From assembly GCF_000092285.1 (NCBI RefSeq), contig NC_014100.1:2170001-2234000 (forward strand): a stretch of DNA of 64,000 nt. Direction: 5' to 3'. A program made the position numbers and the translations under genes. The notes under the pieces were generated by a model. That model ran no database searches. It had not been told where the DNA came from and saw only the letters and a list, made by a program, of their open reading frames with translations. Below, in pieces: positions 1-64,000 of the stretch. This DNA is from Caulobacter segnis ATCC 21756 (GTDB lineage Bacteria > Pseudomonadota > Alphaproteobacteria > Caulobacterales > Caulobacteraceae). Numbering within the stretch: position 1 is the stretch's first letter; every line of letters starts with the position of its first letter.

Positions 1-1
1 G

Positions 2-217
2 GCGGTCCGTTATGTGGGCAAGACCTACAACAACGACCTCAACACCCAGGTGGTGAAGGACTACACGCTGGTCGACCTGCGCGCGTCCTATCCGCTGAAG
101 GACGGCCTGGAGGTCTTCGGCCGCGTCGAGAACGCGTTCGACAAGGACTACCAGACCATCCTGAACTACGGCACGCCCGGTCGCGGCGCGTTCGTGGGCC
201 TGCGGGCCCGCTTCTAG
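2..217 (+). CDS. btuB: TonB-dependent vitamin B12 receptor, C-terminal fragment
   Basis: This is the last 71 codons of an outer-membrane TonB-dependent receptor; the gene begins before the window. The visible part has the last beta-strands of a barrel, including VDLRASYPL and the FGRVENAFDKDYQ segment common near the end of BtuB-type receptors, and it ends in an aromatic residue (GLRARF) as barrel proteins usually do. The cobalamin transport and assembly genes follow directly on the same strand, so B12 or cobinamide is the likely ligand. The BtuB assignment rests mostly on that context; TonB-receptor identity is clear from sequence. Confidence 0.85.
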   Translation, partial: AVRYVGKTYNNDLNTQVVKDYTLVDLRASYPLKDGLEVFGRVENAFDKDYQTILNYGTPGRGAFVGLRARF

Positions 218-226
218 AGCGCGGTG

Positions 227-1243
227 ATGGCGTCGATCCCTCACCTCGGCGCCCTCCGACATGGCGGCCGTCTCCGCGAGGCGACGGCCGCCTATCCGGA
301 CGTGCGGGGGCCCTGGCTCGATCTGTCGACCGGGATCAATCCGGAGCCTTGGTCGGGCGCGCGCGCGTCGGCCGAGGCGCTACGGACGCTGCCCGATCCC
401 GAGTTGCTGACTGAACTGGAGGCCGTCGCCGCCCGCGCCTTCGGCGTGGCCGACCGTGCGCGGGTCGTGGCCGTCGCCGGGGCGGACGCGGCCCTGCGGC
501 TGCTGCCGCTCCTGCTAGACGGGGGCGACGTCGCCCTGGCCGCGCCGATCTATGGCGGCCACGCTGAGGCCTGGGCCGAGCGGAAGCCCTTGATAGTGAC
601 GTCGGTGGACGACCGACGCGCCGTCGCGGCGGATATCCTCGTCCTGGTCAATCCGAACAATCCCGACGGACGCCAGTTGCGACGCGAGGCGCTCACCGAA
701 CTGGCCGAGGCGCGCTCGGCGCTCGGGCGTTGGACGATCGTCGACGAGGCCTTCGTCGAGGTGACGCCGGGCGTCAGCGTCGCGGATCTGGAGATCGAGC
801 GCCTGATCGTCCTGCGCTCATTCGGAAAGTTCTACGGCCTGCCTGGGGCGCGGCTCGGATTCATCATTTGCGACAAGGTCTTGGCGAAAAAACTTCGCGC
901 GGTCCTTGGTGATTGGCCGGTCTGCGCTGACGCCCTGGCCCTGGGTCTCGGCGCCTATGCCGACGACGCCTGGCGGGCCACGACCATCGCCTGCCTGGCG
1001 GCCCAGGCCCGCAACGTCGACGCGGTCCTGAGCTCCGCCGGCCTTGCCGTCGTGGGCGGCTGCGATCTTTTCCGTTGGGTCGAAGCGCCGGACGCGCACC
1101 GGCTGTTCGTCGGCCTTTGCCGGCGAGGCGTCCTGACGCGCCCGTTCGTCGAGCACCCGACCCGCCTGCGCTTCGGAATTCCCTCGCGCGGAAACCTCGA
1201 TCGTTTGCGAGAAGCCCTGCAGGCGGTCCGCCATGCGGCCTAG
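227..1243 (+). CDS. cobD: Threonine-phosphate decarboxylase (PLP aminotransferase fold)
   Basis: A cytoplasmic PLP enzyme expected to make (R)-1-amino-2-propanol phosphate, the linker of the cobalamin nucleotide loop (called CobD in Salmonella naming, CobC in older alphaproteobacterial naming). About 338 residues, usual for the family. Visible fold I landmarks, numbered from the GTG three bases upstream: VNPNNPDG near 142-149, the Asp of VDEAF near 174, and the PLP lysine in SFGKFYGLPGARLGF (K202). The ATG is chosen because it follows the GTG at 224 directly; either could be used. The end overlaps the next gene by 11 bases. It lies seven bases after the receptor gene, so co-transcription is likely. 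Confidence 0.9.
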   Translation: MASIPHLGALRHGGRLREATAAYPDVRGPWLDLSTGINPEPWSGARASAEALRTLPDPELLTELEAVAARAFGVADRARVVAVAGADAALRLLPLLLDGGDVALAAPIYGGHAEAWAERKPLIVTSVDDRRAVAADILVLVNPNNPDGRQLRREALTELAEARSALGRWTIVDEAFVEVTPGVSVADLEIERLIVLRSFGKFYGLPGARLGFIICDKVLAKKLRAVLGDWPVCADALALGLGAYADDAWRATTIACLAAQARNVDAVLSSAGLAVVGGCDLFRWVEAPDAHRLFVGLCRRGVLTRPFVEHPTRLRFGIPSRGNLDRLREALQAVRHAA

Positions 1244-2078
1244 CCGTCGGGTCATCATGGGCGGCGTCTTGGCCCTGGGCGCGCCCAGCCCCGTATTGGC
1301 GGCGCCTCGACGCATCGCGTCTCTGAACGCGTGTCTGGACGCCATGCTGGTGCATCTGGCCGACCGCTCGCAGATCGCCGCGCTCAGTCACTACGCCCGC
1401 GAGCCGCAAGGCTCGACCGTGGCGGCGCAGGCCCGCACCCTGCCGTTCACCTGGGAAAGCGCCGAGGAGATCATCGCGCTGCAGCCGGATCTGGTTCTGG
1501 CCAGCCAGCACTCGGCGTTGGCGACCCGCAACGCGCTCAAGCGCCTGCACGTTCCCGTCGAACGCTTCGCCGTTCCCAAGACGGTCGAGGAGAGCCTTGG
1601 GCAGGTCCAGCGCATGGCTCGCCTGATCGGCCAGGTGGATCGCGGCGAGCGGCTGATCGTCCGGATCAGGGCCGCCCTGGCCGCCGCGACGGTTCGACCG
1701 GGCGCCCGACGCCTGAGTGCTCTGATCTATCAACCCAATGGCTTCGCGGCGGGACCTCACACCTTGGTCGATGAAATGATGACCCTGGCCGGCTTCGACA
1801 ACGCCGCCCGGCGATATGGCCTGAAGTCCTGGGGCAACGTGCCGCTCGAGCTGCTGCTGGCGGATCCGCCTGAGGTGCTGCTGGTGGGCGAGCCCGCGCC
1901 CGGCGCGCGCAGCTGGGCCGACCGGGTCATGACCCATCCGGCGCTCGGCGCGCTTAAGGGCCGGATGCGGCAGGCCCGGTTCCCAGAGCGCCTGCTCTAT
2001 TGCGGCGGGCCGGTCCTGATCGAGTCCGCCCAGGCCATGGCTCGTGCGCGCGCCGAAATCCTGGGAGAGACGGCGTGA
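1233..2078 (+). CDS. btuF: Periplasmic cobalamin-type ABC transporter binding protein
   Basis: A 281-residue protein of the helical-backbone metal-chelate binding family (FhuD/BtuF type). It starts with a twin-arginine-containing leader (MRPSRRVIMGGVLALGAPSPVLAA, given in parts: RPSRR then a hydrophobic stretch ending in VLAA) and continues with RIASLNACLDAMLVHLAD, the usual first strand and helix of this family. It probably hands cobalamin or a corrinoid precursor to the membrane permease encoded next. It overlaps the upstream decarboxylase gene, and its TGA overlaps the next gene's GTG. The substrate is inferred from the surrounding cob genes; a siderophore-type ligand cannot be excluded from sequence alone. 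Confidence 0.85.
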   Translation: MRPSRRVIMGGVLALGAPSPVLAAPRRIASLNACLDAMLVHLADRSQIAALSHYAREPQGSTVAAQARTLPFTWESAEEIIALQPDLVLASQHSALATRNALKRLHVPVERFAVPKTVEESLGQVQRMARLIGQVDRGERLIVRIRAALAAATVRPGARRLSALIYQPNGFAAGPHTLVDEMMTLAGFDNAARRYGLKSWGNVPLELLLADPPEVLLVGEPAPGARSWADRVMTHPALGALKGRMRQARFPERLLYCGGPVLIESAQAMARARAEILGETA

Positions 2079-3061
2079 AGACGCGGTCGGTTTGGCTCGT
2101 CTGTGGCGTGCTGGCGGCGGCGCTGGTCTTGCTGTTCGCGCTCAGCCTGTGCGCAGGCCGGGTCTGGACGCCCTGGAGCGCCTGGATCTCGAACGGCGCC
2201 GATCCACGCTGGGCCATCGTCTTTGGTTTGCGGCTGCCCCGCACCATCCTGGCGTTGCTGGTCGGCGGCGCGCTGGGGCTGAGCGGCGCGGCGCTTCAGG
2301 GGTATACCCGCAATCCGCTAGCCGAGCCCGGCGTGCTGGGCGTCTCTTCCTCGGCGGCGCTGGGCGCGGTGCTGACCCTCTATCTCGGCGCGGCGGCCGA
2401 GGCGAGCTGGATCCTGCCCGGCGCGGCCATGGTCGGCGCGGGCCTTGGCGTGTTCGCGCTGCTGGCGCTGGCGGGCGTCACCTCCAGCGTCGTCACCTTC
2501 ATCCTGGCCGGGTTCATCATCCAGACCGTCTGCACCGCGGGCATCTCCCTGGCTCTGAACCTGGCGCCGAACCCGTGGGCGGTGGACGAGATCGTCAGCT
2601 GGCTGATGGGCTCCCTGGCCGACCGTAGCGTCGAGGAGGTCCGCATCGCCGCGCCGGGCGTGATCGTCGGATCTTTGGTCTTGCTTACGCAGGGCCGGGC
2701 GCTGGACGCCCTGACCCTGGGCGAGCAGGGCGCGCGGTCGCTGGGCGTCAGCCTGACGCGAACGCGGCTCCTGCTGGCGATCGGCGTGGCCCTGACGGTC
2801 GGATCCAGCGTGGCGGTCACGGGCGTCATCGGTTTCGTGGGGCTGATCGTCCCGCATCTGCTGCGGCCCTGGGTTGGTTCGAGGCCCGGCGCTCTCCTCT
2901 GGCCCTCGCTGCTGGGCGGGGCGGCGCTGACGCTTGGCGCCGACATCCTGGTCCGCCTGACCCCGGCCGCCGAAGAGATCAAGCTCGGCGTCGCCATGGC
3001 CGCGCTGGGCGGGCCTTTCTTCCTCTGGATGCTGGTGGCGATGCGCAGGAGGCTGGCGTGA
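2075..3061 (+). CDS. btuC: Cobalamin-type ABC transporter permease
   Basis: A multi-spanning inner-membrane permease of the FecCD/BtuC family, 328 residues from the GTG at 2075. That start is preferred because the four-base GTGA overlap with the upstream stop matches the rest of the operon, and the protein then opens directly with a membrane helix (WLVCGVLAAALVLLFALSL). Family landmarks include LRLPRTILALLVGGALGLSG with AALQGYTRNPLAEPGVLG just after it, and GFVGLIVPHLLR, the coupling region that contacts the ATPase. It pairs with the binding protein upstream and the ATPase downstream. Confidence 0.93.
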   Translation: MKTRSVWLVCGVLAAALVLLFALSLCAGRVWTPWSAWISNGADPRWAIVFGLRLPRTILALLVGGALGLSGAALQGYTRNPLAEPGVLGVSSSAALGAVLTLYLGAAAEASWILPGAAMVGAGLGVFALLALAGVTSSVVTFILAGFIIQTVCTAGISLALNLAPNPWAVDEIVSWLMGSLADRSVEEVRIAAPGVIVGSLVLLTQGRALDALTLGEQGARSLGVSLTRTRLLLAIGVALTVGSSVAVTGVIGFVGLIVPHLLRPWVGSRPGALLWPSLLGGAALTLGADILVRLTPAAEEIKLGVAMAALGGPFFLWMLVAMRRRLA

Positions 3062-3837
3062 GCGAGGGACTGTTCGCCGAGACGGTGAGCCTGAGCCTGG
3101 GCGGCAAGGCGGTGCTCAACCGCGTCACCGCCCAGTTCAGCCGGGGCGAGCTGGTTGCGATCGTCGGTCCCAACGGCGCGGGCAAGTCGAGCCTGCTGTC
3201 TTGCCTGGCGGGCCTGAGGCGCCCCGACACAGGCCAGGTCTCTCTGGACGGCGCGATCGTGACGCAGATCCCCGCGCGACGTCGGGCGCGAGTGATGGCG
3301 TTCCTGGCCCAGACGCCCGAGATCGCCTGGGATGTCGATGTACGCACCTTTGTGGGCTTGGGGCGCACTCCGCACCTGGGCGCGTTCGGTCCCAGCGCCG
3401 AAGACGCCGCCGCCATGGACCAGGCGATCGCGACGACGGGGCTGGACGATTTCGTCGAGCGGCCGATCACCCGCCTGTCGGGGGGCGAGCGGGCCAGGGC
3501 CCTGATCGCCCGCGCCTTGGCGGGCCAAACTGACTGGCTGCTGGCGGACGAGCCGCTGACGGGACTCGATCCGGGACACGCCTTGGATACGGTGGGCCTG
3601 TTCCGCCGCCTCGCCCACGAGCAGGGCAAGGGCGTGATCGTCACGCTGCACGATCTGACCCTGGCCGCCCGCTTCGCCGATCGCGTGCTGTTGCTGGATC
3701 GAGGCTGCCTGGTCGCCGACGGCGCGCCAGGGAAAGCGCTGACGCCGCAGGCCTTGGCGATGGCCTATGGCGTCGCAACCCGCACCCACGCCGGCGAGGC
3801 GGGGCCGCTGATCGAGATCCTGCGCCGTGTGGACTAG
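3058..3837 (+). CDS. btuD: Cobalamin-type ABC transporter ATP-binding protein
   Basis: The 259-residue ATPase of the importer. Walker A is GPNGAGKSS near residues 38-46, the signature is LSGGERARAL, Walker B is DWLLADEPLTGLD, and the switch histidine is in VTLHDLTLAARFADR. A GTG start overlaps the permease stop in a four-base GTGA junction. The 3' end overlaps cbiB by 11 bases. Cobalamin as the transported ligand is inferred from context; the family also serves haem and ferric siderophores. Confidence 0.93.
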   Translation: MSEGLFAETVSLSLGGKAVLNRVTAQFSRGELVAIVGPNGAGKSSLLSCLAGLRRPDTGQVSLDGAIVTQIPARRRARVMAFLAQTPEIAWDVDVRTFVGLGRTPHLGAFGPSAEDAAAMDQAIATTGLDDFVERPITRLSGGERARALIARALAGQTDWLLADEPLTGLDPGHALDTVGLFRRLAHEQGKGVIVTLHDLTLAARFADRVLLLDRGCLVADGAPGKALTPQALAMAYGVATRTHAGEAGPLIEILRRVD

Positions 3838-4753
3838 CCCGTGGATCGTCCTGGCCGCGGCGGCTCTGGAAGCCGTGCTGGGCTATCCGGAGGCGCTCCA
3901 CCGCCGCATCCCGCATCCCGTGGTCTGGATCGGCGCCCTGATCTCGCGTCTGGAAGCTGGGCTCAATCGCCCAACCTGGAGCGACGCGACGCGTCGCGCG
4001 GCGGGCGTCGCGACGCTGGCGATCATCGTGCTGGTCAGCGGACTTGTTGGCTGGCTGCTGGCCAAGTTCGGCGGGCCCTACGTCATGGCGGTCGTTGGGA
4101 CGCTGGGCCTGGCGCAGCGTAGCCTTCACCAGCATGTCACCGCCGTTCTGCGTCCGTTGCAAAGCGGTGATCTCGTCGCGGCGCGAGAGGCGGTCGGCAT
4201 GATCGTCGGCCGCGACGTGGCTGGCCTCGACGCCGGCGGGGTCGCCGCGGCGGCGATCGAGAGCCTGGCCGAGAGCTTCAATGACGGCGTCGTCGCGCCG
4301 ATCTTCTGGTTCGTGGTCGCGGGCCTGCCGGGCCTCTTCGTCTACAAGGCGGTCAATACGGCCGACAGCTTGATCGGCCACCGCGAGCCGCGTTGGCGCG
4401 CGTTCGGCTGGGCCTCGGCGCGGTTCGACGACCTGCTGAACCTGGCCCCCGCGCGGCTGGCCGGCGCGCTGATCGCCTTGGCCGGGCGCGGCGGCTGGTC
4501 GGTCATGATCCGCGACGCGGGCAAACACGCCTCGCCGAACGCCGGCTGGCCTGAGGCTGCGATGGCCGGCGCCCTGGGCGTGCGCCTGGGCGGCGCGGCC
4601 TGGTATGACGGCGAGCGGTCCGATCGCCCCATGTTCGGAAGCGGCCGGGAAGTCCAGACCGAAGACCTGCAGCGCGCGCTGCGCATCTACCTGGCGGCCT
4701 GCGCGATCCTGTGGCTGCTGTTGGCGTTGGGAGGACTGGCATGGCCGCGTTGA
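3827..4753 (+). CDS. cbiB: Adenosylcobinamide-phosphate synthase
   Basis: An integral-membrane enzyme of 308 residues that joins adenosylcobyric acid to aminopropanol phosphate (CbiB in Salmonella, CobD in Pseudomonas denitrificans naming). The protein is hydrophobic and carries the family pattern: [20 protein letters not shown] near the N-terminus, the central [21 protein letters not shown] with its conserved SFNDGVVAP, and [18 protein letters not shown]. The GTG start lies inside the btuD coding end, showing translational coupling. Together with the decarboxylase encoded at the head of the operon it makes both the linker and the joining step. Confidence 0.93.
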
Positions 4754-6198
4754 TGATCCAGGGCTGCGGGTCCGACGTCGGCAAGTCGGTGCTGGTCGCG
4801 GGCCTTTGCCGGCTGTTCGCCAACCGAGGCCTGACGGTCCGTCCGTTCAAGCCGCAGAATATGTCGAACAACGCCGCGGTCACTGCGGAGGGCGGGGAGA
4901 TCGGGCGGGCTCAGGCCCTGCAAGCCGTCGCCTGCCGCACGCCGCCGACCGTCGACATGAACCCGGTGCTGCTGAAGCCCCAGAGCGACGTCGGCGCTCA
5001 GCTGGTGGTGCGGGGCCAGATGGCCGGGACCTGGAAGGCCAGCGGCTACCAGGCGCGGAAGGGCGAACTGCTGGGTCTCGTGGTCGAGAGCTTCCGGCGC
5101 CTGGAGGCCGAAAGCGACCTCGTCATCGTCGAGGGGGCGGGGAGCCCGGCCGAGGTCAATCTCCGCGCCGGCGACATCGCCAACATGGGCTTCGCGCGCG
5201 CGGCCGATGTGCCGGTCGTGCTGGTCGGGGACATCGATCGTGGCCATGTGATCGCCGCCCTGGTCGGCGCCCACGCGGTGCTGGACGAGGCCGACCGCGC
5301 CATGGTGCGCGGCTTCCTGATCAACAAGTTTCGGGGCGATCCGACGCTCTTCCAGGACGGAAGGCGGATGATCGTCGAGGCGACGGGCTGGCCCGACCTT
5401 GGCATGGCGCCCTGGCTGGCGGCGGCGCGACGACTGCCGGCCGAGGACGCCGTCGTGCTCGAAGACCCGTCGCCGCTGGGCGAAAGGAAGATCCGCATCG
5501 TCGTGCCGATGCTCTCACGCATCGCCAATTTCGACGAGTTCGACGCCCTGCGCTCCGAGCCGGATGTGGCCTTCGCCTTCGTGCCGCCCGGCCAGCCGCT
5601 GCCCGGCGACGCCGACCTTGTCATTCTGCCGGGGACCAAGGCGACGCCGGCGGACCTGGCCTTCTTTCGCGCGCAAGGCTGGGACATCGATCTGGCCGCC
5701 CACGTTCGGCGCGGCGGGCGCGTGCTGGGCGTCTGCGGCGGCTTCCAGATGCTGGGCCGTCGTCTCTCTGATCCAGACGGGATCGAGGGCGCGCCAGCCT
5801 CCGTGGAGGGCCTTGCCCTGCTCGACGTCGAGACGGTGATGACCGATCGTAAGACCCTGCGCCAGGTGACGGGGCGACTGCCCGGCGGCGCGGCCTTCTC
5901 CGGCTACGAGATGCATGTGGGCCGCACCGAGGGCGGCGAGCGTCCGATGCTGCGGTTCGACGATGGCGGCCAGGACGGCGCCATCTCGGCCGATGGCCGG
6001 GTGCGCGGCTGCTACGTCCACGGCCTGTTCGACAGCGGCGAGGCGAGGGCCGAACTGCTGGCCGAGCTCGGCGCGGTCTCGGATCACCTCGATCAATCCG
6101 CGCGCGTCGACCGGGCGCTCGACGAGATCGCGGCCGCTCTGGAGGCGGCGTTCGACATTCCCGCGCTCGCGGCCATCGCCGGCCTGGAGACCTCTTGA
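4741..6198 (+). CDS. cobQ: Cobyric acid synthase
   Basis: Glutamine-dependent amidase that amidates adenosylcobyrinic acid a,c-diamide at four positions. The 485-residue protein has the N-terminal dethiobiotin-synthetase-like domain with a P-loop (GCGSDVGKS, residues 8-16), the conserved [13 protein letters not shown], and a C-terminal type 1 glutamine amidotransferase domain with nucleophile C332 in [10 protein letters not shown] and H427 in YVHGLF. The ATG at 4741 is chosen over upstream in-frame codons because [16 protein letters not shown] matches the family N-terminus; it overlaps the cbiB stop by 13 bases. The stop overlaps the ATG of cobT (TGATG). Confidence 0.95.
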
Positions 6199-7229
6199 TG
6201 ACCCTGCCCGCCGTTTCCCCGGTCGATCTCTCGGGCGCCGAAGCGCTCCGCGCTCAGCTCGACGCCAAGGCCAAGCCGCTGGGCGCGCTGGGGCGGATCG
6301 AGGATCTGGCCGTGCGGCTAGGCCTGATCGCGGGTGGATCGCCGCCGTCGTTCGATCGCGCGTTGCTTCTGGTCTTCGCCGGCGACCACGGCATGAACGC
6401 CGAGGGCGTCTCGGCCTATCCGTCGGCTGTCACCCAGGCGATGGTCGCGACCTTCCTGGCCGGCAAGGCCAGCGCCAACGCCTTCGCCCGCGCCGTGGGG
6501 GCGGAGTTGCGGGTCGTGGACGCTGGTGTCGACGCCGAACTCCCGTCCCATTCGGTGCTGATCGACGCCAAGGTCCGACGGGGCAGCCGCAACGCCGCGG
6601 TCGAACCCGCCTTGACCCAGGCCGAAGTCGAATCCGCGCTGGAACGCGGGGCCGGCATCGCCCTCCAAGCGGCCGAAGAGGGTTTCGAGATCCTCGCCCT
6701 GGGTGAGATGGGCATCGGCAACACCGCCTCGGCGGCGCTGCTCATGCATCGCCTGGCGCCCGCGCCGCTCGCCGGCTGCATCGGCCGGGGCGCGGGGCAT
6801 GACGAGGCGGGCCTGGCGCGCAAGATCGCCATCCTCGAGCGAGCCGCCGCGCGCAGCGCCGCCACGGAGCCCTTGGAGGTCCTGGCGGAGTTTGGCGGCT
6901 TGGAGATCGCCATGATGGCCGGCGCGATCATCGGCGCGGCCTCGGCCAAGATTCCGGTGCTCGTGGACGGCTTCATTGTCTCGGCGGCGGCGCTGGTCGC
7001 GATCCGCCTGGTTCCGGCGGCCAAGGACTACTGTGTCTTCTGCCATCGCTCGGCCGAGCAGGGGCACGGCCGGCTGCTCGCCGCCTTGGAGGTCGAGCCG
7101 CTGCTGGCGCTGGACTTGCGGCTGGGCGAGGGGACAGGTGCGCTGCTCGCCTTGCCCATGGTACGGGCCGCCTCGCGCCTGCTGAGCGACGTCGCCAGCC
7201 TGGACGACGTCTTGAACGGAAGGCTCTGA
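6198..7229 (+). CDS. cobT: Nicotinate-nucleotide--dimethylbenzimidazole phosphoribosyltransferase
   Basis: Makes alpha-ribazole 5'-phosphate from 5,6-dimethylbenzimidazole and nicotinate mononucleotide, the lower-ligand activation step. About 343 residues, as in the family. Visible hallmarks are LLLVFAGDHGMNAEGVSAYP (AGDHG motif), LGEMGIGNTASAALL, GRGAGHDEAGLARK, and HRSAEQGHGRLL, which carries the catalytic glutamate region (SAEQGH). The ATG at 6198 shares its first base with the cobQ stop. In some species this enzyme activates other lower ligands, so the base used here cannot be read from sequence. Confidence 0.95.
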   Translation: MTLPAVSPVDLSGAEALRAQLDAKAKPLGALGRIEDLAVRLGLIAGGSPPSFDRALLLVFAGDHGMNAEGVSAYPSAVTQAMVATFLAGKASANAFARAVGAELRVVDAGVDAELPSHSVLIDAKVRRGSRNAAVEPALTQAEVESALERGAGIALQAAEEGFEILALGEMGIGNTASAALLMHRLAPAPLAGCIGRGAGHDEAGLARKIAILERAAARSAATEPLEVLAEFGGLEIAMMAGAIIGAASAKIPVLVDGFIVSAAALVAIRLVPAAKDYCVFCHRSAEQGHGRLLAALEVEPLLALDLRLGEGTGALLALPMVRAASRLLSDVASLDDVLNGRL

Positions 7230-7231
7230 CC

Positions 7232-7993
7232 GTGGGCTGGCTCGCGCATCAGGCGCGGCTTCTGCTCTGCGCCGTCCAGTTCCTGACGCGGATTCCGACG
7301 CCGGCCCTGAACCGCTTCGAGAGCGATTGGATCACACGAGCCGCGCGCTATTTTCCTCTGGTAGGTCAGGGTGTTGGGGCGATCTCCGCGGGCGTCTTCT
7401 TTGTGGGCTTCCAGATGTGGGGCGCGGGTGTCGCGGCCGTTCTGGCGATTGGCGCGGGCTTGTTGGTCACTGGCGCCTTTCACGAAGACGGCCTGGCCGA
7501 TACGGCCGACGGGCTGGGTGGCGGCCAGACGGCTCAGCGCCGCCTGGAGATCATGAAGGACAGCCGCATAGGGACCTATGGCGTCTGCGCGCTGCTCGTC
7601 GCGCTCGGCCTGAAAGCGGCTGTTTTGGCGACCCTAACGGCGCAGGCCGGAGGCTTGGTTTTGCTGGCGGCGCATGGCGCGGGGCGCGCGGCGGCTGTCG
7701 TCGCCATGCGGGTCACGCCGTACGCGCCTTCGGGTGAGGCGGGGAAGTGGAAGCCTACGCCGATCGGCGTGCGCACTGGCGAGGTGATCGTCGCTCTTGT
7801 CATCGCGGCCTGGCCGTTGCTGCTTCTACCCGCGCCGGCCGCCGGATTGGGTCTAGCCTTGGGCGGCGTCGCCGCGGTGATCCTGGCGAGAACGGCCGTC
7901 CGGTTGATCGGCGGCCACACGGGTGACGTGCTTGGCGCGGTCGAGCAGGTTTTCGAGGTCGGCTTCCTGCTCGGCGTGGCGGCGCTGGCGTGA
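7232..7993 (+). CDS. cobS: Adenosylcobinamide-GDP ribazoletransferase (cobalamin 5'-phosphate synthase)
   Basis: Integral-membrane enzyme of 253 residues that joins adenosylcobinamide-GDP with alpha-ribazole or its phosphate to close the nucleotide loop. The family start LCAVQFLTRIPTP is present, then the acidic metal-binding stretch DGLADTADGLGGG near residue 90 and RRLEIMKDSRIGTYG, followed by several membrane helices. It begins with GTG two bases after cobT. The gene supplying adenosylcobinamide-GDP (cobU/cobP) is not visible in this window and is probably upstream or elsewhere. Confidence 0.93.
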   Translation: MGWLAHQARLLLCAVQFLTRIPTPALNRFESDWITRAARYFPLVGQGVGAISAGVFFVGFQMWGAGVAAVLAIGAGLLVTGAFHEDGLADTADGLGGGQTAQRRLEIMKDSRIGTYGVCALLVALGLKAAVLATLTAQAGGLVLLAAHGAGRAAAVVAMRVTPYAPSGEAGKWKPTPIGVRTGEVIVALVIAAWPLLLLPAPAAGLGLALGGVAAVILARTAVRLIGGHTGDVLGAVEQVFEVGFLLGVAALA

Positions 7994-8502
7994 GGCTGAT
8001 CGTGTGCCCGGGGTCGGCTGTCGACGCGCTGCTGGCGCGCACGCGCGTAGACCACGTGCTGGCCCTGGTGTCGCCCGACGCCGAGGTCGAGCCGCGCGCG
8101 GTTCCGGCGACCATCCTGCGCTTCAACGACATCGCCGCGCCCCGGCCTGATCTGATCGCGCCGAGCTCTGAGTTGGTCCGCGAGATCATTGGCCTAGGCC
8201 ACGACCTGCCCGCCGAGGCCACGCTTCTTGTCCACTGCTTCGCCGGCGTCAGTCGCTCTCCAGCGGCGGCCTACATCCTGGCGTGCGCCGCGGGCGGCCC
8301 CGGCGAGGAGGTCGCGATCGCGACACGCCTGCGCGAGGCCTCGCCCAAGGCCACGCCCAACCCCCTGATAGTCTCCCTGGCCGACGACATGCTGGGGCGC
8401 GGCGGCGCCATGAGCGCGGCCATCGCGGCGATCGGGCGGGGCGCGGACGCGTACGAAGGAGACGTGATCGATTGGACGCTGGACGCCGTCGCTCGCCCCT
8501 AG
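7990..8502 (+). CDS. Small tyrosine/dual-specificity phosphatase-like protein
   Basis: A 170-residue protein with the cysteine-phosphatase active-site loop HCFAGVSRSP: C83 followed by R89 gives the CX5R signature of tyrosine and dual-specificity phosphatases. The preceding strand (ATLLVHC) and following helix (PAAAYILACA) fit that fold. The GTG start overlaps the cobS stop (GTGA), making it the last gene of the cobalamin operon. Known members dephosphorylate proteins or small molecules. No canonical CobC-type alpha-ribazole phosphatase is seen nearby, so this could perform that step; that is inference from position. A bystander protein phosphatase is the alternative. Confidence 0.75.
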   Translation: MRLIVCPGSAVDALLARTRVDHVLALVSPDAEVEPRAVPATILRFNDIAAPRPDLIAPSSELVREIIGLGHDLPAEATLLVHCFAGVSRSPAAAYILACAAGGPGEEVAIATRLREASPKATPNPLIVSLADDMLGRGGAMSAAIAAIGRGADAYEGDVIDWTLDAVARP

Positions 8503-8536
8503 GTTCGTCCGGCCGACCATGCGACCCAGAAATTGA

Positions 8537-8550
8537 TGGGAGCGCTAACA
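8537..8550 (+). promoter_or_regulatory. XylR-like LacI-family operator
   Basis: The 14 bases TGGGAGCGCTAACA lie 91 bases before the esterase gene start. They contain the AGCGCT centre typical of LacI-family sites and differ by one base from the Caulobacter xylose repressor (XylR) site as I recall it (TGGTAGCGCTAACA). If functional, this would put the esterase at 8641 under xylose control. No xylR gene is in the window. Confidence 0.5.
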
Positions 8551-8640
8551 ATGGTCGTGACACGCGCCTCAGAATTTGTAGGAGTAATCCAGAGCCGCGC
8601 CACAAGCGGTCGATAACAAATAGTGGGAGCGAGAAACGAT

Positions 8641-9582
8641 ATGGGGTTCTTCGATAAAAAAGTTGGCCGCGCGGGAGCCGTGGCGACGGGCCTGGCGATG
8701 GCCTGGCTGCTGGCGACGCCGGCGTCGGCGCAGAACGACAAGATGACGCCGATCGCCATCCCGGCCCAGCCGAACGCGATCACGCTGAACACCGGACCGT
8801 TGCCCGGCGGAACGAACGCCGAGAGCTGGCACAGCCAGTACGGCAGCGTCTTCGCCCGCAACGTGACCGTCGCGACCCTGACGCCGTTCCTGCCCGATCC
8901 GGCCAAGGCCACCGGCGTGGCCGTGATCGTCGCCCCTGGTGGCGGCTTCCGCACCCTGTCGATGGAAAACGAGGGCTGGGATGTCGCCAAGGCCTTGGCC
9001 GACAAGGGCGTCGCCGCCTTCGTCCTGAAGTACCGTCTGAACCAGACGCCGGCCGACATGCCCGGCTTCGAAGCCTCGATGAAGGCGATGTTCTCGGGCG
9101 TCGCGCGCGCGCCGCGCATGGACCCGCAGTCCGCTGTAAAGGCGCTGGAGCCGCAACTCGCCGACTCCCGCGCGGCCTTCGCCCTGATCCGCTCGCGCGC
9201 GGCCGAGTGGCATGTCGATCCCGACCGCATCGGCATGGTCGGCTTCTCGGCCGGCGCCATGCTGACCCTGACCACGACCCTGGCCGTCGAGGACGCCAAG
9301 CCGGCCTTCATCGGCCTGATCTACGGCTCGCTGGCGCCGGCGACGGTCCCGGCCGACGCGCCGCCGATGTTCTTCGCCCTGGCGGCCGACGATCCTCTGT
9401 TCGGAAACAGCGGCTTTGGCCTGATCGAGAGCTGGCGCGCGGCTAAGCGTCCCGTGGAGTTCCACCTCTACGAACAGGGCGGCCACGGCTTTGGCATGTA
9501 CAAGAAGAAGACCACCAGCACCGGCTGGTTCGACGCCTACGCAAGCTGGATGGCCATGCACGGCTATATGAGCAAGAAGTAG
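8641..9582 (+). CDS. Secreted alpha/beta-hydrolase, probable carbohydrate (acetyl-xylan) esterase
   Basis: A 313-residue exported esterase. Residues 1-30 form a signal peptide ending TPASA before QNDKM. The mature protein has the alpha/beta-hydrolase pattern: an oxyanion loop in VAPGGGFRTLSMENEGWD, the nucleophile S203 in GFSAGAM, and a likely catalytic histidine in GGHGFGMYKK near the end. Similar proteins deacetylate plant polysaccharides. The ATG at 8641 is preferred over a GTG at 8623 because a GGGAG ribosome site precedes it and the signal peptide then has normal length. The LacI-type site upstream and the convergent glycoside gene cluster support a role in xylan use. Confidence 0.8.
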   Translation: MGFFDKKVGRAGAVATGLAMAWLLATPASAQNDKMTPIAIPAQPNAITLNTGPLPGGTNAESWHSQYGSVFARNVTVATLTPFLPDPAKATGVAVIVAPGGGFRTLSMENEGWDVAKALADKGVAAFVLKYRLNQTPADMPGFEASMKAMFSGVARAPRMDPQSAVKALEPQLADSRAAFALIRSRAAEWHVDPDRIGMVGFSAGAMLTLTTTLAVEDAKPAFIGLIYGSLAPATVPADAPPMFFALAADDPLFGNSGFGLIESWRAAKRPVEFHLYEQGGHGFGMYKKKTTSTGWFDAYASWMAMHGYMSKK

Positions 9583-9589
9583 CGCTCTT

Positions 9590-9619
9590 GCGGCCGCCGC
9601 TCGTTTGGGCGGCGGCCGC
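9590..9619. terminator. Bidirectional hairpin between convergent genes
   Basis: A perfect 11-bp stem, GCGGCCGCCGC at 9590-9600 pairing with 9609-9619, with an eight-base loop. It lies between the esterase (+) and the sialate O-acetylesterase-like gene (-), which converge here, so it can terminate both. Confidence 0.8.
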
Positions 9620-9627
9620 TTCCGGCC

Positions 9628-11559
9628 TTAGGGCACGGGGATCTCGAACGGACCGACCGGCAGGTTCGCATCGTCGAACAGATTGACCACCGGGCTGTCG
9701 GCCCAGGCGTAGCGAACGCGGTCCACCGGCTGGCCGTCGCCGCTCAGCGTCACCTTGTCGCCCTCCGCGCGCCCGGTCGCGAAGCGGCAGGCTCCCGCGC
9801 CGCAGAGCTCGAAGCCGATCGCCATGGCGCCGCTGCGGGCGGCGAGGGCGCCCGACACATCCTTGAAGGTCAGGGTCACGCCGCCGCCGGTGTCGCGGGC
9901 GGCTGAGGCGATGCGCGGGCCCGACGGCGCGATCGCTTCGCCATAGGCCGTGGCGCGCATGGCGCGGGCGGCGCGGCGGCCGACCTCCTGCTTCTGGCCG
10001 GGGTGGATGTCCACCGGATCGCCGTGGTCGATCGTCACCACGACGGCGGCGTGGCCGTCCGCCTCGGCGACGCGGCGCTGAGTGTCGCGCACCTTAGCCC
10101 AGCCACTCTCCACGGGTCGCTGGGCCATGTCGCCATAGGCCGACAGCTGCACGATGGCGAACGGCAGGGCCGGCGTCTCGAACCGCGCGCGCCAGTCCTT
10201 CAGCATGGCCGAGAGGCGACGGTCATAGCCGGGCAGGCCGGTGTCGGACTCGCCCTGGTACCAGGCCACGCCGGCTAGGCTGACCGGTCCCAGCGGCGCG
10301 ATCATGCCGTTGTAGAGCGTGCCCGCGCCGTTGATGTCGTCCCATGGCGAGCGTGGAGCGTTGGACTGGGAGCGTCCGGCCGGGGCGTAGCGCCAGCCCT
10401 GGTCCAGCGGCGGGCTGCTCCCATCGTCGAACCGCAGTTGCATCGCGCTGGCGGGGCCCAGCATGCCCCCGTCGGCATAGACGTTGTCGGCGTTGACCAG
10501 GATGACGTTGCGGCCCTCACGCAAGACGCCGGGCTTCAGGCGATACTGACGCGCGCGGCCCAGGCTGGTCCCGCCGACCGGCTGGCCGTTGACCCAGGTG
10601 CGGTCGGCGTCATCGATCGCGCCGAGATTCAGCACCGAGGCTTGGCGAGCCTGTTCGGCGGTCAGAGTGACCTCGGTCTTGAACCAGACCATGCCGAGAT
10701 AGCCCTTCATCTCGGGCAGGCCCCAGCGGCTGAAGGCGCCGACCACGGGGACGGGCTTCCAGGCCAGGCCCGCGTCGTCGCGCCAGGGCTCGCGCCCCTG
10801 GGCGAGCCCGGAGGTGTCCCGCCACCAGGTTTCCCACTGGCTCGCCGCGGCCTTCTCGGCCGCCGCGGTGTCGCGCGTGTAGAGGGCCAGGGTCTTGGCC
10901 GGCTCGCCCAGGCCGGCTTGCTCGAGGCCGTCGGGCGACAGCCAGGCCGACTGGCGCGAGCCGCCCCAGCTGGCGTGGATCAGGCCGATCGGGGCCTTGG
11001 TCGTCTCCCGCAGGGACTGACCCATGTAGAAGCAGACCGCCGAGAACTTGCCGATCGTCGCCGGCGTCGCGGCCGCCCAGGCGGGCGGGGCGTCCAGCTT
11101 GTCCTGGGGCGCGAAGGCCAGGCGCTTGGGGACCGTCATCAGGCGGATCTGCGGATCGCTGGCGCCGTAGACCTGGAAGCTGTTCTGCGACTGCTCCGTC
11201 GTCATCTCCATGTTGCTCTGGCCCGAGCACAGGAAGACGTCGCCGATCAGCAGGTCGTCGATCACCTGCTGGCCGCTGGGCGCGTCGAGCAGCAGCCGAT
11301 AGGGACCGCCGGCTTCCAGGGCCGGAAGCGTGAGACGGAAGCGACCGGCCTTATCGGCTTGGGCGCTGACGGTCTTGCCCGCGAGGTTGGCCGACACCGT
11401 CTCGCCCGGCAGCGCCTTGCCGGTCAGGATGATCGGCCGGCCGCGCTGGAGAACGGCGTGGTCGCCCAGGGCGCCGTCGACGATCGGCGCGGCGGAGGCC
11501 GAGGCCGAGGCCGCGAGCGCCAGGACGGTGGCGCTCGCGAGAAGAGCATGGATCTTCAA
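9628..11559 (-). CDS. Secreted sialate O-acetylesterase-family carbohydrate esterase
   Basis: A 643-residue exported SGNH-type esterase. A signal peptide occupies about residues 1-23 (ending ASASAA). A beta-sandwich region leads to GDVFLCSGQSNMEM, with the nucleophile S115 in the GQSN block. Further conserved blocks are GLIHASWGGS, GVAWYQGESD, and DIHPGQK near the C-terminus, which supplies the Asp and His of the triad. A jelly-roll insertion (NLGAIDDADRTWVNG) sits in the middle, as in bacterial members. It lies nine bases after the GH3 gene, so it is probably co-transcribed; in this setting acetylated xylan or pectin side groups are likelier targets than sialic acid. Confidence 0.88.
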   Translation of the reverse strand: MKIHALLASATVLALAASASASAAPIVDGALGDHAVLQRGRPIILTGKALPGETVSANLAGKTVSAQADKAGRFRLTLPALEAGGPYRLLLDAPSGQQVIDDLLIGDVFLCSGQSNMEMTTEQSQNSFQVYGASDPQIRLMTVPKRLAFAPQDKLDAPPAWAAATPATIGKFSAVCFYMGQSLRETTKAPIGLIHASWGGSRQSAWLSPDGLEQAGLGEPAKTLALYTRDTAAAEKAAASQWETWWRDTSGLAQGREPWRDDAGLAWKPVPVVGAFSRWGLPEMKGYLGMVWFKTEVTLTAEQARQASVLNLGAIDDADRTWVNGQPVGGTSLGRARQYRLKPGVLREGRNVILVNADNVYADGGMLGPASAMQLRFDDGSSPPLDQGWRYAPAGRSQSNAPRSPWDDINGAGTLYNGMIAPLGPVSLAGVAWYQGESDTGLPGYDRRLSAMLKDWRARFETPALPFAIVQLSAYGDMAQRPVESGWAKVRDTQRRVAEADGHAAVVVTIDHGDPVDIHPGQKQEVGRRAARAMRATAYGEAIAPSGPRIASAARDTGGGVTLTFKDVSGALAARSGAMAIGFELCGAGACRFATGRAEGDKVTLSGDGQPVDRVRYAWADSPVVNLFDDANLPVGPFEIPVP

Positions 11560-11568
11560 GTCGTTCTC

Positions 11569-14256
11569 CTACTTCGGCAGGGCCACGGCCTTGGCGACCG
11601 CGAACTCGGCCGAGCGGCCGGGGACGCCGGTGTCGGGCTGGCCGGCGCCGACGCTGACCTTATAGCGCCCGGTCATGACCTGGCGCACGCCGTCCGGATC
11701 GACCGAGCTCAAGTCGCGCGACGACAGCGAGAAGGTCACCGACTTGGCCTCGCCGGGCTTGAGGCTGACGCGCTGGAAGCCACGCAGGGCGACGCGCGGC
11801 GCGCCGGGTGAATTGGGGAAGTTCAGATAGAGCTGAGCCACCTCGTCGCCGGCGCGCTGACCAACGTTGCGGACCGTGGTCGTCACGCGCAGGCCCTGGC
11901 CGGCGTCGCCCTTGATCGGTTCGACCTTCAGCGGCGCGTAGTCGAACCGCGTGTAGCTGAGGCCGTAGCCGAACGGATAGACCGGCTGGCCGGTGAAGTA
12001 GCGATAGGTCCTTCCATCCATGCGGTAGTCGCCGAACGGCGGCAGGTCTTCCACCGACTTGTAGAAGGTCAGCGGCAGGCGGCCCGAGGGGTTGGTCTTG
12101 CCGGTCAGGACGTTGGCGATGGCCAGGCCCCCGGACTGGCCCGGATACCAGGCCTCCAGGATCGCCGCGGCGTTGTCCTTGGCCCAGGAGAGGTTCAGCG
12201 GACTACCGTTCATGGCCACCACGACCAGCGGCTTGCCCAGCGCCTTGGCCTGCTCCAGCAGCGCCTGCTGGTCGGCGGGAATGTCGAGCGTGGTCTTGTC
12301 GCCGCCCTTGAAGCCCGGGATCTCGACCGGCGACTCCTCGGCCTCGAGGTCGGAGGTCAGGCCGACCACGGCGACCAGCACGTCGGCCTGGGCCGCGGCC
12401 GCCTTCAGCTCGGCGGTCGGGTCCGTCGCGACGCGCTTCCAGACGAGATCGACGCCGGAGAGCGCGTGGGCCTCTGACATCACCTCGATCGCGTAGCGGC
12501 GTCCCTTCTCCAGCTTGATGGTCTTCATCGTCGGCAGGCTGCCCCAGCCCGATTTCTTGAGGTCCGCGAACGGCTTGCCGTCCAGTTTCATCTCGCCGTT
12601 GAAGCCGGTCAGACCCAGGCGATAGGTCCCGGTTTCCGGCGGGACCAGGAAGCCGGTCCAGACCACGCGATGGTGGTCGAGCACGGCCGGCAAATCGAGG
12701 CTGCGGGCGGCGACATTGGCCTCGACGCGCGTCACGACCGGCTGGTCGGCGAAGCGCATCTTGGAGACAATGTCGCCGAAGGTCCCCGGCTCGAAGCGCT
12801 TGGGCGGCGTCTCGGTCGGGTTGTAGTAGCGCGCCAGCAGGCCCGGCTTGCCGTCCGACGTTCGCAGGGCCGTCGTCGGGACCTTGTCGCCGTCGGTGTA
12901 GGACGGGCCGAACGGCGCGTAGGCCACCTTGGCGCCGGGCAGGGCGCGGCGCAGGCCCTCGACCACCGAGATCGGCGGCGCCGACAGGGCCGAGGAATAG
13001 TTGCCGCGCAGCACGCGGGTGGCGTCGCCCAGCGGACCGATCACCGCGACGCGCAGGCCAGGCTTCAGCGGCAGCAGGCCGTCGTTCTTCAGCAGAACGA
13101 GGCTCTTCTCGCTGGCGGCCAGGGCCAGGGCTTCGTGCTCTGGCGTCATCACGGCGCTCGGCGCCTTGGGCGCGGTGTCGACGGGGCGCACGCCCGGCAG
13201 GTCGCCGACGCGCAGTCGGGCGGAATAGAGCCGCACCAGGGCCTGGTCGACGTCTCCGATCGTGATCAGGCCCTGCTGGAGCGCGTCACGATAGCGGTTC
13301 GAGAGACCCGCCGTGTCGGTCAGGGTCGCGCCGTTGCACTCGTTGTCGACACCCGCGCGCACGGCGGCCGCCACGGCGGTGGCGGCGTCTGGCGCGTATT
13401 TGTGATTGTCGTTGATGTCCTTGACCGCGTCGCAGTCGGAGACGACGTAACCGTCGAACTTCCACGCCGTCCGCAAGTAGTCCTTCAGCAGCATGTCACT
13501 GGCGCAGGCCGGCTGGCCGTCGATGCGGTTGTAGGCGCACATGATCGAGCCGGCCTTGGCCTCGACGATCGCGGCGCGGAAGGCCGGCAGGTAGGTGTCC
13601 TCGAGATCGCGGCGCGAGACGTAGACATTGGCGTGGTGACGCGTCGATTCCGGCCCGCTGTGCACGGCGTAATGCTTGGGCGTCGCGATCACCTGCGGAA
13701 GGTCGGGGTCAGGCCCCTGGACGCCCTCGACGAACGCCACGCCCATGCGGGCGGCCAGATGCGGGTCCTCGCCATAGGTTTCCTGACCTCGGCCCCAGCG
13801 CGGATCGCGGAAGATGTTGATATTGGGGGACCAGGTGTTGAGCGCCGTGCCGATGCGGCCCATGCGGCCGGTCGCGCGCGCCAGGGTGTGCAGCCCACGC
13901 ACCTCTGCGCCGATCGCGCCACCGACGTCCTTGACCAGGTCTGTGTCGAAGGTGGCCGCCAGGCCGACCGGCTCGGGGAAGTTGGTCGTCGGCAGCGAGC
14001 CCAGCGCGCCGTGCAGCGACTCCGTCCACCAGTTGTAGGCGGGGACGCCCAGTCGCGGGATCGCCGGAGCGGTGTTGAGCAGCTGGTCCAGCTTCTCCTC
14101 GGTCGTCATCTTGGCGACTAGGTCGGCGGCCATCTGGTCGGCCATCTGGCGGGTCGGCGAGGTTGTCTGGGCCTGCGCGACCGGCGCCAGACCCAGGACC
14201 AGGCTGAGGCACAGCGCCGTGCTCGCGCCCAAACGGCGCCGCGAAGACCTAGACAT
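11569..14256 (-). CDS. GH3 beta-xylosidase/beta-glucosidase with PA14 domain
   Basis: An 895-residue exported glycoside hydrolase family 3 enzyme. The signal peptide ends near residue 30 (GLAPVAQAQ). The N-terminal barrel carries YNWWTESLHGAL and the nucleophile D274 in FDGYVVSDCDAV. The second domain includes VAVIGPLGD, interrupted by a PA14 domain at very roughly residues 475-610 (GLLARYYNPTETPP onward), and the protein ends with a fibronectin type III-like domain (YGLSYTRFDYAPL). The W-W-T-E-S-L-H-G motif and SDCDA are common in GH3 beta-xylosidases, so action on xylo-oligosaccharides is likely. It lies between the halogenase and the acetylesterase genes on one strand. Confidence 0.92.
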   Translation of the reverse strand: MSRSSRRRLGASTALCLSLVLGLAPVAQAQTTSPTRQMADQMAADLVAKMTTEEKLDQLLNTAPAIPRLGVPAYNWWTESLHGALGSLPTTNFPEPVGLAATFDTDLVKDVGGAIGAEVRGLHTLARATGRMGRIGTALNTWSPNINIFRDPRWGRGQETYGEDPHLAARMGVAFVEGVQGPDPDLPQVIATPKHYAVHSGPESTRHHANVYVSRRDLEDTYLPAFRAAIVEAKAGSIMCAYNRIDGQPACASDMLLKDYLRTAWKFDGYVVSDCDAVKDINDNHKYAPDAATAVAAAVRAGVDNECNGATLTDTAGLSNRYRDALQQGLITIGDVDQALVRLYSARLRVGDLPGVRPVDTAPKAPSAVMTPEHEALALAASEKSLVLLKNDGLLPLKPGLRVAVIGPLGDATRVLRGNYSSALSAPPISVVEGLRRALPGAKVAYAPFGPSYTDGDKVPTTALRTSDGKPGLLARYYNPTETPPKRFEPGTFGDIVSKMRFADQPVVTRVEANVAARSLDLPAVLDHHRVVWTGFLVPPETGTYRLGLTGFNGEMKLDGKPFADLKKSGWGSLPTMKTIKLEKGRRYAIEVMSEAHALSGVDLVWKRVATDPTAELKAAAAQADVLVAVVGLTSDLEAEESPVEIPGFKGGDKTTLDIPADQQALLEQAKALGKPLVVVAMNGSPLNLSWAKDNAAAILEAWYPGQSGGLAIANVLTGKTNPSGRLPLTFYKSVEDLPPFGDYRMDGRTYRYFTGQPVYPFGYGLSYTRFDYAPLKVEPIKGDAGQGLRVTTTVRNVGQRAGDEVAQLYLNFPNSPGAPRVALRGFQRVSLKPGEAKSVTFSLSSRDLSSVDPDGVRQVMTGRYKVSVGAGQPDTGVPGRSAEFAVAKAVALPK

Positions 14257-14304
14257 GAATTTTCCCTCGAACTGAAAACTTGAACGGATAGCGACCGAAG
14301 GCGC

Positions 14305-15849
14305 TCAGACTGGCTGGAGGCCGTGTTCGACGATCTTGCGGATCAGGTCGCGATGCCGGGGCAGGGTGGCGCGCAGGCGCTCGGTCTGCAGCGCGTTCTC
14401 GCGGAGGGCGCGCTGGGCCAGCGCCGCTTCGTCGGCCAGCGCCTCGCGCTCGACCTCGGTCCTGAACCCCATGCCATAGAGCACGTACTGGTAGCTGGCG
14501 GCCGGGAAGACCTCCTCGACGCGGTCGAACTCCTCGTGGAGCCACGGCGGCTGGTGACGCCAGAGGCGCAGCAGATCGGCGAGGCGCTCGGGAATGGTGT
14601 CCGGGTCGCGGTTGTCGCGCCAAAAGGCGGTGTCGCTGCGTTGGCTCAGCACATAGTGCAGCTTCAGAAAGTCGATGATCCGGCCCCAGCGGTATTGGGT
14701 GGTGGCGTTGAAACGGCCGGCGATGACGTCCATCACCTCGCGGCAGGCGGGCATCTGCTCGGCGATCAGCTTGGCCGAAAGTTCGATCAGGACGATAGCC
14801 GAGGCCTCGAGCGGCTCCAGGAAGCCGGCGGCCAGGCCCACAGCGACGCAGTTGCGCTTCCAGAAGATCTCGCGGTGGCCCGAGCGGATGGCGATCTTGC
14901 GCACCGGCAGGTCGCGACACGCCGGACCGATATAGGCGCGCAACTCGCGCTCGGCGTCGTCGTCGGAGATGTGGCGGCTGGAGAAGACGTGGCCGACGCC
15001 GCGCCGGGTGGGCAGGCCGATGTCCCAGATCCAGCCGGCCGACTGGGCCGTCGAGATGGTGTGGGTCGAGATCGGGCTGTTCTCGTTCTCGTAGGGGATC
15101 TGGATGGCCAGGGCGGTGTCGCAGAACAGGACGTCGCCGCAGTCCTTGAAGGGCACGCCGAGGGCCTCGCCCAGCAGCAGCGAGCGAAAGCCGGTGCAGT
15201 CGACGAAGAGGTCGCCCTCGATCTCGCCGGCCTGCTCGGTGACGATGGCGCGAATGTCGCCGTCCTCGGCCAGGGATACGCTGCGCACGTCTGCCAGCAC
15301 ATGGCGGACGCCCAGTTTCTCGGTGCAGTGGCGCTGCAGGAACGGCGCGAACTTACCCGCGTCCAGGTGGTAGGCGTAGTTGGCCGCGCCCTGGTACGGG
15401 GCGGCGGTGATGGTCTTGGGGGCCAGGCCTTCATCGCAGAGCACGCCTTGCGGGCAGACCGCGTCGCAGAAGCTGACATCGCCGCCGCTCGCCAGCCAGT
15501 GCGGGGCCAGGTTCACCTGCGAGAAGCCCTGCGGCAGAACCAGCGGGTGGTAATAGGCGTCGTCCTCGGCGCCGGTGGTCCAGCGGGCGAACTTGGCGCC
15601 TTGCTTGAAGGCCGCGTCGCACTCGCGGAAGAAGTCGGTTTCGGAGACGCCGATCTTGGCCAGGGTCGTGCGCAGGGTCGGCCAGGTGCCTTCGCCGACG
15701 CCGATGATCGGGGTGTTGGGCGACTCCACCAGGGTGACGGTGAAGCCAGAGGCCTGTCTCGCCTTGTGCTTGGCGGCGATCACGCCCGCGGTGAGCCAGC
15801 CGGCGGTGCCGCCGCCGACGATGACGATGTTCTTGACCGGACTGACCAT
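14305..15849 (-). CDS. Flavin-dependent tryptophan-halogenase-family protein
   Basis: A 514-residue FAD enzyme of the tryptophan halogenase family. The FAD-binding motif is VGGGTAGW (11-18). K82 in AAFKQGAKFARW aligns with the catalytic lysine of PrnA/RebH. The WxWxI signature appears as GWIWDIGLP (W273, W275, P280), with GL inserted before the proline compared with the classical WxWxIP. Homologues next to TonB receptors are frequent in Caulobacter, Brevundimonas and Xanthomonas; some have been shown to halogenate indoles, but the physiological substrate is unknown. It follows the TonB receptor gene across an apparent terminator and precedes the GH3 gene by 48 bases. Confidence 0.9.
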   Translation of the reverse strand: MVSPVKNIVIVGGGTAGWLTAGVIAAKHKARQASGFTVTLVESPNTPIIGVGEGTWPTLRTTLAKIGVSETDFFRECDAAFKQGAKFARWTTGAEDDAYYHPLVLPQGFSQVNLAPHWLASGGDVSFCDAVCPQGVLCDEGLAPKTITAAPYQGAANYAYHLDAGKFAPFLQRHCTEKLGVRHVLADVRSVSLAEDGDIRAIVTEQAGEIEGDLFVDCTGFRSLLLGEALGVPFKDCGDVLFCDTALAIQIPYENENSPISTHTISTAQSAGWIWDIGLPTRRGVGHVFSSRHISDDDAERELRAYIGPACRDLPVRKIAIRSGHREIFWKRNCVAVGLAAGFLEPLEASAIVLIELSAKLIAEQMPACREVMDVIAGRFNATTQYRWGRIIDFLKLHYVLSQRSDTAFWRDNRDPDTIPERLADLLRLWRHQPPWLHEEFDRVEEVFPAASYQYVLYGMGFRTEVEREALADEAALAQRALRENALQTERLRATLPRHRDLIRKIVEHGLQPV

Positions 15850-15863
15850 GGATCAAACGCTGA

Positions 15864-15900
15864 AAAAGAACGGCTGGGAGCGCCATTGACGCTCCCAGCC
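15864..15900 (-). terminator. Rho-independent terminator after the TonB receptor gene
   Basis: An 11-bp perfect stem (GGCTGGGAGCG at 15872-15882 with 15890-15900) and a seven-base loop, followed on the minus strand by GTTCTTTTTCAG. It sits between the receptor stop and the halogenase ATG, so it would give more receptor than downstream enzyme mRNA, or the halogenase has its own promoter. Confidence 0.85.
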
Positions 15901-15913
15901 AGGGGGAGTGCAA

Positions 15914-18874
15914 CTAGAAGCGGAAGCGCGCGCCCGCCGTGTAACGGCGTCCGTACGCGAAGACGTCCAGCAGTTGGTTGTCGAACCGTCCGTGGGTGCT
16001 CTGCGTCTCGTTGGTGAGATTGAGCGCCTCGAAGAACAGGTTGATCTGCTTGGTCAGGGCGTAGCTGGTCGAGAAGTCGACCTGCAGGTTCGGATTTTCG
16101 AACGTCGGTTCCGAGCCGAAGGCGCCGGTGTTCTGGTTCTGACCGAAGCCGCGCAGGTACTCCTCGCGGTAGTTGACCGCCACCCGCGCCTCGAAGCCGT
16201 TCTTGTCATAGAAGGCCACGAGGTTGGCGGAGTTGGCCAAGCCGGTGATCGCGAAGCCGCTCTGGGAGATGTCCTTCGGATCGTAGGGCTTGTTGGTGTC
16301 GACGAACGTGGCGTTGGCGTTGAAACCAAAGCCGCTGTCGCCGAACACGTGCTGCCAGGCAAACTCGACACCGCGCACGGTGGCTTCCGGCCCGTTCACC
16401 TGCTGGGTCACGGCGAAGATCGCCGGCTGGCCGGTGCTCGGGTCGATGACCCCGTTGATGGTCTGACGCGTGGTGCCGCCGACGATGAAGTTGCTGACGT
16501 CCTTGATGAAGACGTTCACCGCCGCGTACGAGTTCGGCTTGTAGTACCACTCCACCGCCGCGTCGAAGTTGTCGGCCAGATAGGGCTTCAGCGAGGGGCT
16601 GCCGCCGCTGGCCGTCAGGGCTCCGACCCGCTGGCCCGTGCCCACGCTGGCGACGGGCGTCAGCAGGTTCAGGCCAGGACGGGTCAGGGTCCGCGAGGCG
16701 TCCAGGCGCAGATGGATGCTCTCGGTCAGCTCCAGCTTCATGTCGACGCTGGGGAGCAGGTACGAATAGTTGCTCTTGGTCGAGACCGCCTGGGGATCGC
16801 TCAGCGTCACTGTCAGCAGCGTGGGGTCGCCAGTGCTGCGCGTGATCGCCGTTGGCACCTGGCCGAAGCCCGCCGAGGTGACGTGGGTGTTCTCCTCACG
16901 CACGCCGGCGTTGAAGTGGAAAGGCATGCCGGCCACGTCGACGTCGAAGTTGGCTTTCACGAACAGCGCCCAGGTCTTTTCGGTGATGTCCCGGATGCTG
17001 CCGTTATCCAGCGCCATGTCGAAAGCGCCGGTGAACTGGGTTCCGACGCCGCCCCCGCCATAGTTGAAGCCGGGGATGTTCTTGGTCTGCGGATTGCCCA
17101 GGCCGCTCAGGAACGCCTGATAGGCGTGGGCGTCGAACTTCAGCAGGTACGGCGGCAGGGCGCCGTCGAAGCCCGGGATGAAGTTCTTGGTGCTCACACG
17201 CTCGGTGAACAGGCTGGCCGGAACCATGACGCCGCCGTTCGGACCGGACGCCGGGCCGTAGCCCGGATAGGCCTGCCAGAAGTTATTAACGAAGGTGTTC
17301 TTCTGCTGGAACTGGAAGCGATCCTCCAGATAGGTGCCGCCGGCCTTGATCCTGAAGCCGTCCTGCTCCCAGGCGCCGGTGAACCGTAGTTGCTTGACGA
17401 CATCGGTGTTCTGCTGCGCCTGACGCACGACCACGTGCGAACCGATCACCGAAGTGTCGGCCCACCGCGAGCCATCGCCGTTGGGGCCGTAGTCGTGCAA
17501 GACCGGCAGGGTGTTCTTGCTGCCGCCGTTGATGCTGATGCCCAAGGACGGGCCGATGCCGAAGCCGTAGCCGACGTCGGCGCCGTCGCTGGTCACCTCG
17601 CCCCCCGGGTTGAGCCAGCTCTTGGCGTAGCTGGCGTCGCCCTCGAAGCTCAGGTTCTCGGACACCTCCCATTTGACGTTCAGGCCCGTCTGATTGGTCC
17701 GCAGCACCGAACGGTCCGTGCCGGCCGTGAAGTCGGTCTGTGATCCGGCCTGGGTGAAGTCGACCGTGGTGCCGTTCGGGTCAAGCTTGACGTTGCGCAG
17801 GCCGTCCTGGTTGAACCAGATGCCGTAGCCGAAGTTGTCGGCCCGGATGCTCTGGCGCGAATAGTTGTCATCCAGGGTGACGGTGACCCCGTCGACCGGC
17901 GCCCATTGGAGGGCGATGCGGCCGTCGATGCGTTCGTCCTTGGTATAGATTTGGCTGGCGCCGGCCTGTTGCTCGAACCAGCCCAGAACCGTCTTGCTCT
18001 GCGACTCCAATTGCTGGGCCGTGCAGGCGGCCGTCAGCTGGCAAGGCCTGTAGTAGCCGCCCGGCCAACCGCTGACATAGACGCGGTTGGTCTGGGTGTC
18101 GTGGCGCGTGTACATGCCATCGACCAGGATGCCGAACTTGTTGTCGGCGAAGGTGTCGCTGAACAGCGCGCCGACGGTGGGCACGATCTTTCCGGCGTCA
18201 TCCTGCAGCGAGCCCGACGCGGTGACCGCGATTCGGCGTCCCGGCTTGTCGAAGGGCTTGGGGAAGGCGACGTTGACCGTCGCGCCGATCGAGCTGCTCG
18301 ACAGCGTGACGTCCGGCGTCTTGTAGACGCTGAGCCCGCCCACGAAGTCCGCGCCGACGGTGCTGAAGTCCACCGAGCGGCCGCCCGTGGCCGTCGAGAT
18401 CCGGCGGCCGTCATAGAGGGTTTCGTTGAAGTCGCCGCCAAAGCCGCGGACGGTGATGCCCTGAGGCTCTCCGCGTGAACCGGAACGCTGGATCGAGACG
18501 CCCGGAAGGCGCTGCAGCGAGGCGGCGACGTTGGCGTCCGGGAACTTGCCGATGTCCTCGGCCGAGATGGCGTCGACGACGCCTGGGGAAGAGCGCTTGA
18601 TGTCGAGGTTGCGCTGCAGGGAGCCGCGCAGACCTGTGACGATGACTTCCTCGACGACGGCCGAGTCTGACGGCTTTTGCTCGGAAGTCTGGCCAGCATC
18701 CGCCGGAGCGCTAAGCGCCGACGCCGTGGCGATGGCTTCGTCCGACGCCCGATCGGCCGCGTGCGCGACGCCGAAGACCGTCAGCGCCAGCAAGCTGGAC
18801 GCGCTGGCCAGCGCAACCTTGGATGCGCCGCTCCGCCTGATTTTACTCAGGTTACTAAGACTAGTCCCTCTCAT
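15914..18874 (-). CDS. TonB-dependent receptor (986 aa), oligosaccharide type
   Basis: A large outer-membrane active transporter. The signal peptide spans about residues 1-40 (ending FGVAHA). The plug starts at VEEVIVTGLRGSLQRNLDIKR and includes FPDANVAASLQRLPGVSIQRS and ITVRGFGG; the C-terminus is YTAGARFRF, a normal barrel end with a final Phe. The long-plug type is common in Caulobacter, where many such receptors import plant-derived oligosaccharides. A strong AGGAGGGG site precedes the ATG. It is transcribed away from the SapC/cupin pair and towards halogenase, GH3 and acetylesterase genes, so a xylan- or arabinoxylan-derived substrate is likely. Confidence 0.93.
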   Translation of the reverse strand: MRGTSLSNLSKIRRSGASKVALASASSLLALTVFGVAHAADRASDEAIATASALSAPADAGQTSEQKPSDSAVVEEVIVTGLRGSLQRNLDIKRSSPGVVDAISAEDIGKFPDANVAASLQRLPGVSIQRSGSRGEPQGITVRGFGGDFNETLYDGRRISTATGGRSVDFSTVGADFVGGLSVYKTPDVTLSSSSIGATVNVAFPKPFDKPGRRIAVTASGSLQDDAGKIVPTVGALFSDTFADNKFGILVDGMYTRHDTQTNRVYVSGWPGGYYRPCQLTAACTAQQLESQSKTVLGWFEQQAGASQIYTKDERIDGRIALQWAPVDGVTVTLDDNYSRQSIRADNFGYGIWFNQDGLRNVKLDPNGTTVDFTQAGSQTDFTAGTDRSVLRTNQTGLNVKWEVSENLSFEGDASYAKSWLNPGGEVTSDGADVGYGFGIGPSLGISINGGSKNTLPVLHDYGPNGDGSRWADTSVIGSHVVVRQAQQNTDVVKQLRFTGAWEQDGFRIKAGGTYLEDRFQFQQKNTFVNNFWQAYPGYGPASGPNGGVMVPASLFTERVSTKNFIPGFDGALPPYLLKFDAHAYQAFLSGLGNPQTKNIPGFNYGGGGVGTQFTGAFDMALDNGSIRDITEKTWALFVKANFDVDVAGMPFHFNAGVREENTHVTSAGFGQVPTAITRSTGDPTLLTVTLSDPQAVSTKSNYSYLLPSVDMKLELTESIHLRLDASRTLTRPGLNLLTPVASVGTGQRVGALTASGGSPSLKPYLADNFDAAVEWYYKPNSYAAVNVFIKDVSNFIVGGTTRQTINGVIDPSTGQPAIFAVTQQVNGPEATVRGVEFAWQHVFGDSGFGFNANATFVDTNKPYDPKDISQSGFAITGLANSANLVAFYDKNGFEARVAVNYREEYLRGFGQNQNTGAFGSEPTFENPNLQVDFSTSYALTKQINLFFEALNLTNETQSTHGRFDNQLLDVFAYGRRYTAGARFRF

Positions 18875-19164
18875 GTTTCCCCTCCTGAGGTTATGGATGG
18901 CTCTTTGCCGGCGATGCAGCGCCGGGTGATCCGAGATCGCGTTAGCGTCTCGAATTTCCTTGTCAGAGAGGGGGTTTAGGCAGCCTTGTGCGATCCTGGC
19001 GCATCTTAGTCCTCCCTGAATATTGTTGTTATGTGAGGACGGTAACGCGCAAAGGTAGCGGTATCAACGGATATTTTGTCGGTGTTATTATTGCCCCGAA
19101 ATTCGACACGTGTGATCGTGGGTTGAGGTATCGTCCCGGGAACAAGGGGCGAGGGGAGGAAGCC
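18875..19164. other. Divergent intergenic region (receptor versus SapC)
   Basis: 290 bases without a convincing gene. They must carry the promoters of the receptor (-) and of the SapC gene (+). TTGTCAGAGAG at 18960-18970 weakly resembles the FadR-type boxes found elsewhere in the window (7 of 11 positions of TGGTCAGACAA). No clear core promoter could be assigned. Confidence 0.5.
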
Positions 19165-19848
19165 TTGGCGGACTTGGAACAGCTGAATGCCAACGACCAC
19201 GCGGGTCTGCGTCTGGGCGACTTGCCCGGCCGACGACCGCACTTCGTCCAGATCGTGGCGTCGGAGTTCGCGGCCGCCGCGGCCGTCTGTCCGATCTTCC
19301 TGACCAAGAACGCCGACACGGGTCAGTTCTACGCGGGCGCCATGTTCGGCTTCGAGCCCGGCGAGAACCTCCTGGACGCCACCGAGGGCGGCGCACGCCT
19401 GTTCCAACCGCTGGATCTTGAGCGTCAGGGCTTCTTCATCGGGCCCGAGGGCGAGGTTCTGGTCGACCCCGCGCACCCGCGCTTCTCGAGCGGTCGGGGC
19501 GCGGCGCTGTTCGAAGGCGATGGGCAACCCACCCAAGCCGCCCGCCGGGTCCAGCAGGCCTTGGGCCGCCTGCAAGCCGGCGTCGCCGAGACCGACGCCT
19601 TCATCCAATCGCTGCTGGCGAGCAAGCTTGTCGAGCCGATCGACATCGACCTGTCGTTCGACGACGGTCGAAGCCTCAGCCTCGGCGGGCTCTACACGGT
19701 GAGCCTCGACTCGCTCGGCGAGCTGGAGGACGCGGCCGCCCTGGCGCTGTTCCGCGCCGGCCAACTGCAGCTAGCCTACGCCATGGCCGGCTCGCTGAAA
19801 CAGTTGTCGCGTCTGGCGGCGCTGCGCAACGACCGGTTGGCCGCGTGA
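19165..19848 (+). CDS. SapC-family protein
   Basis: A 227-residue protein of the SapC family, whose members sit beside TonB receptors and halogenase-like genes in Caulobacterales and Xanthomonas; the biochemical role is unknown. Features include LEQLNANDHAGLRL at the start, HFVQIVASEFAAAAAVCPIFLTK, and a repeated FIGPEGEVLVD-like core. The TTG at 19165 is chosen because a strong GAGGGGAGGA ribosome site ends four bases before it and the family usually begins with this L-N-x-N-D-H segment. The frame stays open upstream to about 18988, but that stretch has poor coding character. Its stop overlaps the next gene's GTG. Confidence 0.82.
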   Translation: MADLEQLNANDHAGLRLGDLPGRRPHFVQIVASEFAAAAAVCPIFLTKNADTGQFYAGAMFGFEPGENLLDATEGGARLFQPLDLERQGFFIGPEGEVLVDPAHPRFSSGRGAALFEGDGQPTQAARRVQQALGRLQAGVAETDAFIQSLLASKLVEPIDIDLSFDDGRSLSLGGLYTVSLDSLGELEDAAALALFRAGQLQLAYAMAGSLKQLSRLAALRNDRLAA

Positions 19849-20879
19849 CGGAGAATGGGGCGACGCCCGTGCGCGTCGTCGAGGCCGAGACGCTGGCCGG
19901 CCTGGATCCGGCTGCGTTCAACCGCGAGATCATGGCGCCATGCCAGCCGGTGCTGCTGCGCGGAGTCTGCCGCGATTGGCCCGTGAGCCGTCAGGCGGCG
20001 GCGGGCTGGGCCAGCCTTTCGACGTATCTATCGCGGATGGACGCTGGCCGGACGGGCGAGGCCTTCGTCGGCGCGCCGGCCATCGCCGGGCGCTACGACT
20101 ACGGCCAAGACCTCGAAGGCTTCAACTTCCAGCGCGAGTCGCTGCCGGTGGGGCTGGCGCTACAGCGCATCGACGCGGCCGCCGCCGATCCCAGCCTGGA
20201 CAGCGTCTATCTGGGCTCGTTGCCGGCAGACGACTATTTCCCTGCCTTCGCGGCCGAGAACCCGGTCGGCTTCCTGCCGCCCACGGCGCGGCCGAGGCTG
20301 TGGCTGGGCAACGCCAGTCGGGTCGCCTGCCACTACGACGCTTTCGACAACCTAGCCTGCGTGGTGGCGGGGCGCCGGCGCTTCACGCTCTATCCGCCGG
20401 ACGCGATCGGCGACCTCTATGTCGGTCCGATCGACCACACCATGGCGGGTCAGCCTGTCGCCCTGGCCGCCGGCGCCGCGCCGGACGATCCGCGCTACCC
20501 GCGCTTCGCCGCGGCCAAGGCGCGCGCCCTAGTCGTCGAGCTCGCGCCCGGCGATGGGCTCTACCTGCCCAAGCTCTGGTGGCACCAGGTCGAGGCTCTG
20601 GAACCGCGCAACCTATTGGTCAACTACTGGTGGGACGGGTTCGCCGCAGGGCCCGACGCGCCCTACGCGGCGATGATGCTGGCGATGATCACCCTGGCCG
20701 AGCGGCCCGAGGCCGAGCGCAAGGCGTGGCGGGCGTTCTTCGACCACTATGTCTTCCGGCCCGACGGCCATCCGCTGGCGCACTTGCCGGAGGACAAGCG
20801 CGGCGCGTTGGGTTCGCTGGCCGGCGAGGCCTATGGCCGGATCCGCGCCTTCGTGATGCGGACGTTAAGAGGCGGGTAG
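19845..20879 (+). CDS. Cupin-like (JmjC/FIH-type) oxygenase-fold protein
   Basis: A 344-residue cupin-8 protein related to asparaginyl/lysyl hydroxylases. The putative iron ligands are visible as H163 and D165 in VACHYDAFDN and H248 in LYLPKLWWHQVEAL, so an Fe(II)/2-oxoglutarate oxygenase activity is plausible. NLLVNYWW closes the core. The GTG start overlaps the SapC stop (GTGA), so the pair is translated together. This SapC plus cupin pair next to a TonB receptor and halogenase is a recurring arrangement, and the modified target (perhaps the receptor or a peptide) is not known. Confidence 0.85.
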   Translation: MTENGATPVRVVEAETLAGLDPAAFNREIMAPCQPVLLRGVCRDWPVSRQAAAGWASLSTYLSRMDAGRTGEAFVGAPAIAGRYDYGQDLEGFNFQRESLPVGLALQRIDAAAADPSLDSVYLGSLPADDYFPAFAAENPVGFLPPTARPRLWLGNASRVACHYDAFDNLACVVAGRRRFTLYPPDAIGDLYVGPIDHTMAGQPVALAAGAAPDDPRYPRFAAAKARALVVELAPGDGLYLPKLWWHQVEALEPRNLLVNYWWDGFAAGPDAPYAAMMLAMITLAERPEAERKAWRAFFDHYVFRPDGHPLAHLPEDKRGALGSLAGEAYGRIRAFVMRTLRGG

Positions 20880-20901
20880 GGCGCCGGCCTAGCCGGCGCC
20901 C
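20879..20901. terminator. Bidirectional hairpin terminator
   Basis: GGGCGCCGGC at 20879-20888 pairs perfectly with GCCGGCGCCC at 20892-20901 around a three-base loop. It lies between the converging cupin (+) and arabinofuranosidase (-) genes. Confidence 0.8.
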
Positions 20902-20908
20902 TCGGAGT

Positions 20909-22982
20909 CTACCGCCCGTCGAGCGGGAACTCGAACACCGTGACCGAGGTCGGCGCGGCCGTCAGGCGACCGCCCGAGAGCTTGGCGGCGCGCTCGGCGA
21001 TCGTGACGCCGGCGGGCTGGCCCACCTTGTTCTCGGCCTTCAGCGAAGCGCCCGTCAGCACCCACTGGCGGCCGGCGGCCTTGGGCTTGAGCGCCTTCAG
21101 TTTCAGGGCGACCGTCTGGCTGTCGAAGGTGGCGTTGACCACCCCGATCCGCAGCGCCTTGCCGTCGGGGCTGACACCCGCGATCACGTCCAGGGGATAG
21201 GTGGAGCTGCCCGCGCGCACCTGCGGATGGGCCGAGCCGACCACGTATTGCGGCGCGGGCTGGGGCGACTGGCCGTCGACCGCCAGCGGCGTCACGCCGG
21301 CCCCGAACCGCTCGCCATACAGCTTGAACACCAGGCCCGTGGCGTTCATCACCGAGGTCGTCGGCGTGATGTCCATGGTCGAGGCGCCGGTCGTGAAGGC
21401 TGACATCGTCAGGAAGTCGGTGTGGCGCAGCATCTCCTGCAGCACCATGGCGTAGGCCAGCGAGGACTTCAGATTGACCTGGCCGAAATAGGCGTACTCG
21501 TCCATCGACAGGAAGATGTTCTTGTCCTTCATCGCCGGGAAGCGGGACTGATAGATTTTCCACTCTTCGGCCTTCATGCGGACGTGGTTCGAGGGCGAGC
21601 GGGCCCATTCCATCAGTTCGTATGTCGGCGGGCGCGTTGGGGCGCTCCTCGGGCCGGTCGTACCAGTGCTCGGAGATGCCGTCGAAATTGCCCCAGGCCT
21701 TGGCGAGGAAGCCGCCGGTCCAGTCCTCCTCGGTCCCGAACTTGTGGGCGATGCTCTCCAGCGAAGGGTTCTCCTTGACGTCGCGCGGGTGCAACTGGTC
21801 GGGCATGGCGCCCGAGGCGATGAGGGTGATGCTGGGATCCACCGCCCGCATGGCCGCGGCGAAGTGGTTGTGCTTGATCATGTAGTAGTCGAGCGAGGTC
21901 TTGCCGATCTGCCACCAGCCGTAGGGCTCGTTGCCGATGTTCCAGAACTTCACGCGATAGGGCTCGGGGTGGCCGTTGGCGGCGCGTTTCGCGCCCCAGG
22001 TGCTGGTCGCCGGGCCGTTGATGTACTCGACTTCCTCGGCCGCGGAATTGGCGTCGCCGAGGCCCGCGTTGACGGTGATGTAGGGCTCGACGTCGATGAT
22101 CTTCGTCAGGTCCAGCCACTCATCCATGCCGATGTCGTTGGGCTGCATGGCGCTCCAGGCGTGGTCGAACATCGGGGCGCGCTTGTCGCGCGGGCCGATC
22201 GCGCCGTGCCAGTCCCAATCGGACAGGAAGTTTCCGCCGGGCAGGCGCCAGAAGCCCGAGTTCAGCGACTTGGCGATGGCGGTCGTGTCGGCGCGCCAGC
22301 CGCGGATGTTGTCCGAAGGCATCAGCGAGACCGCGCCGATCTTGAACTGGCCTTGGCCCTGGCCGGTGATCTCCAGCCGCGCGTCCGTGGCGTCGGCTGT
22401 GGGGGTGAAGCTGAAGTCGGCGCGCTTCCAGTCGGCGCTCGGCGCGGAGAGGGCGACTGTCTGGCGGTCGCTAGGGGCGGGGCCCCAGACCAGGGTGACC
22501 TCGACCTTTGCGCCCGGATCGCCCGCGATCTGGACATAGCCGTCGTAGCGCTTGCCCTTGGCCAGCCCGATGCCGGCCTGCGAGAAGCCTCGCTTGCTGG
22601 CGGCGTCCACCGTCACGACCGGGCTCTGGGCCCCGACATAAGGCGCCTTGGTGTCCATCACGACGACGTCGTCGCCGCCGATGGGCCGCCACTTCCGGTA
22701 GGAGACGCCCGGGCGCCCTTCGGCGTTCAGCGGCGGCGGCGTATCGCGCGCCTGCGGGACCACCGGGTAATAGAACTTGCGGTCGTCCAGGAGCTCGGCC
22801 CACAGGGTGCGGGCTACGAGGCCGCCGATCGGCTCGATGAACATGCCGTATTCGTACTTGGTGACGGCCGCCGAGCGACGAGTCCCGTCGATATCGACCT
22901 TGATCGGAGCCGTCGGCGCGGCGCTCGCCGAGCCCGCCAGGGCCCAAACCATGCAGGCGCTGGCGATCAGTCTATGACGCAT
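20909..22982 (-). pseudogene. GH51 alpha-L-arabinofuranosidase, frameshifted
   Basis: An exported glycoside hydrolase split by one frameshift. The first part has a signal peptide (ending GSASA), a carbohydrate-binding-like beta-sandwich around residues 60-225, and the GH51 barrel with the acid/base glutamate in FWNIGNEPYG (about residue 352). After NAPADI the frame is lost at about 21615-21623. The other frame resumes with ELMEWARSPSNHVRMKAEEW and carries the nucleophile in FLSMDEYAYFG, ending in FPLDGR at 20909. The shift equals one extra base or two missing. Unshifted reading runs on to a stop at 20889 but lacks the nucleophile. The ATG at 22982 follows GGGAGGG. It may be real inactivation or a sequence error. 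Confidence 0.88.
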
Positions 22983-23061
22983 CAAACCCTCCCTATTACT
23001 CTGTCTATTTTAAGCAACCATAGGTCGCTGAAGCTTGGTGGGCGAGTCCGTTTTATGCGTG

Positions 23062-23075
23062 AAAACGCGCGTTTT
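23062..23075. promoter_or_regulatory. 14-bp palindrome in divergent promoter region
   Basis: AAAACGCGCGTTTT is a perfect palindrome between the divergently transcribed GH51 gene (start 22982, -) and the esterase gene (start 23211, +). Its CG-centred form suits a LacI-type repressor, but no partner is assigned. Confidence 0.4.
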
Positions 23076-23210
23076 ACGACCTTCGTCGGTATTTCCGTTC
23101 CAATGCGAACGACAGAAAGCCGATTGACGCGGCTTAGTTTAAGCGGACAAAAGGTAACGCTCACATCGAGATCGCCGAGCAAGGCTCAGGCGGCGGCTAG
23201 GGAGGACGGG

Positions 23211-24318
23211 ATGACGGCGGGTAACCAGCACGACCTAAAACGGACGACGCGGCGCGGTCGCCTCGGCGCTCTCATGATGGCGGCCTGCGTGCTGGCGACG
23301 CCTGCAGCGGTCCTGGCCCAAGTCGGCACCAAGGCGCCGCCCGTCGTGGCGGGCGCCAAGCCGGTGACGATCCAGCGCATCAAGGTCCATTCCGTCGCCA
23401 TCGAGGGCAATCTCGAGGGCGAGAGCGCCGATCGCGACGTGCTGGTCGTCCTGCCGCCCGGCTACGCCGCCAACCCGAAGAAGCGCTATCCGGTCGTCTA
23501 CGCCCTGCACGGCTATTCGATCGGCGCCGAGCAGTGGAGCCGCGAGATCCACGTGCCGCAGACGGTCGAGGGCGCCTTCGGCAAGGGCGTCGCCGAGATG
23601 ATCGTCGTGCTGCCCGACAGCAAGACGCTGCACAACGGCTCGATGTATTCCAGCTCCCAGACCACGGGCGATTTCGAGACGTTCGTGTCGCGCGATCTGG
23701 TGGCCTATGTCGATCAGCACTACCGCACCCTGGCCAAGCGCGAGAGCCGAGGCCTGGTCGGCCACTCGATGGGCGGCTACGGGCGCCAGCCGCATCGGCA
23801 TGCGCCACACCGACGTGTTCGGTGCGCTCTACATGATGAGCCCCTGCTGCCTGTCGCCGCGCGAGCCGGGCAAGGTCGATCCGGAAGCCGCCGCGACCCT
23901 GGCCGCGATCAAGACGCCGGAAGAGACCACGAAGCTGCCCTGGGGTCTCCGCGCCCAGCTGGCGACGGCCGCGGCCTGGTCGCCGAACCCGAAGCGTCCG
24001 CCGCTTTATCTGGACCTGCCGGTGGAGAACGGCGCGGTGCGGACCGACGTGCTGGCCAAGTGGGCGGCCAACGCGCCGCTGGCCTTCGTCGATCAGTATA
24101 TCGGCGCGCTGCGTCGCTATAAGGCCATCTCGATGGACGTCGGCGACCGCGATGGCCTGAAGGACGACGCGACCAAGCTGCACGAGGTCTTCGACCGCTA
24201 CGGCCTGGCCAACAGCTTCGAGATCTACCCCGGCGATCACACCAGCGACGTGGCGATCCGTTTCCAGGATCATGTCCTGCCGTTCTTCGGCAAGAACCTG
24301 TCGTTCCAGGCTCGCTGA
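23211..24318 (+). pseudogene. CE1-type secreted esterase, frameshifted
   Basis: An exported esterase of the esterase D/feruloyl esterase group, broken by one extra base. The first frame has a signal peptide ending TPAAVLAQ, a beta-sandwich start, YPVVYALHGYSIGAEQW, and the nucleophile serine in LVGHSMGGYG. At 23781-23783 a run of three G replaces the expected two, and the sequence continues one frame over with ASRIGMRHTDVFGALYMMSPCC through the catalytic-histidine region YPGDHTSDVAIRFQDHVLPFFG to a stop at 24318. A GGGAGG site precedes the ATG. Related proteins remove acetyl or feruloyl groups from arabinoxylan. Homopolymer position makes a sequencing error possible. Confidence 0.87.
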
Positions 24319-24349
24319 GCGTAACGACCAAGTCTCGAGGAGTATGCGT

Positions 24350-26251
24350 ATGAAACGGCGTTCCTACATGGGCGCGGCCCTGGCGGTCATGCTTCTGGCT
24401 TCGGCCTCTGGCGTCGCCGCGGCTGACGATCCGCTGGCGGCGACCGGGCGCTGGAGCGCCTATAGCCGCGTCGCGGCCCAGACTCCGCCGATGGGCTGGA
24501 ACAGCTGGAACGCCTTCACCAGCGACCTCGACGAGGACAAGGTCATGGGCTCGGCCCAGGCCCTGGTCGACACCGGCCTCGCGGCCAAGGGCTACCGCTA
24601 TGTGAACCTCGACGACGGCTGGTGGCTGAAGCGCCGCGAGTCGGACGGCCGGATGATCGCCCGCGCCGCCCGCTTCCCGTCGGCCGCGACGCCGGACGGC
24701 GCGACCAGCTTCCGGCCGCTGACCGACCGCCTGCACGGCATGGGCCTGAAGGCGGGCATCTACTCGGACATCGGCCGCAACAGCTGCGGCCAGGTGTTCA
24801 CCTCGACCTTCCCGAACCAGCCGGAAGGAAACGTCGCCGAACGCGAGGTCGGGCTCCACGGCCACGTCGACCAGGACATCGCCCTCTATTTCGCCGAATG
24901 GGGTTTCGACCTGATCAAGGTCGACGGGTGCGGGGTGCGTGGTTTGCCGCCCAGCGACAAGCGGGTCCAGGCCGGCCAGTATCGCGCCTTCGAGCCGATC
25001 ATCGACATCGACTCCCTGGGCCGCACCGATATCGTCAAGGTGCGCGAGCTCTACGAGGAGGTCGGGCGGGCGCTCGACAAGCACAACCCGGACGGCGACT
25101 TCGTCTTCTCGCTCTGCATCTGGGGCTCGGCCGATGTCCGCTCGTGGGGCAAGGACGTCGGCGCCATGTCGCGGACCAGCGAGGACATCTCGCCGACCTG
25201 GGGTCGGATGCTGCACAACCTCGACACCGTCTCGCGCCGCGCGCTCTACGCCCATCCGGGTTCGTGGAACGATCCGGACATGCTGTTCGTCGGCAAGGGC
25301 GACTTCGATCTTAGCCACCCCGAGGCGGCGCGGTCGCATTTCGCCCTGTGGGCGATGGTCAACGCGCCGCTGCTGATCGGCTATGACCTGAGGCAGACGA
25401 CACCGGCCCTGCTGGAGATCCTGGGCGCGAAGGACGTCATCGCCCTGAACCAGGATCCGGCCGGCAACCAGGCGGTGCTGGCCTACGACTCCGATGACGT
25501 CTCGATCTTCGTGAAGAGTCTGGCCAGCGGCGACAAGGCCGCGGCGATCTTCAACCGCACCTCCGCGCCGCTCGAGGTCGTGCTGACGGCCGAGCAACTG
25601 AAGTTCCTGGCCAAGGCCGATATCGACCTCACCAACCTCTGGACCGGAGAGCAGGTCCGCTTCCAGGGCGAGCGCAAGTTCAAGCTGGAGCCACGCCAGA
25701 CCCTGCTGTTCCGGGCCAAGGGAACCCGCCGACTGGCCGATGGGGTCTTCCTGTCCGAGCAGCCCGGGGCGGTGAACCCCGCCGTCGACGGCGTGGTCAC
25801 GCCGATCGCCGATCCGATGATCCATCGCGCGCCGCTGCCGTGGCACGGAACGCGGGGCTTTGGCGAGCGGCCGCGCTATGGCGGCTGGGGCGGCGCGCAA
25901 GCCGACCGGACGCCGTTCGACCAGGAACTGGCGATCGCGGGGCGAACCTTCGACACGGGCGTCGGCGTCCTGGCCAACTCGCGTTTGGAGGTTCGCAACA
26001 CCGGCTTCCGCCGCTTCACCGCCAGCGTCGGGGTCGACGACTCGGCCGTCGATAAGGCCCGTCCGGTGACCTTCCAGGTCTATGGCGACGGCAAGCTGCT
26101 GGCGCGTTCGAAACCGGCCAAATGGGGTCAGGCGCCGCAGGATCTGGACGTCGATGTCTCGGGCGTGAGGCTGATCGAACTGGTCGCCCGGACGAGCGGG
26201 CAGGGGAACGCCGATCCGGTCACCTGGGGAGACGCCGCGCTGCGGCGCTGA
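24350..26251 (+). CDS. GH27 alpha-galactosidase with C-terminal NPCBM-like domain
   Basis: A 633-residue exported alpha-galactosidase. The signal peptide ends near SGVAAA. Family 27 landmarks are TPPMGWNSWNAF, YVNLDDGWW, GIYSDIG, the nucleophile D192 in FDLIKVDGCG, and the likely acid/base aspartate D279 in SRTSEDI; GSWNDPDML follows. The last 130 or so residues (RPRYGGWGGAQADRTPF-like stretch, GVGVLANSRLEV, VDVSGVRLIELV) resemble an NPCBM carbohydrate-binding module. The second ATG (24350) is chosen because GAGGAG lies seven bases before it; the ATG at 24344 is too close. It follows the frameshifted esterase by 31 bases. Galactomannan or galactosyl side chains are likely substrates. Confidence 0.9.
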   Translation: MKRRSYMGAALAVMLLASASGVAAADDPLAATGRWSAYSRVAAQTPPMGWNSWNAFTSDLDEDKVMGSAQALVDTGLAAKGYRYVNLDDGWWLKRRESDGRMIARAARFPSAATPDGATSFRPLTDRLHGMGLKAGIYSDIGRNSCGQVFTSTFPNQPEGNVAEREVGLHGHVDQDIALYFAEWGFDLIKVDGCGVRGLPPSDKRVQAGQYRAFEPIIDIDSLGRTDIVKVRELYEEVGRALDKHNPDGDFVFSLCIWGSADVRSWGKDVGAMSRTSEDISPTWGRMLHNLDTVSRRALYAHPGSWNDPDMLFVGKGDFDLSHPEAARSHFALWAMVNAPLLIGYDLRQTTPALLEILGAKDVIALNQDPAGNQAVLAYDSDDVSIFVKSLASGDKAAAIFNRTSAPLEVVLTAEQLKFLAKADIDLTNLWTGEQVRFQGERKFKLEPRQTLLFRAKGTRRLADGVFLSEQPGAVNPAVDGVVTPIADPMIHRAPLPWHGTRGFGERPRYGGWGGAQADRTPFDQELAIAGRTFDTGVGVLANSRLEVRNTGFRRFTASVGVDDSAVDKARPVTFQVYGDGKLLARSKPAKWGQAPQDLDVDVSGVRLIELVARTSGQGNADPVTWGDAALRR

Positions 26252-26258
26252 GGTCGAA

Positions 26259-26292
26259 TTGACGCTCCGCGCCCGTCCATATACTCAGACAA
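26259..26292 (+). promoter_or_regulatory. Putative promoter with overlapping FadR-type box
   Basis: TTGACG at 26259-26264 and TATACT at 26280-26285 are spaced by 15 bases and resemble a housekeeping promoter. The sequence TACTCAGACAA at 26282-26292 overlaps the -10 element and matches 9 of 11 positions of the box upstream of the arabinofuranosidase at 32179, so the GntR regulator encoded at 29777-30517 may control the dehydratase gene. Confidence 0.5.
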
Positions 26293-26381
26293 GATCATCC
26301 AAAGGATGGCGGTCGTGAGCGTCTCCACCGTGTCGCGGGCGCGGACGCGGCGCGCCGTCCTAGACTTTCGCAGGACTATCC

Positions 26382-28184
26382 ATGTCGTCTCCGTCTGGCG
26401 CTCCCCCCAAGCTTCGTTCGCGCGCGTGGTTTGATAATCCGGACAACATTGACATGACGGCGCTTTATCTGGAGCGCTATCTGAACTTTGGCCTGACGCT
26501 GGAAGAGCTGCAGTCGGGTCGCCCGATCATCGGCATCGCCCAGACGGGCTCGGATCTGTCGCCGTGCAACCGCCACCACCTCGTCTTGGCCGAGCGGGTG
26601 CGCGAGGGGATCCGCAGCGCGGGCGGTATCGTGCTGGAGTTCCCGGTCCACCCGATCCAGGAGACGGGCAAGCGGCCGACGGCGGGCCTGGACCGCAATC
26701 TCTCGTACCTGGGCTTGGTGGAGCTGCTCTACGGCTATCCGCTGGACGGGGTGGTGCTGACCATCGGCTGCGACAAGACCACGCCGGCTTGTTTGATGGC
26801 GGCGGCGACGGTCAACATCCCGGCCATCGCGCTCTCGGTCGGTCCGATGCTGAACGGCTGGCACAAGGGCCAGCGCACGGGGTCTGGCACCATCGTCTGG
26901 AAGGCCCGCGAACTGCTGGCGGCCGGCGAGATCGACAACGCCGGCTTCATCAAGCTGGTGGCCAGCTCGGCGCCCTCGACCGGCTATTGCAACACCATGG
27001 GCACGGCCACGACCATGAACTCGCTGACCGAGGCGCTGGGCATGTCGCTGCCCGGCTCGGCGGCCATTCCAGCCCCCTATAGAGATCGACAAGAGAACGC
27101 CTATCGCACGGGCCTTCGCATCGTCGACATGGTGCATGAAGACCTCAAGCCCTCGGACGTGCTGACCCGCGAGGCGTTCCTCAACGCCATCGCCGTCAAC
27201 TCGGCGATCGGCGGCTCGACCAACGCCCCGATCCACCTCAACGCCCTGGCCCGCCATGTCGGCGTGGAGCTGTCGATCGACGACTGGCAGGACAAGGGCG
27301 AGCACGTGCCGCTGCTGGTCAACCTGCAGCCGGCCGGGGAATATCTGGGCGAGGACTACTACCGCGCCGGCGGCGTGCCGGCCGTCTTCGGCCAGCTGAT
27401 CGAGCAGGGGCTGATCCACGAGGACGTCAAATGCGTCTCGGGCCAGACCATCGGCGAGCAGTACCGCGGGGTCCAGATCGAGGACGAGGACGTCATCCGT
27501 CCGTTCTCGCGGCCGCTGGTCGAGCGGGCCGGGTTCGTGGTCATGCGCGGCAATCTCTTCAACTCGGCGATCATGAAGACCAGCGTGATCTCCGAGGCCT
27601 TCCGCGAGCGCTACCTGTCCAACCCCGACGATCCGGACGCCTTCGAGGGCGTGGCGGTCGTGTTCGACGGGCCCGAGGACTATCACCACCGGATCGACGA
27701 TCCGTCGGTGGGCATCACCGCCAACTCGATCCTGTTCATGCGCGGGGCCGGCCCCGTGGGCTATCCCGGCGCGGCCGAGGTGGTGAACATGCGCGCGCCC
27801 GACTACCTGATCAAACAAGGCATCCATCAACTGCCCTGCATCGGCGATGGCCGCCAGTCGGGCACCTCGGGCTCGCCGTCGATCCTCAACGCCTCGCCCG
27901 AGGCGGCCGTGGGCGGGGGTCTGGCGCTGCTGAAGACCGGCGACAAGGTGCGCTTTGACCTGCGCAAGTCACGGGTCGACGTGCTGGTCCCGCCCAGCGA
28001 GATCGTCGAGCGGCGCAAGGCCCTGGAGGCCGCCGGCGGCTATCCCTATCCCGAAAGCCAGACCCCCTGGCAGGAGATCCAGCGCGCCGTCGTCGGACAG
28101 CTCGAAACCGGCGCCGTCCTCGAAAACGCCGTCAAATACCAGCGCATCGCCCAGACCAAGGGCCTGCCCAGGGATAACCACTAG
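26382..28184 (+). CDS. IlvD/Edd-family aldonate dehydratase (xylonate/arabonate type)
   Basis: A 600-residue cytoplasmic iron-sulfur dehydratase that removes water from a sugar acid to give a 2-keto-3-deoxy acid. The cluster and metal-binding blocks are visible: [55 protein letters not shown] and [14 protein letters not shown]. The sequence pattern ([21 protein letters not shown] at the start; given here in parts) closely follows Caulobacter xylonate dehydratase, but this copy is not in a xylXABCD operon. With arabinofuranosidases and an alpha-galactosidase around it, L-arabonate, D-xylonate or D-galactonate are all possible. Confidence 0.88.
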
Positions 28185-28213
28185 TCACCAATACTGAGTT
28201 TAGGGAGGCCGGC

Positions 28214-29773
28214 ATGGCCAAGGTTTTCGGACGCGCCATGCTGGCCGCGACCCTCGCGCTGGTCGCGGGGACCGGCTTGGCTCAGGCTCAGGTCTGGCGC
28301 TCGGACGCCGGCGACGGGACCTACCGCAATCCGCCGCTCAACGCCGACTATCCCGATCCCGACATCATCCGGGTCGGCGAGGACTTCTATTTCGCCTCGA
28401 CCACCTTCGTGAACGCGCCGGGCCTGACGATCCTGCATTCCAAGGACCTGGTGAACTGGGACATCGCCGGCCACGTGATGCCGAGGCTGACCGGCAATCC
28501 CAAATACGACCTGGCCGACGGCGGCGACTATCGTCACGGCGTCTACGCCCCGAGCCTGCGCTATCACAAGGGCCGCTTCCACATCGCGGTCACGCCGGTG
28601 GGGCGCCCGACGCGTATCTATTCGGCGGCCGACGTGCGCGGCCCTTGGACGATGCACGAGCTCGATCGCGAGGCCTTCGACCCGGCGCTGTTCATCGACG
28701 ACGACGGCAAGGCCTATATGGCCACATCGATCGGGTCGGACGGGACGATCACGCTGCTCACCCTCGACGATGACCTGACCACCGTCACCAGCGCCCAGAA
28801 GATCCACTACATCAAGGGCGCCGAAGGCTCGAAGCTGATCAAGCGCGACGGCTGGTACTACATCTTCAATTCTATTCCCCGACGCCTGGGGATGACGGTG
28901 TCGCGGGCGCGGTCGCTGACCGGACCTTGGGAGACCCGCGACCAGATCGACGACAAGACCGGCGGCCACCAGGGCGCCCTGGTCGATCTGCCCGGCGGCG
29001 GCTGGTACGGGTTTGTCATGCTGGACGCGGGCGCGATCGGCCGCGTGACCAATATCAGCCCCGTCTTCTGGCAGGACGGCTGGCCGGTGTGGGGCACGCC
29101 CGAAGCGCCGGGGCGCGTCCCCGCGACCGCCGCCAAGCCGATCTTGGGCAAGCCGTTCGTCGAGCCGCCCAGCTCCGACGACTTCGGCAAGCCGACGCTG
29201 GGTCGGCAATGGCAGTGGAACCACAATCCCGACGACCGCCGCTGGTCGCTCAAGGCGCGTCCCGGCTATCTGCGGCTGAAGGCCACCCAGGCCCCGGAGT
29301 TCTGGAGCGCGCGCAACACGCTGGTCCAGAAAGGGCAGGGGCCTAGGAGCCGCGCCGTGGCGAAGGTGGACGCGCGCGGCCTTGCCGTCGGGGACGCCTG
29401 CGGCCTTGGCACGTTCGGCAAGTTTTCGAGCCAGATCGTCTTGACCCGCACCGCGCAGGGCCACGGCGAACTCGGCGCGCGCCTGATCGAGAGCACCCAG
29501 ACCGGCCCCGTCACGACACCGCGCGGCGCGGCCGTCTCGGTTCCGTTGAAGGACCTCTGGCTATCGGTCGAGATGGACTTCACCACCGACAAGTCCGCCC
29601 TGGCCTACAGCCTGGACGGCAAGGCCTGGACCGCGCTGCCGGGCGAGTTCCCGCTGGCCTATGACTGGCGTACGGGCACGTTCCAAGGCGAGCAGTACGG
29701 GCTGTTCTGCTACAACCCGAAGGGCGGAGAAGGCCGACTGGACGTCGACAGCTTCACGCTGTCCAAGCCCTAA
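28214..29773 (+). CDS. GH43 beta-xylosidase/arabinofuranosidase
   Basis: A 519-residue exported family 43 enzyme. The signal peptide ends GLAQAQ near residue 26. The five-bladed propeller starts with NADYPDPDIIRVGEDFYF, with the catalytic base probably D48; GVYAPSLRYHKGRFHI and the transition-state modulator region FDPALFIDDDGKAYM follow, and GAEGSKLIKRDGWYYI carries the likely acid glutamate. From about residue 330 a concanavalin-like C-terminal domain (RQWQWNHNPDDRRWSLKARPG) completes a GH43 subtype acting on xylan/arabinan oligomers. A TAGGGAGG site precedes the ATG. It lies 29 bases after the dehydratase gene, so one operon is likely. Confidence 0.9.
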   Translation: MAKVFGRAMLAATLALVAGTGLAQAQVWRSDAGDGTYRNPPLNADYPDPDIIRVGEDFYFASTTFVNAPGLTILHSKDLVNWDIAGHVMPRLTGNPKYDLADGGDYRHGVYAPSLRYHKGRFHIAVTPVGRPTRIYSAADVRGPWTMHELDREAFDPALFIDDDGKAYMATSIGSDGTITLLTLDDDLTTVTSAQKIHYIKGAEGSKLIKRDGWYYIFNSIPRRLGMTVSRARSLTGPWETRDQIDDKTGGHQGALVDLPGGGWYGFVMLDAGAIGRVTNISPVFWQDGWPVWGTPEAPGRVPATAAKPILGKPFVEPPSSDDFGKPTLGRQWQWNHNPDDRRWSLKARPGYLRLKATQAPEFWSARNTLVQKGQGPRSRAVAKVDARGLAVGDACGLGTFGKFSSQIVLTRTAQGHGELGARLIESTQTGPVTTPRGAAVSVPLKDLWLSVEMDFTTDKSALAYSLDGKAWTALPGEFPLAYDWRTGTFQGEQYGLFCYNPKGGEGRLDVDSFTLSKP

Positions 29774-29776
29774 AGC

Positions 29777-30517
29777 TCACATCGCCGAGCGGGTGTCCTC
29801 GAGCGCCAGCTCGACCAGGGTCCGCATCGCGGCGCTGGCGGCCTCGGGATCGCCGGCGGCGATGGCGTCGCAGACCTTGGCGTGATCGGGCACCGGGTCG
29901 CGGGGCAGGGCGCGCGAACGCTGCTTGAACTCCGTCGTCCAACTGACCGCGGCGCTGATGCTGGCGCTGAGCGCGATCATCGCGTCGTTATGCGTGGCGC
30001 GCAGCAGGGCGTCGTGGAAGGCCCGGTCGGCCGCGCGACCGGCCTCCGTCGCCAAGGTGTGGCGGCGCATCCCGGCGAGGGCGTCCTTCATCGCCTTGAT
30101 GTCGTCCTTGTCGCGACGCTCGGCGGCGAAGCGGGCCGCGGCGGGCTCAACAACCGATCGCAGTTCGAAGAGGTCCCGCACAAAGCTCACGTCCGGCTCG
30201 CTGGCGGAGAAGGCCCAGGCCAAAACGGTCGGGTCCAGGACATTCCAGCGGCTGCGCGGAAGCACCCGCGTGCCGGCTTTCGGCCGGCTCTCCACCAGCC
30301 CCTTGGCGGTCAGGACCTGAACCGCCTCCCGATAGGCGCTGCGCGACACGTCAAGGGCTTCAGCGTTGGCGATCTCGCCCGTCAGCTTCTCGCCCGGCGC
30401 GATCTGACCGGACACGATGGCCGTGCCGAGATAGTGCGCGACCGCGCCGCGCAGACGCCGACCAGAGCCTCTCGTCGACTTTGGGATCGACTTGGTCTCA
30501 GGCTCTTCGGTCGGCAT
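29777..30517 (-). CDS. FadR-subfamily GntR transcription regulator
   Basis: A 246-residue DNA-binding regulator. The winged helix-turn-helix spans about residues 25-85 (LGTAIVSGQIAPGEKL, DVSRSAYREAVQVLTAKGLVES) and the C-terminal all-helical FCD ligand domain follows (FVRDLFELRSVVEPAAARFAA; HDALLRATHNDAM). The FCD type usually binds a sugar acid or related carboxylate. Neighbours are arabinofuranosidase and GH43/aldonate dehydratase genes, so an aldonate effector is likely. It lies 72 bases after the GH51 gene on the same strand, and FadR-consensus boxes occur before both genes, suggesting autoregulation. It converges on the GH43 gene with only three bases between stops. Confidence 0.9.
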   Translation of the reverse strand: MPTEEPETKSIPKSTRGSGRRLRGAVAHYLGTAIVSGQIAPGEKLTGEIANAEALDVSRSAYREAVQVLTAKGLVESRPKAGTRVLPRSRWNVLDPTVLAWAFSASEPDVSFVRDLFELRSVVEPAAARFAAERRDKDDIKAMKDALAGMRRHTLATEAGRAADRAFHDALLRATHNDAMIALSASISAAVSWTTEFKQRSRALPRDPVPDHAKVCDAIAAGDPEAASAAMRTLVELALEDTRSAM

Positions 30518-30577
30518 GCGTCAGACTCCTGGCGGCGTTCGAGGTTCTATAAGCGCAACCGCATTAGCCTTGGCAAG

Positions 30578-30588
30578 TTGTCAGACCT
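30578..30588. promoter_or_regulatory. Candidate FadR-type box upstream of the GntR gene
   Basis: TTGTCAGACCT nearly fits the FadR-family consensus TNGTNNNACNA (last base differs) and lies 61 bases before the GntR start. A second GTCAGAC core occurs at 30520-30526, just before the start codon. Both suit autoregulation. Confidence 0.45.
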
Positions 30589-30589
30589 T

Positions 30590-32179
30590 TTACGGCTCAA
30601 GCTGGACGACAACGATGGACTTGGCGGGAATGTCGAGGTCGAGCCCCTTGGCGCCGGCCTTGGCCATATAGGGCTTAGGAACGACCACGCCCGGCGCCTC
30701 GAACGTATTGATGGAATCAACCCGGGCCGCGGTCAGGATCTGACCCTTGGCCGAGGCGCTCTTGGCGCCCGCGACGTTCGCTGAGATCTTCGCCGCGCGA
30801 ACGGGGTCAAGGTTGGTCACCGCCAGCCACAGCTTGCCCTGCGTATCGCGGGCCGCGATCGCGTCGACCCGGGGCAGGGTGATGTCCCCCTGGGTATAGA
30901 CCCCCTTGTCCAGGCTGACAGGGACGAAGGTCGCGTCCTGGAAGGGCAGGTACATCTTGTAGACGTGGTAGGTCGGGGTCAGCACCATCTTGTCCTTGTC
31001 GGTCAGGATCATGGCCTGCAGGACGTTGACCATCTGGGCGATGTTGGTGATCCGCACCCGATCGGCGTGACGCGCGAAGATGTTCAGGTTCAGGGCGGCG
31101 ACGATGGCGTCCCGCAGCGAGTTCTGCTGGACCAGGAAGCCCGGATTGGTGCCCTCCAGCGGCGCCAGCCAGACGCCCCATTCGTCGACGGCCAGCGTGA
31201 CCTTCTTCTCCGGATCGTACTTGTCCATGATCGCCGAGTGCTTGGTGATCAGGTCGTCCATGCCCAGCGTCTCCTTCAGGAGCTTGGCGTAGGCGGTCTC
31301 GTCGAACTTGGTGCTGGAATAGGACGGCGGCCAGCCGCCCGTGGTGTACGAGTGAAGCGACAGGCCTTCGAGGCTCCAGGCCCAGTCGTGCGACTTGTAG
31401 GCGGCCATCACCGCCTCGGTGTAGGCCGGGTCCGCTTGGTTGGGGCCTACCGCGATGCGCTGCATCGCCTCGGCGCCGGTCTGCTTGGGATTATAGTTGC
31501 GGACGAAGCGGGCGTAGCGCTTCATCTCGTCGGCGTAGTACTCGGGGCGCATGGCCCCGCCGCAGCTCCAGCTCTCGTTGCCCAGCCCCAGGAACTTGAC
31601 CTTGTAAGGGGCCGGGTGGCCGTTCGCCGCGCGCTCCTTGCCAGCGGTCGTCGCCGGATCGGCGGTCATGTACTCGACCCATTCAGCCGCCTCCTGGACC
31701 GTGCCCGAGCCGACATTGACCGAGACATAGGCCTCGCTGCCGATCTGGTCGACGAAGTCCATGAACTCGTCGGTGCCGAAGGTGTTGGGCTCGACCGCGC
31801 CGCCCCAGTTCGAATTGATCGTCTTGCGCCGGGCCTCCGCCGGGCCGATCCCGTGACGCCAGTGATACTCGTCGGCGAAACAGCCGCCGGGCCAGCGCAC
31901 GTTCGGCACCTTGATGGCGCGAAGGGCTTCGACGACGTCCTTGCGGATGCCGCGGACGTTGGGGATCGTCGAGTCCTTGCCGACCCAGACGCCACCGTAG
32001 ATGCCCGTTCCCAGATGCTCGGCGAACTGGCCGAAGATGTGACGATCGATCTTGGCTCCGGGCGTCGCCGCCTCGACGCGCAGCGGGATCGGCGCGTCGG
32101 CCTTGGTTTGGGCGAGCGCCGGCGTGGCCAGCATCAAAGCCATGGCGGAGACGGCCAGCGGCCGGGCAAATCGGAACAT
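30590..32179 (-). CDS. GH51 alpha-L-arabinofuranosidase
   Basis: A 529-residue exported enzyme that removes terminal arabinofuranose from arabinoxylan or arabinan. The signal peptide ends TPALAQ near residue 24. The barrel contains IDRHIFGQFAEHLGTGIYGG, VRWPGGCFADEYHW, the acid/base E202 in LGLGNESWSCGG and the nucleophile E333 in LAVDEWGVWL. The ATG at 32179 is chosen because GGAGAA precedes it by five bases and it gives a proper signal peptide; the longer frame has no signal sequence. Unlike the other GH51 gene in this window it is intact and lacks the inserted beta-sandwich domain, so the two probably act on different linkages. Confidence 0.92.
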   Translation of the reverse strand: MFRFARPLAVSAMALMLATPALAQTKADAPIPLRVEAATPGAKIDRHIFGQFAEHLGTGIYGGVWVGKDSTIPNVRGIRKDVVEALRAIKVPNVRWPGGCFADEYHWRHGIGPAEARRKTINSNWGGAVEPNTFGTDEFMDFVDQIGSEAYVSVNVGSGTVQEAAEWVEYMTADPATTAGKERAANGHPAPYKVKFLGLGNESWSCGGAMRPEYYADEMKRYARFVRNYNPKQTGAEAMQRIAVGPNQADPAYTEAVMAAYKSHDWAWSLEGLSLHSYTTGGWPPSYSSTKFDETAYAKLLKETLGMDDLITKHSAIMDKYDPEKKVTLAVDEWGVWLAPLEGTNPGFLVQQNSLRDAIVAALNLNIFARHADRVRITNIAQMVNVLQAMILTDKDKMVLTPTYHVYKMYLPFQDATFVPVSLDKGVYTQGDITLPRVDAIAARDTQGKLWLAVTNLDPVRAAKISANVAGAKSASAKGQILTAARVDSINTFEAPGVVVPKPYMAKAGAKGLDLDIPAKSIVVVQLEP

Positions 32180-32248
32180 GTCTTCTCCCAGATCGCTTGC
32201 GTCTTGTGCGCCCGTTTCCATGGCGCTGGCGCGTTCAATGGTGCGCCG

Positions 32249-32277
32249 AATAATGGTCAGACAAATAGGCAGGTCAA
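32249..32277 (-). promoter_or_regulatory. Promoter and FadR-type operator of the GH51 gene
   Basis: On the minus strand TTGACC (32272-32277) and ATTATT (32249-32254) are 17 bases apart. Between them lies TTGTCTGACCA (32254-32264), a full match to TNGTNNNACNA, the FadR-subfamily operator consensus. The adjacent GntR gene is the obvious regulator. Confidence 0.6.
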
Positions 32278-32294
32278 TCAGGTCTGGCGGTGAC

Positions 32295-32321
32295 GGCGTG
32301 GCGCCGTGAAGGCGCCACGCC
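32295..32321. terminator. Hairpin terminator after the TonB receptor gene
   Basis: A perfect 11-bp stem, GGCGTGGCGCC with GGCGCCACGCC, and a five-base loop, just beyond the receptor stop at 32331. There is no T-run on the minus strand, so termination may need Rho or be weak. Confidence 0.65.
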
Positions 32322-32330
32322 GGCCGCGAC

Positions 32331-35300
32331 CTAGAACTTGAAGCGGACGCCGGCCCGGTACATCCGGCCGATGATGTCGTAGAGCGCCGGGTTGGCGTAG
32401 TTCGGCGACTTGGCCGGATCACGATCGAACAGGTTGTCGACCTTGAAGTAGGCGGTCACGTCCGGGCGGATGGTATAGGTGCCGCCCACATCCATGTAGA
32501 ATGCGCCAGGCATGAAGTTCTTGTCGATCGTCGGAGCGTTGGCCGTCGAGACCGGGCAGGTTCCCGGGGCGCAGACGACGTACTGGTTGCCGTAGTTGCC
32601 GTCGGTGAACCAACGCTCCTGCAGCATGATGCTGAAGCGATCGGTCTCGTAGCTCTGGATAGCCAGCCACTTCCATTTGGGAGTGTTGCCTTGGTTCACG
32701 CCCGCGGAGTCGACCGGAACGGTGCCGGGTAGGCCGGTGTCGGTCCAGAATTCCCGGATGTGGGTGGCCAGGGCCCGCAGGGTGAAGTTGCCGGAGAGAC
32801 CCAGCGGCTGGCGCCAGCGATAGCTGGCCTCGATGTCGAACCCGCTGGTCTTGATCGACGCCAGGTTGAAGGACTGGACGTTGATGTAGTTCGGGCCGGT
32901 GGTGTTGTTGAGGTTATAGGCGCCGCAGGTCTGGGGCAGAATGTTGCGGAAGCAGTAGTCGACGATCTGCGCCGCGCCCAGGCTGGAGACGACGTCGTCG
33001 ACCTTGATCTTGTAGTAGTCGAACGACGCGCTGAAGCCAGGCAGCCACGACGGATTGGCCAGCACGACGCCGATCTGGGAGTTGCGCGCGATCTCCGGCG
33101 TCAAGTCCGGGTTGCCGACGGCGTTCTGGATCGCCACCACGTTCCGGTTGTTCGCCGGGTCGAAGAAGTTCGGCAGGGTCGTGGTGACGGGCGCGGCGAA
33201 CAATTCCGACAGGTTGGGCGCACGGACGTCGCGCGAGGTCACGCCGCGGAAGCGCAGGCCGTCGATCGGGGTGTCCCAGGTGCCGCCAGCCTTCCAGGTC
33301 CAGATCGTGCCCGAGGTGCTGTAGTCGGTGACCCGCGCCGCGGCGTTGAAGTTGGCGCGACCGGCCGCGTCGTTGTCGAACAGCGGCAGGTCGATTTCCA
33401 GGAAGGCTTCCTTGACGTTGTAGACCCCGTCGCCGTTCTTGTAGTTCCCCGCGTGCCAGTTGTTGCCCAGCGACGACATCAGCGGATCGGCCGGATAGGC
33501 GCCGCTGTTGGGGCTGCGATCGGCGATGCCGGCGCCGTAGGGGTCGGCGCGGACGGTGTAGAACTCCCGGCGATATTCCGCGCCGAAGGCCACCGACAGC
33601 GGGCCGGCCCACAGGTCGACCGGCGCGCCCGAGAAGTTCAGGCTGGCCACGTCCTGGGTCATGCGCAGGCGCTGGAACGGACCGGCGGCGGGCTGGACAT
33701 ATTCAAGCGCCGCGGCCGAGGGCGGCTTGCCGCCGAAGATGTTCAGCGGCTGGCAGCCATTGGCGCGGGCCACCGGATCGGCGCAGACGATGGCGCCGTT
33801 CAGAGTGATGGCCTGGATCGCCTGGTTGAAGTGCGGCGTCAGCAGGATGTGGTCGACGTCGATGGCGGTCTTGTTGACCCCATGCTCGTAGTAGGCGTCA
33901 TACGACCAGTCGGAATTGAACGCGGCGAACTTGCCCTTCAGGCCGGCGACGATGCGGTGCATGCGGCGGTCGGTGTGGACCTTGGTGTTGGGCAGTAGCG
34001 CGTTGCTGGTGCCGAACTGGAAGCTGGTGATCCCGGCGGTCGCACACGCATCGCGCACCGAGGTGGGCAGGTACGGGTTGGCGCACTGCAGCGTCAGGCC
34101 GGTCCGGTTCATGCCGTTGACGGGCTGATTGCTGGTCTTGACCTGGCCCAGGTTGAACGCGACGTAGGCCTCGTTGTTCTCGGCGAAGTCATAGCCGATG
34201 CGGCCGTAGCCGACCCTGCGTTCGATCGCCGACTGCAGCGTACGGCCGCTGTCGACATTGCCTGACAGGTCGCCGCCGACGCAGAAGCCGGGCAGGCAGC
34301 CCAGGACCGCGCCGCCCGCGGTCTTGGACGGCACGCCGCCCGAGCCGTACTGGAACTGGAAGGGTTGGCCGCTCTGGTCGAAGGCGATGCCCTGCAGCGG
34401 GCCGGCCGTGATCAGGCCGTACTTGGTGTAGGCGTAGGGCTGGGCGTAGTCGCGCATCAGATACTGCGGCGACTTGTCGTCGATGACGTTGCGGTTGATC
34501 ATCGTCGTCTGGGTGAACCAGTGGCGATCGCCCGCCAGGTCCAGGCCAAAATCGCCCGGGCCGACGCCGTTTTCCTTGGCCCACTCGACGCTGCCGACCA
34601 GGTGGACACGGTCACCGGCGAAGCTGCGGCCGCCGGCGAGCTGCACCAAACCCTGCTCGTTGTCGTCGTACTTCGAAATGCCGCCCTGCACGTTGCCCTT
34701 CAGGCCGGTGAAGCGGGTGTCGGTGATGAAGTTGACGACGCCGCCCACCGCGTCGGAGCCGTAAGAGGCCGAAGCGCCGCCGTTCACGACGTCCACGCGC
34801 TGAATCAGCAGTTGCGGGAACAGGCTGACGTCGGTGACGCCGGTGTAGTAGGCGCCGACCACGCGCTGGCCATCCAGCAGGGTCAGGGTGCGGATGGTGC
34901 CCAGGCCCCGCAGCGAGAACGAGCTCAGGCCCTGCTGGCCGCTCGACGTGCTGAAGGTGTTCGTCGCCGAGCCGCTCGACCCCTGCAGCGACGGCAGCTG
35001 GACGATGGTGGCGAAGACGTTGGGCTGGGCGTTGTTCTGGATCTGCGCTTCGCCGATCACGCTGGTCGGAGTCGGCGCGGTGAAGCCGGTGGTCTGGATC
35101 CGCGTGCCAGTGACGACAATTTCGCTGACGACGGCGTCGTCGCTCGGGGAGGGGGGCTTGGCGGGCGCGGACTGCGCCAGCGCCGGTCCGGCGATCAACA
35201 TCGACATCAGCGCGCCCGCGCCCGCCGACATCAGCGCCTGCCCCCGCAGCTTTCCGGGCGAGCGCGCGGAGGCGACTGTGTCTGTTTGGATCTGCGCCGG

Positions 35301-35342
35301 CTCAAACGGCGCGCGCGAATGGTTCATGCCCGTGGCACGCAT
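32331..35342 (-). CDS. TonB-dependent receptor (1003 aa), LacI-linked
   Basis: A large outer-membrane receptor. The signal region ends MLIAGPALAQS near residue 60, after a long basic lead. The plug begins VVSEIVVTGTRIQTTGF and contains VDVVNGGASASYGSDAVGGVVNFIT; the barrel ends AGVRFKF. The ATG at 35342 is chosen because GGGAGGG lies about ten bases upstream; the ATG at 35327 is an alternative. The LacI regulator gene is directly upstream on the same strand, and two inverted repeats lie in the gap, so the receptor is probably sugar-induced. Arabinose- or galactose-containing oligosaccharides are the likely cargo, from the enzymes around it. Confidence 0.92.
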   Translation of the reverse strand: MRATGMNHSRAPFEPAQIQTDTVASARSPGKLRGQALMSAGAGALMSMLIAGPALAQSAPAKPPSPSDDAVVSEIVVTGTRIQTTGFTAPTPTSVIGEAQIQNNAQPNVFATIVQLPSLQGSSGSATNTFSTSSGQQGLSSFSLRGLGTIRTLTLLDGQRVVGAYYTGVTDVSLFPQLLIQRVDVVNGGASASYGSDAVGGVVNFITDTRFTGLKGNVQGGISKYDDNEQGLVQLAGGRSFAGDRVHLVGSVEWAKENGVGPGDFGLDLAGDRHWFTQTTMINRNVIDDKSPQYLMRDYAQPYAYTKYGLITAGPLQGIAFDQSGQPFQFQYGSGGVPSKTAGGAVLGCLPGFCVGGDLSGNVDSGRTLQSAIERRVGYGRIGYDFAENNEAYVAFNLGQVKTSNQPVNGMNRTGLTLQCANPYLPTSVRDACATAGITSFQFGTSNALLPNTKVHTDRRMHRIVAGLKGKFAAFNSDWSYDAYYEHGVNKTAIDVDHILLTPHFNQAIQAITLNGAIVCADPVARANGCQPLNIFGGKPPSAAALEYVQPAAGPFQRLRMTQDVASLNFSGAPVDLWAGPLSVAFGAEYRREFYTVRADPYGAGIADRSPNSGAYPADPLMSSLGNNWHAGNYKNGDGVYNVKEAFLEIDLPLFDNDAAGRANFNAAARVTDYSTSGTIWTWKAGGTWDTPIDGLRFRGVTSRDVRAPNLSELFAAPVTTTLPNFFDPANNRNVVAIQNAVGNPDLTPEIARNSQIGVVLANPSWLPGFSASFDYYKIKVDDVVSSLGAAQIVDYCFRNILPQTCGAYNLNNTTGPNYINVQSFNLASIKTSGFDIEASYRWRQPLGLSGNFTLRALATHIREFWTDTGLPGTVPVDSAGVNQGNTPKWKWLAIQSYETDRFSIMLQERWFTDGNYGNQYVVCAPGTCPVSTANAPTIDKNFMPGAFYMDVGGTYTIRPDVTAYFKVDNLFDRDPAKSPNYANPALYDIIGRMYRAGVRFKF

Positions 35343-35421
35343 TTTCGATTTCCCTCCCAAGGCGCAGACGTCGTTGCGTCCGCGCATTTTTCGCGCCACC
35401 GAGCCCTTTGAACCGGGGAAC

Positions 35422-35447
35422 GGTAACGTTACCATACCGGTGGTATG
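35422..35447. promoter_or_regulatory. LacI-type operator pair before the TonB receptor gene
   Basis: GGTAACGTTACC (35422-35433) is a perfect palindrome with the AACGTT centre typical of LacI/GalR operators. It touches a second inverted repeat, CATACC-N3-GGTATG (35433-35447). Both lie about 80-105 bases before the receptor start, just downstream of a -35-like TTGACT (minus strand, 35463-35468), where a repressor would block transcription. Confidence 0.65.
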
Positions 35448-35518
35448 CTGATGCGGGGAGGGAGTCAATACTCCGACATAATGGCCACTGTGGCGGTGGC
35501 TGGCGGACGGTGAGGAGG

Positions 35519-36559
35519 CTAGGCGGTCGGCAAAGCAGCCGTCGACTGACGCGCGACGATCTCGTGATCCAGCACGTGCTCGCAGCCGCTCTGGCCGTCC
35601 GGCGTGGTCTTGGCGATCTCGGCCGTCAGGCGTCCAAGCGCTTCGGCCGCCAGTTTGCGCACCGGTTGATGCACCGTGGTCAGCGGCGGCCAAAGGGTGA
35701 CGGCCGCCGGCGTGTCGTCGAATCCGACCACGGTGAGCTCGCGCGGCACGTCCAGATGGCGGCGGTGCGCGACCGAAACAACCGCGGCCGCCATGTCGTC
35801 ATTGCTGGCGAAGATCGCCGTCGGCGGCGGCGTGGCGTCGAGCAATTCCTCGGCGGCGGCGAGGCCCGAGGCGAAGCTGAAGTCTCCCTGAGCGATGATC
35901 GTGGTCGCGCCAGGGGTTTCGCGCACGGCGTCCTGGAAGCCCGCCATGCGCTGAGCGCTGGCCGCCTGGTTGGGATTGCCGACGATGAAGCCAAGATGCC
36001 GGTGGCCCAGTTGGATCAACGCTTGCGTCATCTCGTAGGCGGCGCGGCGATCATCGATCCGTACGGAGATCGCGTCCTTGACGCCATAGGCGCCCACGGC
36101 GGCCATCGGCAGGCCAGCCTTCGCCAGCGCGCGCAGCACGACGGGTGACTCGCCCAGCGGCGGCGCCAGGATCACCCCACGAATGCCAGACGCCACGAGC
36201 GCCTTAAGGTCCGCGGCGCTGGGCGGTCGACCGCCTTCGCCGCCCTTGAGCAGGATGAGGCGGGCGCCTCGGATGGAGGCCTCCTCGAAGACGCCGGTCA
36301 GGAAGTCGCTCATGAAGGCGGCGCTGGGGTTGGAGTAGACGACTCCGATCCGCAGTTCGGCCGACGTCACCAAGCTGCGCGCGGCGACATTCGGCGTGTA
36401 GCCCAGCGCGCGGATGGCCTCGTTGACCGCCTGGCGGGTCTCCGGACCAACGCCGGGACGGTCGTTGATGACCCGCGACACCGTCATGGGCGACACGCCG
36501 GCCTGGGCCGCGACGTCGATGATCGTGGGACCGCGAATGGCTCCCGAATTCCTAGCCAA
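35519..36559 (-). CDS. LacI-family transcription regulator
   Basis: A 346-residue repressor. The N-terminal helix-turn-helix and hinge are clear: TIIDVAAQAGVSPMTVSRVIN and NVAARSLVTS. The sugar-binding core follows with RIGVVYSNPSAAF, GVILAPPLGES, LGFIVGNPNQAASAQRMAGF and TVVGFDDTPAAVTLWPPLTTV. It lies upstream of, and points towards, the TonB receptor gene, with LacI-type palindromes in the gap, so it probably represses the receptor until an oligosaccharide-derived sugar is present. The effector sugar cannot be told from sequence. Confidence 0.92.
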   Translation of the reverse strand: MARNSGAIRGPTIIDVAAQAGVSPMTVSRVINDRPGVGPETRQAVNEAIRALGYTPNVAARSLVTSAELRIGVVYSNPSAAFMSDFLTGVFEEASIRGARLILLKGGEGGRPPSAADLKALVASGIRGVILAPPLGESPVVLRALAKAGLPMAAVGAYGVKDAISVRIDDRRAAYEMTQALIQLGHRHLGFIVGNPNQAASAQRMAGFQDAVRETPGATTIIAQGDFSFASGLAAAEELLDATPPPTAIFASNDDMAAAVVSVAHRRHLDVPRELTVVGFDDTPAAVTLWPPLTTVHQPVRKLAAEALGRLTAEIAKTTPDGQSGCEHVLDHEIVARQSTAALPTA

Positions 36560-36869
36560 TCTCGCTTGTCTCCCGAAAACTGTCCGGACCCGCGACGCGA
36601 AACATCCACGGGGCTAGCGAAAGCTGTTTTGTAGCTTGGCGGCGCGGCGTCAAGCCCGCCCGTCTCGCAGGCAGCCATTATTTCTGATAATATATCTTAG
36701 ACGATGTTCGGAATGGCAAAGAGATATCTCTGATGGCCGCCTCGAAACGAGCGCTGAGCATTGGCCGTGTGCGCCATGATCGCCGATTGTTTCACCCAGT
36801 AACTCTACGTTTCAACGCGTCGCTTCAGGGGCACGCCATCTCGCGTAGCCCTGAAGCGACCAATTGAAG
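36560..36869. other. Intergenic gap between LacI gene and sulfur island
   Basis: 310 bases without a supported gene. The AT-rich part near 36690-36730 (TGATAATATATCTTAGACG) could hold the LacI-gene promoter on the minus strand. The other end holds the hairpin at 36819-36860. It marks the boundary between the polysaccharide and organosulfur regions. Confidence 0.6.
36819..36860. terminator. Inverted repeat, possible terminator of the minus-strand sulfur operon
   Basis: GTCGCTTCAGGG (36819-36830) pairs perfectly with 36849-36860 around an 18-base loop, just beyond the stop of the LLM monooxygenase gene. The loop is long and no T-run follows on the minus strand, so terminator function is uncertain. 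Confidence 0.45.
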
Positions 36870-38204
36870 TTATTCCGCGGCTTGTAGCGCCCTCGAATAC
36901 CGGTTGACCGGGAAATCCAGGCCCAGGCTCTCGCGGAAGGTCGAGCCTTCGTAGTCGGTGCGGAACAGCCCCCTCTGCTGCAGGATCGGCACGACCAGTT
37001 CGACAAAGGCCTCAAGCTGGCCCGGCAGGCTCTCGAACAGCACGAAGCCGTCGGCGCCGCGTTCTTCGAACCATTGCTGCAGGTTGTCGGCGACCTGTTC
37101 CGTCGAGCCGACGAAATGGCCGCGGGGCGTCGCGAAGCGCAGGGCCGTTTGGCGCAGCGTCAGGTCCTCGGCCTTCACAGCCTCGACGATCCGATTGACA
37201 GCGCTCTGGTTGGAGTTGGCCCCGAACTCGGCGGCTTCCAGCGGGAACGGACCGTCGAGGTCATGCTGGGTGAAATCGTACTCGTTGAACGGGCGCGCCA
37301 GCGACGACAGCGCGTTGTCGATCGAAACCAGCTCGATCAGCTCCTGATACTTGGCCTCGGCCTCCTCGGCCGTGCGTCCGACAACGGGCCGCGCGGCGGG
37401 CAATACGTGCAACTGATCGGGATCGCGCCCAAAGGCCGCCGCCCGAGCCTTGATGTCCTTGTAGTAGGCCTGGGCGGCGTCGAGATCCTCGTGCGAGACG
37501 AAGATCGCGTCAGCCCGGCGGGCGGCGAAGGCCTTGCCGTCCTCGGACGCGCCAGCCTGGAAGATCACCGGCTGGCCCTGGGGCGAGCGGCTGATGTTCA
37601 GCGGGCCCTTCACCGAGAAGAACTCGCCCTTGTGGTTCAGGGTGTGCAGCTTGGCCGGATCGAAGAACTGGCCGCCCTTCTTGTCGAAGGTCAGGGCGTC
37701 GTCCTCCCAGGAGTCCCAAAGCCCCTGCACGACATCGAGGTACTCGCCGGCCAGGCGGTAGCGGACGTCGTGGGCGTAGTGTTTCTCGCGGCTGTAGTTG
37801 GCCGCGCTGCCTTCCAGCCACGAGGTGACGACGTTCCAGCCCGCGCGGCCGCCGCTGATGTGATCGAGCGAGGCGAATTGGCGGGCGACGTTAAACGGCT
37901 CGCTGTAGCTGACCGTCAGGGTGCCCACGAGGCCGATGTTGTTGGTCGCGCCCGCCAGGGCCGACAGGATCGTCAGCGGCTCGAAGCGGTTCAGGTAGTG
38001 CGGGCTGGACTTTTCGGTGATGTAGACGCTGTCGGCCACGAACAGGAAGTCGAACTTCCCGGCCTCGGCCACCTGGGCCTGGCGTTTGTAGAACTGGAAG
38101 TTCGTGCTGGCGTTGGGCTGGGCGTCCGGGTGACGCCAGTCGCCCCAGCCGGGGCCGACGCCGTGCAGGATGAAGCCGAGTTTGAGTTGACGTTGGTCAG
38201 TCAT
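36870..38204 (-). CDS. LLM-class FMN-dependent monooxygenase (NtaA/SnaA/DszA type)
   Basis: A 444-residue bacterial-luciferase-fold monooxygenase using reduced FMN. Typical family stretches are [66 protein letters not shown] and [21 protein letters not shown]. The 440-residue length and the [14 protein letters not shown] block fit the NtaA/DszA/SnaA branch, which cleaves C-S or C-N bonds, rather than SsuD. It is the last gene of a six-gene minus-strand operon containing a sulfonate-type binding protein. The FMNH2 could come from the reductase at 58907. The substrate is unknown. Confidence 0.88.
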
Positions 38205-38218
38205 GGAAGATCTCCGAT

Positions 38219-38890
38219 CTATTCGGCGGGAACCAGGGTGATGTCGCGAACGGCCTCGAGCACAGGCTCGGCCTCGGTGCGGACCAGCCAGTCGGGGCTG
38301 ACGTCGACGAAGCGGACGACGCGCTCATGGTCGATGACGACCACGGCCGGCTGGGGCAGCTCCCAGGTTCCGGTGCCCGTGGTCTCTCCGATGAAGGCGC
38401 CCTTGGCGCGCTGGGCCGCCTGGCTGGCCTCGTCCGCGGTGTAGAGGACGCCGAACTGGCGACTGAGATCATTGCCGAGGTCGGAGGCGACCTTGAAGCT
38501 CAGGCCATGGCGGACCTTGATGTCCACGAGCCGCTCGGGAACCTGCGGGCTGACGGCCACCAGCGTCGCCCCCAGATCGCGCAGGGCCGGCGCCAGACGC
38601 TCTTCGTAGTACGGCAGCGCGATGTTGCAGGCCGGGCAGCCGGCGAAGCGGAAGAACACCAGCACCGCCGGGCCGCGCTCCAGCAGGCGCTCCAGCGACA
38701 GGTCGCCGCCCTCGACATCCTTCAGGACGAAGGGGGCGAGACGCTGACCGACCTGGACCCAACGCGTCGGATCGGCGGTCTCCACCAGCGTGCGCCGCTG
38801 GTCGACATTGATCTTCAAGGCGGCCGGATCCCAGGTGCGCTCGCGTTCGGCGTGGAGATCGGCCAGGCGTTCCTTCAGGCTCTTGCTCAT
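38219..38890 (-). CDS. Peroxiredoxin-like (AhpC/TSA) thioredoxin-fold protein
   Basis: A 223-residue protein with an N-terminal helical segment and an AhpC/TSA-type thioredoxin fold. The active site is [19 protein letters not shown] with C85 and C88 (CPAC), a redox-active pair rather than the single peroxidatic cysteine of classical peroxiredoxins. Later parts ([42 protein letters not shown]) fit the family. The ATG overlaps the ferredoxin stop (ATGA), so it is translationally coupled. It may protect flavoenzymes from peroxide, or relay thiol electrons in sulfur metabolism; both are inferences from the operon. Confidence 0.82.
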
Positions 38891-39273
38891 CGGACATCCT
38901 CGGTGCGAGCGGTCTTGGCGGCGGCGGTTTCGATCGCCAGCAGGCGAGCGCGCTCGAAGATCGCTCCCATCCGCCAGTGTTGGTTGGTGTGGGTGGCGGC
39001 GTGCTCGCCCCAGCCGTGGTCGCGGCGGAAGGCGCCCAGCTGTCCGGAGGCCAGGGCCTGGTCGGCGCCGACGCCGATGACCCGATCGACCTCGGGCCAG
39101 ACGAACAGGGCGTCGGCTGGACAATAGAGCTCGCAGAGCAGGCAGGTCTGGCAGTCGACCTGATGGGCGATCACCGCCTTGCCGCCCTCTCCCACCCGCA
39201 GCACGTCGCTGGGGCAGGCCTGGACGCAGTCGCCACAGCCGGTGCAGCGGTCCTCGACGACGACTTCGATCAT
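38887..39273 (-). CDS. Ferredoxin with two 4Fe-4S clusters (AprB-like)
   Basis: A 128-residue iron-sulfur protein. Two cluster motifs are plain: CTGCGDCVQACP (C10, C13, C16, C20) and CQTCLLCELYCP (C41, C44, C47, C51). The C-terminal tail of about 75 residues continues with AFRRDHGWGEHAATHTNQHW. Its start overlaps the stop of the flavoprotein gene (TGATG), as expected for a two-subunit enzyme, and the pairing resembles the alpha/beta subunits of APS reductase. It probably passes electrons to or from that flavoprotein. True APS reductase activity is not shown. Confidence 0.88.
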   Translation of the reverse strand: MIEVVVEDRCTGCGDCVQACPSDVLRVGEGGKAVIAHQVDCQTCLLCELYCPADALFVWPEVDRVIGVGADQALASGQLGAFRRDHGWGEHAATHTNQHWRMGAIFERARLLAIETAAAKTARTEDVR

Positions 39274-40847
39274 CAGGCGACCTCCGCGTGGGCCGGAGCC
39301 GTCTCGAAGCGCGTGAAGACGCGGTCGAGGCCTTGCGCCCGCTGGCGACTGGCCAGCCGCGCATCGGGCGCCGGCGCGTCCTCGCGGCGGTGCATTCCTC
39401 GGCTTTCGCGGCGGGCCAGAGCCGCGGCCTTGCTCCAGCGCCCGGCCGCCACCAACGCGGCGGCCTCCCGAAGGCGCAGCGCCCCCCTGCCCTGCGCCTG
39501 GCCATGATCGGCCAGTTCGCGCCAGACGCTGTCCAGCCGCTCCAGGGAGGCCGTGAGCGCCTCGCCGCGCCGGAAGATGTTCTTGTCGTAGGCGTTGAGC
39601 TCTTCGCGCACCGCCTGGACCGCGCCAGCCGTATCGAAATCGCGGGCCTTGCGACGAGGCGAGAGGCCGGCCTGCCCCGTCGCGATCACGAGAGCGTCGG
39701 CGCGGGCTCCGAGCGCTCTGCCCTTCCGCGCGGCCGCCGCGCCCGCCCACTGCCCTGATGACAGGGCCCAGGACGAATTGACCGCGCCGCCGCCAGAGAC
39801 GGCGCCGGTGACGAGCTCGCGACTGGCGGCGTCGCCAGCGACATAGAGGCCTGGGACAACCGTCTGGCAGTCCTCGTCGTCGACCCGGAGCCCGCCGATC
39901 CCGCGCACGGTGCCTTCGGCATGCAGGGTCACCTCGAAGCGATCGCGATACGCGTCGATCCCCATCCGATCGAACGGCAGGACAAAGTTCGGCTGCACCT
40001 CCGGCATGATCGCCCGGATGTCTTCGGGCACGCGATCCAGACGGCAGAAGAGCGGCCCCTTCAGCAGCGCGCGGGCCAGATGCGGGGTGACGTCCGGCCC
40101 ATTCGGAATGTCGAGCTCGTTGTCGTCGGCGTCGAACCAGCGCGCGAAGCTGTAGGCCATCGACCGGGCCATGTTCGTGCCGGCGACGGACGGGGTGTAG
40201 TAGTTCGAGAACTCCATTCCGGAGAGGTCGGCGCCTGCCTCCGCCCCCATCAGCAAGCCATCACCGGTGTTGGTCGCCGAGCCCAGCAGGCGGGAGGCGA
40301 AAGCGACGCCACCGGTGGCGATGACGACCGCGCCCGCCCGGATGGTCCAGGGCGTCTCGCCGCGCAGGGCCAGCCCCGTGGCGCCGGCGATCGAGCCGTC
40401 GCCATGCCGCAGCAGCTGCAGCGCCGGGTGGTGGTCCAGAATGCGGGCTCCGGACGCCAAGGCGTAGGCGCGCATCGCCACCATGTATTCAGGCCCGCGT
40501 AAGGCGCGGTACTGGACCTGACCCGTCTCGTCGGTCGAGAAATCGTAGTAGTCGGAAAGCTTGGGCAGGCTGCTCCAGGTAAGATCAAGGATGCGCCGCA
40601 TCCACTCGGGGTCGCCCAGCCCCAAGGCGCGTTGCACGCGGTCGGCGACGGCGGCCTCGCGCCGCTCGGGCGGGACCCACCAGTGGCCGGGACCGGCGGT
40701 GGCGGTGACGCCGCTGGTCCCGCAATAGCCCTTGTCGACCAGGACGACGTCCGCGCCTTCGCGAGCCGCCGCCACGGCCGCCCACGCGCCGGCCAGGCCG
40801 CCGCCGATCACCAGGACGTTCGTCGCGAGGGACAGCGGGTCGCTCAT
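39273..40847 (-). CDS. FAD-dependent oxidoreductase, fumarate reductase/AprA-like
   Basis: A 524-residue flavoprotein of the succinate dehydrogenase/fumarate reductase/APS reductase group. It opens with TNVLVIGGGLAGAWAAVAAA for FAD and has the covalent-flavin-type region DKGYCGTSGVTATAGPGHWW, IATGGVAFASRLLGSATNTGDGL, and PGLYVAGDAASRELVTGAVSGGGAVNSSWAL near the second FAD contact. The ATG at 40847 overlaps the binding-protein stop (ATGA), and the end overlaps the ferredoxin start. The paired arrangement with a 2x4Fe-4S protein suggests an AprAB-like complex acting on sulfite or an organic sulfur compound; the reaction is unknown. Confidence 0.85.
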   Translation of the reverse strand: MSDPLSLATNVLVIGGGLAGAWAAVAAAREGADVVLVDKGYCGTSGVTATAGPGHWWVPPERREAAVADRVQRALGLGDPEWMRRILDLTWSSLPKLSDYYDFSTDETGQVQYRALRGPEYMVAMRAYALASGARILDHHPALQLLRHGDGSIAGATGLALRGETPWTIRAGAVVIATGGVAFASRLLGSATNTGDGLLMGAEAGADLSGMEFSNYYTPSVAGTNMARSMAYSFARWFDADDNELDIPNGPDVTPHLARALLKGPLFCRLDRVPEDIRAIMPEVQPNFVLPFDRMGIDAYRDRFEVTLHAEGTVRGIGGLRVDDEDCQTVVPGLYVAGDAASRELVTGAVSGGGAVNSSWALSSGQWAGAAAARKGRALGARADALVIATGQAGLSPRRKARDFDTAGAVQAVREELNAYDKNIFRRGEALTASLERLDSVWRELADHGQAQGRGALRLREAAALVAAGRWSKAAALARRESRGMHRREDAPAPDARLASRQRAQGLDRVFTRFETAPAHAEVA

Positions 40848-41791
40848 GACAGCGTCCCGTTGAACGAAGCGTCGAACGCGCCGGCCGGATCGCGCGAACT
40901 GGTGATTGCGCCCGCCGCCCGGAAACGGTCGAGCACCGCTGTGGCCTCGGTGACCGAGTCCTGCCCAATCGGCGTCGGCAGCAGCCGGTAGTTTCGCACC
41001 GTGTTGAGCGCGATCTCGTCCGAAAGCCCCGTCTCCCGCGAGAGCACCTTGGCGAAGGCCTCGGGATTGGCGGCCGCCCATCGCCGCGCCTTTGCCAGGC
41101 GGCGCAGGAAATCCTCGACCTGGGGGCGCTTGTCGGCGATGGCCCGCTCGCTGGCGGCCTCGTAGCCGAAGCCGCTGATCACCCCCGTTCCATCGGCCAG
41201 GATCCGGGCCGCGTCATGCAATCTGGCGAGAGCGATGTACGAGCCCCAGGTGACCCACGCGTCGATCGATCCCGCCGTGAACGCGGCCTTGGCGTCGCCG
41301 GGCGTCAGATAGACCAGAGTGACGTCGGCCGGCTTCAGCCCGGCGTTCTCCAGCACCCGCAGCAGCAGATGGTGGCCGATCGAGCCTCGGCCCGTAGCGA
41401 TCTTCCTGCCTCGCAGGTCGGCCGGCGTCCTGATCGGCGAGTCCTTGCGGACCAGGATCGCCGTTCCGCCGCCGCCACTCTTGCCAGCCTGGACGGCCTT
41501 GATCTTGGCGCCGCCGGCGTAGGCGAACAGGAACGGCGCATCACCGGCTTCGCCAAGGTCCACGGCGCCCGCCGACAAGGCTTCGAGAAGCGGCGCGGCG
41601 GCAGGGAATTCGCTCCACTCGATCCGGTACGGAGCGCCCTCCAGCGCGCCGGACGCGAGCAGGACCGCCTTGGTGCCGCCGCGCTGGCTGCCGACCTTCA
41701 GAACCGGTTGGCCGTCGCCCTTGGCGCAGGCCGCGAGCGAGGCGGCGAGCCCCCCGAGGGCGAGACCGGCGATGAGCTGACGTCTGTCCAT
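40844..41791 (-). CDS. Sulfonate-type ABC transporter binding lipoprotein
   Basis: A 315-residue periplasmic binding protein of the SsuA/NMT1 class. The start MDRRQLIAGLALGGLAASLAAC combines an RR pair with a lipobox ending at C22, suggesting a Tat-exported lipoprotein. Core features are VLKVGSQRGGTKAVLLASG, SAGAVDLGEAGDAPFLFA, LRGRKIATGRGSIGHHLLLRVLENAGL and FTAGSIDAWVTWGSYIA. It lies ten bases after the TonB receptor gene and overlaps the flavoprotein gene, so it is the periplasmic step between receptor and permease. No permease is in this operon; SsuC/SsuB at 47001-48610 are the likely partners. Confidence 0.88.
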   Translation of the reverse strand: MDRRQLIAGLALGGLAASLAACAKGDGQPVLKVGSQRGGTKAVLLASGALEGAPYRIEWSEFPAAAPLLEALSAGAVDLGEAGDAPFLFAYAGGAKIKAVQAGKSGGGGTAILVRKDSPIRTPADLRGRKIATGRGSIGHHLLLRVLENAGLKPADVTLVYLTPGDAKAAFTAGSIDAWVTWGSYIALARLHDAARILADGTGVISGFGYEAASERAIADKRPQVEDFLRRLAKARRWAAANPEAFAKVLSRETGLSDEIALNTVRNYRLLPTPIGQDSVTEATAVLDRFRAAGAITSSRDPAGAFDASFNGTLS

Positions 41792-41801
41792 CGCGCCCTC
41801 C

Positions 41802-44447
41802 TCAGAACCGCTGAGTCAGGCGGGCGTAGTAGTAGCCGCCGGTGATGCCGAAGGGCGAGAAGGTCCCGAATTGTCCCGTGCCCTGGTCGGCGTTGATGAT
41901 CCCGATCTTGTCCGGATGCTTGTCGAACAGGTTGTTGGCGCCGATGGCGACGCTGGTGGTCTCGCGCACCTGCCAGCCGATATCGAGGTCGGTGATCCAC
42001 TTCGGACTGTAGGTGCGGTCGAGGCTCGCCGAGGTTCCCGCTTCGGTGTAGCGGCCATGGCGGGTGTTGCGCAGGCCGACATTCCAGGCGCCGCGAAGCC
42101 ATTGCGCGCCGAGGATGATCTTTTCGCGCGGCGTGCCGACGGTCAGATCAGCGATCTTCTGGCGGTCGAACAGCACGAGGTTCGGATTGACCGCCTTGAG
42201 GACCGCCGGAGTCGCCTTCAGCTTGGTAATCTTGGTCTTGTTGAAGGCGTAGGCGGCGTTGAGGTTCAAGCGCCCGAACTCGCCGAGGTTCACCCCATAG
42301 TCAGCAACGAAATCGGTCCCAGTCGTCCGGGTCGAGACGGCGTTGGTGTAATAGGTCGCCGTCAGGCCTTGCGGGAACCGCGCCAGCAGCGGCGCCAGAT
42401 CCGCGCGCGACGCCAGTTGGGTCACGGAGAGATCCAGGTTGCTTGTGTCGACGATCCGGTCGTCGATATCGATCTGGTAGGAGTCCAGTGTCAGCCTCAG
42501 GCCCGCGAACGGCTCGGCGGTCAGGCCGAAGCTGTAGTTGGTCGACTTCTCCGGTTTCAGCGGTTCGGCGCCCAGGGCCTTGGCCTCGGCGCTGTCGGTG
42601 CGCAGGACCTTGGTCGGGAAGGTCAGATATTCCCCAGGCGTGCACGGCGCGCCGCGGAAGATGTTGTTGGGCGCGGCCGCGCAGAGGCTGCCGTTGATCG
42701 TCGAGGTCGCGAAGATGGTTTGGCCCAGCGACGGGGCGCGGAAGCCGTTGCTGACCGTGGCGCGGACGGCGTAGCCCGGCAGGAACTCCCAACGCGTCGT
42801 CAGCTTGCCGCTGGTGGTGTCCCCGACGCCCTTGCCATAGCGCTCGTAGCGTCCCGCGACGCCGACGTACCAGGTCTTCGTCAGGTTGGTCCCGAGATCG
42901 ACATAGGCGGCGCCGCTGTTGCGGCTGGCCGAGCCGGCGTCCTCGGGCGCGGTGCCGGCGTAGGAGGCCAGACCCGGGTTCGGACGCAGGCCCGCGAAGG
43001 GCTGTCCTGCCGGGATCACATAGTCGCCGACGATATAGGACGCCTCATCCCCCGCCTCGATAAGGAATCGCTCGTAGCGGTGCTCGAGACCCCAGGAGAC
43101 CTGCAGTGGGTTTCTAAGCCAGCCGGTGATCTCGCGCGTCACGTCGAGATTGTTGGTCCACTGACGGAACTCGTGCGTGGAGAGATGGAAATAGGTCGGG
43201 CTGGACGGGCCTAGAGTAGCGTTCAGCGTGTTTTGCCCGTCGAGCTGAGCGTGATCCTGCGCCAACGTGGTCGAGAGGTCCCAAGACCAGCCGGCCGTTT
43301 CGCCGCGCGCGCCGAAGCTGCTCTGGAAATCGAGCTCGAAGATGCGGCGCAGCGCGTTGAAGCCGTCGGGATAGACCTCGGGCAGCGAATTGCGGTTAAG
43401 CGGCCTTCCCGCCGTCACGCCGGCAACTGGCGCCAGGTTGGGCAGGAAGCTGCCGGTGTTCTTCTTCGACGATCGATGGCTGAGTGTGCCCGAAGCGTAG
43501 AGGTTCAGGTCGCGCCAAGGCAGTTCGGCGTTGTAGGACGCCGCCAGAATATCCTCTTCGCCCGGCCCATAGCTCTTGCCCCAATAGTAGCGGTCGGCGG
43601 TGGCGTCGCGCGGATCGGGCGTCACCGTGGTCACGCCGTTCACGGTCGTCACCGTCGGCTGGTAGATGTACTGGGCGCGCGAGGGGACGGACCGGCTGGC
43701 GGCCTCGTTGTTCTTCCAGTTCAGGGCCAGATGCAGGAAGCCGCCGTTGTCGCCCAACGGCCGACCCCAGTTCAGCGTGGCCGACCGCGTGTCGCCATCG
43801 CCAAGATAGTTCTGGCCGCCGGTGTAGCTGAACGAGCGCTCATCGACGCCGTCCTTCAGGATGATGTTCACGACGCCGGCGATCGCGTCGGAGCCGTATT
43901 GCGCCGAGGCGCCATCGCGCAGCACCTCGATCCGCTCGATGGCCGAGGCCGGGATGAAGTCGAGATCGACCGGAGCCCCGCCGCGCCCGACGCGGGCGAG
44001 GTTGTTGATCAGCGCCGTCGTGTGGCGGCGCTTGCCGTTGACCAGGAACAGGGCCTGGTCGCCGTTCAAGCCGCGCAAGGTGATGGCGCGCACCGTCCAC
44101 GAGGTGCCGCCGCCATTGATGCCCGGCAGATTGAACGACGGGATCAGGGTGTTGAGGACTTCCTTCAACCCGACCTTGCCGGTCGTCAGAAGCTGCTCGC
44201 CGCCAATCACGTCCACGGGCGCTGGACTGTCGGCGACGGTGCGCCGCGCGCCGCGCACGCCGGTGACGATCAGGCTTTCGACGGCGTTGGTTCCCTCGGC
44301 GTCGGCGGTCGCAGCCGGACCCGTCGTGGTGGTGTCAGCGGCGTAGCCTGGCCCGGCGATGGCGGCGACAGAGGCGCAGGCCAAAAGCGCGGGGCGCCAT
44401 CGAGACGTGTTGAAGCGTTCAGGCAAGATCAAAGAACTATCCCCCAC
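41802..44447 (-). CDS. TonB-dependent receptor of the organosulfur island (881 aa)
   Basis: An outer-membrane receptor heading the minus-strand sulfur operon. Signal region ends AIAGPGYAAD; the plug has ESLIVTGVRGARRTVADSPAPVDVIGGEQL and IEVLRDGASAQYGSDAIAGVVNIIL, and the barrel ends YYARLTQRF. GTG at 44447 is taken as the start, but TTG codons at 44432 or 44426 behind the GGGGGA stretch are also possible. Linkage to a sulfonate-binding lipoprotein, AprAB-like proteins and an LLM monooxygenase suggests import of an organosulfur compound across the outer membrane. Confidence 0.9.
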   Translation of the reverse strand: MGDSSLILPERFNTSRWRPALLACASVAAIAGPGYAADTTTTGPAATADAEGTNAVESLIVTGVRGARRTVADSPAPVDVIGGEQLLTTGKVGLKEVLNTLIPSFNLPGINGGGTSWTVRAITLRGLNGDQALFLVNGKRRHTTALINNLARVGRGGAPVDLDFIPASAIERIEVLRDGASAQYGSDAIAGVVNIILKDGVDERSFSYTGGQNYLGDGDTRSATLNWGRPLGDNGGFLHLALNWKNNEAASRSVPSRAQYIYQPTVTTVNGVTTVTPDPRDATADRYYWGKSYGPGEEDILAASYNAELPWRDLNLYASGTLSHRSSKKNTGSFLPNLAPVAGVTAGRPLNRNSLPEVYPDGFNALRRIFELDFQSSFGARGETAGWSWDLSTTLAQDHAQLDGQNTLNATLGPSSPTYFHLSTHEFRQWTNNLDVTREITGWLRNPLQVSWGLEHRYERFLIEAGDEASYIVGDYVIPAGQPFAGLRPNPGLASYAGTAPEDAGSASRNSGAAYVDLGTNLTKTWYVGVAGRYERYGKGVGDTTSGKLTTRWEFLPGYAVRATVSNGFRAPSLGQTIFATSTINGSLCAAAPNNIFRGAPCTPGEYLTFPTKVLRTDSAEAKALGAEPLKPEKSTNYSFGLTAEPFAGLRLTLDSYQIDIDDRIVDTSNLDLSVTQLASRADLAPLLARFPQGLTATYYTNAVSTRTTGTDFVADYGVNLGEFGRLNLNAAYAFNKTKITKLKATPAVLKAVNPNLVLFDRQKIADLTVGTPREKIILGAQWLRGAWNVGLRNTRHGRYTEAGTSASLDRTYSPKWITDLDIGWQVRETTSVAIGANNLFDKHPDKIGIINADQGTGQFGTFSPFGITGGYYYARLTQRF

Positions 44448-44552
44448 CCGCTCCGTGCGGGCGTTCCATGTTCGTCGGATGTCAGCTCCGGCCCTTGGAG
44501 CGTCGGCAGGGCGACCATGGCGCGGGCCGCCAGGCCTCGCGATGGAGTATTT

Positions 44553-44570
44553 CTCTGAGCAAAATCAGAG
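44553..44570. promoter_or_regulatory. Inverted repeat in AT-rich divergent region
   Basis: CTCTGA-N6-TCAGAG followed by TTTTATATAT. It lies between the divergent TonB receptor (start 44447, -) and FAD protein (start 44687, +) genes, near the 15-bp shared motif. It could be a regulator site or part of a promoter. Confidence 0.4.
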
Positions 44571-44591
44571 TTTTATATATCTTTCCTAGTC

Positions 44592-44606
44592 ATAAGACGC
44601 TTGAGG
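44592..44606 (+). promoter_or_regulatory. Shared 15-bp sulfur-island motif, copy A
   Basis: ATAAGACGCTTGAGG matches the copies at 46896 (12 of 15) and 52625 (12 of 15). It lies 80 bases before the FAD gene start and 145 before the TonB receptor start on the other strand. A binding site for the island's LysR regulator is proposed. Confidence 0.5.
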
Positions 44607-44686
44607 CGCGCGCATATCCGCGAAGGCGTCTTGCCTTGGACGAGGCGATCGCGCACAAAATCCCAGTAAATTTATAGAGTTTTGCC

Positions 44687-46039
44687 ATGAGCCGCTCTTC
44701 AGCGCCGATCATCGCCGTCGTCGGGGCGGGCTTCAGCGGGGTCATGACCACCCTCAATCTGCTGGCGCAGAGCCGCGCGGCGAAGGTTCTGCTTTTCGAA
44801 AAACGCGCGCCCGTGGGTCTCGGCGCCGCCTATTCGACCCACAATCCAAGCCACAAGCTCAATGTGCGGGCGGGCAATATGAGCGCTTGGCCCGATCGGC
44901 CGGATCACTTTGTGGCCTGGCTCTCCGACCAAGGGCTCGACGTCGGCCCCGGCGGCTTTGCCCGTCGCGCCGACTATGGCCGCTATCTCCAGGCGCAGAT
45001 CGCGGAGATCGCCGAAGGCCCCGAAGGCCTAGGTCGCCTCGTCGTCAATCCGGATGCGATCGTCGGCATCGCGCCTTCAGGGCAAGGCTGGCAGCTGACC
45101 ACGGCCCTTGGCCGGCGCTACGACGCGGATGCGGTGATCCTAGCATTGGGCAATCCGCCGCCATCGCGGCCGCAAGGCGTCGATGAGGCCTTCGCAGCAT
45201 CAGAGGCCTATATCGCCGACCCCTGGCGATGGCGCGCCAGCGAGTTACCGGAAGGCTCGGTCATGCTGATCGGCACGGGCCTGACCATGGTCGATGTCGC
45301 CCTGTCGCTGGATGACGCCCAGCCGGGCCGCCCGATGCTCGCCTTGTCGCGGCGAGGCCTGGCGCCGCTGCGCCACGAGGGCGCGCCGAGCCCCTGCCCT
45401 GCGCCGCCGAGCGACCTGTCGCCGGTAGCGCTGATAGCCTGGCTGAGGCAAACCGCTCGCCAGCGCGGCTGGCGCACGGCGATCGACGCCGTCCGCCCCG
45501 TGACCCAGGTGCTTTGGCGAAGCTGGTCACCTCGGCGCCGGCAGGCCTTTCTGCGCCACGCGCGTCCCTTCTGGGATATCCATCGCCATCGCCTTGCCCC
45601 GGAAGTCGCCGACCGCATCGACGCGATGCGCGCCAGCGGCCAGCTTGTGATCGCCGCGGGCAAGATCCGTGAATTGAGCCTCGGCGCCGACGACCATGCG
45701 ATCTGCAAATACCGCGCGCGGGGCGGCAAGGCCGGCTACGCCTTCCGCGCAATCCGGGTGATCAACTGCACGGGCCCGACCGGCGACATTCTCGCCGCGC
45801 GTGACGACTTGGTGCGCGACCTCGTCCGCCAAGGCCTCGCACGCCCTGACCCGCTCGGCCTGGGCTTCGACCTGGACGACGACAACCGTCTGCGCGACGC
45901 CAGCGGCGAGGCTATCCCGCGTCTTTTCGCCGTCGGGCCATCCACGCGCGCGGCCCACTGGGAGATCATCGCCGTGCCCGATATCCGCGGCCAAGCGGCC
46001 GCCGTCGCGAAGACCGTTCTCACCGATCTCGACCGCTAG
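44687..46039 (+). CDS. FAD/NAD(P)-binding oxidoreductase
   Basis: A 450-residue protein with a clear N-terminal dinucleotide fold (IIAVVGAGFSGVMTTLNLLAQ) and a second one in the middle (SVMLIGTGLTMVDVALSLDD), followed by INCTGPTGDI and LFAVGPSTRAAHWEIIAVPDIR. Acidic FEKRAPVGLGAAYST at the end of the second strand fits FAD. The family (NAD_binding_9) is widespread, has no assigned reaction, and sometimes accompanies siderophore or sulfur genes. It is divergent from the TonB receptor operon and ends four bases into the convergent LysR gene. Confidence 0.8.
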   Translation: MSRSSAPIIAVVGAGFSGVMTTLNLLAQSRAAKVLLFEKRAPVGLGAAYSTHNPSHKLNVRAGNMSAWPDRPDHFVAWLSDQGLDVGPGGFARRADYGRYLQAQIAEIAEGPEGLGRLVVNPDAIVGIAPSGQGWQLTTALGRRYDADAVILALGNPPPSRPQGVDEAFAASEAYIADPWRWRASELPEGSVMLIGTGLTMVDVALSLDDAQPGRPMLALSRRGLAPLRHEGAPSPCPAPPSDLSPVALIAWLRQTARQRGWRTAIDAVRPVTQVLWRSWSPRRRQAFLRHARPFWDIHRHRLAPEVADRIDAMRASGQLVIAAGKIRELSLGADDHAICKYRARGGKAGYAFRAIRVINCTGPTGDILAARDDLVRDLVRQGLARPDPLGLGFDLDDDNRLRDASGEAIPRLFAVGPSTRAAHWEIIAVPDIRGQAAAVAKTVLTDLDR

Positions 46040-46872
46040 AGCGCCAGTGCTGCGGCGTGGACCAGCTGGGCCAGTTTGTCGATGGCCGAATGGGGCGAGG
46101 CATTGATGCGCTGAACATAGGCGACATCAGGCAAGGATGGCAGGCGATTGCCGGCCAGTGGCGTGCGATCGGGCAAAAACAGCGCGGTGCGGCAGGTCAC
46201 GGCGAGGCCCGCCTGCACCGCCGCCCTCAGGGCCGACAAGCTTGGCGTCTCCATCGCCACCCGATACGGCCGGCCATCCCGCTCGAGCGCGGCCAAAGCC
46301 GCATCCCGGAACCGGCAGGGAGTCTCGAGAATGGCGATCGGCAGCACGGGGCTGTCGGCCAGAGCGGCCTCGCCATGCCACACCATCGGCGTGACCTGGA
46401 CCGCGCGGGGATCATCCGCCGCGCCCATGCAGAGCACGACGTCCAGGCGATCGGCCTCCAGAAGACCTAGCAGTTCCGGAGAGCCCGCCACCCGCACATG
46501 CAGCTGGGTGTCGGGATTGAGGCTGGCGAACCTCGCCAGCACGCCCGATAGCAAGGTCTCGGCGAAGTCCTGAACCAGCCCGACGCGCGCCGGTCCCGCC
46601 AGGGCGTCACCGGTTAGCGCCACGACGGCCTTGTCGTTCAGCGCCAGGATCTCGCGGGCGCGAGGCAGAAGCGCCTGGCCAGCCGGGGTCAGGATCAGCC
46701 GGCGCCCATCGCGATGGAACAACGGCGTCAGCACCGTCTCCTCCAGCCGCTTCATCTGCAGGCTGAGCGCCGACTGGGTGACGAACACCTTCTCGGTCGC
46801 GCGCAGCATCGAGCCGGAATCGACGATCGCGACGAAGCTTCGCAGCAATTCGGTCGGCAGGTTGGTGACCAT
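46036..46872 (-). CDS. LysR-family regulator of the sulfur island
   Basis: A 278-residue LysR-type protein. The helix-turn-helix occupies about residues 1-60 (LRSFVAIVDSGSMLRATEKVFVTQSALSLQMKRLE) and the effector-binding domain follows (RVGLVQDFAETLLSGVLARFA; MGAADDPRAVQVTP). It is divergent from ssuC with 128 bases between starts, the classical arrangement for LysR control of its neighbour. A copy of the 15-bp motif lies 24 bases before its start, and other copies precede both TonB receptor operons, so it may govern the island in response to sulfur status. The ATG at 46872 gives the family N-terminus; the open frame upstream is not supported. Confidence 0.9.
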   Translation of the reverse strand: MVTNLPTELLRSFVAIVDSGSMLRATEKVFVTQSALSLQMKRLEETVLTPLFHRDGRRLILTPAGQALLPRAREILALNDKAVVALTGDALAGPARVGLVQDFAETLLSGVLARFASLNPDTQLHVRVAGSPELLGLLEADRLDVVLCMGAADDPRAVQVTPMVWHGEAALADSPVLPIAILETPCRFRDAALAALERDGRPYRVAMETPSLSALRAAVQAGLAVTCRTALFLPDRTPLAGNRLPSLPDVAYVQRINASPHSAIDKLAQLVHAAALAL

Positions 46873-46895
46873 CCGCGCCCTCTTGAGATTTGCTA

Positions 46896-46910
46896 ATAAG
46901 ACCCGTGAGG
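46896..46910 (+). promoter_or_regulatory. Shared 15-bp sulfur-island motif, copy B
   Basis: ATAAGACCCGTGAGG, in the LysR/ssuC divergent gap, 90 bases before ssuC. A degenerate second copy (ATAAGTCTATTGATA) follows directly at 46911-46925, giving a 15-base tandem spacing that could seat two regulator dimers. Confidence 0.5.
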
Positions 46911-47000
46911 ATAAGTCTATTGATAGAGTAGGAATTAAGCGTCCTTCTTTTGGACCCGCGACGACCGCGTCGCAACGGTTTCCGACGAAGGAGCGTCCCA

Positions 47001-47810
47001 GTGTCTCTGGCGACCACCTACAGAATTTCTGAAGCCAAGCCATGGCGATGGCCAAGCCTGTCCCGCGCCCGCTGGCTTTCGCCTGTGGCGTTGCTCCTCC
47101 TGTGGGAGCTCGGGGCGCGGGTCGGCGTGGTCCCGCCGCGCATCCTGGCCGCCCCCTCAACCGTCCTCGAGACTTTCTGGACCCTGACGGCCTCAGGCGA
47201 GTTGCCCAAGAACCTCGCCGTCTCGCTGGCCCGAGCCGGGGCTGGACTTTCGATCGCGCTGGTTGTCGCGGTGACGCTCGGCTTGATCTCCGGCCTTTCG
47301 CGGTGGGGAGAGACGCTGGTCGACCCTCTCATGCAGATCAAGCGGACGATACCGTCTCTCGCCCTGACGCCATTGTTCATCGTCTGGTTCGGCATTGGCG
47401 AGACGCCGAAGATCGCCTTGATCGCCGTCGCCGCGACTTTCCCGCTCTATCTGAACCTGTTCTCCGGCATCCGCAGCGTCGACGTACGACTGGTCGAGGC
47501 GGCGCGCAGCTTTGGTCTCCGAGGATGGAGCCTCGTCCGGGAGGTGATCCTTCCCGGCGCCCTGCCCTCGTTCTTCGTTGGCCTGCGCTACGCCCTGGGC
47601 GTCTCGGTGCTGGTGCTGGTGATCTCAGAGCAAATCAACGCCCAGGCGGGCCTTGGCTACCTCGTCAACAACGCCCGCGACTTCATGCGCACCGACATCA
47701 TCGTCGTCTGCCTTGTCGTCTACGCCCTGCTTGGCCTCGGCGCCGACACCCTCGTTCGCACGCTGGAGCGCAAGGCGCTGGCGTGGCGTCCCAGCCTCGT
47801 GGAGCAATGA
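47001..47810 (+). CDS. ssuC: Sulfonate-type ABC transporter permease
   Basis: A 269-residue inner-membrane permease of the SsuC/TauC type. It carries the family's loops: FWTLTASGELPKNLAVSLARA, PLMQIKRTIPSLALTPLFIVWFG, and the EAA coupling loop VRLVEAARSFGLRGWSLVREVILPGALP. A GTG start at 47001 is preferred because AAGGAG lies seven bases upstream. It is the first gene of a six-gene plus-strand operon and ends in an ATGA overlap with the ATPase gene. It is the only importer permease in the island, so it may serve both binding proteins (40844 and 51611). Confidence 0.92.
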   Translation: MSLATTYRISEAKPWRWPSLSRARWLSPVALLLLWELGARVGVVPPRILAAPSTVLETFWTLTASGELPKNLAVSLARAGAGLSIALVVAVTLGLISGLSRWGETLVDPLMQIKRTIPSLALTPLFIVWFGIGETPKIALIAVAATFPLYLNLFSGIRSVDVRLVEAARSFGLRGWSLVREVILPGALPSFFVGLRYALGVSVLVLVISEQINAQAGLGYLVNNARDFMRTDIIVVCLVVYALLGLGADTLVRTLERKALAWRPSLVEQ

Positions 47811-48610
47811 CCATGGCCGCCCTTCAGCCGCGCCTTCGCCCGACCTCCGCCACGCCTGGCGCAGGGCCGGCCGTCCGCCTACACAACTTCGTACGCCGCT
47901 TCGGCGACAACACGGTCATCGCCGGGCTGGACCTGTCGATCGCTCCAGGCGAGTTCGTCGCCCTGCTCGGCGCCAGCGGCTCGGGCAAGACCACCCTGCT
48001 GCGCACGCTGGCGGGACTCGACGCGGCCGGCGACCAGGACGTCCACACACCCGATGCGCGCGCTGTCGTGTTTCAGGACGCCAGGCTCCTGCCGTGGAAG
48101 AAGGTCTGGCGCAACGTGGCGCTCGGCCTCTCGGGTGGAAACGTTCGGACCCGCGCCGAGGCGGCGCTGAAGGAGGTCGGCCTCGGTCATCGGCTCGACG
48201 CCTGGCCCACCACCTTGTCTGGCGGCGAAGCGCAACGCACGGCTCTGGCGCGCGCCCTAGTCCGCGAACCCGGTCTCCTGCTGCTGGACGAGCCCTTCGC
48301 CGCCCTCGACGCCCTGACTCGCCTGAAGATGCACGATCTGGTGCTGTCGCTGTGGCGCGAGCACAGTCCGGCCGTTCTGCTCGTCACCCACGACGTGGAC
48401 GAAGCGGTGGCCCTGGCCGATCGCGTGCTGGTGCTCGACAAGGGGCGGATCGCCGCCGAGGAGAAGATCACGCTGGAGCGTCCCCGGGCGCCGGACGCCC
48501 GCTTCCAGGCGATCCGGCGCCGCCTGCTGGGTCATCTGGGCGTCGAGGCCGCCCCGGCCCATGGCGAGGGGCATCTGGTCGCTTTTCCTACCGGCGAGGT
48601 GGTGCTGTGA
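47807..48610 (+). CDS. ssuB: Sulfonate-type ABC transporter ATP-binding protein
   Basis: The 267-residue ATPase partner of SsuC. Walker A is GASGSGKTTLL, the Q-loop is VFQDARLLPWKKVWRNV, the signature is LSGGEAQRTALARALV, Walker B is LLLLDEPFAALD and the switch histidine is in LVTHDVDEAVALADR. The D-A-R-L-L-P-W block is typical of the nitrate/sulfonate/taurine group. The ATG overlaps the ssuC stop (ATGA); an ATG six bases later is also possible. The GTG of the next gene overlaps its stop. Confidence 0.93.
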   Translation: MTMAALQPRLRPTSATPGAGPAVRLHNFVRRFGDNTVIAGLDLSIAPGEFVALLGASGSGKTTLLRTLAGLDAAGDQDVHTPDARAVVFQDARLLPWKKVWRNVALGLSGGNVRTRAEAALKEVGLGHRLDAWPTTLSGGEAQRTALARALVREPGLLLLDEPFAALDALTRLKMHDLVLSLWREHSPAVLLVTHDVDEAVALADRVLVLDKGRIAAEEKITLERPRAPDARFQAIRRRLLGHLGVEAAPAHGEGHLVAFPTGEVVL

Positions 48611-49773
48611 ACGCGCCGGTTCGCCGTTTCGAGGCGCGGGCCAGCTTGCCCGATCTCGACGCCATCCTCCCCGAGTTGACCCGGGCCTTCGCCGCCACCG
48701 CCGCCCAGCATGATCGCGAGGCCAGCTTCCCGGCCGAGAACTTCAGGCTCCTGCACGAAGCGGGGCTGCTGGCCCTGACGGCGCCGGCGCGTCTGGGCGG
48801 ACTGGAAGCCGACCTGCCGACCGCCCTGAAGGTGATCTCGGCCGTGGCGCGCGGCGAGCCGGCCACGGCGCTGGTCCTGGTGATGCAGTACCTGTTCCAC
48901 GCGTCGGTCGAAGGCCGCTCGGGGTGGCCTGAGCACTTGAAGCGCCGTGTGATCGATGAGGCGATCGAGCATGGCGCCCTGATCAACGCTCTGCGCGTCG
49001 AGCCCGACCTGGGCACGCCCGCCCGCGGCGGTCTGCCGGCGACGATCGCCCGCCGCACGCCGGAAGGGTGGCGGATCAGCGGACGTAAGATCTATTCGAC
49101 TGGTTCGACCAACCTGACCTGGTTCGTGGTCTGGGCGCGCAGCGACGATGCCGAGCCCTTGGTCGGCGGTTGGCTGGTGCGCGCCGACACGCCGGGCGTC
49201 GTGATCGAGGAGAGTTGGGATCACCTGGGGCTGCGCGCCAGCGCCAGCCACGACGTGGTTTTCGAGGACGTCCTGGTCCCACTGGATCATGCCTTGGACC
49301 CGCAACCGCTCGGCGCGCCGCCGCCCTACCCAGCCAGTTTCGCGGCCTGGTCGGCGGTGCTGACCGCGGCGATCTACGACGCGGTGGCGCGCGCGGCGCG
49401 GGACTGGCTCGTCGAGTTCCTGATCGATCGAAAGCCCGCCAACCTGGGCGCCTCGCTCTCGACCCTGCCGCGCTTCCAGGAAGCCGTCGGGGAGATCGAA
49501 GGCCTCTTGCTTTCCAACCGCGTCCTGCTCGACACCGCCGCGCGCGGCGAGGTCGGCGGCGTCGAGGCCAGCCTAGTCAAGCACCTCGTCACCGAGAACG
49601 CGATCACGGTCGTCGAAAAGGCGCTGAGGCTGACCGGCAACCCCGGCCTGACCCGCGCCAATCCGCTGGAGCGCCACCATCGCGACGTGCTGTGCGGCCG
49701 CGTCCATACGCCCCAGGCCGACGTCGTTCTGACCAGCGCCGGCCGTGCGGCCTTCGCCGGGGGCGCGCGATGA
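48607..49773 (+). CDS. Acyl-CoA dehydrogenase-fold flavin monooxygenase (SfnB/DszC-like)
   Basis: A 388-residue protein with the acyl-CoA dehydrogenase fold: an N-terminal helical domain (FPAENFRLLHEAGLLALTAPARLGG), a beta-domain (RISGRKIYSTGSTNLTWFVVWAR; WDHLGLRASASHDVVFEDV) and a C-terminal helical bundle. Relatives in sulfur-scavenging operons (SfnB, DszC) use reduced flavin and O2 on sulfides or sulfones instead of dehydrogenating CoA esters. The GTG overlaps the ssuB stop, and the end overlaps the next ATG (ATGA). Its location beside SsuCB supports an organosulfur oxidation step; the substrate is unknown. Confidence 0.83.
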   Translation: MNAPVRRFEARASLPDLDAILPELTRAFAATAAQHDREASFPAENFRLLHEAGLLALTAPARLGGLEADLPTALKVISAVARGEPATALVLVMQYLFHASVEGRSGWPEHLKRRVIDEAIEHGALINALRVEPDLGTPARGGLPATIARRTPEGWRISGRKIYSTGSTNLTWFVVWARSDDAEPLVGGWLVRADTPGVVIEESWDHLGLRASASHDVVFEDVLVPLDHALDPQPLGAPPPYPASFAAWSAVLTAAIYDAVARAARDWLVEFLIDRKPANLGASLSTLPRFQEAVGEIEGLLLSNRVLLDTAARGEVGGVEASLVKHLVTENAITVVEKALRLTGNPGLTRANPLERHHRDVLCGRVHTPQADVVLTSAGRAAFAGGAR

Positions 49774-50720
49774 GCCGCATAGTCGTCGCCAGTCAGTTGC
49801 CGGAGGTGTTCAATAGCGTCTTCGCCCAGCACGTGGCGGACGCCGACATCGTGGCCGTGCCACCTGGCCTGACCGCGCCCTTGCCGCCGAAGGCCAAGGT
49901 GCTGGTCGCCGCGCCGTTCCGAAAGGCGGGCGGGACCCTGCCCGACCGGGCGCCGCCTGGTTGGCCGTTCGACGTCCGCTGGGTGCAACTGGTCTCGGTC
50001 GGCATCGACTTCTATCCGCCCTGGCTGTTCGAGGGGCCGATCGTGACCTCGGCGCGCGGGTCGTCGGCCATCGCCCTTGCTGAATTCGCCTTGGCCGCGA
50101 TCCTGGCCGAGGCCAAGCGCTTGCCCGACATCTGGATCGACACCGCCGAGCGCTGGGCGCCGCAGCAGCTGAAGCTGGTCTCGGGCTCGACCCTGGGCCT
50201 GGTCGGCTTCGGCGCGATCGGTGAGGCCCTGGCGCCACGCGCCCAGGCGCTTGGGATCAAGGTGCTGGCGGTCCGCCGCTCCGACGCGGCCATCCCCGTG
50301 CCTGGAGTCGAGCGCGTCGCGGACCTCAAGACCCTGTTCGAGCGGAGCGATCACGTCGTGCTGGCCGCGCCCGCGACGCCGCAGACCGAGCGGATCGTCA
50401 ATCGCGATCTCCTGCTGCACGCCAAGCCTGGCCTGCATCTGATCAACATCGCTCGCGGCGCGCTGATCGACGATGAGGCCTTGCTGGCCGCCCTGAACGA
50501 GGGCCGCGTCGCCCGCGCCAGCCTGGACGTGACCTATCCCGAACCCCTGCCCGAGGGCCACCCGTTCTACAGCCATCCTCGGGTTCGGCTTTCGCCGCAC
50601 ACCTCGGTGCACACGCCCGACACCCGCATCAACCTGGCGACCCAGTTCGCCGAGAACCTGGCCCGCTTTCGGACCGGCGAACCCTTGGCGGGCGTCGTCG
50701 ATCTGTCGCGCGGCTATTGA
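49770..50720 (+). CDS. D-isomer-specific 2-hydroxyacid dehydrogenase
   Basis: A 316-residue NAD(P)-dependent dehydrogenase. The nucleotide fold is LGLVGFGAIGEAL (GFGAIG 146-151). The catalytic arginine is in LINIARGALIDDEALLAAL, the glutamate in DVTYPEPLPEGHPFY, and the histidine in RLSPHTSVHTPDTRINL. It overlaps the preceding flavoprotein gene by four bases. Such an enzyme would interconvert a 2-keto acid and a D-2-hydroxy acid; within this operon the partner could be a carbon fragment left after C-S cleavage. Sulfolactate-type substrates are possible but not shown. Confidence 0.87.
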   Translation: MSRIVVASQLPEVFNSVFAQHVADADIVAVPPGLTAPLPPKAKVLVAAPFRKAGGTLPDRAPPGWPFDVRWVQLVSVGIDFYPPWLFEGPIVTSARGSSAIALAEFALAAILAEAKRLPDIWIDTAERWAPQQLKLVSGSTLGLVGFGAIGEALAPRAQALGIKVLAVRRSDAAIPVPGVERVADLKTLFERSDHVVLAAPATPQTERIVNRDLLLHAKPGLHLINIARGALIDDEALLAALNEGRVARASLDVTYPEPLPEGHPFYSHPRVRLSPHTSVHTPDTRINLATQFAENLARFRTGEPLAGVVDLSRGY

Positions 50721-50733
50721 AGGACATCGCGCC

Positions 50734-51576
50734 ATGACCGCCATCCCTGCGCCCAGGGCCTTCCAGCCCGGCGCGCCGCATCCCGCCAAGATCGACACGG
50801 TGCTGCCCGAGTTCGGCTCGAGCGAGATCCCCCGCCAGCCGACGATCGAGGCCGAGAGGCTTTATCGCAAACAGCGGCTGGCCGCCTCTTACCGGCTGTT
50901 TGGCCGCTACGGTTTCGACATGGGCGGCGCGGGCCACATCACCGCGCGCGATCCCGAACTGACCGACCACTTCTGGGTCAATCCGTTCGGCGTCCACTTC
51001 TCCCGGATCAAGGTCTCGGACCTGATGCTGGTCAGCCATGCGGGTGAGATCGTCCAGCCGCCCGCCAAGGTCCCCGCCCGCTTGAACCGCGCCGCCTTCG
51101 CCATCCATTCCCAGCTGCACGAGGCGCGCCCGGACGTCGTGGCCGCCGCCCACTCGCACTCGCTGTACGGCAAGGCCTGGTCGGCGCTGGGTCGTCTGCT
51201 GGATCCGCTGACCCAGGACTCGGCGGCCTTCTACGAGGACCACGCCCTGTTCGAGGAGTTCTCGGGCGTCGTGCTCGACACCAGCGAGGGCAAGAAGATC
51301 GCCCAGGCCCTGGGCCCGAAGAAAGCGGTGATCCTGCAGAACCACGGCATCCTGACCGTCGGCCAGTCGGTCGAAGCGGCGGTGTGGCGCTATCTGGCGC
51401 TGGAGAACGCCTGCCAGACGCAACTCTTGGCCGAAGCTGCCGGCGCCACCAAGCCGATGCCGCCCGAGGTCGCCAAGCACACCGCCGGCCAGGTCGGCAC
51501 GGAGGTCGGCGGCTTCTGGGCCTTTCAGCCGTACTGGGAGATCGTCACCGAAGAAGAGCCGGATCTGTTCGACTGA
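50734..51576 (+). CDS. Class II aldolase/adducin-fold protein
   Basis: A 280-residue protein with the class II aldolase/adducin domain. The metal-ligand histidines are present: H140 and H142 in VVAAAHSHSLYG and H204 in ILQNHGILTVG. The catalytic glutamate that normally lies four residues before the IH motif (E73 in fuculose-1-phosphate aldolase) appears to be alanine here (AFAIHSQLHEARPD), by eye alignment. It may therefore be a lyase with altered chemistry or an adducin-like binding protein. AAGGA precedes the ATG, 13 bases after the dehydrogenase gene. Its stop shares a base with an ATG that begins the disrupted binding-protein leader. Confidence 0.82.
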   Translation: MTAIPAPRAFQPGAPHPAKIDTVLPEFGSSEIPRQPTIEAERLYRKQRLAASYRLFGRYGFDMGGAGHITARDPELTDHFWVNPFGVHFSRIKVSDLMLVSHAGEIVQPPAKVPARLNRAAFAIHSQLHEARPDVVAAAHSHSLYGKAWSALGRLLDPLTQDSAAFYEDHALFEEFSGVVLDTSEGKKIAQALGPKKAVILQNHGILTVGQSVEAAVWRYLALENACQTQLLAEAAGATKPMPPEVAKHTAGQVGTEVGGFWAFQPYWEIVTEEEPDLFD

Positions 51577-51610
51577 TGACCGGCTTTTCCCTTTCCCGCC
51601 GCGCGACCTG

Positions 51611-52576
51611 ATGGCCGGCGGCCTGTCGATCGCCGGACTTTCCATGGCGGGCCTCACTGCCTGCTCGCCCCAAAAGGACGCCAAGTCCGGCGACCTGTCG
51701 AACCTGACGCTGCGGGTGGCGACCTATCGCGGCAATCCCGAAAGCTTCTTCGCCGAGGCCGGCGTCGCCGACCCGCCCTACAAGCTAGCGCGCACCCAAT
51801 TCGCCGGCGGCAACCTGATCGTCGAGGCGATCAACGCCCGCGCGCTCGACTTCGGCGGGATGAGCGAGATTCCGCCGATCTTCGTCGCGGGGCACCCGGG
51901 CAACCAGGTGAGGATCGTCGGCGTGCTGCGCAGCGACGTGAACAATCAGGTCGTGCTGCTGCCCAAGGGCTCCCCGGTCCAGGACTTCAGCCAACTGAAG
52001 GGTAAGCGCGTCGGCTATGTGAAGGCGACCACGTCGCACTACATCCTGCTGCGCCTGCTGAACAAGGCGGGGCTGACTTGGGCTGACATCACGCCCGTGG
52101 CCCTATCGCCGCAGGACGGCTTGGCCGCCTTCCAGAGCGGCGCTCTCGACGCCTGGATCATCTATGGCGTGATCGTCTACCAGGCGCGGGAGGCCGGGGC
52201 GCGGGTTCTGACCACGGCCCAGGGGATCCTCTCGGGCAACTACCTGATCACGGCCGCCCAGGACGCGCTGGACGACCCGGCGCGTCTGGCGGCGATCGGC
52301 GACTACGTGAGCCGCTACCGCAAGGTGTTCGACTGGATCAACGCCGACGGCGAGCGCTGGGCGCGCGTGCGGGCCCAGGCCACGGGCGTCAGCCAAGCCT
52401 ATTACGAGCAGGAATTCCGAGAACGCAGCACCGCTTCGATCCTTGAACCGATCAGCGAGGCGGCGATCGCCTCTCAGCAGGCCGTGGCCGACACCTTCGC
52501 GGCCGCGAAGGTCATTCCAGCGCGTGTCGAGGTGAAGTCACTCTGGAATGATCGCCTGACGCCCTACCTCAAGTAG
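51611..52576 (+). CDS. Second sulfonate-type binding lipoprotein, leader apparently frameshifted
   Basis: A periplasmic binding protein of the SsuA/NMT1 class, 321 residues from the ATG at 51611. Core features include LTLRVATYRGNPESFFAEAG, ARALDFGGMSEIPPIFVAG, LKGKRVGYVKATTSHYILLRLL and FQSGALDAWIIYG. The short start lacks a ribosome site and a basic leader. An ATG at 51576, overlapping the aldolase stop, reads MTGFSLSRR and then goes out of frame; removing two bases from the GCGCG run near 51600-51604 would join it to DLMAGGLSIAGLSMAGLTAC, a Tat-lipoprotein leader like that of the sister protein at 40844. This may be a two-base insertion mutation or a sequence error. Confidence 0.85.
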   Translation: MAGGLSIAGLSMAGLTACSPQKDAKSGDLSNLTLRVATYRGNPESFFAEAGVADPPYKLARTQFAGGNLIVEAINARALDFGGMSEIPPIFVAGHPGNQVRIVGVLRSDVNNQVVLLPKGSPVQDFSQLKGKRVGYVKATTSHYILLRLLNKAGLTWADITPVALSPQDGLAAFQSGALDAWIIYGVIVYQAREAGARVLTTAQGILSGNYLITAAQDALDDPARLAAIGDYVSRYRKVFDWINADGERWARVRAQATGVSQAYYEQEFRERSTASILEPISEAAIASQQAVADTFAAAKVIPARVEVKSLWNDRLTPYLK

Positions 52577-52596
52577 ATTGAGTTTATCAAATATAG

Positions 52597-52614
52597 ATCA
52601 TCACAAATGATGAT
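52597..52614. repeat. Inverted repeat after the plus-strand ssu operon
   Basis: ATCATC-N6-GATGAT, 21 bases beyond the binding-protein stop and followed by TTTAAGT. It is AT-rich, so it could be a weak terminator or an operator for the following receptor operon. Confidence 0.4.
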
Positions 52615-52624
52615 TTAAGTAAAA

Positions 52625-52639
52625 TTAGTCGCTTGAAGA
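52625..52639 (+). promoter_or_regulatory. Shared 15-bp sulfur-island motif, copy C
   Basis: ATTAGTCGCTTGAAG, 65 bases before the third operon's first gene. It matches copy A at 12 of 15 positions and copy B at 9. Spacing to the following plus-strand start (65-90 bases) and strand are similar in all three copies. Confidence 0.5.
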
Positions 52640-52704
52640 TTTTATATTCGTTGAGGCGAGACTGAGCAGATGGCAAATCCCTATGAAATAAATCGGGGAT
52701 AGAC

Positions 52705-54882
52705 ATGCGTAATCGCCCTCTGCGAAATCTTCTACTTTTGAGCTCGGGCCTCGCCGCTTTCGGAACGGCGAAGGCCGCTGAGCCGACACCCGCCGTCGAC
52801 GGCGCCGCGCCGGCCGTCGAGCAGGTCATCGTCACCGCCGAACGGCGAGCGACCGATCTGCAGAAGACCGCCATCGCCATTTCGGCCTTCGGCCAGCAGG
52901 TGCTCGCCGATCGCAAGATCGACAACATCCGCGACCTCTCCGGCCAGATCCCGAACCTGTCGATCAGCCGGGTCACGATCAGCCACACCACCCAGACCTA
53001 CGCCCTGCGCGGCGTCGGCGAGGCCGATCCGATCCAGGAGCCGGTGCTGGCCGTCTATGTCGATGACGTCTACATCCCGCGCCAGATCGGTTCGATGGTC
53101 GAGTTCAACGACCTGGAGCGGGTCGAGGTGCTGCGCGGCCCGCAAGGCACGCTCTATGGCCGCAACTCCAGCGCTGGGGCCCTACGCGTCATCACTCGCG
53201 ATCCGGGCCAGACCCTGCGCGCGAAGGCCGAGGTGGGCCTGGGTAACTACGGCGCGGTCGACGTCCGCGCGCTGATCGAAGGGCCGCTGGTCTCGGACAA
53301 ACTCTCGGGCAGCTTCTCGTACATCCACCACAAGCGCGACGGCGTCACCTTCAACCCGACACTGAACCACGACGTCAACCGCATCGACCTCGACGCCTTC
53401 AGGGCCAAGCTGCGATGGACGCCGACCGACCGGCTGGACGCCTTGCTGACGGTCAACGCCCTGCGCGATCGCAGCGACACGCGCAGCTATATCCCGGTCA
53501 AGCAGCCCGGCGGCGCGTTCCGCAAGGATCGGTCTTACTCTGAGGTCGAGCCCGTCCAGGACCTCGACCAGGCCAGCGTCTCGCTGCGCGTGCAGTATGA
53601 CCTGACCGAACAATTGAAGCTGAAGTCGATCAGCGCCTATGGCGGCTTCAACCTCAACCCCGTCGCCTACGACAACGACGGCGAAGCGGCGCTGATCCAG
53701 AAGAACCTGATCCATTACAACGATCAGTACGCCACCCAGGAACTACAGCTGAACGGCGACTTTGGCGCTCTGACCTTCACCAGCGGGCTCTTCTATCTGC
53801 ACGAGCGCTTCTTCGTGCAGCGTGACGGCTACAGCCGCCGCAACGCCCAGGCGACCGACCCGACGGTGACGCCCGGCAACTACAACTTCGCCCGGGCCCA
53901 CAACATCACCAACACCGACGCCTACGCCGTCTTCGGCGAGGCGACCTGGAAGGCGACCGACCGCCTCTCGCTGACCGGCGGCCTGCGCTGGACCAACGAG
54001 AAGAAGGAATTCGTCTTCGACAACAAGGGCCTGAACCTGGCGGGCCAGGTCGTCTCGCAGTCGATCAGGGGCAAGGCCGACAAGACCTGGTCAGCAATCA
54101 CGCCCAAGGTCTCGGCCCAGTTCCAGTGGACGCCGGACGTCCTGCAGTACGTCAGCTATTCGAAGGGCTTCAAGTCGGGCGGCTTCGACAACCGCGCCAC
54201 GCGGCTGGATCTCGCCACCCTGCCATTCGCGCCCGAGGACGTGACCACCTATGAGACGGGCCTGAAGACCCAGCTCCTAGACCAGCGGCTGCGGGCCAAT
54301 CTGGCGGCCTTCTACAACGACTATCAGGACCTGCAGGTCTCGTTCTACGATCCGGCCTATGTCGGCAGCCGCCGAGGCAACGCGGGCAAGGCCCACACCT
54401 ATGGCGTCGAGCTCGAGACCGACGCGCGCCCGACCGAGCGTCTGGGCGCCCAGTTTAGCGTCGGATGGCTTTACGCGATCTATGACGACTACAAGGGCGC
54501 CGGCGGCGCCGGGGTGAACGCCGATGGCAATCGCCTGCTGAACTCGCCCCGCTGGAGCGTTTCGGGCGGCGTGACCTACGACCCGGACCTCGACATCCCA
54601 GGCTCGCTTCGCCTTGGCTTGAACGCCCAGTGGCAGAGCGGGATCGTCACCAGCGCCACGCCGGCTGCCGGCGGCCAGAACGACATCCCCTCGCAAGGCT
54701 TCCTGAACGGCGTCGCGACCTGGACCACGCCCGACCCGCGGTGGGCCGTCAGCTTGTCGGTCCGCAACATCCTCAATTCGCAGAAGGCGGTCAGCTCCAC
54801 CTACACGCCGTCGACAGGGATCTACCTGCTGAACTTCGCCGATCCCCGGACCTACCTCGTCACCCTCAAATACGTGCTGTAA
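52705..54882 (+). CDS. TonB-dependent receptor (725 aa) of the third sulfur operon
   Basis: An outer-membrane receptor. Signal peptide residues 1-25 end FGTAKAAEP; the plug runs from VEQVIVTAERRATDLQKTAIAISAF through LRGVGEADPIQEPVLAVYVDDVYIPRQIG to VEVLRGPQGTLYGRNSSAGALRVIT, and the barrel ends LVTLKYVL. This shorter type is common among receptors for non-siderophore ligands. GGGGA precedes the ATG. It is followed within three bases by a thiol dioxygenase and then a rhodanese, GST, SsuD and flavin reductase, so an organosulfur ligand is likely. It differs from the receptor at 41802, suggesting two substrates or two forms of one. Confidence 0.92.
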   Translation: MRNRPLRNLLLLSSGLAAFGTAKAAEPTPAVDGAAPAVEQVIVTAERRATDLQKTAIAISAFGQQVLADRKIDNIRDLSGQIPNLSISRVTISHTTQTYALRGVGEADPIQEPVLAVYVDDVYIPRQIGSMVEFNDLERVEVLRGPQGTLYGRNSSAGALRVITRDPGQTLRAKAEVGLGNYGAVDVRALIEGPLVSDKLSGSFSYIHHKRDGVTFNPTLNHDVNRIDLDAFRAKLRWTPTDRLDALLTVNALRDRSDTRSYIPVKQPGGAFRKDRSYSEVEPVQDLDQASVSLRVQYDLTEQLKLKSISAYGGFNLNPVAYDNDGEAALIQKNLIHYNDQYATQELQLNGDFGALTFTSGLFYLHERFFVQRDGYSRRNAQATDPTVTPGNYNFARAHNITNTDAYAVFGEATWKATDRLSLTGGLRWTNEKKEFVFDNKGLNLAGQVVSQSIRGKADKTWSAITPKVSAQFQWTPDVLQYVSYSKGFKSGGFDNRATRLDLATLPFAPEDVTTYETGLKTQLLDQRLRANLAAFYNDYQDLQVSFYDPAYVGSRRGNAGKAHTYGVELETDARPTERLGAQFSVGWLYAIYDDYKGAGGAGVNADGNRLLNSPRWSVSGGVTYDPDLDIPGSLRLGLNAQWQSGIVTSATPAAGGQNDIPSQGFLNGVATWTTPDPRWAVSLSVRNILNSQKAVSSTYTPSTGIYLLNFADPRTYLVTLKYVL

Positions 54883-54885
54883 TCC

Positions 54886-55497
54886 ATGAGCCAGCATCGC
54901 CCTCATCGCCTGTCCGACTTCGTCGCCGACCTCTCCGCGCTGCTGGATCGCACCGGCGACGAGGCGGTTATCCTGCGCGAGGGCGGCGCGTTGCTGGCCG
55001 AACTCGTGGCCCAGGACGACTGGCTGCCCGAAGCGCAAAGCCTGCCGGATCCGACGCGCTACCAGCAGTATCTGCTGCACCGTGACCCGGCCGGGCGGTT
55101 CTCGGTGGTCAGCTTCGTCTGGGGACCGGGGCAAGCCACGCCGGTCCACGACCATACGGTCTGGGGCCTGATTGGCGTGCTTCGGGGCGCCGAGCTGTCG
55201 CAAGCCTATGACCTGACCGACGGCGCGCTGACCGGCGTCGGTCCTGTCCATCGCTTGGAGCCCGGCCAGGTTGAGGCCGTGTCGCCCACCGTCGGCGACA
55301 TCCACCGCGTCGCCAACGCCTTCGAGGACCGGACCTCAATCAGCATCCACGTCTACGGCGCCGACATCGGGACGGTGAAGCGCTCGACCTACGACGCCAA
55401 CGGCAAGCCCAAGACCTTCATTTCCGGCTACGCCGACGTCCCGCCGCCCCTCCTGTTCGATCGCGCTAGCGCCCTGGCCTACGGAGCCGCCGAATGA
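54886..55497 (+). CDS. Cysteine dioxygenase-family thiol dioxygenase
   Basis: A 203-residue cupin of the cysteine dioxygenase/3-mercaptopropionate dioxygenase family, which adds O2 to a thiol to make a sulfinate using non-haem iron. The three iron ligands appear as H88 and H90 in TPVHDHTVWG and H140 in VGDIHRVANAF; H155 in SISIHVYG is also conserved. The ATG lies three bases after the receptor stop, and the end overlaps the rhodanese gene. Whether cysteine, 3-mercaptopropionate or another thiol is used cannot be seen. Confidence 0.87.
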   Translation: MSQHRPHRLSDFVADLSALLDRTGDEAVILREGGALLAELVAQDDWLPEAQSLPDPTRYQQYLLHRDPAGRFSVVSFVWGPGQATPVHDHTVWGLIGVLRGAELSQAYDLTDGALTGVGPVHRLEPGQVEAVSPTVGDIHRVANAFEDRTSISIHVYGADIGTVKRSTYDANGKPKTFISGYADVPPPLLFDRASALAYGAAE

Positions 55498-57071
55498 CCC
55501 TGCCCCTGATCACGCCGCACGAGGTGCGCCGCGACCTGATCGCCCGGCGCGAGATCGCCCTCCTGGACCTGCGCGAGGAAGACCCGTTCGCCAAGGCCCA
55601 CCCGCTGTTCGCCTCGCAACTGCCGCTCAGCCGGCTGGAGATCGAGATCCTCGACCGCGTTCCCCGCAAGGCGACCAAGATCGTGCTCTACGACGACGCC
55701 GAGGGGCTCGTGGCGCCGGCGGCCGAGCGGCTCGCGGCGCTGGGCTACACGAACGTTCACACCCTGCATGGCGGCCTCGCCGGCTGGCGCGCGGCGGGGT
55801 ACGAGCTGTTCCAGGACGTCAACTCCTACAGTAAGGCGTTCGGCGAGCTGGTCGAGGCGCGCCGCCACACGCCCTCGCTACCGGCCCAAGAGGTCAAGGC
55901 GCGGATCGACGCCAAGGCCGACCAGGTGATCCTCGACGCCCGCCGGTTCGAGGAATACGCCACCATGAGCATTCCCGGCGGCATCAACACGCCCGGCGCG
56001 GAGCTGGTGCTGCGAGCGCGCGAGCTGGCGCCGGACCCGTCCACGACCATCATCGTCAACTGCGCCGGCCGCACGCGGAGCCTGATCGGCGCCCAGTCGC
56101 TGGTGAACGCGGGCCTGCCCAACCCCATCTTCGCCCTGCGCAATGGCACCATCGGCTGGACCCTGGCCCAGCAGACGCTCGAGCATGGCCAAAGCCGCAA
56201 GTTCCCCAGCGTGGGCGAGCAGACACTGGAGGAGGCTCGCGCTCGCGCCCACGACGTGGCCTATCGCGCCGGCGTGCGCAGGGTGGACGCCCAAGGGCTG
56301 GCCGATCTGGCCAAGGACATCGACCGCACCCTTTATCGCTTCGATGTCCGGACGCCCGACGAATACGTCGCCGGCCACATTCCAGGCTTCCGCTCGGCGC
56401 CCGGTGGCCAGCTCGTGCAGGAGACCGACGTCTTCGCGCCCGTCCGAGGCGGCCGGATTGTGCTGGCCGATGACCTCGGTCCCCGCGCCGACATGACGGC
56501 CTCGTGGCTCGCCCAACTGGGTTGGGAGGTCTATGTCCTGGAAGGCGGCTTCGGCGGCGCGCTGGAGCGCGGCCTCTGGACGTCCAGCCTTCCCGCCCTC
56601 CCCGAGGTCGAGACCATATCGCCGCGCGACCTGGCTCAAGCCATCGCCGACGACGCGGTCGTGGTCATCGACCTCGCGCCCAGTCCGGTTCACCGCAAAG
56701 GCCACGTTCCAGGGGCCTGGTTCGCGATCCGCGCGCAACTGGATGTCGCGGTGACTCAGGTCCCGCCCAACACGACCATCGTCCTGACATCGCCCGACGG
56801 CGCCCTGGCGACTTTGGCCGCGCCCGAGTTGGAAGCCCTCACCGATAGGCCTGTCCGAGTCCTGGCCGGCGGTACGGAGGCTTGGATCGCCGCCGGTCGC
56901 GCCGTCGAAACGGGCCTGGTCCGCCCCGCCAACGCCCCAACGGACATCTACAAGCGCCCCTACGAGGGCACGGACAACGCCGCCGAAGCCATGCAGGCCT
57001 ACCTCGACTGGGAATTTGGCCTGGTCGACCAGCTGGCCCGCGACGGCACGCACGGCTTCTACGTGATCTGA
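55494..57071 (+). CDS. Four-domain rhodanese protein
   Basis: A 525-residue protein made of four rhodanese-like domains, roughly residues 5-105, 130-235, 265-375 and 385-490. Only the second has an active-site cysteine, C190 in IIVNCAGRTRS (CAGRTRS loop). The corresponding positions in the others read VLYDDAEG, IVLADDLGPRADM and IVLTSPDGALA, so they are probably structural or binding modules. No signal peptide is seen, so it should be cytoplasmic. The ATG overlaps the dioxygenase stop (ATGA). Rhodaneses carry sulfane sulfur on the cysteine, so it may take sulfur released by the dioxygenase or monooxygenase steps. Confidence 0.88.
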   Translation: MTLPLITPHEVRRDLIARREIALLDLREEDPFAKAHPLFASQLPLSRLEIEILDRVPRKATKIVLYDDAEGLVAPAAERLAALGYTNVHTLHGGLAGWRAAGYELFQDVNSYSKAFGELVEARRHTPSLPAQEVKARIDAKADQVILDARRFEEYATMSIPGGINTPGAELVLRARELAPDPSTTIIVNCAGRTRSLIGAQSLVNAGLPNPIFALRNGTIGWTLAQQTLEHGQSRKFPSVGEQTLEEARARAHDVAYRAGVRRVDAQGLADLAKDIDRTLYRFDVRTPDEYVAGHIPGFRSAPGGQLVQETDVFAPVRGGRIVLADDLGPRADMTASWLAQLGWEVYVLEGGFGGALERGLWTSSLPALPEVETISPRDLAQAIADDAVVVIDLAPSPVHRKGHVPGAWFAIRAQLDVAVTQVPPNTTIVLTSPDGALATLAAPELEALTDRPVRVLAGGTEAWIAAGRAVETGLVRPANAPTDIYKRPYEGTDNAAEAMQAYLDWEFGLVDQLARDGTHGFYVI

Positions 57072-57079
57072 GGCTGGCG

Positions 57080-57718
57080 ATGACCCTGCAACTCTATTTC
57101 GCGCCCGGCGCATCGTCTCTCGCGCCCCTGGTGGCGCTCGAAGAACTCGACATTCCCTATGTCGGGCATCGCTTGGATCTCGCCGCCGGCGATCAGCGCA
57201 AGCCCGAATACCTAAAGGTCAATCCGCGCGGTCGCGTGCCGACCCTCGTGGTCGACGGCCAGCCGGTGACCGAGGTTCTGGCGATCCTGACCTACCTCGC
57301 CCACCGCTACCCGCACAGCGAGCTCCTGCCGCTGGCCGACCCGTTGAACCTGGCCAAGGCCTACGAGGTGATGAGCTGGTTCGCCAGCACGGTGCATGTC
57401 GCCTTCGCCCAAATCGCCCGGCCGGAGCGCTACGCCGACGACGAGGCGACCAAGGCCGCTCTGGCCACGCCCGGAGAAGCCCGGTTCGCGCGCACGCTCA
57501 CCGACATCGAGCACCTCGCGCGAGGCCCCGGCCCCTGGCTGCTGGGCGACGCCTTCAGCGTTGTCGACGCCTACGCGCTGGTCATCTGGCGTTGGGCGGA
57601 GCGGCGATCGATCGACACCGCCCTCTATCCGGCCTGGAGCGCCAAGGCCGCCCGCGCCTTCGCGCGTCCCTCGGTCGTGCGCGCCCTGCGCAAGGAGGCC
57701 GCGCCCGTCACCGCCTGA
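57080..57718 (+). CDS. Glutathione S-transferase family protein
   Basis: A 212-residue GST. The thioredoxin-like N-domain is MTLQLYFAPGASSLAPLVALEELDIPY with the glutathione-binding region GRVPTLVVDGQPVTEVLAILTYLAHRY, and the helical C-domain has WLLGDAFSVVDAYALVIWRW. The serine pair in PGASSLAP fits the beta-class bacterial GSTs. It lies eight bases after the rhodanese stop. In a sulfur operon it may cleave a thioether or release glutathione from a conjugate; the reaction is inferred only from context. Confidence 0.88.
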   Translation: MTLQLYFAPGASSLAPLVALEELDIPYVGHRLDLAAGDQRKPEYLKVNPRGRVPTLVVDGQPVTEVLAILTYLAHRYPHSELLPLADPLNLAKAYEVMSWFASTVHVAFAQIARPERYADDEATKAALATPGEARFARTLTDIEHLARGPGPWLLGDAFSVVDAYALVIWRWAERRSIDTALYPAWSAKAARAFARPSVVRALRKEAAPVTA

Positions 57719-57808
57719 TGAGCCTTGCTCATAACCCACCTCAGAACTCCTCGCTCATCGTCGAGGACGCCCCGCCCTAACATCCGTCCAACCACATTGG
57801 AGAACGCC

Positions 57809-58903
57809 ATGAGCGTCGAATTCATCGGTTTCATCGGCACGCAACACGCCTCCGAGATCCACCCGCCGACCGGCCCGGCCATCGACGTGGCCTATGTCGA
57901 AAAGACCGCCCGCGTTCACGAGGAAGGCGGCTTCGACCGCGCGCTGGTGGCCTTCCACTCGACGGGGCCGGAAAGCCAGTTGGTCGTGGCGCACGCCGCC
58001 TCGGTGACCAAGCGCCTGAACTTCATGATCGCCCACCGGCCCGGCTTCACCCAACCGACCCTGGCGGCGCGCCAGCTGGCAACGCTGGACCACTTCACCG
58101 GCGGCCGCGTAGCGGTGCACATCATCACCGGCGGCTCGGACGAGGAACTCGCCAAGGACGGCGACCACCTCACCAAGGACGAGCGCTACGCCCGCACCAG
58201 CGAGTACCTGGACATCGTCCGCGCCGAGTGGACGGGCGACAAGCCGTTCGACTACGAGGGCAAGTACTACAAGGTCGACCAGGGCTTCGGCGCGGTGAAG
58301 CCGCTGCAGGCGCCGCACATTCCGATCTATTTCGGCGGCTCGTCCGACGCCGCTATCCCGGTCGCCGGTAAGCACGCAGACATCTTCGCGCTGTGGGGCG
58401 AAACCCAGGCGCAAGTGCGCGAGACGATCGCCCGGGTCCGCGCGGCGGCCGCCAAGCACGGTCGCCAGGTCCGGTTCTCGTTGTCGCTGCGCCCCGTGAT
58501 CGCCGATACGGAGGAAGCCGCCTGGAAGCGTGCGGACGAGATCGTCGAGCGCACCAAGGCTCTACGCGAAGCGGCTGGCCTGCCGACCAGCGGCCATCGC
58601 CCGCCCAACGCCGGTTCGCAGCGCCTGCTCGACGCCGCCGCCCAGGGCTCGCGCCTGGACAAGCGGCTATGGACCGGCGTCGCGGCCGTCACCGGCGCGC
58701 AGGGCAACTCCACGGGCCTGGTCGGCACGCCCGAACAGGTCGCCGAGAGCCTGCTCGACTATTACGATCTGGGCGTCTCGACCTTCCTGATCCGGGGCTT
58801 CGACCCGGTCGAGGACGCGATCGGCTATGTCCGCGATCTGATCCCGCTGGTCCGCCAGCTGGTCGCCGAGCGTGACGCCAACCCGACGGCCGTGGCGAGC
58901 TGA
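57809..58903 (+). CDS. ssuD: Alkanesulfonate-type FMNH2-dependent monooxygenase
   Basis: A 364-residue luciferase-fold monooxygenase close to SsuD: EFIGFIGTQHASEIHPPTG, FMIAHRPGFTQPTLAARQLATLDHFTGGRVAVHIITGGSD, DEYARTSEYL-like DERYARTSEYLDIV, and HIPIYFGGSSDAAIPVAGKHADIFALWGE (shown in shorter pieces: PIYFGGSSDAAIPVAG, HADIFALWGE). SsuD releases sulfite from alkanesulfonates. A GGAGA site precedes the ATG, 90 bases after the GST stop. The flavin reductase gene follows by three bases, giving the usual two-component pair. The identity to SsuD rather than another LLM sulfonate monooxygenase is likely but not certain. Confidence 0.87.
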   Translation: MSVEFIGFIGTQHASEIHPPTGPAIDVAYVEKTARVHEEGGFDRALVAFHSTGPESQLVVAHAASVTKRLNFMIAHRPGFTQPTLAARQLATLDHFTGGRVAVHIITGGSDEELAKDGDHLTKDERYARTSEYLDIVRAEWTGDKPFDYEGKYYKVDQGFGAVKPLQAPHIPIYFGGSSDAAIPVAGKHADIFALWGETQAQVRETIARVRAAAAKHGRQVRFSLSLRPVIADTEEAAWKRADEIVERTKALREAAGLPTSGHRPPNAGSQRLLDAAAQGSRLDKRLWTGVAAVTGAQGNSTGLVGTPEQVAESLLDYYDLGVSTFLIRGFDPVEDAIGYVRDLIPLVRQLVAERDANPTAVAS

Positions 58904-58906
58904 GCC

Positions 58907-59425
58907 ATGGCCTACGACGCCGCCTCGCCATCGCGGTCCGCCGCGCCAGTCCAGGCTGACTTCCCGAAGCAGGCCGACTTCAAGGAGGTCCTAGCCCACT
59001 TGGCGGGCGGCGTCGCCATCATCTCCTGCTGGGACGAGGATACGCCGCGCGGTCTCCTCGTCAGCTCGATCACGGGGCTCTCGGTCAAGCCGCCTCGGTT
59101 CCTATTCTGCGTCCGCAAGGAGGCGGGGTGCCACGACGCCTTGGTGGGCGCGACCGAGTGCGGCGTGACCTTGCTCAGCGCCGACGATCAGGACGAGGCT
59201 TGGCGCTACGCCAGCTCCGCTCGCGCGTCAGAGCGCTTTTCGCCTGAACGCTGGCGCCTGTCGCCGGAGGCGCCGCCTGCCTATCGCGGCGGGCTTGCGA
59301 GTGCGCGCTGCGTCATCGACAGCATCGCCGACGCCGGAACGCACTCGATCCTCATCGTGACGGCGACGGAAAGCTCGCTCTCCCCCGCCCAGCCGCTTGT
59401 GGCCTGGAACAGGGGCTTCCTCTAG
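58907..59425 (+). CDS. Flavin reductase partner of the monooxygenases
   Basis: A 172-residue flavin reductase-domain protein (HpaC-like, not the flavodoxin-like SsuE). It contains FKEVLAHLAGGVAIIS, GLLVSSITGLSVKPPRFLFCVRKE and GVTLLSADDQDEAWRYAS, with a split barrel fold expected. It supplies reduced FMN to the SsuD-like enzyme encoded three bases upstream and perhaps to the two other flavin monooxygenases of the island. The ATG follows a weak ribosome site. A strong hairpin after its stop closes the operon. Confidence 0.85.
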   Translation: MAYDAASPSRSAAPVQADFPKQADFKEVLAHLAGGVAIISCWDEDTPRGLLVSSITGLSVKPPRFLFCVRKEAGCHDALVGATECGVTLLSADDQDEAWRYASSARASERFSPERWRLSPEAPPAYRGGLASARCVIDSIADAGTHSILIVTATESSLSPAQPLVAWNRGFL

Positions 59426-59429
59426 CAGC

Positions 59430-59452
59430 GGCGGCTCCTCTCCGGAGCCGCC
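59430..59452 (+). terminator. Rho-independent terminator of the third sulfur operon
   Basis: GGCGGCTCC at 59430-59438 pairs with GGAGCCGCC at 59444-59452 around a five-base loop, followed by TTCTCTCATCTTC. It lies five bases after the flavin reductase stop. Confidence 0.8.
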
Positions 59453-59463
59453 TTCTCTCATCT

Positions 59464-59800
59464 TCAGGCCGTCTCGATCGGAATGTGTGGCTTGGTGTTG
59501 GGATAGATCAACTCGACGGGCGGCTCGTCGGGGCCCGGCTTCTTCATGCCATAGGCATTCACCGGCTGAGACCGGTTGATCCACGCGGTTAGTGGATGTG
59601 GTCCGAACGCGGATCGTCCGTGTTGGGGTGCAACAGGATGCACCTGCACACTAGGTGGATGAACCGCATGTTCCAGACGCTGAAGGGCATGCTCGCGGAC
59701 ATCCCCTCCCTCTCGATCCGTCTTCACCACACACAGCCGCGAACTGGCGAAAGTATTTGACTTCAAACGGCCCGAGCCAGGGATCGTAAAGGGCGGATAT
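59464..59800 (-). pseudogene. Decayed gene remnant in three reading frames
   Basis: On the minus strand three adjoining frames each carry protein-like sequence: SALYDPWLGPFEVKYFRQFA up to CGEDGS near 59725, then MPFSVWNMRFIHLVCRCILL through HPNTDDPRSDHIH to about 59585, then AWINRSQPVNAYGMKKPGP to PNTKPHIPIETA with a stop at 59464. Read together they look like the C-terminal half of one gene broken by two frameshifts. I do not recognise the family. It directly abuts the truncated SDR gene upstream, suggesting a deletion that fused the two. Confidence 0.6.
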
Positions 59801-59957
59801 CCATCTCGATGAGCGTCACCCCATCGATGCGCTCGACCTTCGCGGTGTCGCGCACCGTGCCATAGACCCGGCACCCGGCCCGGGCAAACCCAATGGCGGC
59901 GGCGCGCCCTATGCCGGATGAAACCCCGGTGATGAGGACGACTTTCGGACCAGGCAT
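59763..59957 (-). pseudogene. Short-chain dehydrogenase, N-terminal fragment
   Basis: Begins as a normal SDR: MPGPKVVLITGVSSGIGRAA with the TGxxxGIG cofactor motif, then FARAGCRVYGTVRDTAKVERI and VTLIEMDIR, after which it stops within about nine more codons. Intact SDRs have about 250 residues with a YxxxK motif, which is absent. A good ribosome site (GGAAGAG) precedes the ATG, so the fragment may still be translated. The break joins another decayed gene. Confidence 0.8.
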
Positions 59958-60056
59958 ATCTCTTCCTTCATGATGATCTTGGATTGGGGAAAAGACGCGC
60001 CGCGCCGAGGACCTTTCCTGGCGGAGAGAGCGTCCAACTTCATCGCTAGGCGGGCG

Positions 60057-61493
60057 TCAGGACTCGCTCCAACCTCCGCCCAGCGCCTGGAACGAGCGGA
60101 TCGCCGCGCGCGCGGCTTCGGTTTTGGCTTGCGCCCGGGCGTCGCGCACGGCCAGCAGCCGCGCGTCGGCGTCGAGCACCTCCACGAGACTGACCGCGCC
60201 AGCCTCGTAGGCCGCCTGCGAGGCGGCGCGGGCTTTCGCCAATGACGTCTCACCGTCGGATAGGACGCGCGATTGGTCCTCGCGCTTGACCAGGCTGACG
60301 AACGCGTTCTCGACGTCCTCGCTCGCTCGCAGCACGGCTTGCTGATAAGCCGCAAGCGCCTCGGCCTTACGCCCTTTCGCCGCCTTGACCTCTGCGTTGA
60401 CACGACCGAAATCGAACAGTCGCCAGCGCAGCCCCAACACGCCCTGCGCCTGGGTCGCCGGCCCCTCGAACAGCGTGTCGCGGCTGGTCGTCGCGGTTCC
60501 GACCAATCCGCTAAGCGATAGCTTGGGAAAGTACTGCGATAGCGCCGATCCAACCTCGGCGTTGCTGGCGCGCAGGCGCTGCTCGGCGACGATCAGGTCA
60601 GGACGGCGGCGCAGAAGCTCGGCGGGGCCGCCGGCGTCCGCGAGACCAGGCGCGGCGGGGATCGCGGACGGTGTGACCAGTTCCGCGCGATAGGTCCCGG
60701 GCTGAGCGCCCTGGATCACATCCATGGCGTTAAGCGCCGCCTCGAGTCCCGTCTCAAGCACTGGGATGCTGGCGAGCGTCTGCGCCAAGCCGCCTTGCGC
60801 TTGTCGCAGTTGCAGGTCCGCGGCGGCGCCGCGCTCGTACAGCAGGCGCACGGTTTCGACGAGCCTGGACTGGGTCTCGGCTTGGCGGCGCGCGATCGCC
60901 AGCCGCTCCTGGAGGCCTCTCACAAGCATGTAGGTGTCGGCCGTCTGGGCGGCGACGGTCAGCCTGGCCGCCGCCACGCCGGCCTCGGCCGCATCGTATC
61001 GCGCTAGGGCCGCCTCGCGATCTCGCCGGGCGCCGCCGAAGACGTCGAGCTCCCATCCCGCGACCAGATTGCCTTCATAGGAGGATCCGTCACGGTCGAA
61101 GCCAGGCGTGGCGGACAGGAGGCGCCCCGTCGGCGTCTGGGTGGAGGCGTGAACCGTAGCGGCTTGGCCTTGGATCGAAGCCGACGGCAAGAGCGCCGCC
61201 GTGGCCGCGCCAAGTCCGGCCCGTGCCTGCGTTACGCGAGCCGTCGCCTGAGCCAGGTCCAGGTTCTGGGCCAGGGCTCGGCCGACCAATCGGTCGAGGA
61301 CCGGATCATTGAAGCCGCGCCACCAAGTCTCGGCCGGCGCTGGGGTGGCGATCCGCGCGGCGATAGCCGGCTGCCCCATGAAAGCGCCCGCCTTGGGCGC
61401 GGGGGGCGCGACATAGTCCGGACCGATGGCGCAGCCCGAAAGGAGGGTGGCGCTGGTAGCGGCCAGCAAGGCGGGGAAACGGACAGAGCGCAT
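60057..61493 (-). CDS. RND efflux outer-membrane factor lipoprotein (NodT family)
   Basis: A 478-residue TolC-like channel. The lipobox is TLLSGCAIGPDY (C about 21), as in NodT/OprM-type proteins, followed by PAETWWRGFNDPVLDRLVGRAL and two repeated helical halves containing LLYERGAAADLQLRQAQ and AGAVSLVEVLDADARLLAVRDA. It spans the outer membrane and periplasm as the exit duct. It is transcribed away from the TetR gene and the adaptor/pump genes, with a promoter and operator in the shared gap, so all three pump parts can be controlled together. Confidence 0.92.
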   Translation of the reverse strand: MRSVRFPALLAATSATLLSGCAIGPDYVAPPAPKAGAFMGQPAIAARIATPAPAETWWRGFNDPVLDRLVGRALAQNLDLAQATARVTQARAGLGAATAALLPSASIQGQAATVHASTQTPTGRLLSATPGFDRDGSSYEGNLVAGWELDVFGGARRDREAALARYDAAEAGVAAARLTVAAQTADTYMLVRGLQERLAIARRQAETQSRLVETVRLLYERGAAADLQLRQAQGGLAQTLASIPVLETGLEAALNAMDVIQGAQPGTYRAELVTPSAIPAAPGLADAGGPAELLRRRPDLIVAEQRLRASNAEVGSALSQYFPKLSLSGLVGTATTSRDTLFEGPATQAQGVLGLRWRLFDFGRVNAEVKAAKGRKAEALAAYQQAVLRASEDVENAFVSLVKREDQSRVLSDGETSLAKARAASQAAYEAGAVSLVEVLDADARLLAVRDARAQAKTEAARAAIRSFQALGGGWSES

Positions 61494-61522
61494 GGGACTC
61501 CCGCTGAGCTCAGATGAAACCT

Positions 61523-61557
61523 GTGACCATATGCTGATATCGTCACTCGTTTGTCAA
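61523..61557. promoter_or_regulatory. Divergent promoter with TetR-type operator (OMF/tetR)
   Basis: On the minus strand TTGACA (61552-61557) and GCATAT (61529-61534) are 17 bases apart, a good promoter for the outer-membrane factor gene. The inverted repeat GTGAC-N-ATAT-N4-ATAT-N-GTCAC (61523-61546) overlaps its -10 and spacer. The same GTGACCA/GATATC elements recur before the adaptor gene, so the TetR protein probably binds both. Confidence 0.65.
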
Positions 61558-61586
61558 TCTCATCGGCCGATGCTAGCGTCCCCGCC

Positions 61587-62210
61587 ATGAGCACGATCGA
61601 CTCCTCTTCCTCGATGGCGGGCCAGCGCGGTCCTACCGAACATGGCGTCCGCGATCAGATCGTCGATGCGGCGCGGGAGCATTTCAGTCGCTTTGGCTAC
61701 GGCAAGACCACGGTCGCGGACCTGGCCAAGGCGATCGGATTTTCCAAGGCCTACATCTACAAGTTCTTCGATTCCAAGCAGGCGATCGGCCAAGCGATCT
61801 GCACACAAACCCTTGAACAGGTTTTCGCTGGGGGCACGGCTGGCCTCGTCGAGGGCAAGTCGGCATCAGACAAATTACGTCGATTTTTCAATGGAATAGT
61901 GACGGCTAGCGCCGAACTCTTCTTCGAAGACAAGATGCTCTACGACATCGCCGCCCATGCGGCCGAGGAGCGCTGGCCCTCGGTGATCGCCTACATGGAA
62001 CGCGCCGAGGAGACGCTGAAGGCGATCATCCTCGCGGGGCGGGAAGCCGGCGAGTTCGAGCGCAAGACGCCGATCGACGAGACCTGCGAGGCGATCCTGC
62101 TGGCCATGCAGAGCTTCATGAATCCGCTGATGCTCAAGCATAACCTGGAGGGCCTGCCCGAGGATCCCGCCAAGGTGATCAACCTAGTCCTGCGCAGTCT
62201 CGCGCCGTAG
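61587..62210 (+). CDS. TetR-family repressor of the RND pump
   Basis: A 207-residue regulator. The DNA-binding domain is about residues 20-65 (RDQIVDAAREHFSRFGYGKTT, VADLAKAIGFSKAYIYKFFDSKQAI), followed by a helical ligand domain. The ATG at 61587 is chosen over an upstream GTG/ATG frame because it gives the shorter, family-like N-terminus and leaves room for the divergent promoter. It lies between the outer-membrane factor gene (-) and the adaptor/pump genes (+). Its ligand is probably a substrate of the pump. Confidence 0.9.
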   Translation: MSTIDSSSSMAGQRGPTEHGVRDQIVDAAREHFSRFGYGKTTVADLAKAIGFSKAYIYKFFDSKQAIGQAICTQTLEQVFAGGTAGLVEGKSASDKLRRFFNGIVTASAELFFEDKMLYDIAAHAAEERWPSVIAYMERAEETLKAIILAGREAGEFERKTPIDETCEAILLAMQSFMNPLMLKHNLEGLPEDPAKVINLVLRSLAP

Positions 62211-62236
62211 CTTCAACGCTGCGACACAACGACACC

Positions 62237-62274
62237 GATATCGTGACCAGTTGACATATTGGTCACAGGATATC
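62237..62274. promoter_or_regulatory. TetR-type operator before the adaptor/pump genes
   Basis: GATATC-GTGACCA-N10-TGGTCAC-N2-GATATC forms a long two-tier inverted repeat. A -35-like TTGACA (62251-62256) lies at its centre, so binding would occlude the promoter. GTGACCA and GATATC are shared with the site at 61523-61546. Confidence 0.65.
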
Positions 62275-62312
62275 AGCTTAAGCGTCTTCCGTTCAGGCAG
62301 GACCCTTAAGCC

Positions 62313-63401
62313 ATGTCGTCTCGAACCCTCGCCGTCGCCCTGCTCTTGGGCGGTCTGGCGCCCCTGGCCGCCTGCGGCGGTAAAGCTGACGCGGACGACC
62401 CGCGCACCGCGCCCCCCCTTGTCCGTGTGGCCACGGCGAGCCCGGCGGCAAGCGGCGAGCGGCGGTTCACCGGCATCGTCACGGCGCGCGTCCAGAGCGA
62501 CCTAGGCTTCCGGGTTGGTGGCAAGGTCGTGGAACGCCTGGTCGACGCCGGCCAGACGGTTCGCCGCGGCCAGCCGCTCATGCGGATCGACGCCACCGAT
62601 TACGCCCTGGCCGTCTCGGCTCAGAACCAGCAGGTCGAAGCCGCGCGGGCGCGGGCCCAGCAGACGGCTTCAGACGAACGTCGCCTACGAGGCCTCGTCG
62701 CGGCGGGCGCCGTCTCCGCGATCGCCTATGACCAGGCAAAAGCCGCGGCAGACGCCGCCAAAGCCCAGCTCGACGCCGCCGAGGCCCAGGCGCGCGTGAC
62801 CAGCAACGCCGCTGGGTACGCCCTGCTGACCGCCGACGCCGACGGCGTGGTCGTGGAGACCCTGGCCGAGCCCGGCCAGGTCGTAGGCGCTGGCCAGGCC
62901 GTCGTTCGCCTGGCGCAGGCCGGTCCCCGCGAGGCCACCATCACCCTGCCCGAGACGGTCCGCCCGGTGGTGGGTTCACAGGCCCGGGCGTTCGGCTTTG
63001 ACGGCGGCGTTGTCGGCCAGGCCAGGCTTCGCCAGCTCTCCGACGCGGCCGACCCGCGAACGCGTACGTTCGAGGCCAAGTACGTGTTGACCGGCGCGGC
63101 CGCGCAGGCCCCGCTAGGCTCGACCATGATCGTGGCGCTGCCCACTCAGTCCGCCCCCGCGACCAAGGGCGTCGAGGCCCCGATCGGGGCGCTCTACGAC
63201 ACCGGCAGGGGCGCTGGCGTGTGGGTGATCAAGCCTGGGGCTTCGACGGTCGAATGGAGGCCCGTGCGCGTAGCCGGCGTCAGCGCCGAAACCGTGACGA
63301 TCACCGATGGCCTTCGCGGCGGCGAACAGTTCGTCGCCTTGGGCGCCCATATGCTGCACCAGGGCCAGCGCGTCCGCGTCCAGACCGGAGCGGCGCGATG
63401 A
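62313..63401 (+). CDS. RND efflux periplasmic adaptor lipoprotein
   Basis: A 362-residue membrane-fusion protein. The lipobox is APLAACGG with C near residue 21. The barrel-sandwich (lipoyl) half-motifs are FRVGGKVVERLVDAGQTVRRGQPLMRID and ADGVVVETLAEPGQVVGAGQAVVRLA, flanking a short helical hairpin (AVSAQNQQVEAARARAQQTA). It links the inner-membrane pump to the outer-membrane factor. Its stop overlaps the pump ATG in ATGA, so the two are coupled. Confidence 0.92.
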   Translation: MSSRTLAVALLLGGLAPLAACGGKADADDPRTAPPLVRVATASPAASGERRFTGIVTARVQSDLGFRVGGKVVERLVDAGQTVRRGQPLMRIDATDYALAVSAQNQQVEAARARAQQTASDERRLRGLVAAGAVSAIAYDQAKAAADAAKAQLDAAEAQARVTSNAAGYALLTADADGVVVETLAEPGQVVGAGQAVVRLAQAGPREATITLPETVRPVVGSQARAFGFDGGVVGQARLRQLSDAADPRTRTFEAKYVLTGAAAQAPLGSTMIVALPTQSAPATKGVEAPIGALYDTGRGAGVWVIKPGASTVEWRPVRVAGVSAETVTITDGLRGGEQFVALGAHMLHQGQRVRVQTGAAR

Positions 63402-64000
63402 ACTTCAATCTTTCCGCCCTGGCCGTCCGCGAGCGATCGATCACGCTCTTTCTGATCATCGCCATGACCTTCGCAGGCGCGTTCGCCTTCATGAAGCTCG
63501 GTCGCGCCGAGGATCCCAGCTTCTCGATCAAGGTGATGACGGTCGTCAGCGCCTGGCCCGGGGCGACGGCTCAGGAGATGCAGGACCAGGTCGCCGAGCC
63601 GCTCGAGAAGCGGATGCAGGAGCTGAAGTGGTACGACCGCTCCGAGACCTTCACACGTCCGGGGCTGGCCTTCACCACTCTGACGTTGAAGGATCAAATC
63701 CCAGCCAAGGAACTGCAGGAGCAGTTCTACCAAACCCGCAAGAAAATGGCCGACGAGGCGCCCAACCTGCCCCGCGGCGTGCTGGGGCCGTTCGTCAACG
63801 ACGAGTACGGCGACGTGACCTTCGCGCTCTATGCGCTGAAGGCCAAGGGCGAGCCCCAACGCCTGCTGGTCCGTCAGGCCGAGACCCTGCGCCAACGCCT
63901 TCTGCATGTGCCCGGCGTCAAGAAGGTGCAGATCATCGGCGAGCAGCCCCAGAAGATCTTCGTCGAGTTCAGCCAGGCGCGCCTGGCGACCTTGGGTGTC
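63398..64000 (+). CDS. RND efflux pump inner-membrane protein, N-terminal fragment
   Basis: The first 201 codons of an RND transporter; the gene runs past the window. The start MNFNLSALAVRERSITLFLI contains the first membrane helix, followed by FMKLGRAEDPSFSIKVMTVVSAWPGATAQEMQDQV, the typical start of the first periplasmic pore domain, and PGVKKVQIIGEQPQKIFVEF. The sequence suits the hydrophobic/amphiphilic efflux (HAE) group rather than metal pumps. It overlaps the adaptor stop by four bases. Confidence 0.9.
   Translation, partial: MNFNLSALAVRERSITLFLIIAMTFAGAFAFMKLGRAEDPSFSIKVMTVVSAWPGATAQEMQDQVAEPLEKRMQELKWYDRSETFTRPGLAFTTLTLKDQIPAKELQEQFYQTRKKMADEAPNLPRGVLGPFVNDEYGDVTFALYALKAKGEPQRLLVRQAETLRQRLLHVPGVKKVQIIGEQPQKIFVEFSQARLATLGV

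Follow-up and report, generated by a model that had tools for sequence, protein, structure and literature searches.

Introduction

The asf system and the 3mdo-rhodanese gene pair are the closest precedents that we found for the gene block described here. In asfRABC of Pseudomonas putida S-313 and in the AsfA/AsfB locus of Cupriavidus metallidurans, as in our block, a flavoprotein and a ferredoxin adjoin an SsuA-type protein, and a LysR gene lies within the block. Mutants of asfA lose the use of aromatic sulfonates, according to the available part of PMC4267179. In pseudomonads (PA2602-PA2603; P. protegens c14110-c14100), the gene of a 3-mercaptopropionate dioxygenase (3MDO) type enzyme is followed by a sulfurtransferase gene. 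The accessible sections of PMC12947264 report that deletion of 3mdo raises 3-MPA in P. protegens, that the sulfurtransferase mutant has no significant 3-MPA effect, and that DMSP, methionine and homocysteine are suggested sources of 3-MPA.

Further parallels are ssuEADCB of Escherichia coli and msu of Pseudomonas, with which the block shares SsuABC-type transport and a monooxygenase of the SsuD/MsuD fold. In MsuC-MsuD and DszC-DszA, sulfur is oxidised first and C-S cleavage follows. DTDP catabolism of Advenella mimigardefordensis (Mdo, Acd) likewise places a 3MDO near an acyl-CoA-dehydrogenase-fold enzyme and a LysR gene (PMC5373536, in the part available).

Here we analysed a 64,000-nucleotide stretch of Caulobacter segnis ATCC 21756 (the window). 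Its positions 36870-59425 carry an island built as a mosaic of modules that can be separated; two of these modules are similar to known systems. Judging from its genes, the block most probably takes up several organosulfur compounds via two outer-membrane receptors and removes their sulfur.

Results

Gene content of the island

The island has 20 genes, 19 plus one LysR gene, and the gene list, Pfam and NCBIfam bear out the sequence-only reading of 19 genes of named families around a single LysR gene. On the import side, these models identified two TonB receptors, two SsuA-type proteins, SsuC and SsuB; on the oxygenase side, two luciferase-like monooxygenases, an acyl-CoA-dehydrogenase-fold enzyme, a flavin reductase and a thiol dioxygenase. 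The remainder comprises an FAD flavoprotein with a ferredoxin, a four-domain rhodanese, a glutathione S-transferase (GST), a D-2-hydroxyacid dehydrogenase and a class II aldolase, with a peroxiredoxin and an FAD/NAD(P)-binding protein also among the 20 proteins. Neighbouring genes of the left (minus-strand) operon overlap or lie at most 14 bp apart; the larger gaps of the right (plus-strand) operon are 34 bp before 51611, 128 bp before 52705 and 90 bp before 57809.

36870..38204, minus: LLMa, NtaA/DmoA-family FMN-dependent monooxygenase (TIGR03860; nearest solved relative YtnJ/MoxC)
38219..38890, minus: peroxiredoxin-like, AhpC/TSA (PF00578, 70.7 bits)
38887..39273, minus: AsfB-type dicluster ferredoxin (Fer4 models)
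39273..40847, minus: AsfA-type FAD flavoprotein (PF00890)
40844..41791, minus: SBP1, SsuA-family binding protein (TIGR01728, 215.1 bits, cut-off 163.5)
41802..44447, minus: TBDR1, TonB-dependent receptor (PF00593, PF07715)
44687..46039, plus: FAD/NAD(P)-binding oxidoreductase (PF13454, 120.8 bits)
46036..46872, minus: LysR-type regulator, divergent from ssuCB (PF00126, PF03466)
46950..47810, plus: SsuC-type permease (NF008470, 269.4 bits, cut-off 347)
47807..48610, plus: SsuB-type ATPase (NF008420, 246.5 bits, cut-off 395)
48607..49773, plus: SfnB-like, acyl-CoA-dehydrogenase-fold flavoenzyme (PF02770)
49770..50720, plus: D-2-hydroxyacid dehydrogenase (PF02826, 158.9 bits)
50734..51576, plus: class II aldolase/adducin family protein (NF004855, 411 bits, cut-off 255)
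51611..52576, plus: SBP2, SsuA-like binding protein (TIGR01728, 139.1 bits, below the cut-off of 163.5)
52705..54882, plus: TBDR2, TonB-dependent receptor (PF00593, PF07715)
54886..55497, plus: 3MDO-type thiol dioxygenase (solved-structure search)
55494..57071, plus: four-domain rhodanese (four PF00581 stretches; one domain with cysteine, C190)
57080..57718, plus: GST family protein (PF02798)
57809..58903, plus: LLMb, SsuD/MsuD-fold monooxygenase (36% to E. coli SsuD; fold search MsuD)
58907..59425, plus: flavin reductase, presumed partner of the island monooxygenases (PF01613, 85.7 bits)

An AsfAB pair accompanied by a flavin monooxygenase

The AsfA-type flavoprotein gene is followed directly by the AsfB-type ferredoxin gene, which is the asf arrangement. 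The two proteins matched a flavoprotein (46%) and a ferredoxin (42%) on C. metallidurans NC_007974.2, and a back-search with that flavoprotein listed the window AsfA as the sole gene of the window genome. NC_007974.2 has one matching flavoprotein-ferredoxin pair, a second and weaker flavoprotein match being Sdh-like; we infer from the available part of PMC2864759, rather than from annotation, that this second-replicon pair is Rmet_4334/5. The pair had earlier been labelled AprAB-like, an identity that we reject in favour of AsfA/AsfB-type: the APS reductase alpha model NF005331 scored 40.2 bits against a cut-off of 557. In an AsfA tree built without the P. putida S-313 protein, the window AsfA belongs to a clade with rhizobial and Paracoccus operons (support 96/94), whereas the C. 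metallidurans protein branches outside it. Because of this branching and the modest identity, arylsulfonate is a lead only.

The arm also differs from the asf systems in that AsfA is often accompanied by an LLMa-type monooxygenase, a peroxiredoxin and a TonB receptor. LLMa scored 557.1 bits on TIGR03860 (NtaA/DmoA family; cut-off 279.7) and 536.7 bits against 1yw1, YtnJ being the closest among solved structures. Outside Caulobacterales, an LLMa-type gene lay within 8 kb of AsfA in all nine examined loci whose AsfA reached at least 50% and in one of seven whose AsfA fell below 50%. Within Caulobacterales it was present in 11 of 16 stretches and not found in the other five, several of these five being shortened. 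This recurrent pairing of AsfAB with a monooxygenase is among the most interesting parts of the island. TBDR1 adjoins SBP1-AsfA in 13/13 Caulobacter AsfA loci fetched; SBP1 matched solved structure 2x26 at 148.3 bits and has, by reading, a lipoprotein-like leader.

A widely conserved core of 3MDO, rhodanese and LLMb

The 3MDO-type protein scored 238.8-245.9 bits against four bacterial chains (including 3uss/4tlf and 4wvz), of which two are named 3MDO and the best two are labelled cysteine dioxygenase type I, as compared with at most 34.2 bits against other cysteine dioxygenase chains and 42.6 bits against mercaptosuccinate dioxygenase. Gln-type thiol dioxygenases are marked by Gln in place of Arg, by three His and by the lack of a Cys-Tyr crosslink. 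The island enzyme has all these marks: Q61, H88, H90, H140 and Y157 are each conserved in 97% or more of 92 homologues, and the protein contains no cysteine anywhere. C190 of the rhodanese is conserved in 79/80 homologues.

A gene-neighbourhood comparison, which the sequence-only reading had proposed, showed that the core recurs across classes. We used 80 named 3MDO loci (22 Caulobacterales, 50 Burkholderiales, 4 Sphingomonas, 3 gamma and 1 myxobacterial) with up to 10 kb on each side, some ending at contig edges. In this order of taxa, a rhodanese gene was near 3MDO in 22, 48, 4, 2 and 1 loci, and an LLMb gene in 21, 45, 3, 2 and 1. Since 27 other window genes, searched as controls in the same 80 loci, gave one match (an ABC ATPase), the linkage is not due to chance. 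Thus, 3MDO, rhodanese and LLMb form a widely conserved core. The GST gene was linked to 3MDO in 20/22 Caulobacterales and 0/50 Burkholderiales loci. Unlike the pseudomonad pair, the island pair is part of the SsuCB operon, which also encodes a TonB receptor, the GST, LLMb and the flavin reductase.

LLMb lacks the sulfonate-site residues of SsuD

Among the best 50 matches of a fold search, LLMb was nearest to MsuD and SsuD, then SfnG, and the thioether enzyme DmoA was absent. Its score on TIGR03565 (SsuD) was 242.7 bits, below the cut-off of 518.2. We take the SsuD sulfonate-site residues to be R226, H228, R297, Y331 and H333, with C54 also among the listed SsuD residues. LLMb has none of the six, and its sulfonate-site positions read S226, R228, T295, F331 and P333. 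The S/R/F/P pattern occurs in 87/87 matches at 55% or more, the window included, as against R/H/R/Y/H in E. coli SsuD. Because the pocket residues are gone, a plain sulfonate may not be the substrate. By its residues, the LLMb subfamily is one of SsuD fold that has lost the SsuD sulfonate site, and it too is among the most interesting parts of the island.

The SfnB-like cassette

The SfnB-like enzyme was best matched by 5z8t and 5gj7 (35% identity). Its earlier label, SfnB/DszC-like, fell far under both curated cut-offs (105.6 of 430.9 bits on TIGR04022, the SfnB model, and 49.4 of 850 bits). Two points set the island apart from Advenella: this enzyme scored 99.8 of 600 bits on the 3-sulfinopropionyl-CoA desulfinase model NF042439, and no CoA ligase or transferase was found among the families of the 20 proteins. 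The whole SfnB-dehydrogenase-aldolase-SsuA-TonB cassette is absent from four loci (L004, L015, L016 and L019), in which the dioxygenase gene starts 7-38 bases past the SsuB match. The Sphingomonas loci keep the core with the SfnB-like, dehydrogenase and aldolase genes in 0/4 each. TBDR2 homologues occur at 15/22 Caulobacterales 3MDO loci. The leader frame of SBP2 differs from that of relatives.

Transport, regulation and separation of the arms

Among 61 genomes of the order, AsfA was found in 14, the window genome included, and all 14 lie among the 16 with 3MDO. The Asf arm and the core lie on one contig at most 17 kb apart in 8/13 relatives, and 636 kb and 291 kb apart in genomes G006 and G002. 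The Asf arm here encodes neither a permease nor an ATPase, and the 17-kb Asf stretch of G006 gave no match to SsuC, SsuB or the island LysR. Because the arm lacks these genes and occurs only where the core is present in the 61 genomes, SBP1 and SBP2 probably share the single SsuCB.

At Caulobacterales 3MDO loci, the LysR gene was present in 20/22 and the FAD/NAD(P)-binding oxidoreductase gene in 13/22. SBP1, TBDR1 and the latter gene separate asfAB from LysR, which thus does not stand beside asfAB; nor did a LysR gene appear next to the matching C. metallidurans pair. A shared operator was not supported: the two promoters here have a motif in common that was not found before TBDR1 in relatives.

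The Sphingobium TomTYG65, Novosphingobium KACC 22771, Microvirga and Nostoc plasmid regions resemble the island in that LLM monooxygenases and further sulfur genes accompany an Asf pair, but differ in the mix of modules. On the Sphingobium and Novosphingobium plasmids, the Asf arm and the core are again together, with 3MDO, rhodanese, LLMb, SsuB, SsuC and LysR homologues; in Sphingobium, genes annotated as arylsulfatase and taurine dioxygenase lie next to them. The Microvirga stretch combines the Asf arm with LLMb and SfnB-like genes, and the Nostoc stretch has an annotated ssuD; no 3MDO was found in either.

Discussion

Organosulfur import and desulfuration, as the sequence-only reading had it, are supported by the gene families and by the way in which sulfur genes stay linked in other taxa; that reading named neither asf nor the 3MDO-rhodanese pair. 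We consider it probable that the locus is a mosaic scavenging island that supplies the cell with sulfur from two or more compound classes. Substrates would cross the outer membrane through TBDR1 and TBDR2 and pass via SBP1 and SBP2 to one shared SsuCB transporter. AsfA-AsfB would provide the electrons with which a flavin-dependent enzyme, probably LLMa, cleaves the C-S bond of an oxidised thioether or of a sulfonate that is aromatic or complex in some other way. In the core arm, 3MDO would oxidise a 3-mercaptopropionate-like carboxylated thiol to a sulfinate, from which sulfite would be released, with LLMb and the flavin reductase cleaving a C-S bond before or after this step. The SfnB-like enzyme may oxidise sulfur ahead of LLMb cleavage, the dehydrogenase and aldolase may deal with leftover carbon and the rhodanese with sulfane sulfur, and the island may be under sulfur control. 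Of the thiol, sulfinate and sulfane forms proposed earlier, the first two are supported at the 3MDO step only, and sulfane depends on the conserved cysteine of a single rhodanese domain.

The earlier proposal of a single larger sulfur compound, supposedly too large for porins, imported by both receptors, cleaved by one flavin oxygenase and processed in pieces by the other enzymes of a linear pathway, is quite unlikely. In its favour, the genes here all cluster about a single LysR gene and the two arms strongly co-occur in the genus (hypergeometric 2e-8, uncorrected for kinship). Among relatives, however, the presence of the left arm, of the core and of the SfnB-TonB2 cassette varies separately, a distinct receptor and binding protein belong to each import arm, and asf and 3MDO, the closest known systems, act on different compound classes. 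Several sulfur sources fit better than one large substrate. It is also unlikely that the island joins a genuine aryl sulfonate asf system, as its left arm, to a thioether/S-methyl branch, as its right arm, in which LLMb would demethylate, for instance, 3-methylthiopropionate to the 3-mercaptopropionate oxidised by 3MDO. The loss of the sulfonate-site residues, the regular linkage of LLMb to 3MDO and the 3-MPA sources suggested in the accessible part of PMC12947264 favour such a branch, against which stand the nearest folds of LLMb, with DmoA outside the best 50 matches. A Cmo-like salvage of cysteine or glutathione S-conjugates, with GST and LLMa as key enzymes, seems highly improbable: YtnJ, the closest solved structure to LLMa, is, we assume, CmoJ, which cleaves N-acetyl-S-alkylcysteine sulfoxides (PMC10863075, in the part available), but the family matches of the 20 proteins included no acetyltransferase or deacetylase, the GST linkage is confined to Caulobacterales among the 80 loci, and GST and LLMa belong to different operons.

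The mosaic reading can be extended by a joint proposal that we regard as doubtful. LLMb would found a C-S-cleaving subfamily with a rebuilt pocket (S226/R228/F331/P333), acting in a three-oxygenase relay with 3MDO and the SfnB-like enzyme that converts a carboxylated thiol or thioether to sulfite and an aldehyde. LLMa, of NtaA/YtnJ type, would in turn be the oxygenase partner of this kind of AsfAB and break the C-S bond with its electrons.

Most soil sulfur is organic. The available part of PMC4267179 describes asfA as a marker gene for release of soil organic sulfur, and the block suggests which oxygenase belongs with one kind of AsfAB. It also joins TonB receptors with sulfonate-type transport and places 3MDO consistently in a genomic context of sulfur acquisition. 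LLMb marks an LLM subfamily that can be mistaken for SsuD by fold, though its pocket differs; in loci L023, L075 and L053, a second LLMb-type gene lies directly after the SfnB-like gene.

Layout of the island

The sequence-only reading had described 19 genes around one LysR gene, and family searches of the encoded proteins found all of this content, as 20 genes at positions 36870-59425. The C. segnis genome is a single contig of 4,655,622 bases. The genes are arranged as follows.

Left operon (Asf arm), - strand: TonB-dependent receptor TBDR1, SsuA-type binding protein SBP1, AsfA-type flavoprotein, AsfB-type ferredoxin, peroxiredoxin, NtaA/DmoA-family monooxygenase LLMa
Between the left operon and the LysR gene, + strand: FAD/NAD(P)-binding gene
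LysR gene, - strand
Right operon, + strand: SsuC, SsuB, SfnB-like flavoenzyme, D-2-hydroxyacid dehydrogenase, class II aldolase, SsuA-type binding protein SBP2, TonB-dependent receptor TBDR2, thiol dioxygenase, rhodanese, GST, SsuD/MsuD-fold monooxygenase LLMb, flavin reductase

We consider it reasonably probable, from comparison of sequences, that this is an assembled sulfur-scavenging island, a mosaic in which at least two substrate arms would share one inner-membrane transporter. Its substrates and the order of its steps are matters that we infer.

Separable arms and a conserved core

Searches of 61 genomes of the order, C. segnis counted, with different E-value limits for the two proteins, placed the 3-mercaptopropionate dioxygenase (3MDO) in 16 genomes and AsfA in 14, every one among those 16; the remaining two of the 16 have incomplete assemblies (70% and 85%). 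Over 37 same-genus genomes, the chance of such co-occurrence is 2e-8, kinship ignored. Every one of the 13 Caulobacter AsfA loci compared keeps the TBDR1-SBP1-AsfA-ferredoxin-peroxiredoxin block. The Asf arm and the core (linked 3MDO, rhodanese and LLMb) lie on one contig, at most 17 kb apart, in 8 of 13 Caulobacter relatives; they are separated by 636 kb in genome G006 and 291 kb in G002, and occupy separate long contigs in G011. G020 and G003 carry AsfA on short contigs. As neither SsuC nor SsuB had a match in the Asf stretch of G006, SBP1 there needs a transporter encoded elsewhere, and would most simply use the SsuCB of the core.

The cassette of SfnB-like, dehydrogenase, aldolase, SBP2 and TBDR2 genes is absent from four relatives' loci (L004, L015, L016 and L019), in which the dioxygenase match follows the SsuB match by 7-38 bases, and likewise from three Sphingomonas loci, with a spacing of 75-111 bases; the contigs of L012 and L020 are cut and uninformative on the cassette. 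A gene-neighbourhood comparison, proposed in the sequence-only reading as a check on the conserved core, found core genes linked to 3MDO across 80 named loci, the best 80 of 537 relatives, of which the closest are from Caulobacter (top 3MDO identity 95%). In Burkholderiales, matches to the SfnB-like enzyme, aldolase, LLMb and SBP2 occur together in 34 of 50 loci, and none of the four in 5 of 50. Matches to GST, flavin reductase and hydroxyacid dehydrogenase were confined, among the 80 loci, to Caulobacterales.

The twin-arginine leader of SBP2 is in frame in all eight relatives' loci examined. At 51575-51640 of the window it lies in another frame, with a stop codon just before the SBP2 start; SBP2 must therefore start at an internal ATG and carry a leader resembling that of a lipoprotein. 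The difference in frame may be genuine, or it may reflect an error in the sequence.

The AsfA-type flavoprotein and its neighbourhoods

The flavoprotein-ferredoxin pair had been called "AprAB-like", but its identity as APS reductase is ruled out on score, the flavoprotein matching that enzyme weakly (40.2 bits); matches to solved Sdh/Frd proteins were also weak (best, 48.8 bits). The flavoprotein is 46% identical to one on the second replicon of C. metallidurans, where one such pair was found and the adjacent ferredoxin stands at 42%. Because no LysR gene was seen beside that pair, we only infer it to be the published asfAB (PMC2864759, an excerpt). According to part of a review (PMC4267179), P. 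putida S-313 loses the use of aromatic sulfonates when asfA is mutated and keeps that of aliphatic ones. A class-wide search (E <= 1e-110) found AsfA in at least 2 of 385 genomes, C. segnis counted, possibly an undercount, as at most three candidates per genome were scored among the matches listed.

AsfA had matches in 59 plasmid records, and we examined 16 of these. An LLMa-type gene (>=45%) lay within 8 kb in 9 of the 9 plasmids with AsfA at 50% or above, and in 1 of the 7 below 50%. Within Caulobacterales, LLMa was found at this distance in 11 of 16 AsfA stretches and not in L023, L095, L096, L097 and L099, most of which are cut near the expected place; in L016 and L092-L094, the LLMa-type gene lies on the opposite side of TBDR1 and is a relative at 67-68%. 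Five plasmids (four by annotation, L110 by tblastn) carry their genes in the order LLM - binding protein - permease - ATPase - AsfA - AsfB, and their AsfA proteins form a supported clade (96/94) with the window group; a very long outgroup branch makes the rooting of this tree uncertain. The clade leaves out the C. metallidurans, Sphingobium, Novosphingobium and Azospirillum B510 proteins, although the last three also have LLMa-type neighbours. At the looser threshold used for these neighbourhoods, most AsfA stretches also gave a match to the ABC-ATPase control, and SsuB matches there therefore mean little by themselves; one dehydratase control matched, in L084.

On Nostoc edaphicum pNe_5 (L120, 6897-9838), a D-2-hydroxyacid dehydrogenase gene lies directly 5' of AsfA-AsfB, in a region that also has LLM, acyl-CoA dehydrogenase and ssuD genes. 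On two Paracoccus plasmids (L111, 9792-10601; L114, 9819-10656), cupin and rhodanese-like proteins are encoded directly 3' of AsfA-AsfB, recalling on a smaller scale the dioxygenase-rhodanese pair of the window.

Candidate enzymes of sulfur release

LLMa scored above the cut-off of the NtaA/DmoA model, with YtnJ as its nearest solved relative. LLMb shares 124 of 348 positions (36%) with E. coli SsuD, and its AlphaFold model (pLDDT 92.7) matched MsuD, then SsuD and SfnG. At C54, R226, H228, R297, Y331 and H333, which we take to be the SsuD pocket residues, LLMb has G, S, R, T, F and P. We surveyed 109 LLM matches in the loci compared covering at least 80% of LLMb, a count of matches and not of genomes because some stretches are included twice (e.g., L004 and L088). 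S226, R228, F331 and P333 were present in all 87 matches at 55% or above, window counted; 22 fell below 40% and none between 40% and 55%. The SsuD pattern R, H, R, Y, H (226, 228, 297, 331 and 333) was seen in five of the 22, among them E. coli SsuD itself and a Nostoc gene annotated as ssuD. Thus, although the fold fits, the pocket residues rule out LLMb as SsuD.

The SfnB-like model (pLDDT 84.1) best matched 5z8t and 5gj7 (35% identity); the structure models of this enzyme and LLMb did not discriminate between substrates. L023, L075 and L053 each have a further LLMb-type gene directly 3' of the SfnB-like gene, an adjacency suggesting that the two enzymes act one after the other.

The thiol dioxygenase scored 238.8-245.9 bits against four bacterial solved chains (two named 3MDO, the top two labelled cysteine dioxygenase type I), 42.6 bits against mercaptosuccinate dioxygenase and at most 34.2 against the remaining cysteine dioxygenase chains. 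It has Q61 and zero cysteines, a combination that marks the 3MDO type. The four-domain rhodanese has a sole cysteine, C190, in the CAGRTR loop of domain 2, kept in 79 of 80 homologues. Position 433 (domain 4), a serine in the window, is cysteine in 50 of the 80, and other family members may therefore have a second active domain. Desulfination by a CoA route, as in Advenella, was ruled out by the model score and by the lack of CoA enzymes among the island proteins.

Promoter motifs and points against the mosaic reading

Both divergent promoter regions contain a 13-of-15 match, ATAAGACNCNTGAGG (window 44592-44606 and 46896-46910). These two copies are its only perfect matches genome-wide, the pattern itself being derived from them, and 6 of 100 window shuffles had at least two matches with two or fewer mismatches. 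Of 16 named Caulobacter loci showing the LysR-ssuC spacer, 12 have the copy found there and L004, L015, L016 and L019 do not; before TBDR1, a copy at two or fewer mismatches was absent from all 13 AsfA stretches compared from Caulobacter. We therefore dropped ATAAGACNCNTGAGG as a shared LysR operator defining one regulon. That the sole motif common to both regions is not conserved counts against the mosaic reading, as does a P. protegens sulfurtransferase deletion that, in the part of the report available (PMC12947264), had no significant 3-MPA effect. Open-licence papers contained little on sulfur starvation with TonB or core enzymes, asf names, PA2594-PA2603 or 3-mercaptopropionic acid dioxygenase, a weak absence.

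At window 44540-44590, GATATATAA is followed by CTCTGA-N6-TCAGAG, and this block, a possible promoter or operator, is kept in relatives with a true TBDR1 intergenic region (L004, which is the same locus as L088; L090; and L099), with the right arm of CTCTGA-N6-TCAGAG changed in L090 and L099.

Flanking regions

Just left of the island, window 24272-36559 is likely a sugar-use block: domain matches identified alpha-galactosidase-type and sugar-acid-dehydratase-type genes, and reading alone an arabinofuranosidase-like gene, a TonB receptor and GntR- and LacI-type genes. Window 224-8502, with aminotransferase, periplasmic-binding-protein-2, ABC ATPase, CobB/CobQ-type amidotransferase and CobT-type phosphoribosyltransferase domains, is probably a cobalamin cluster.
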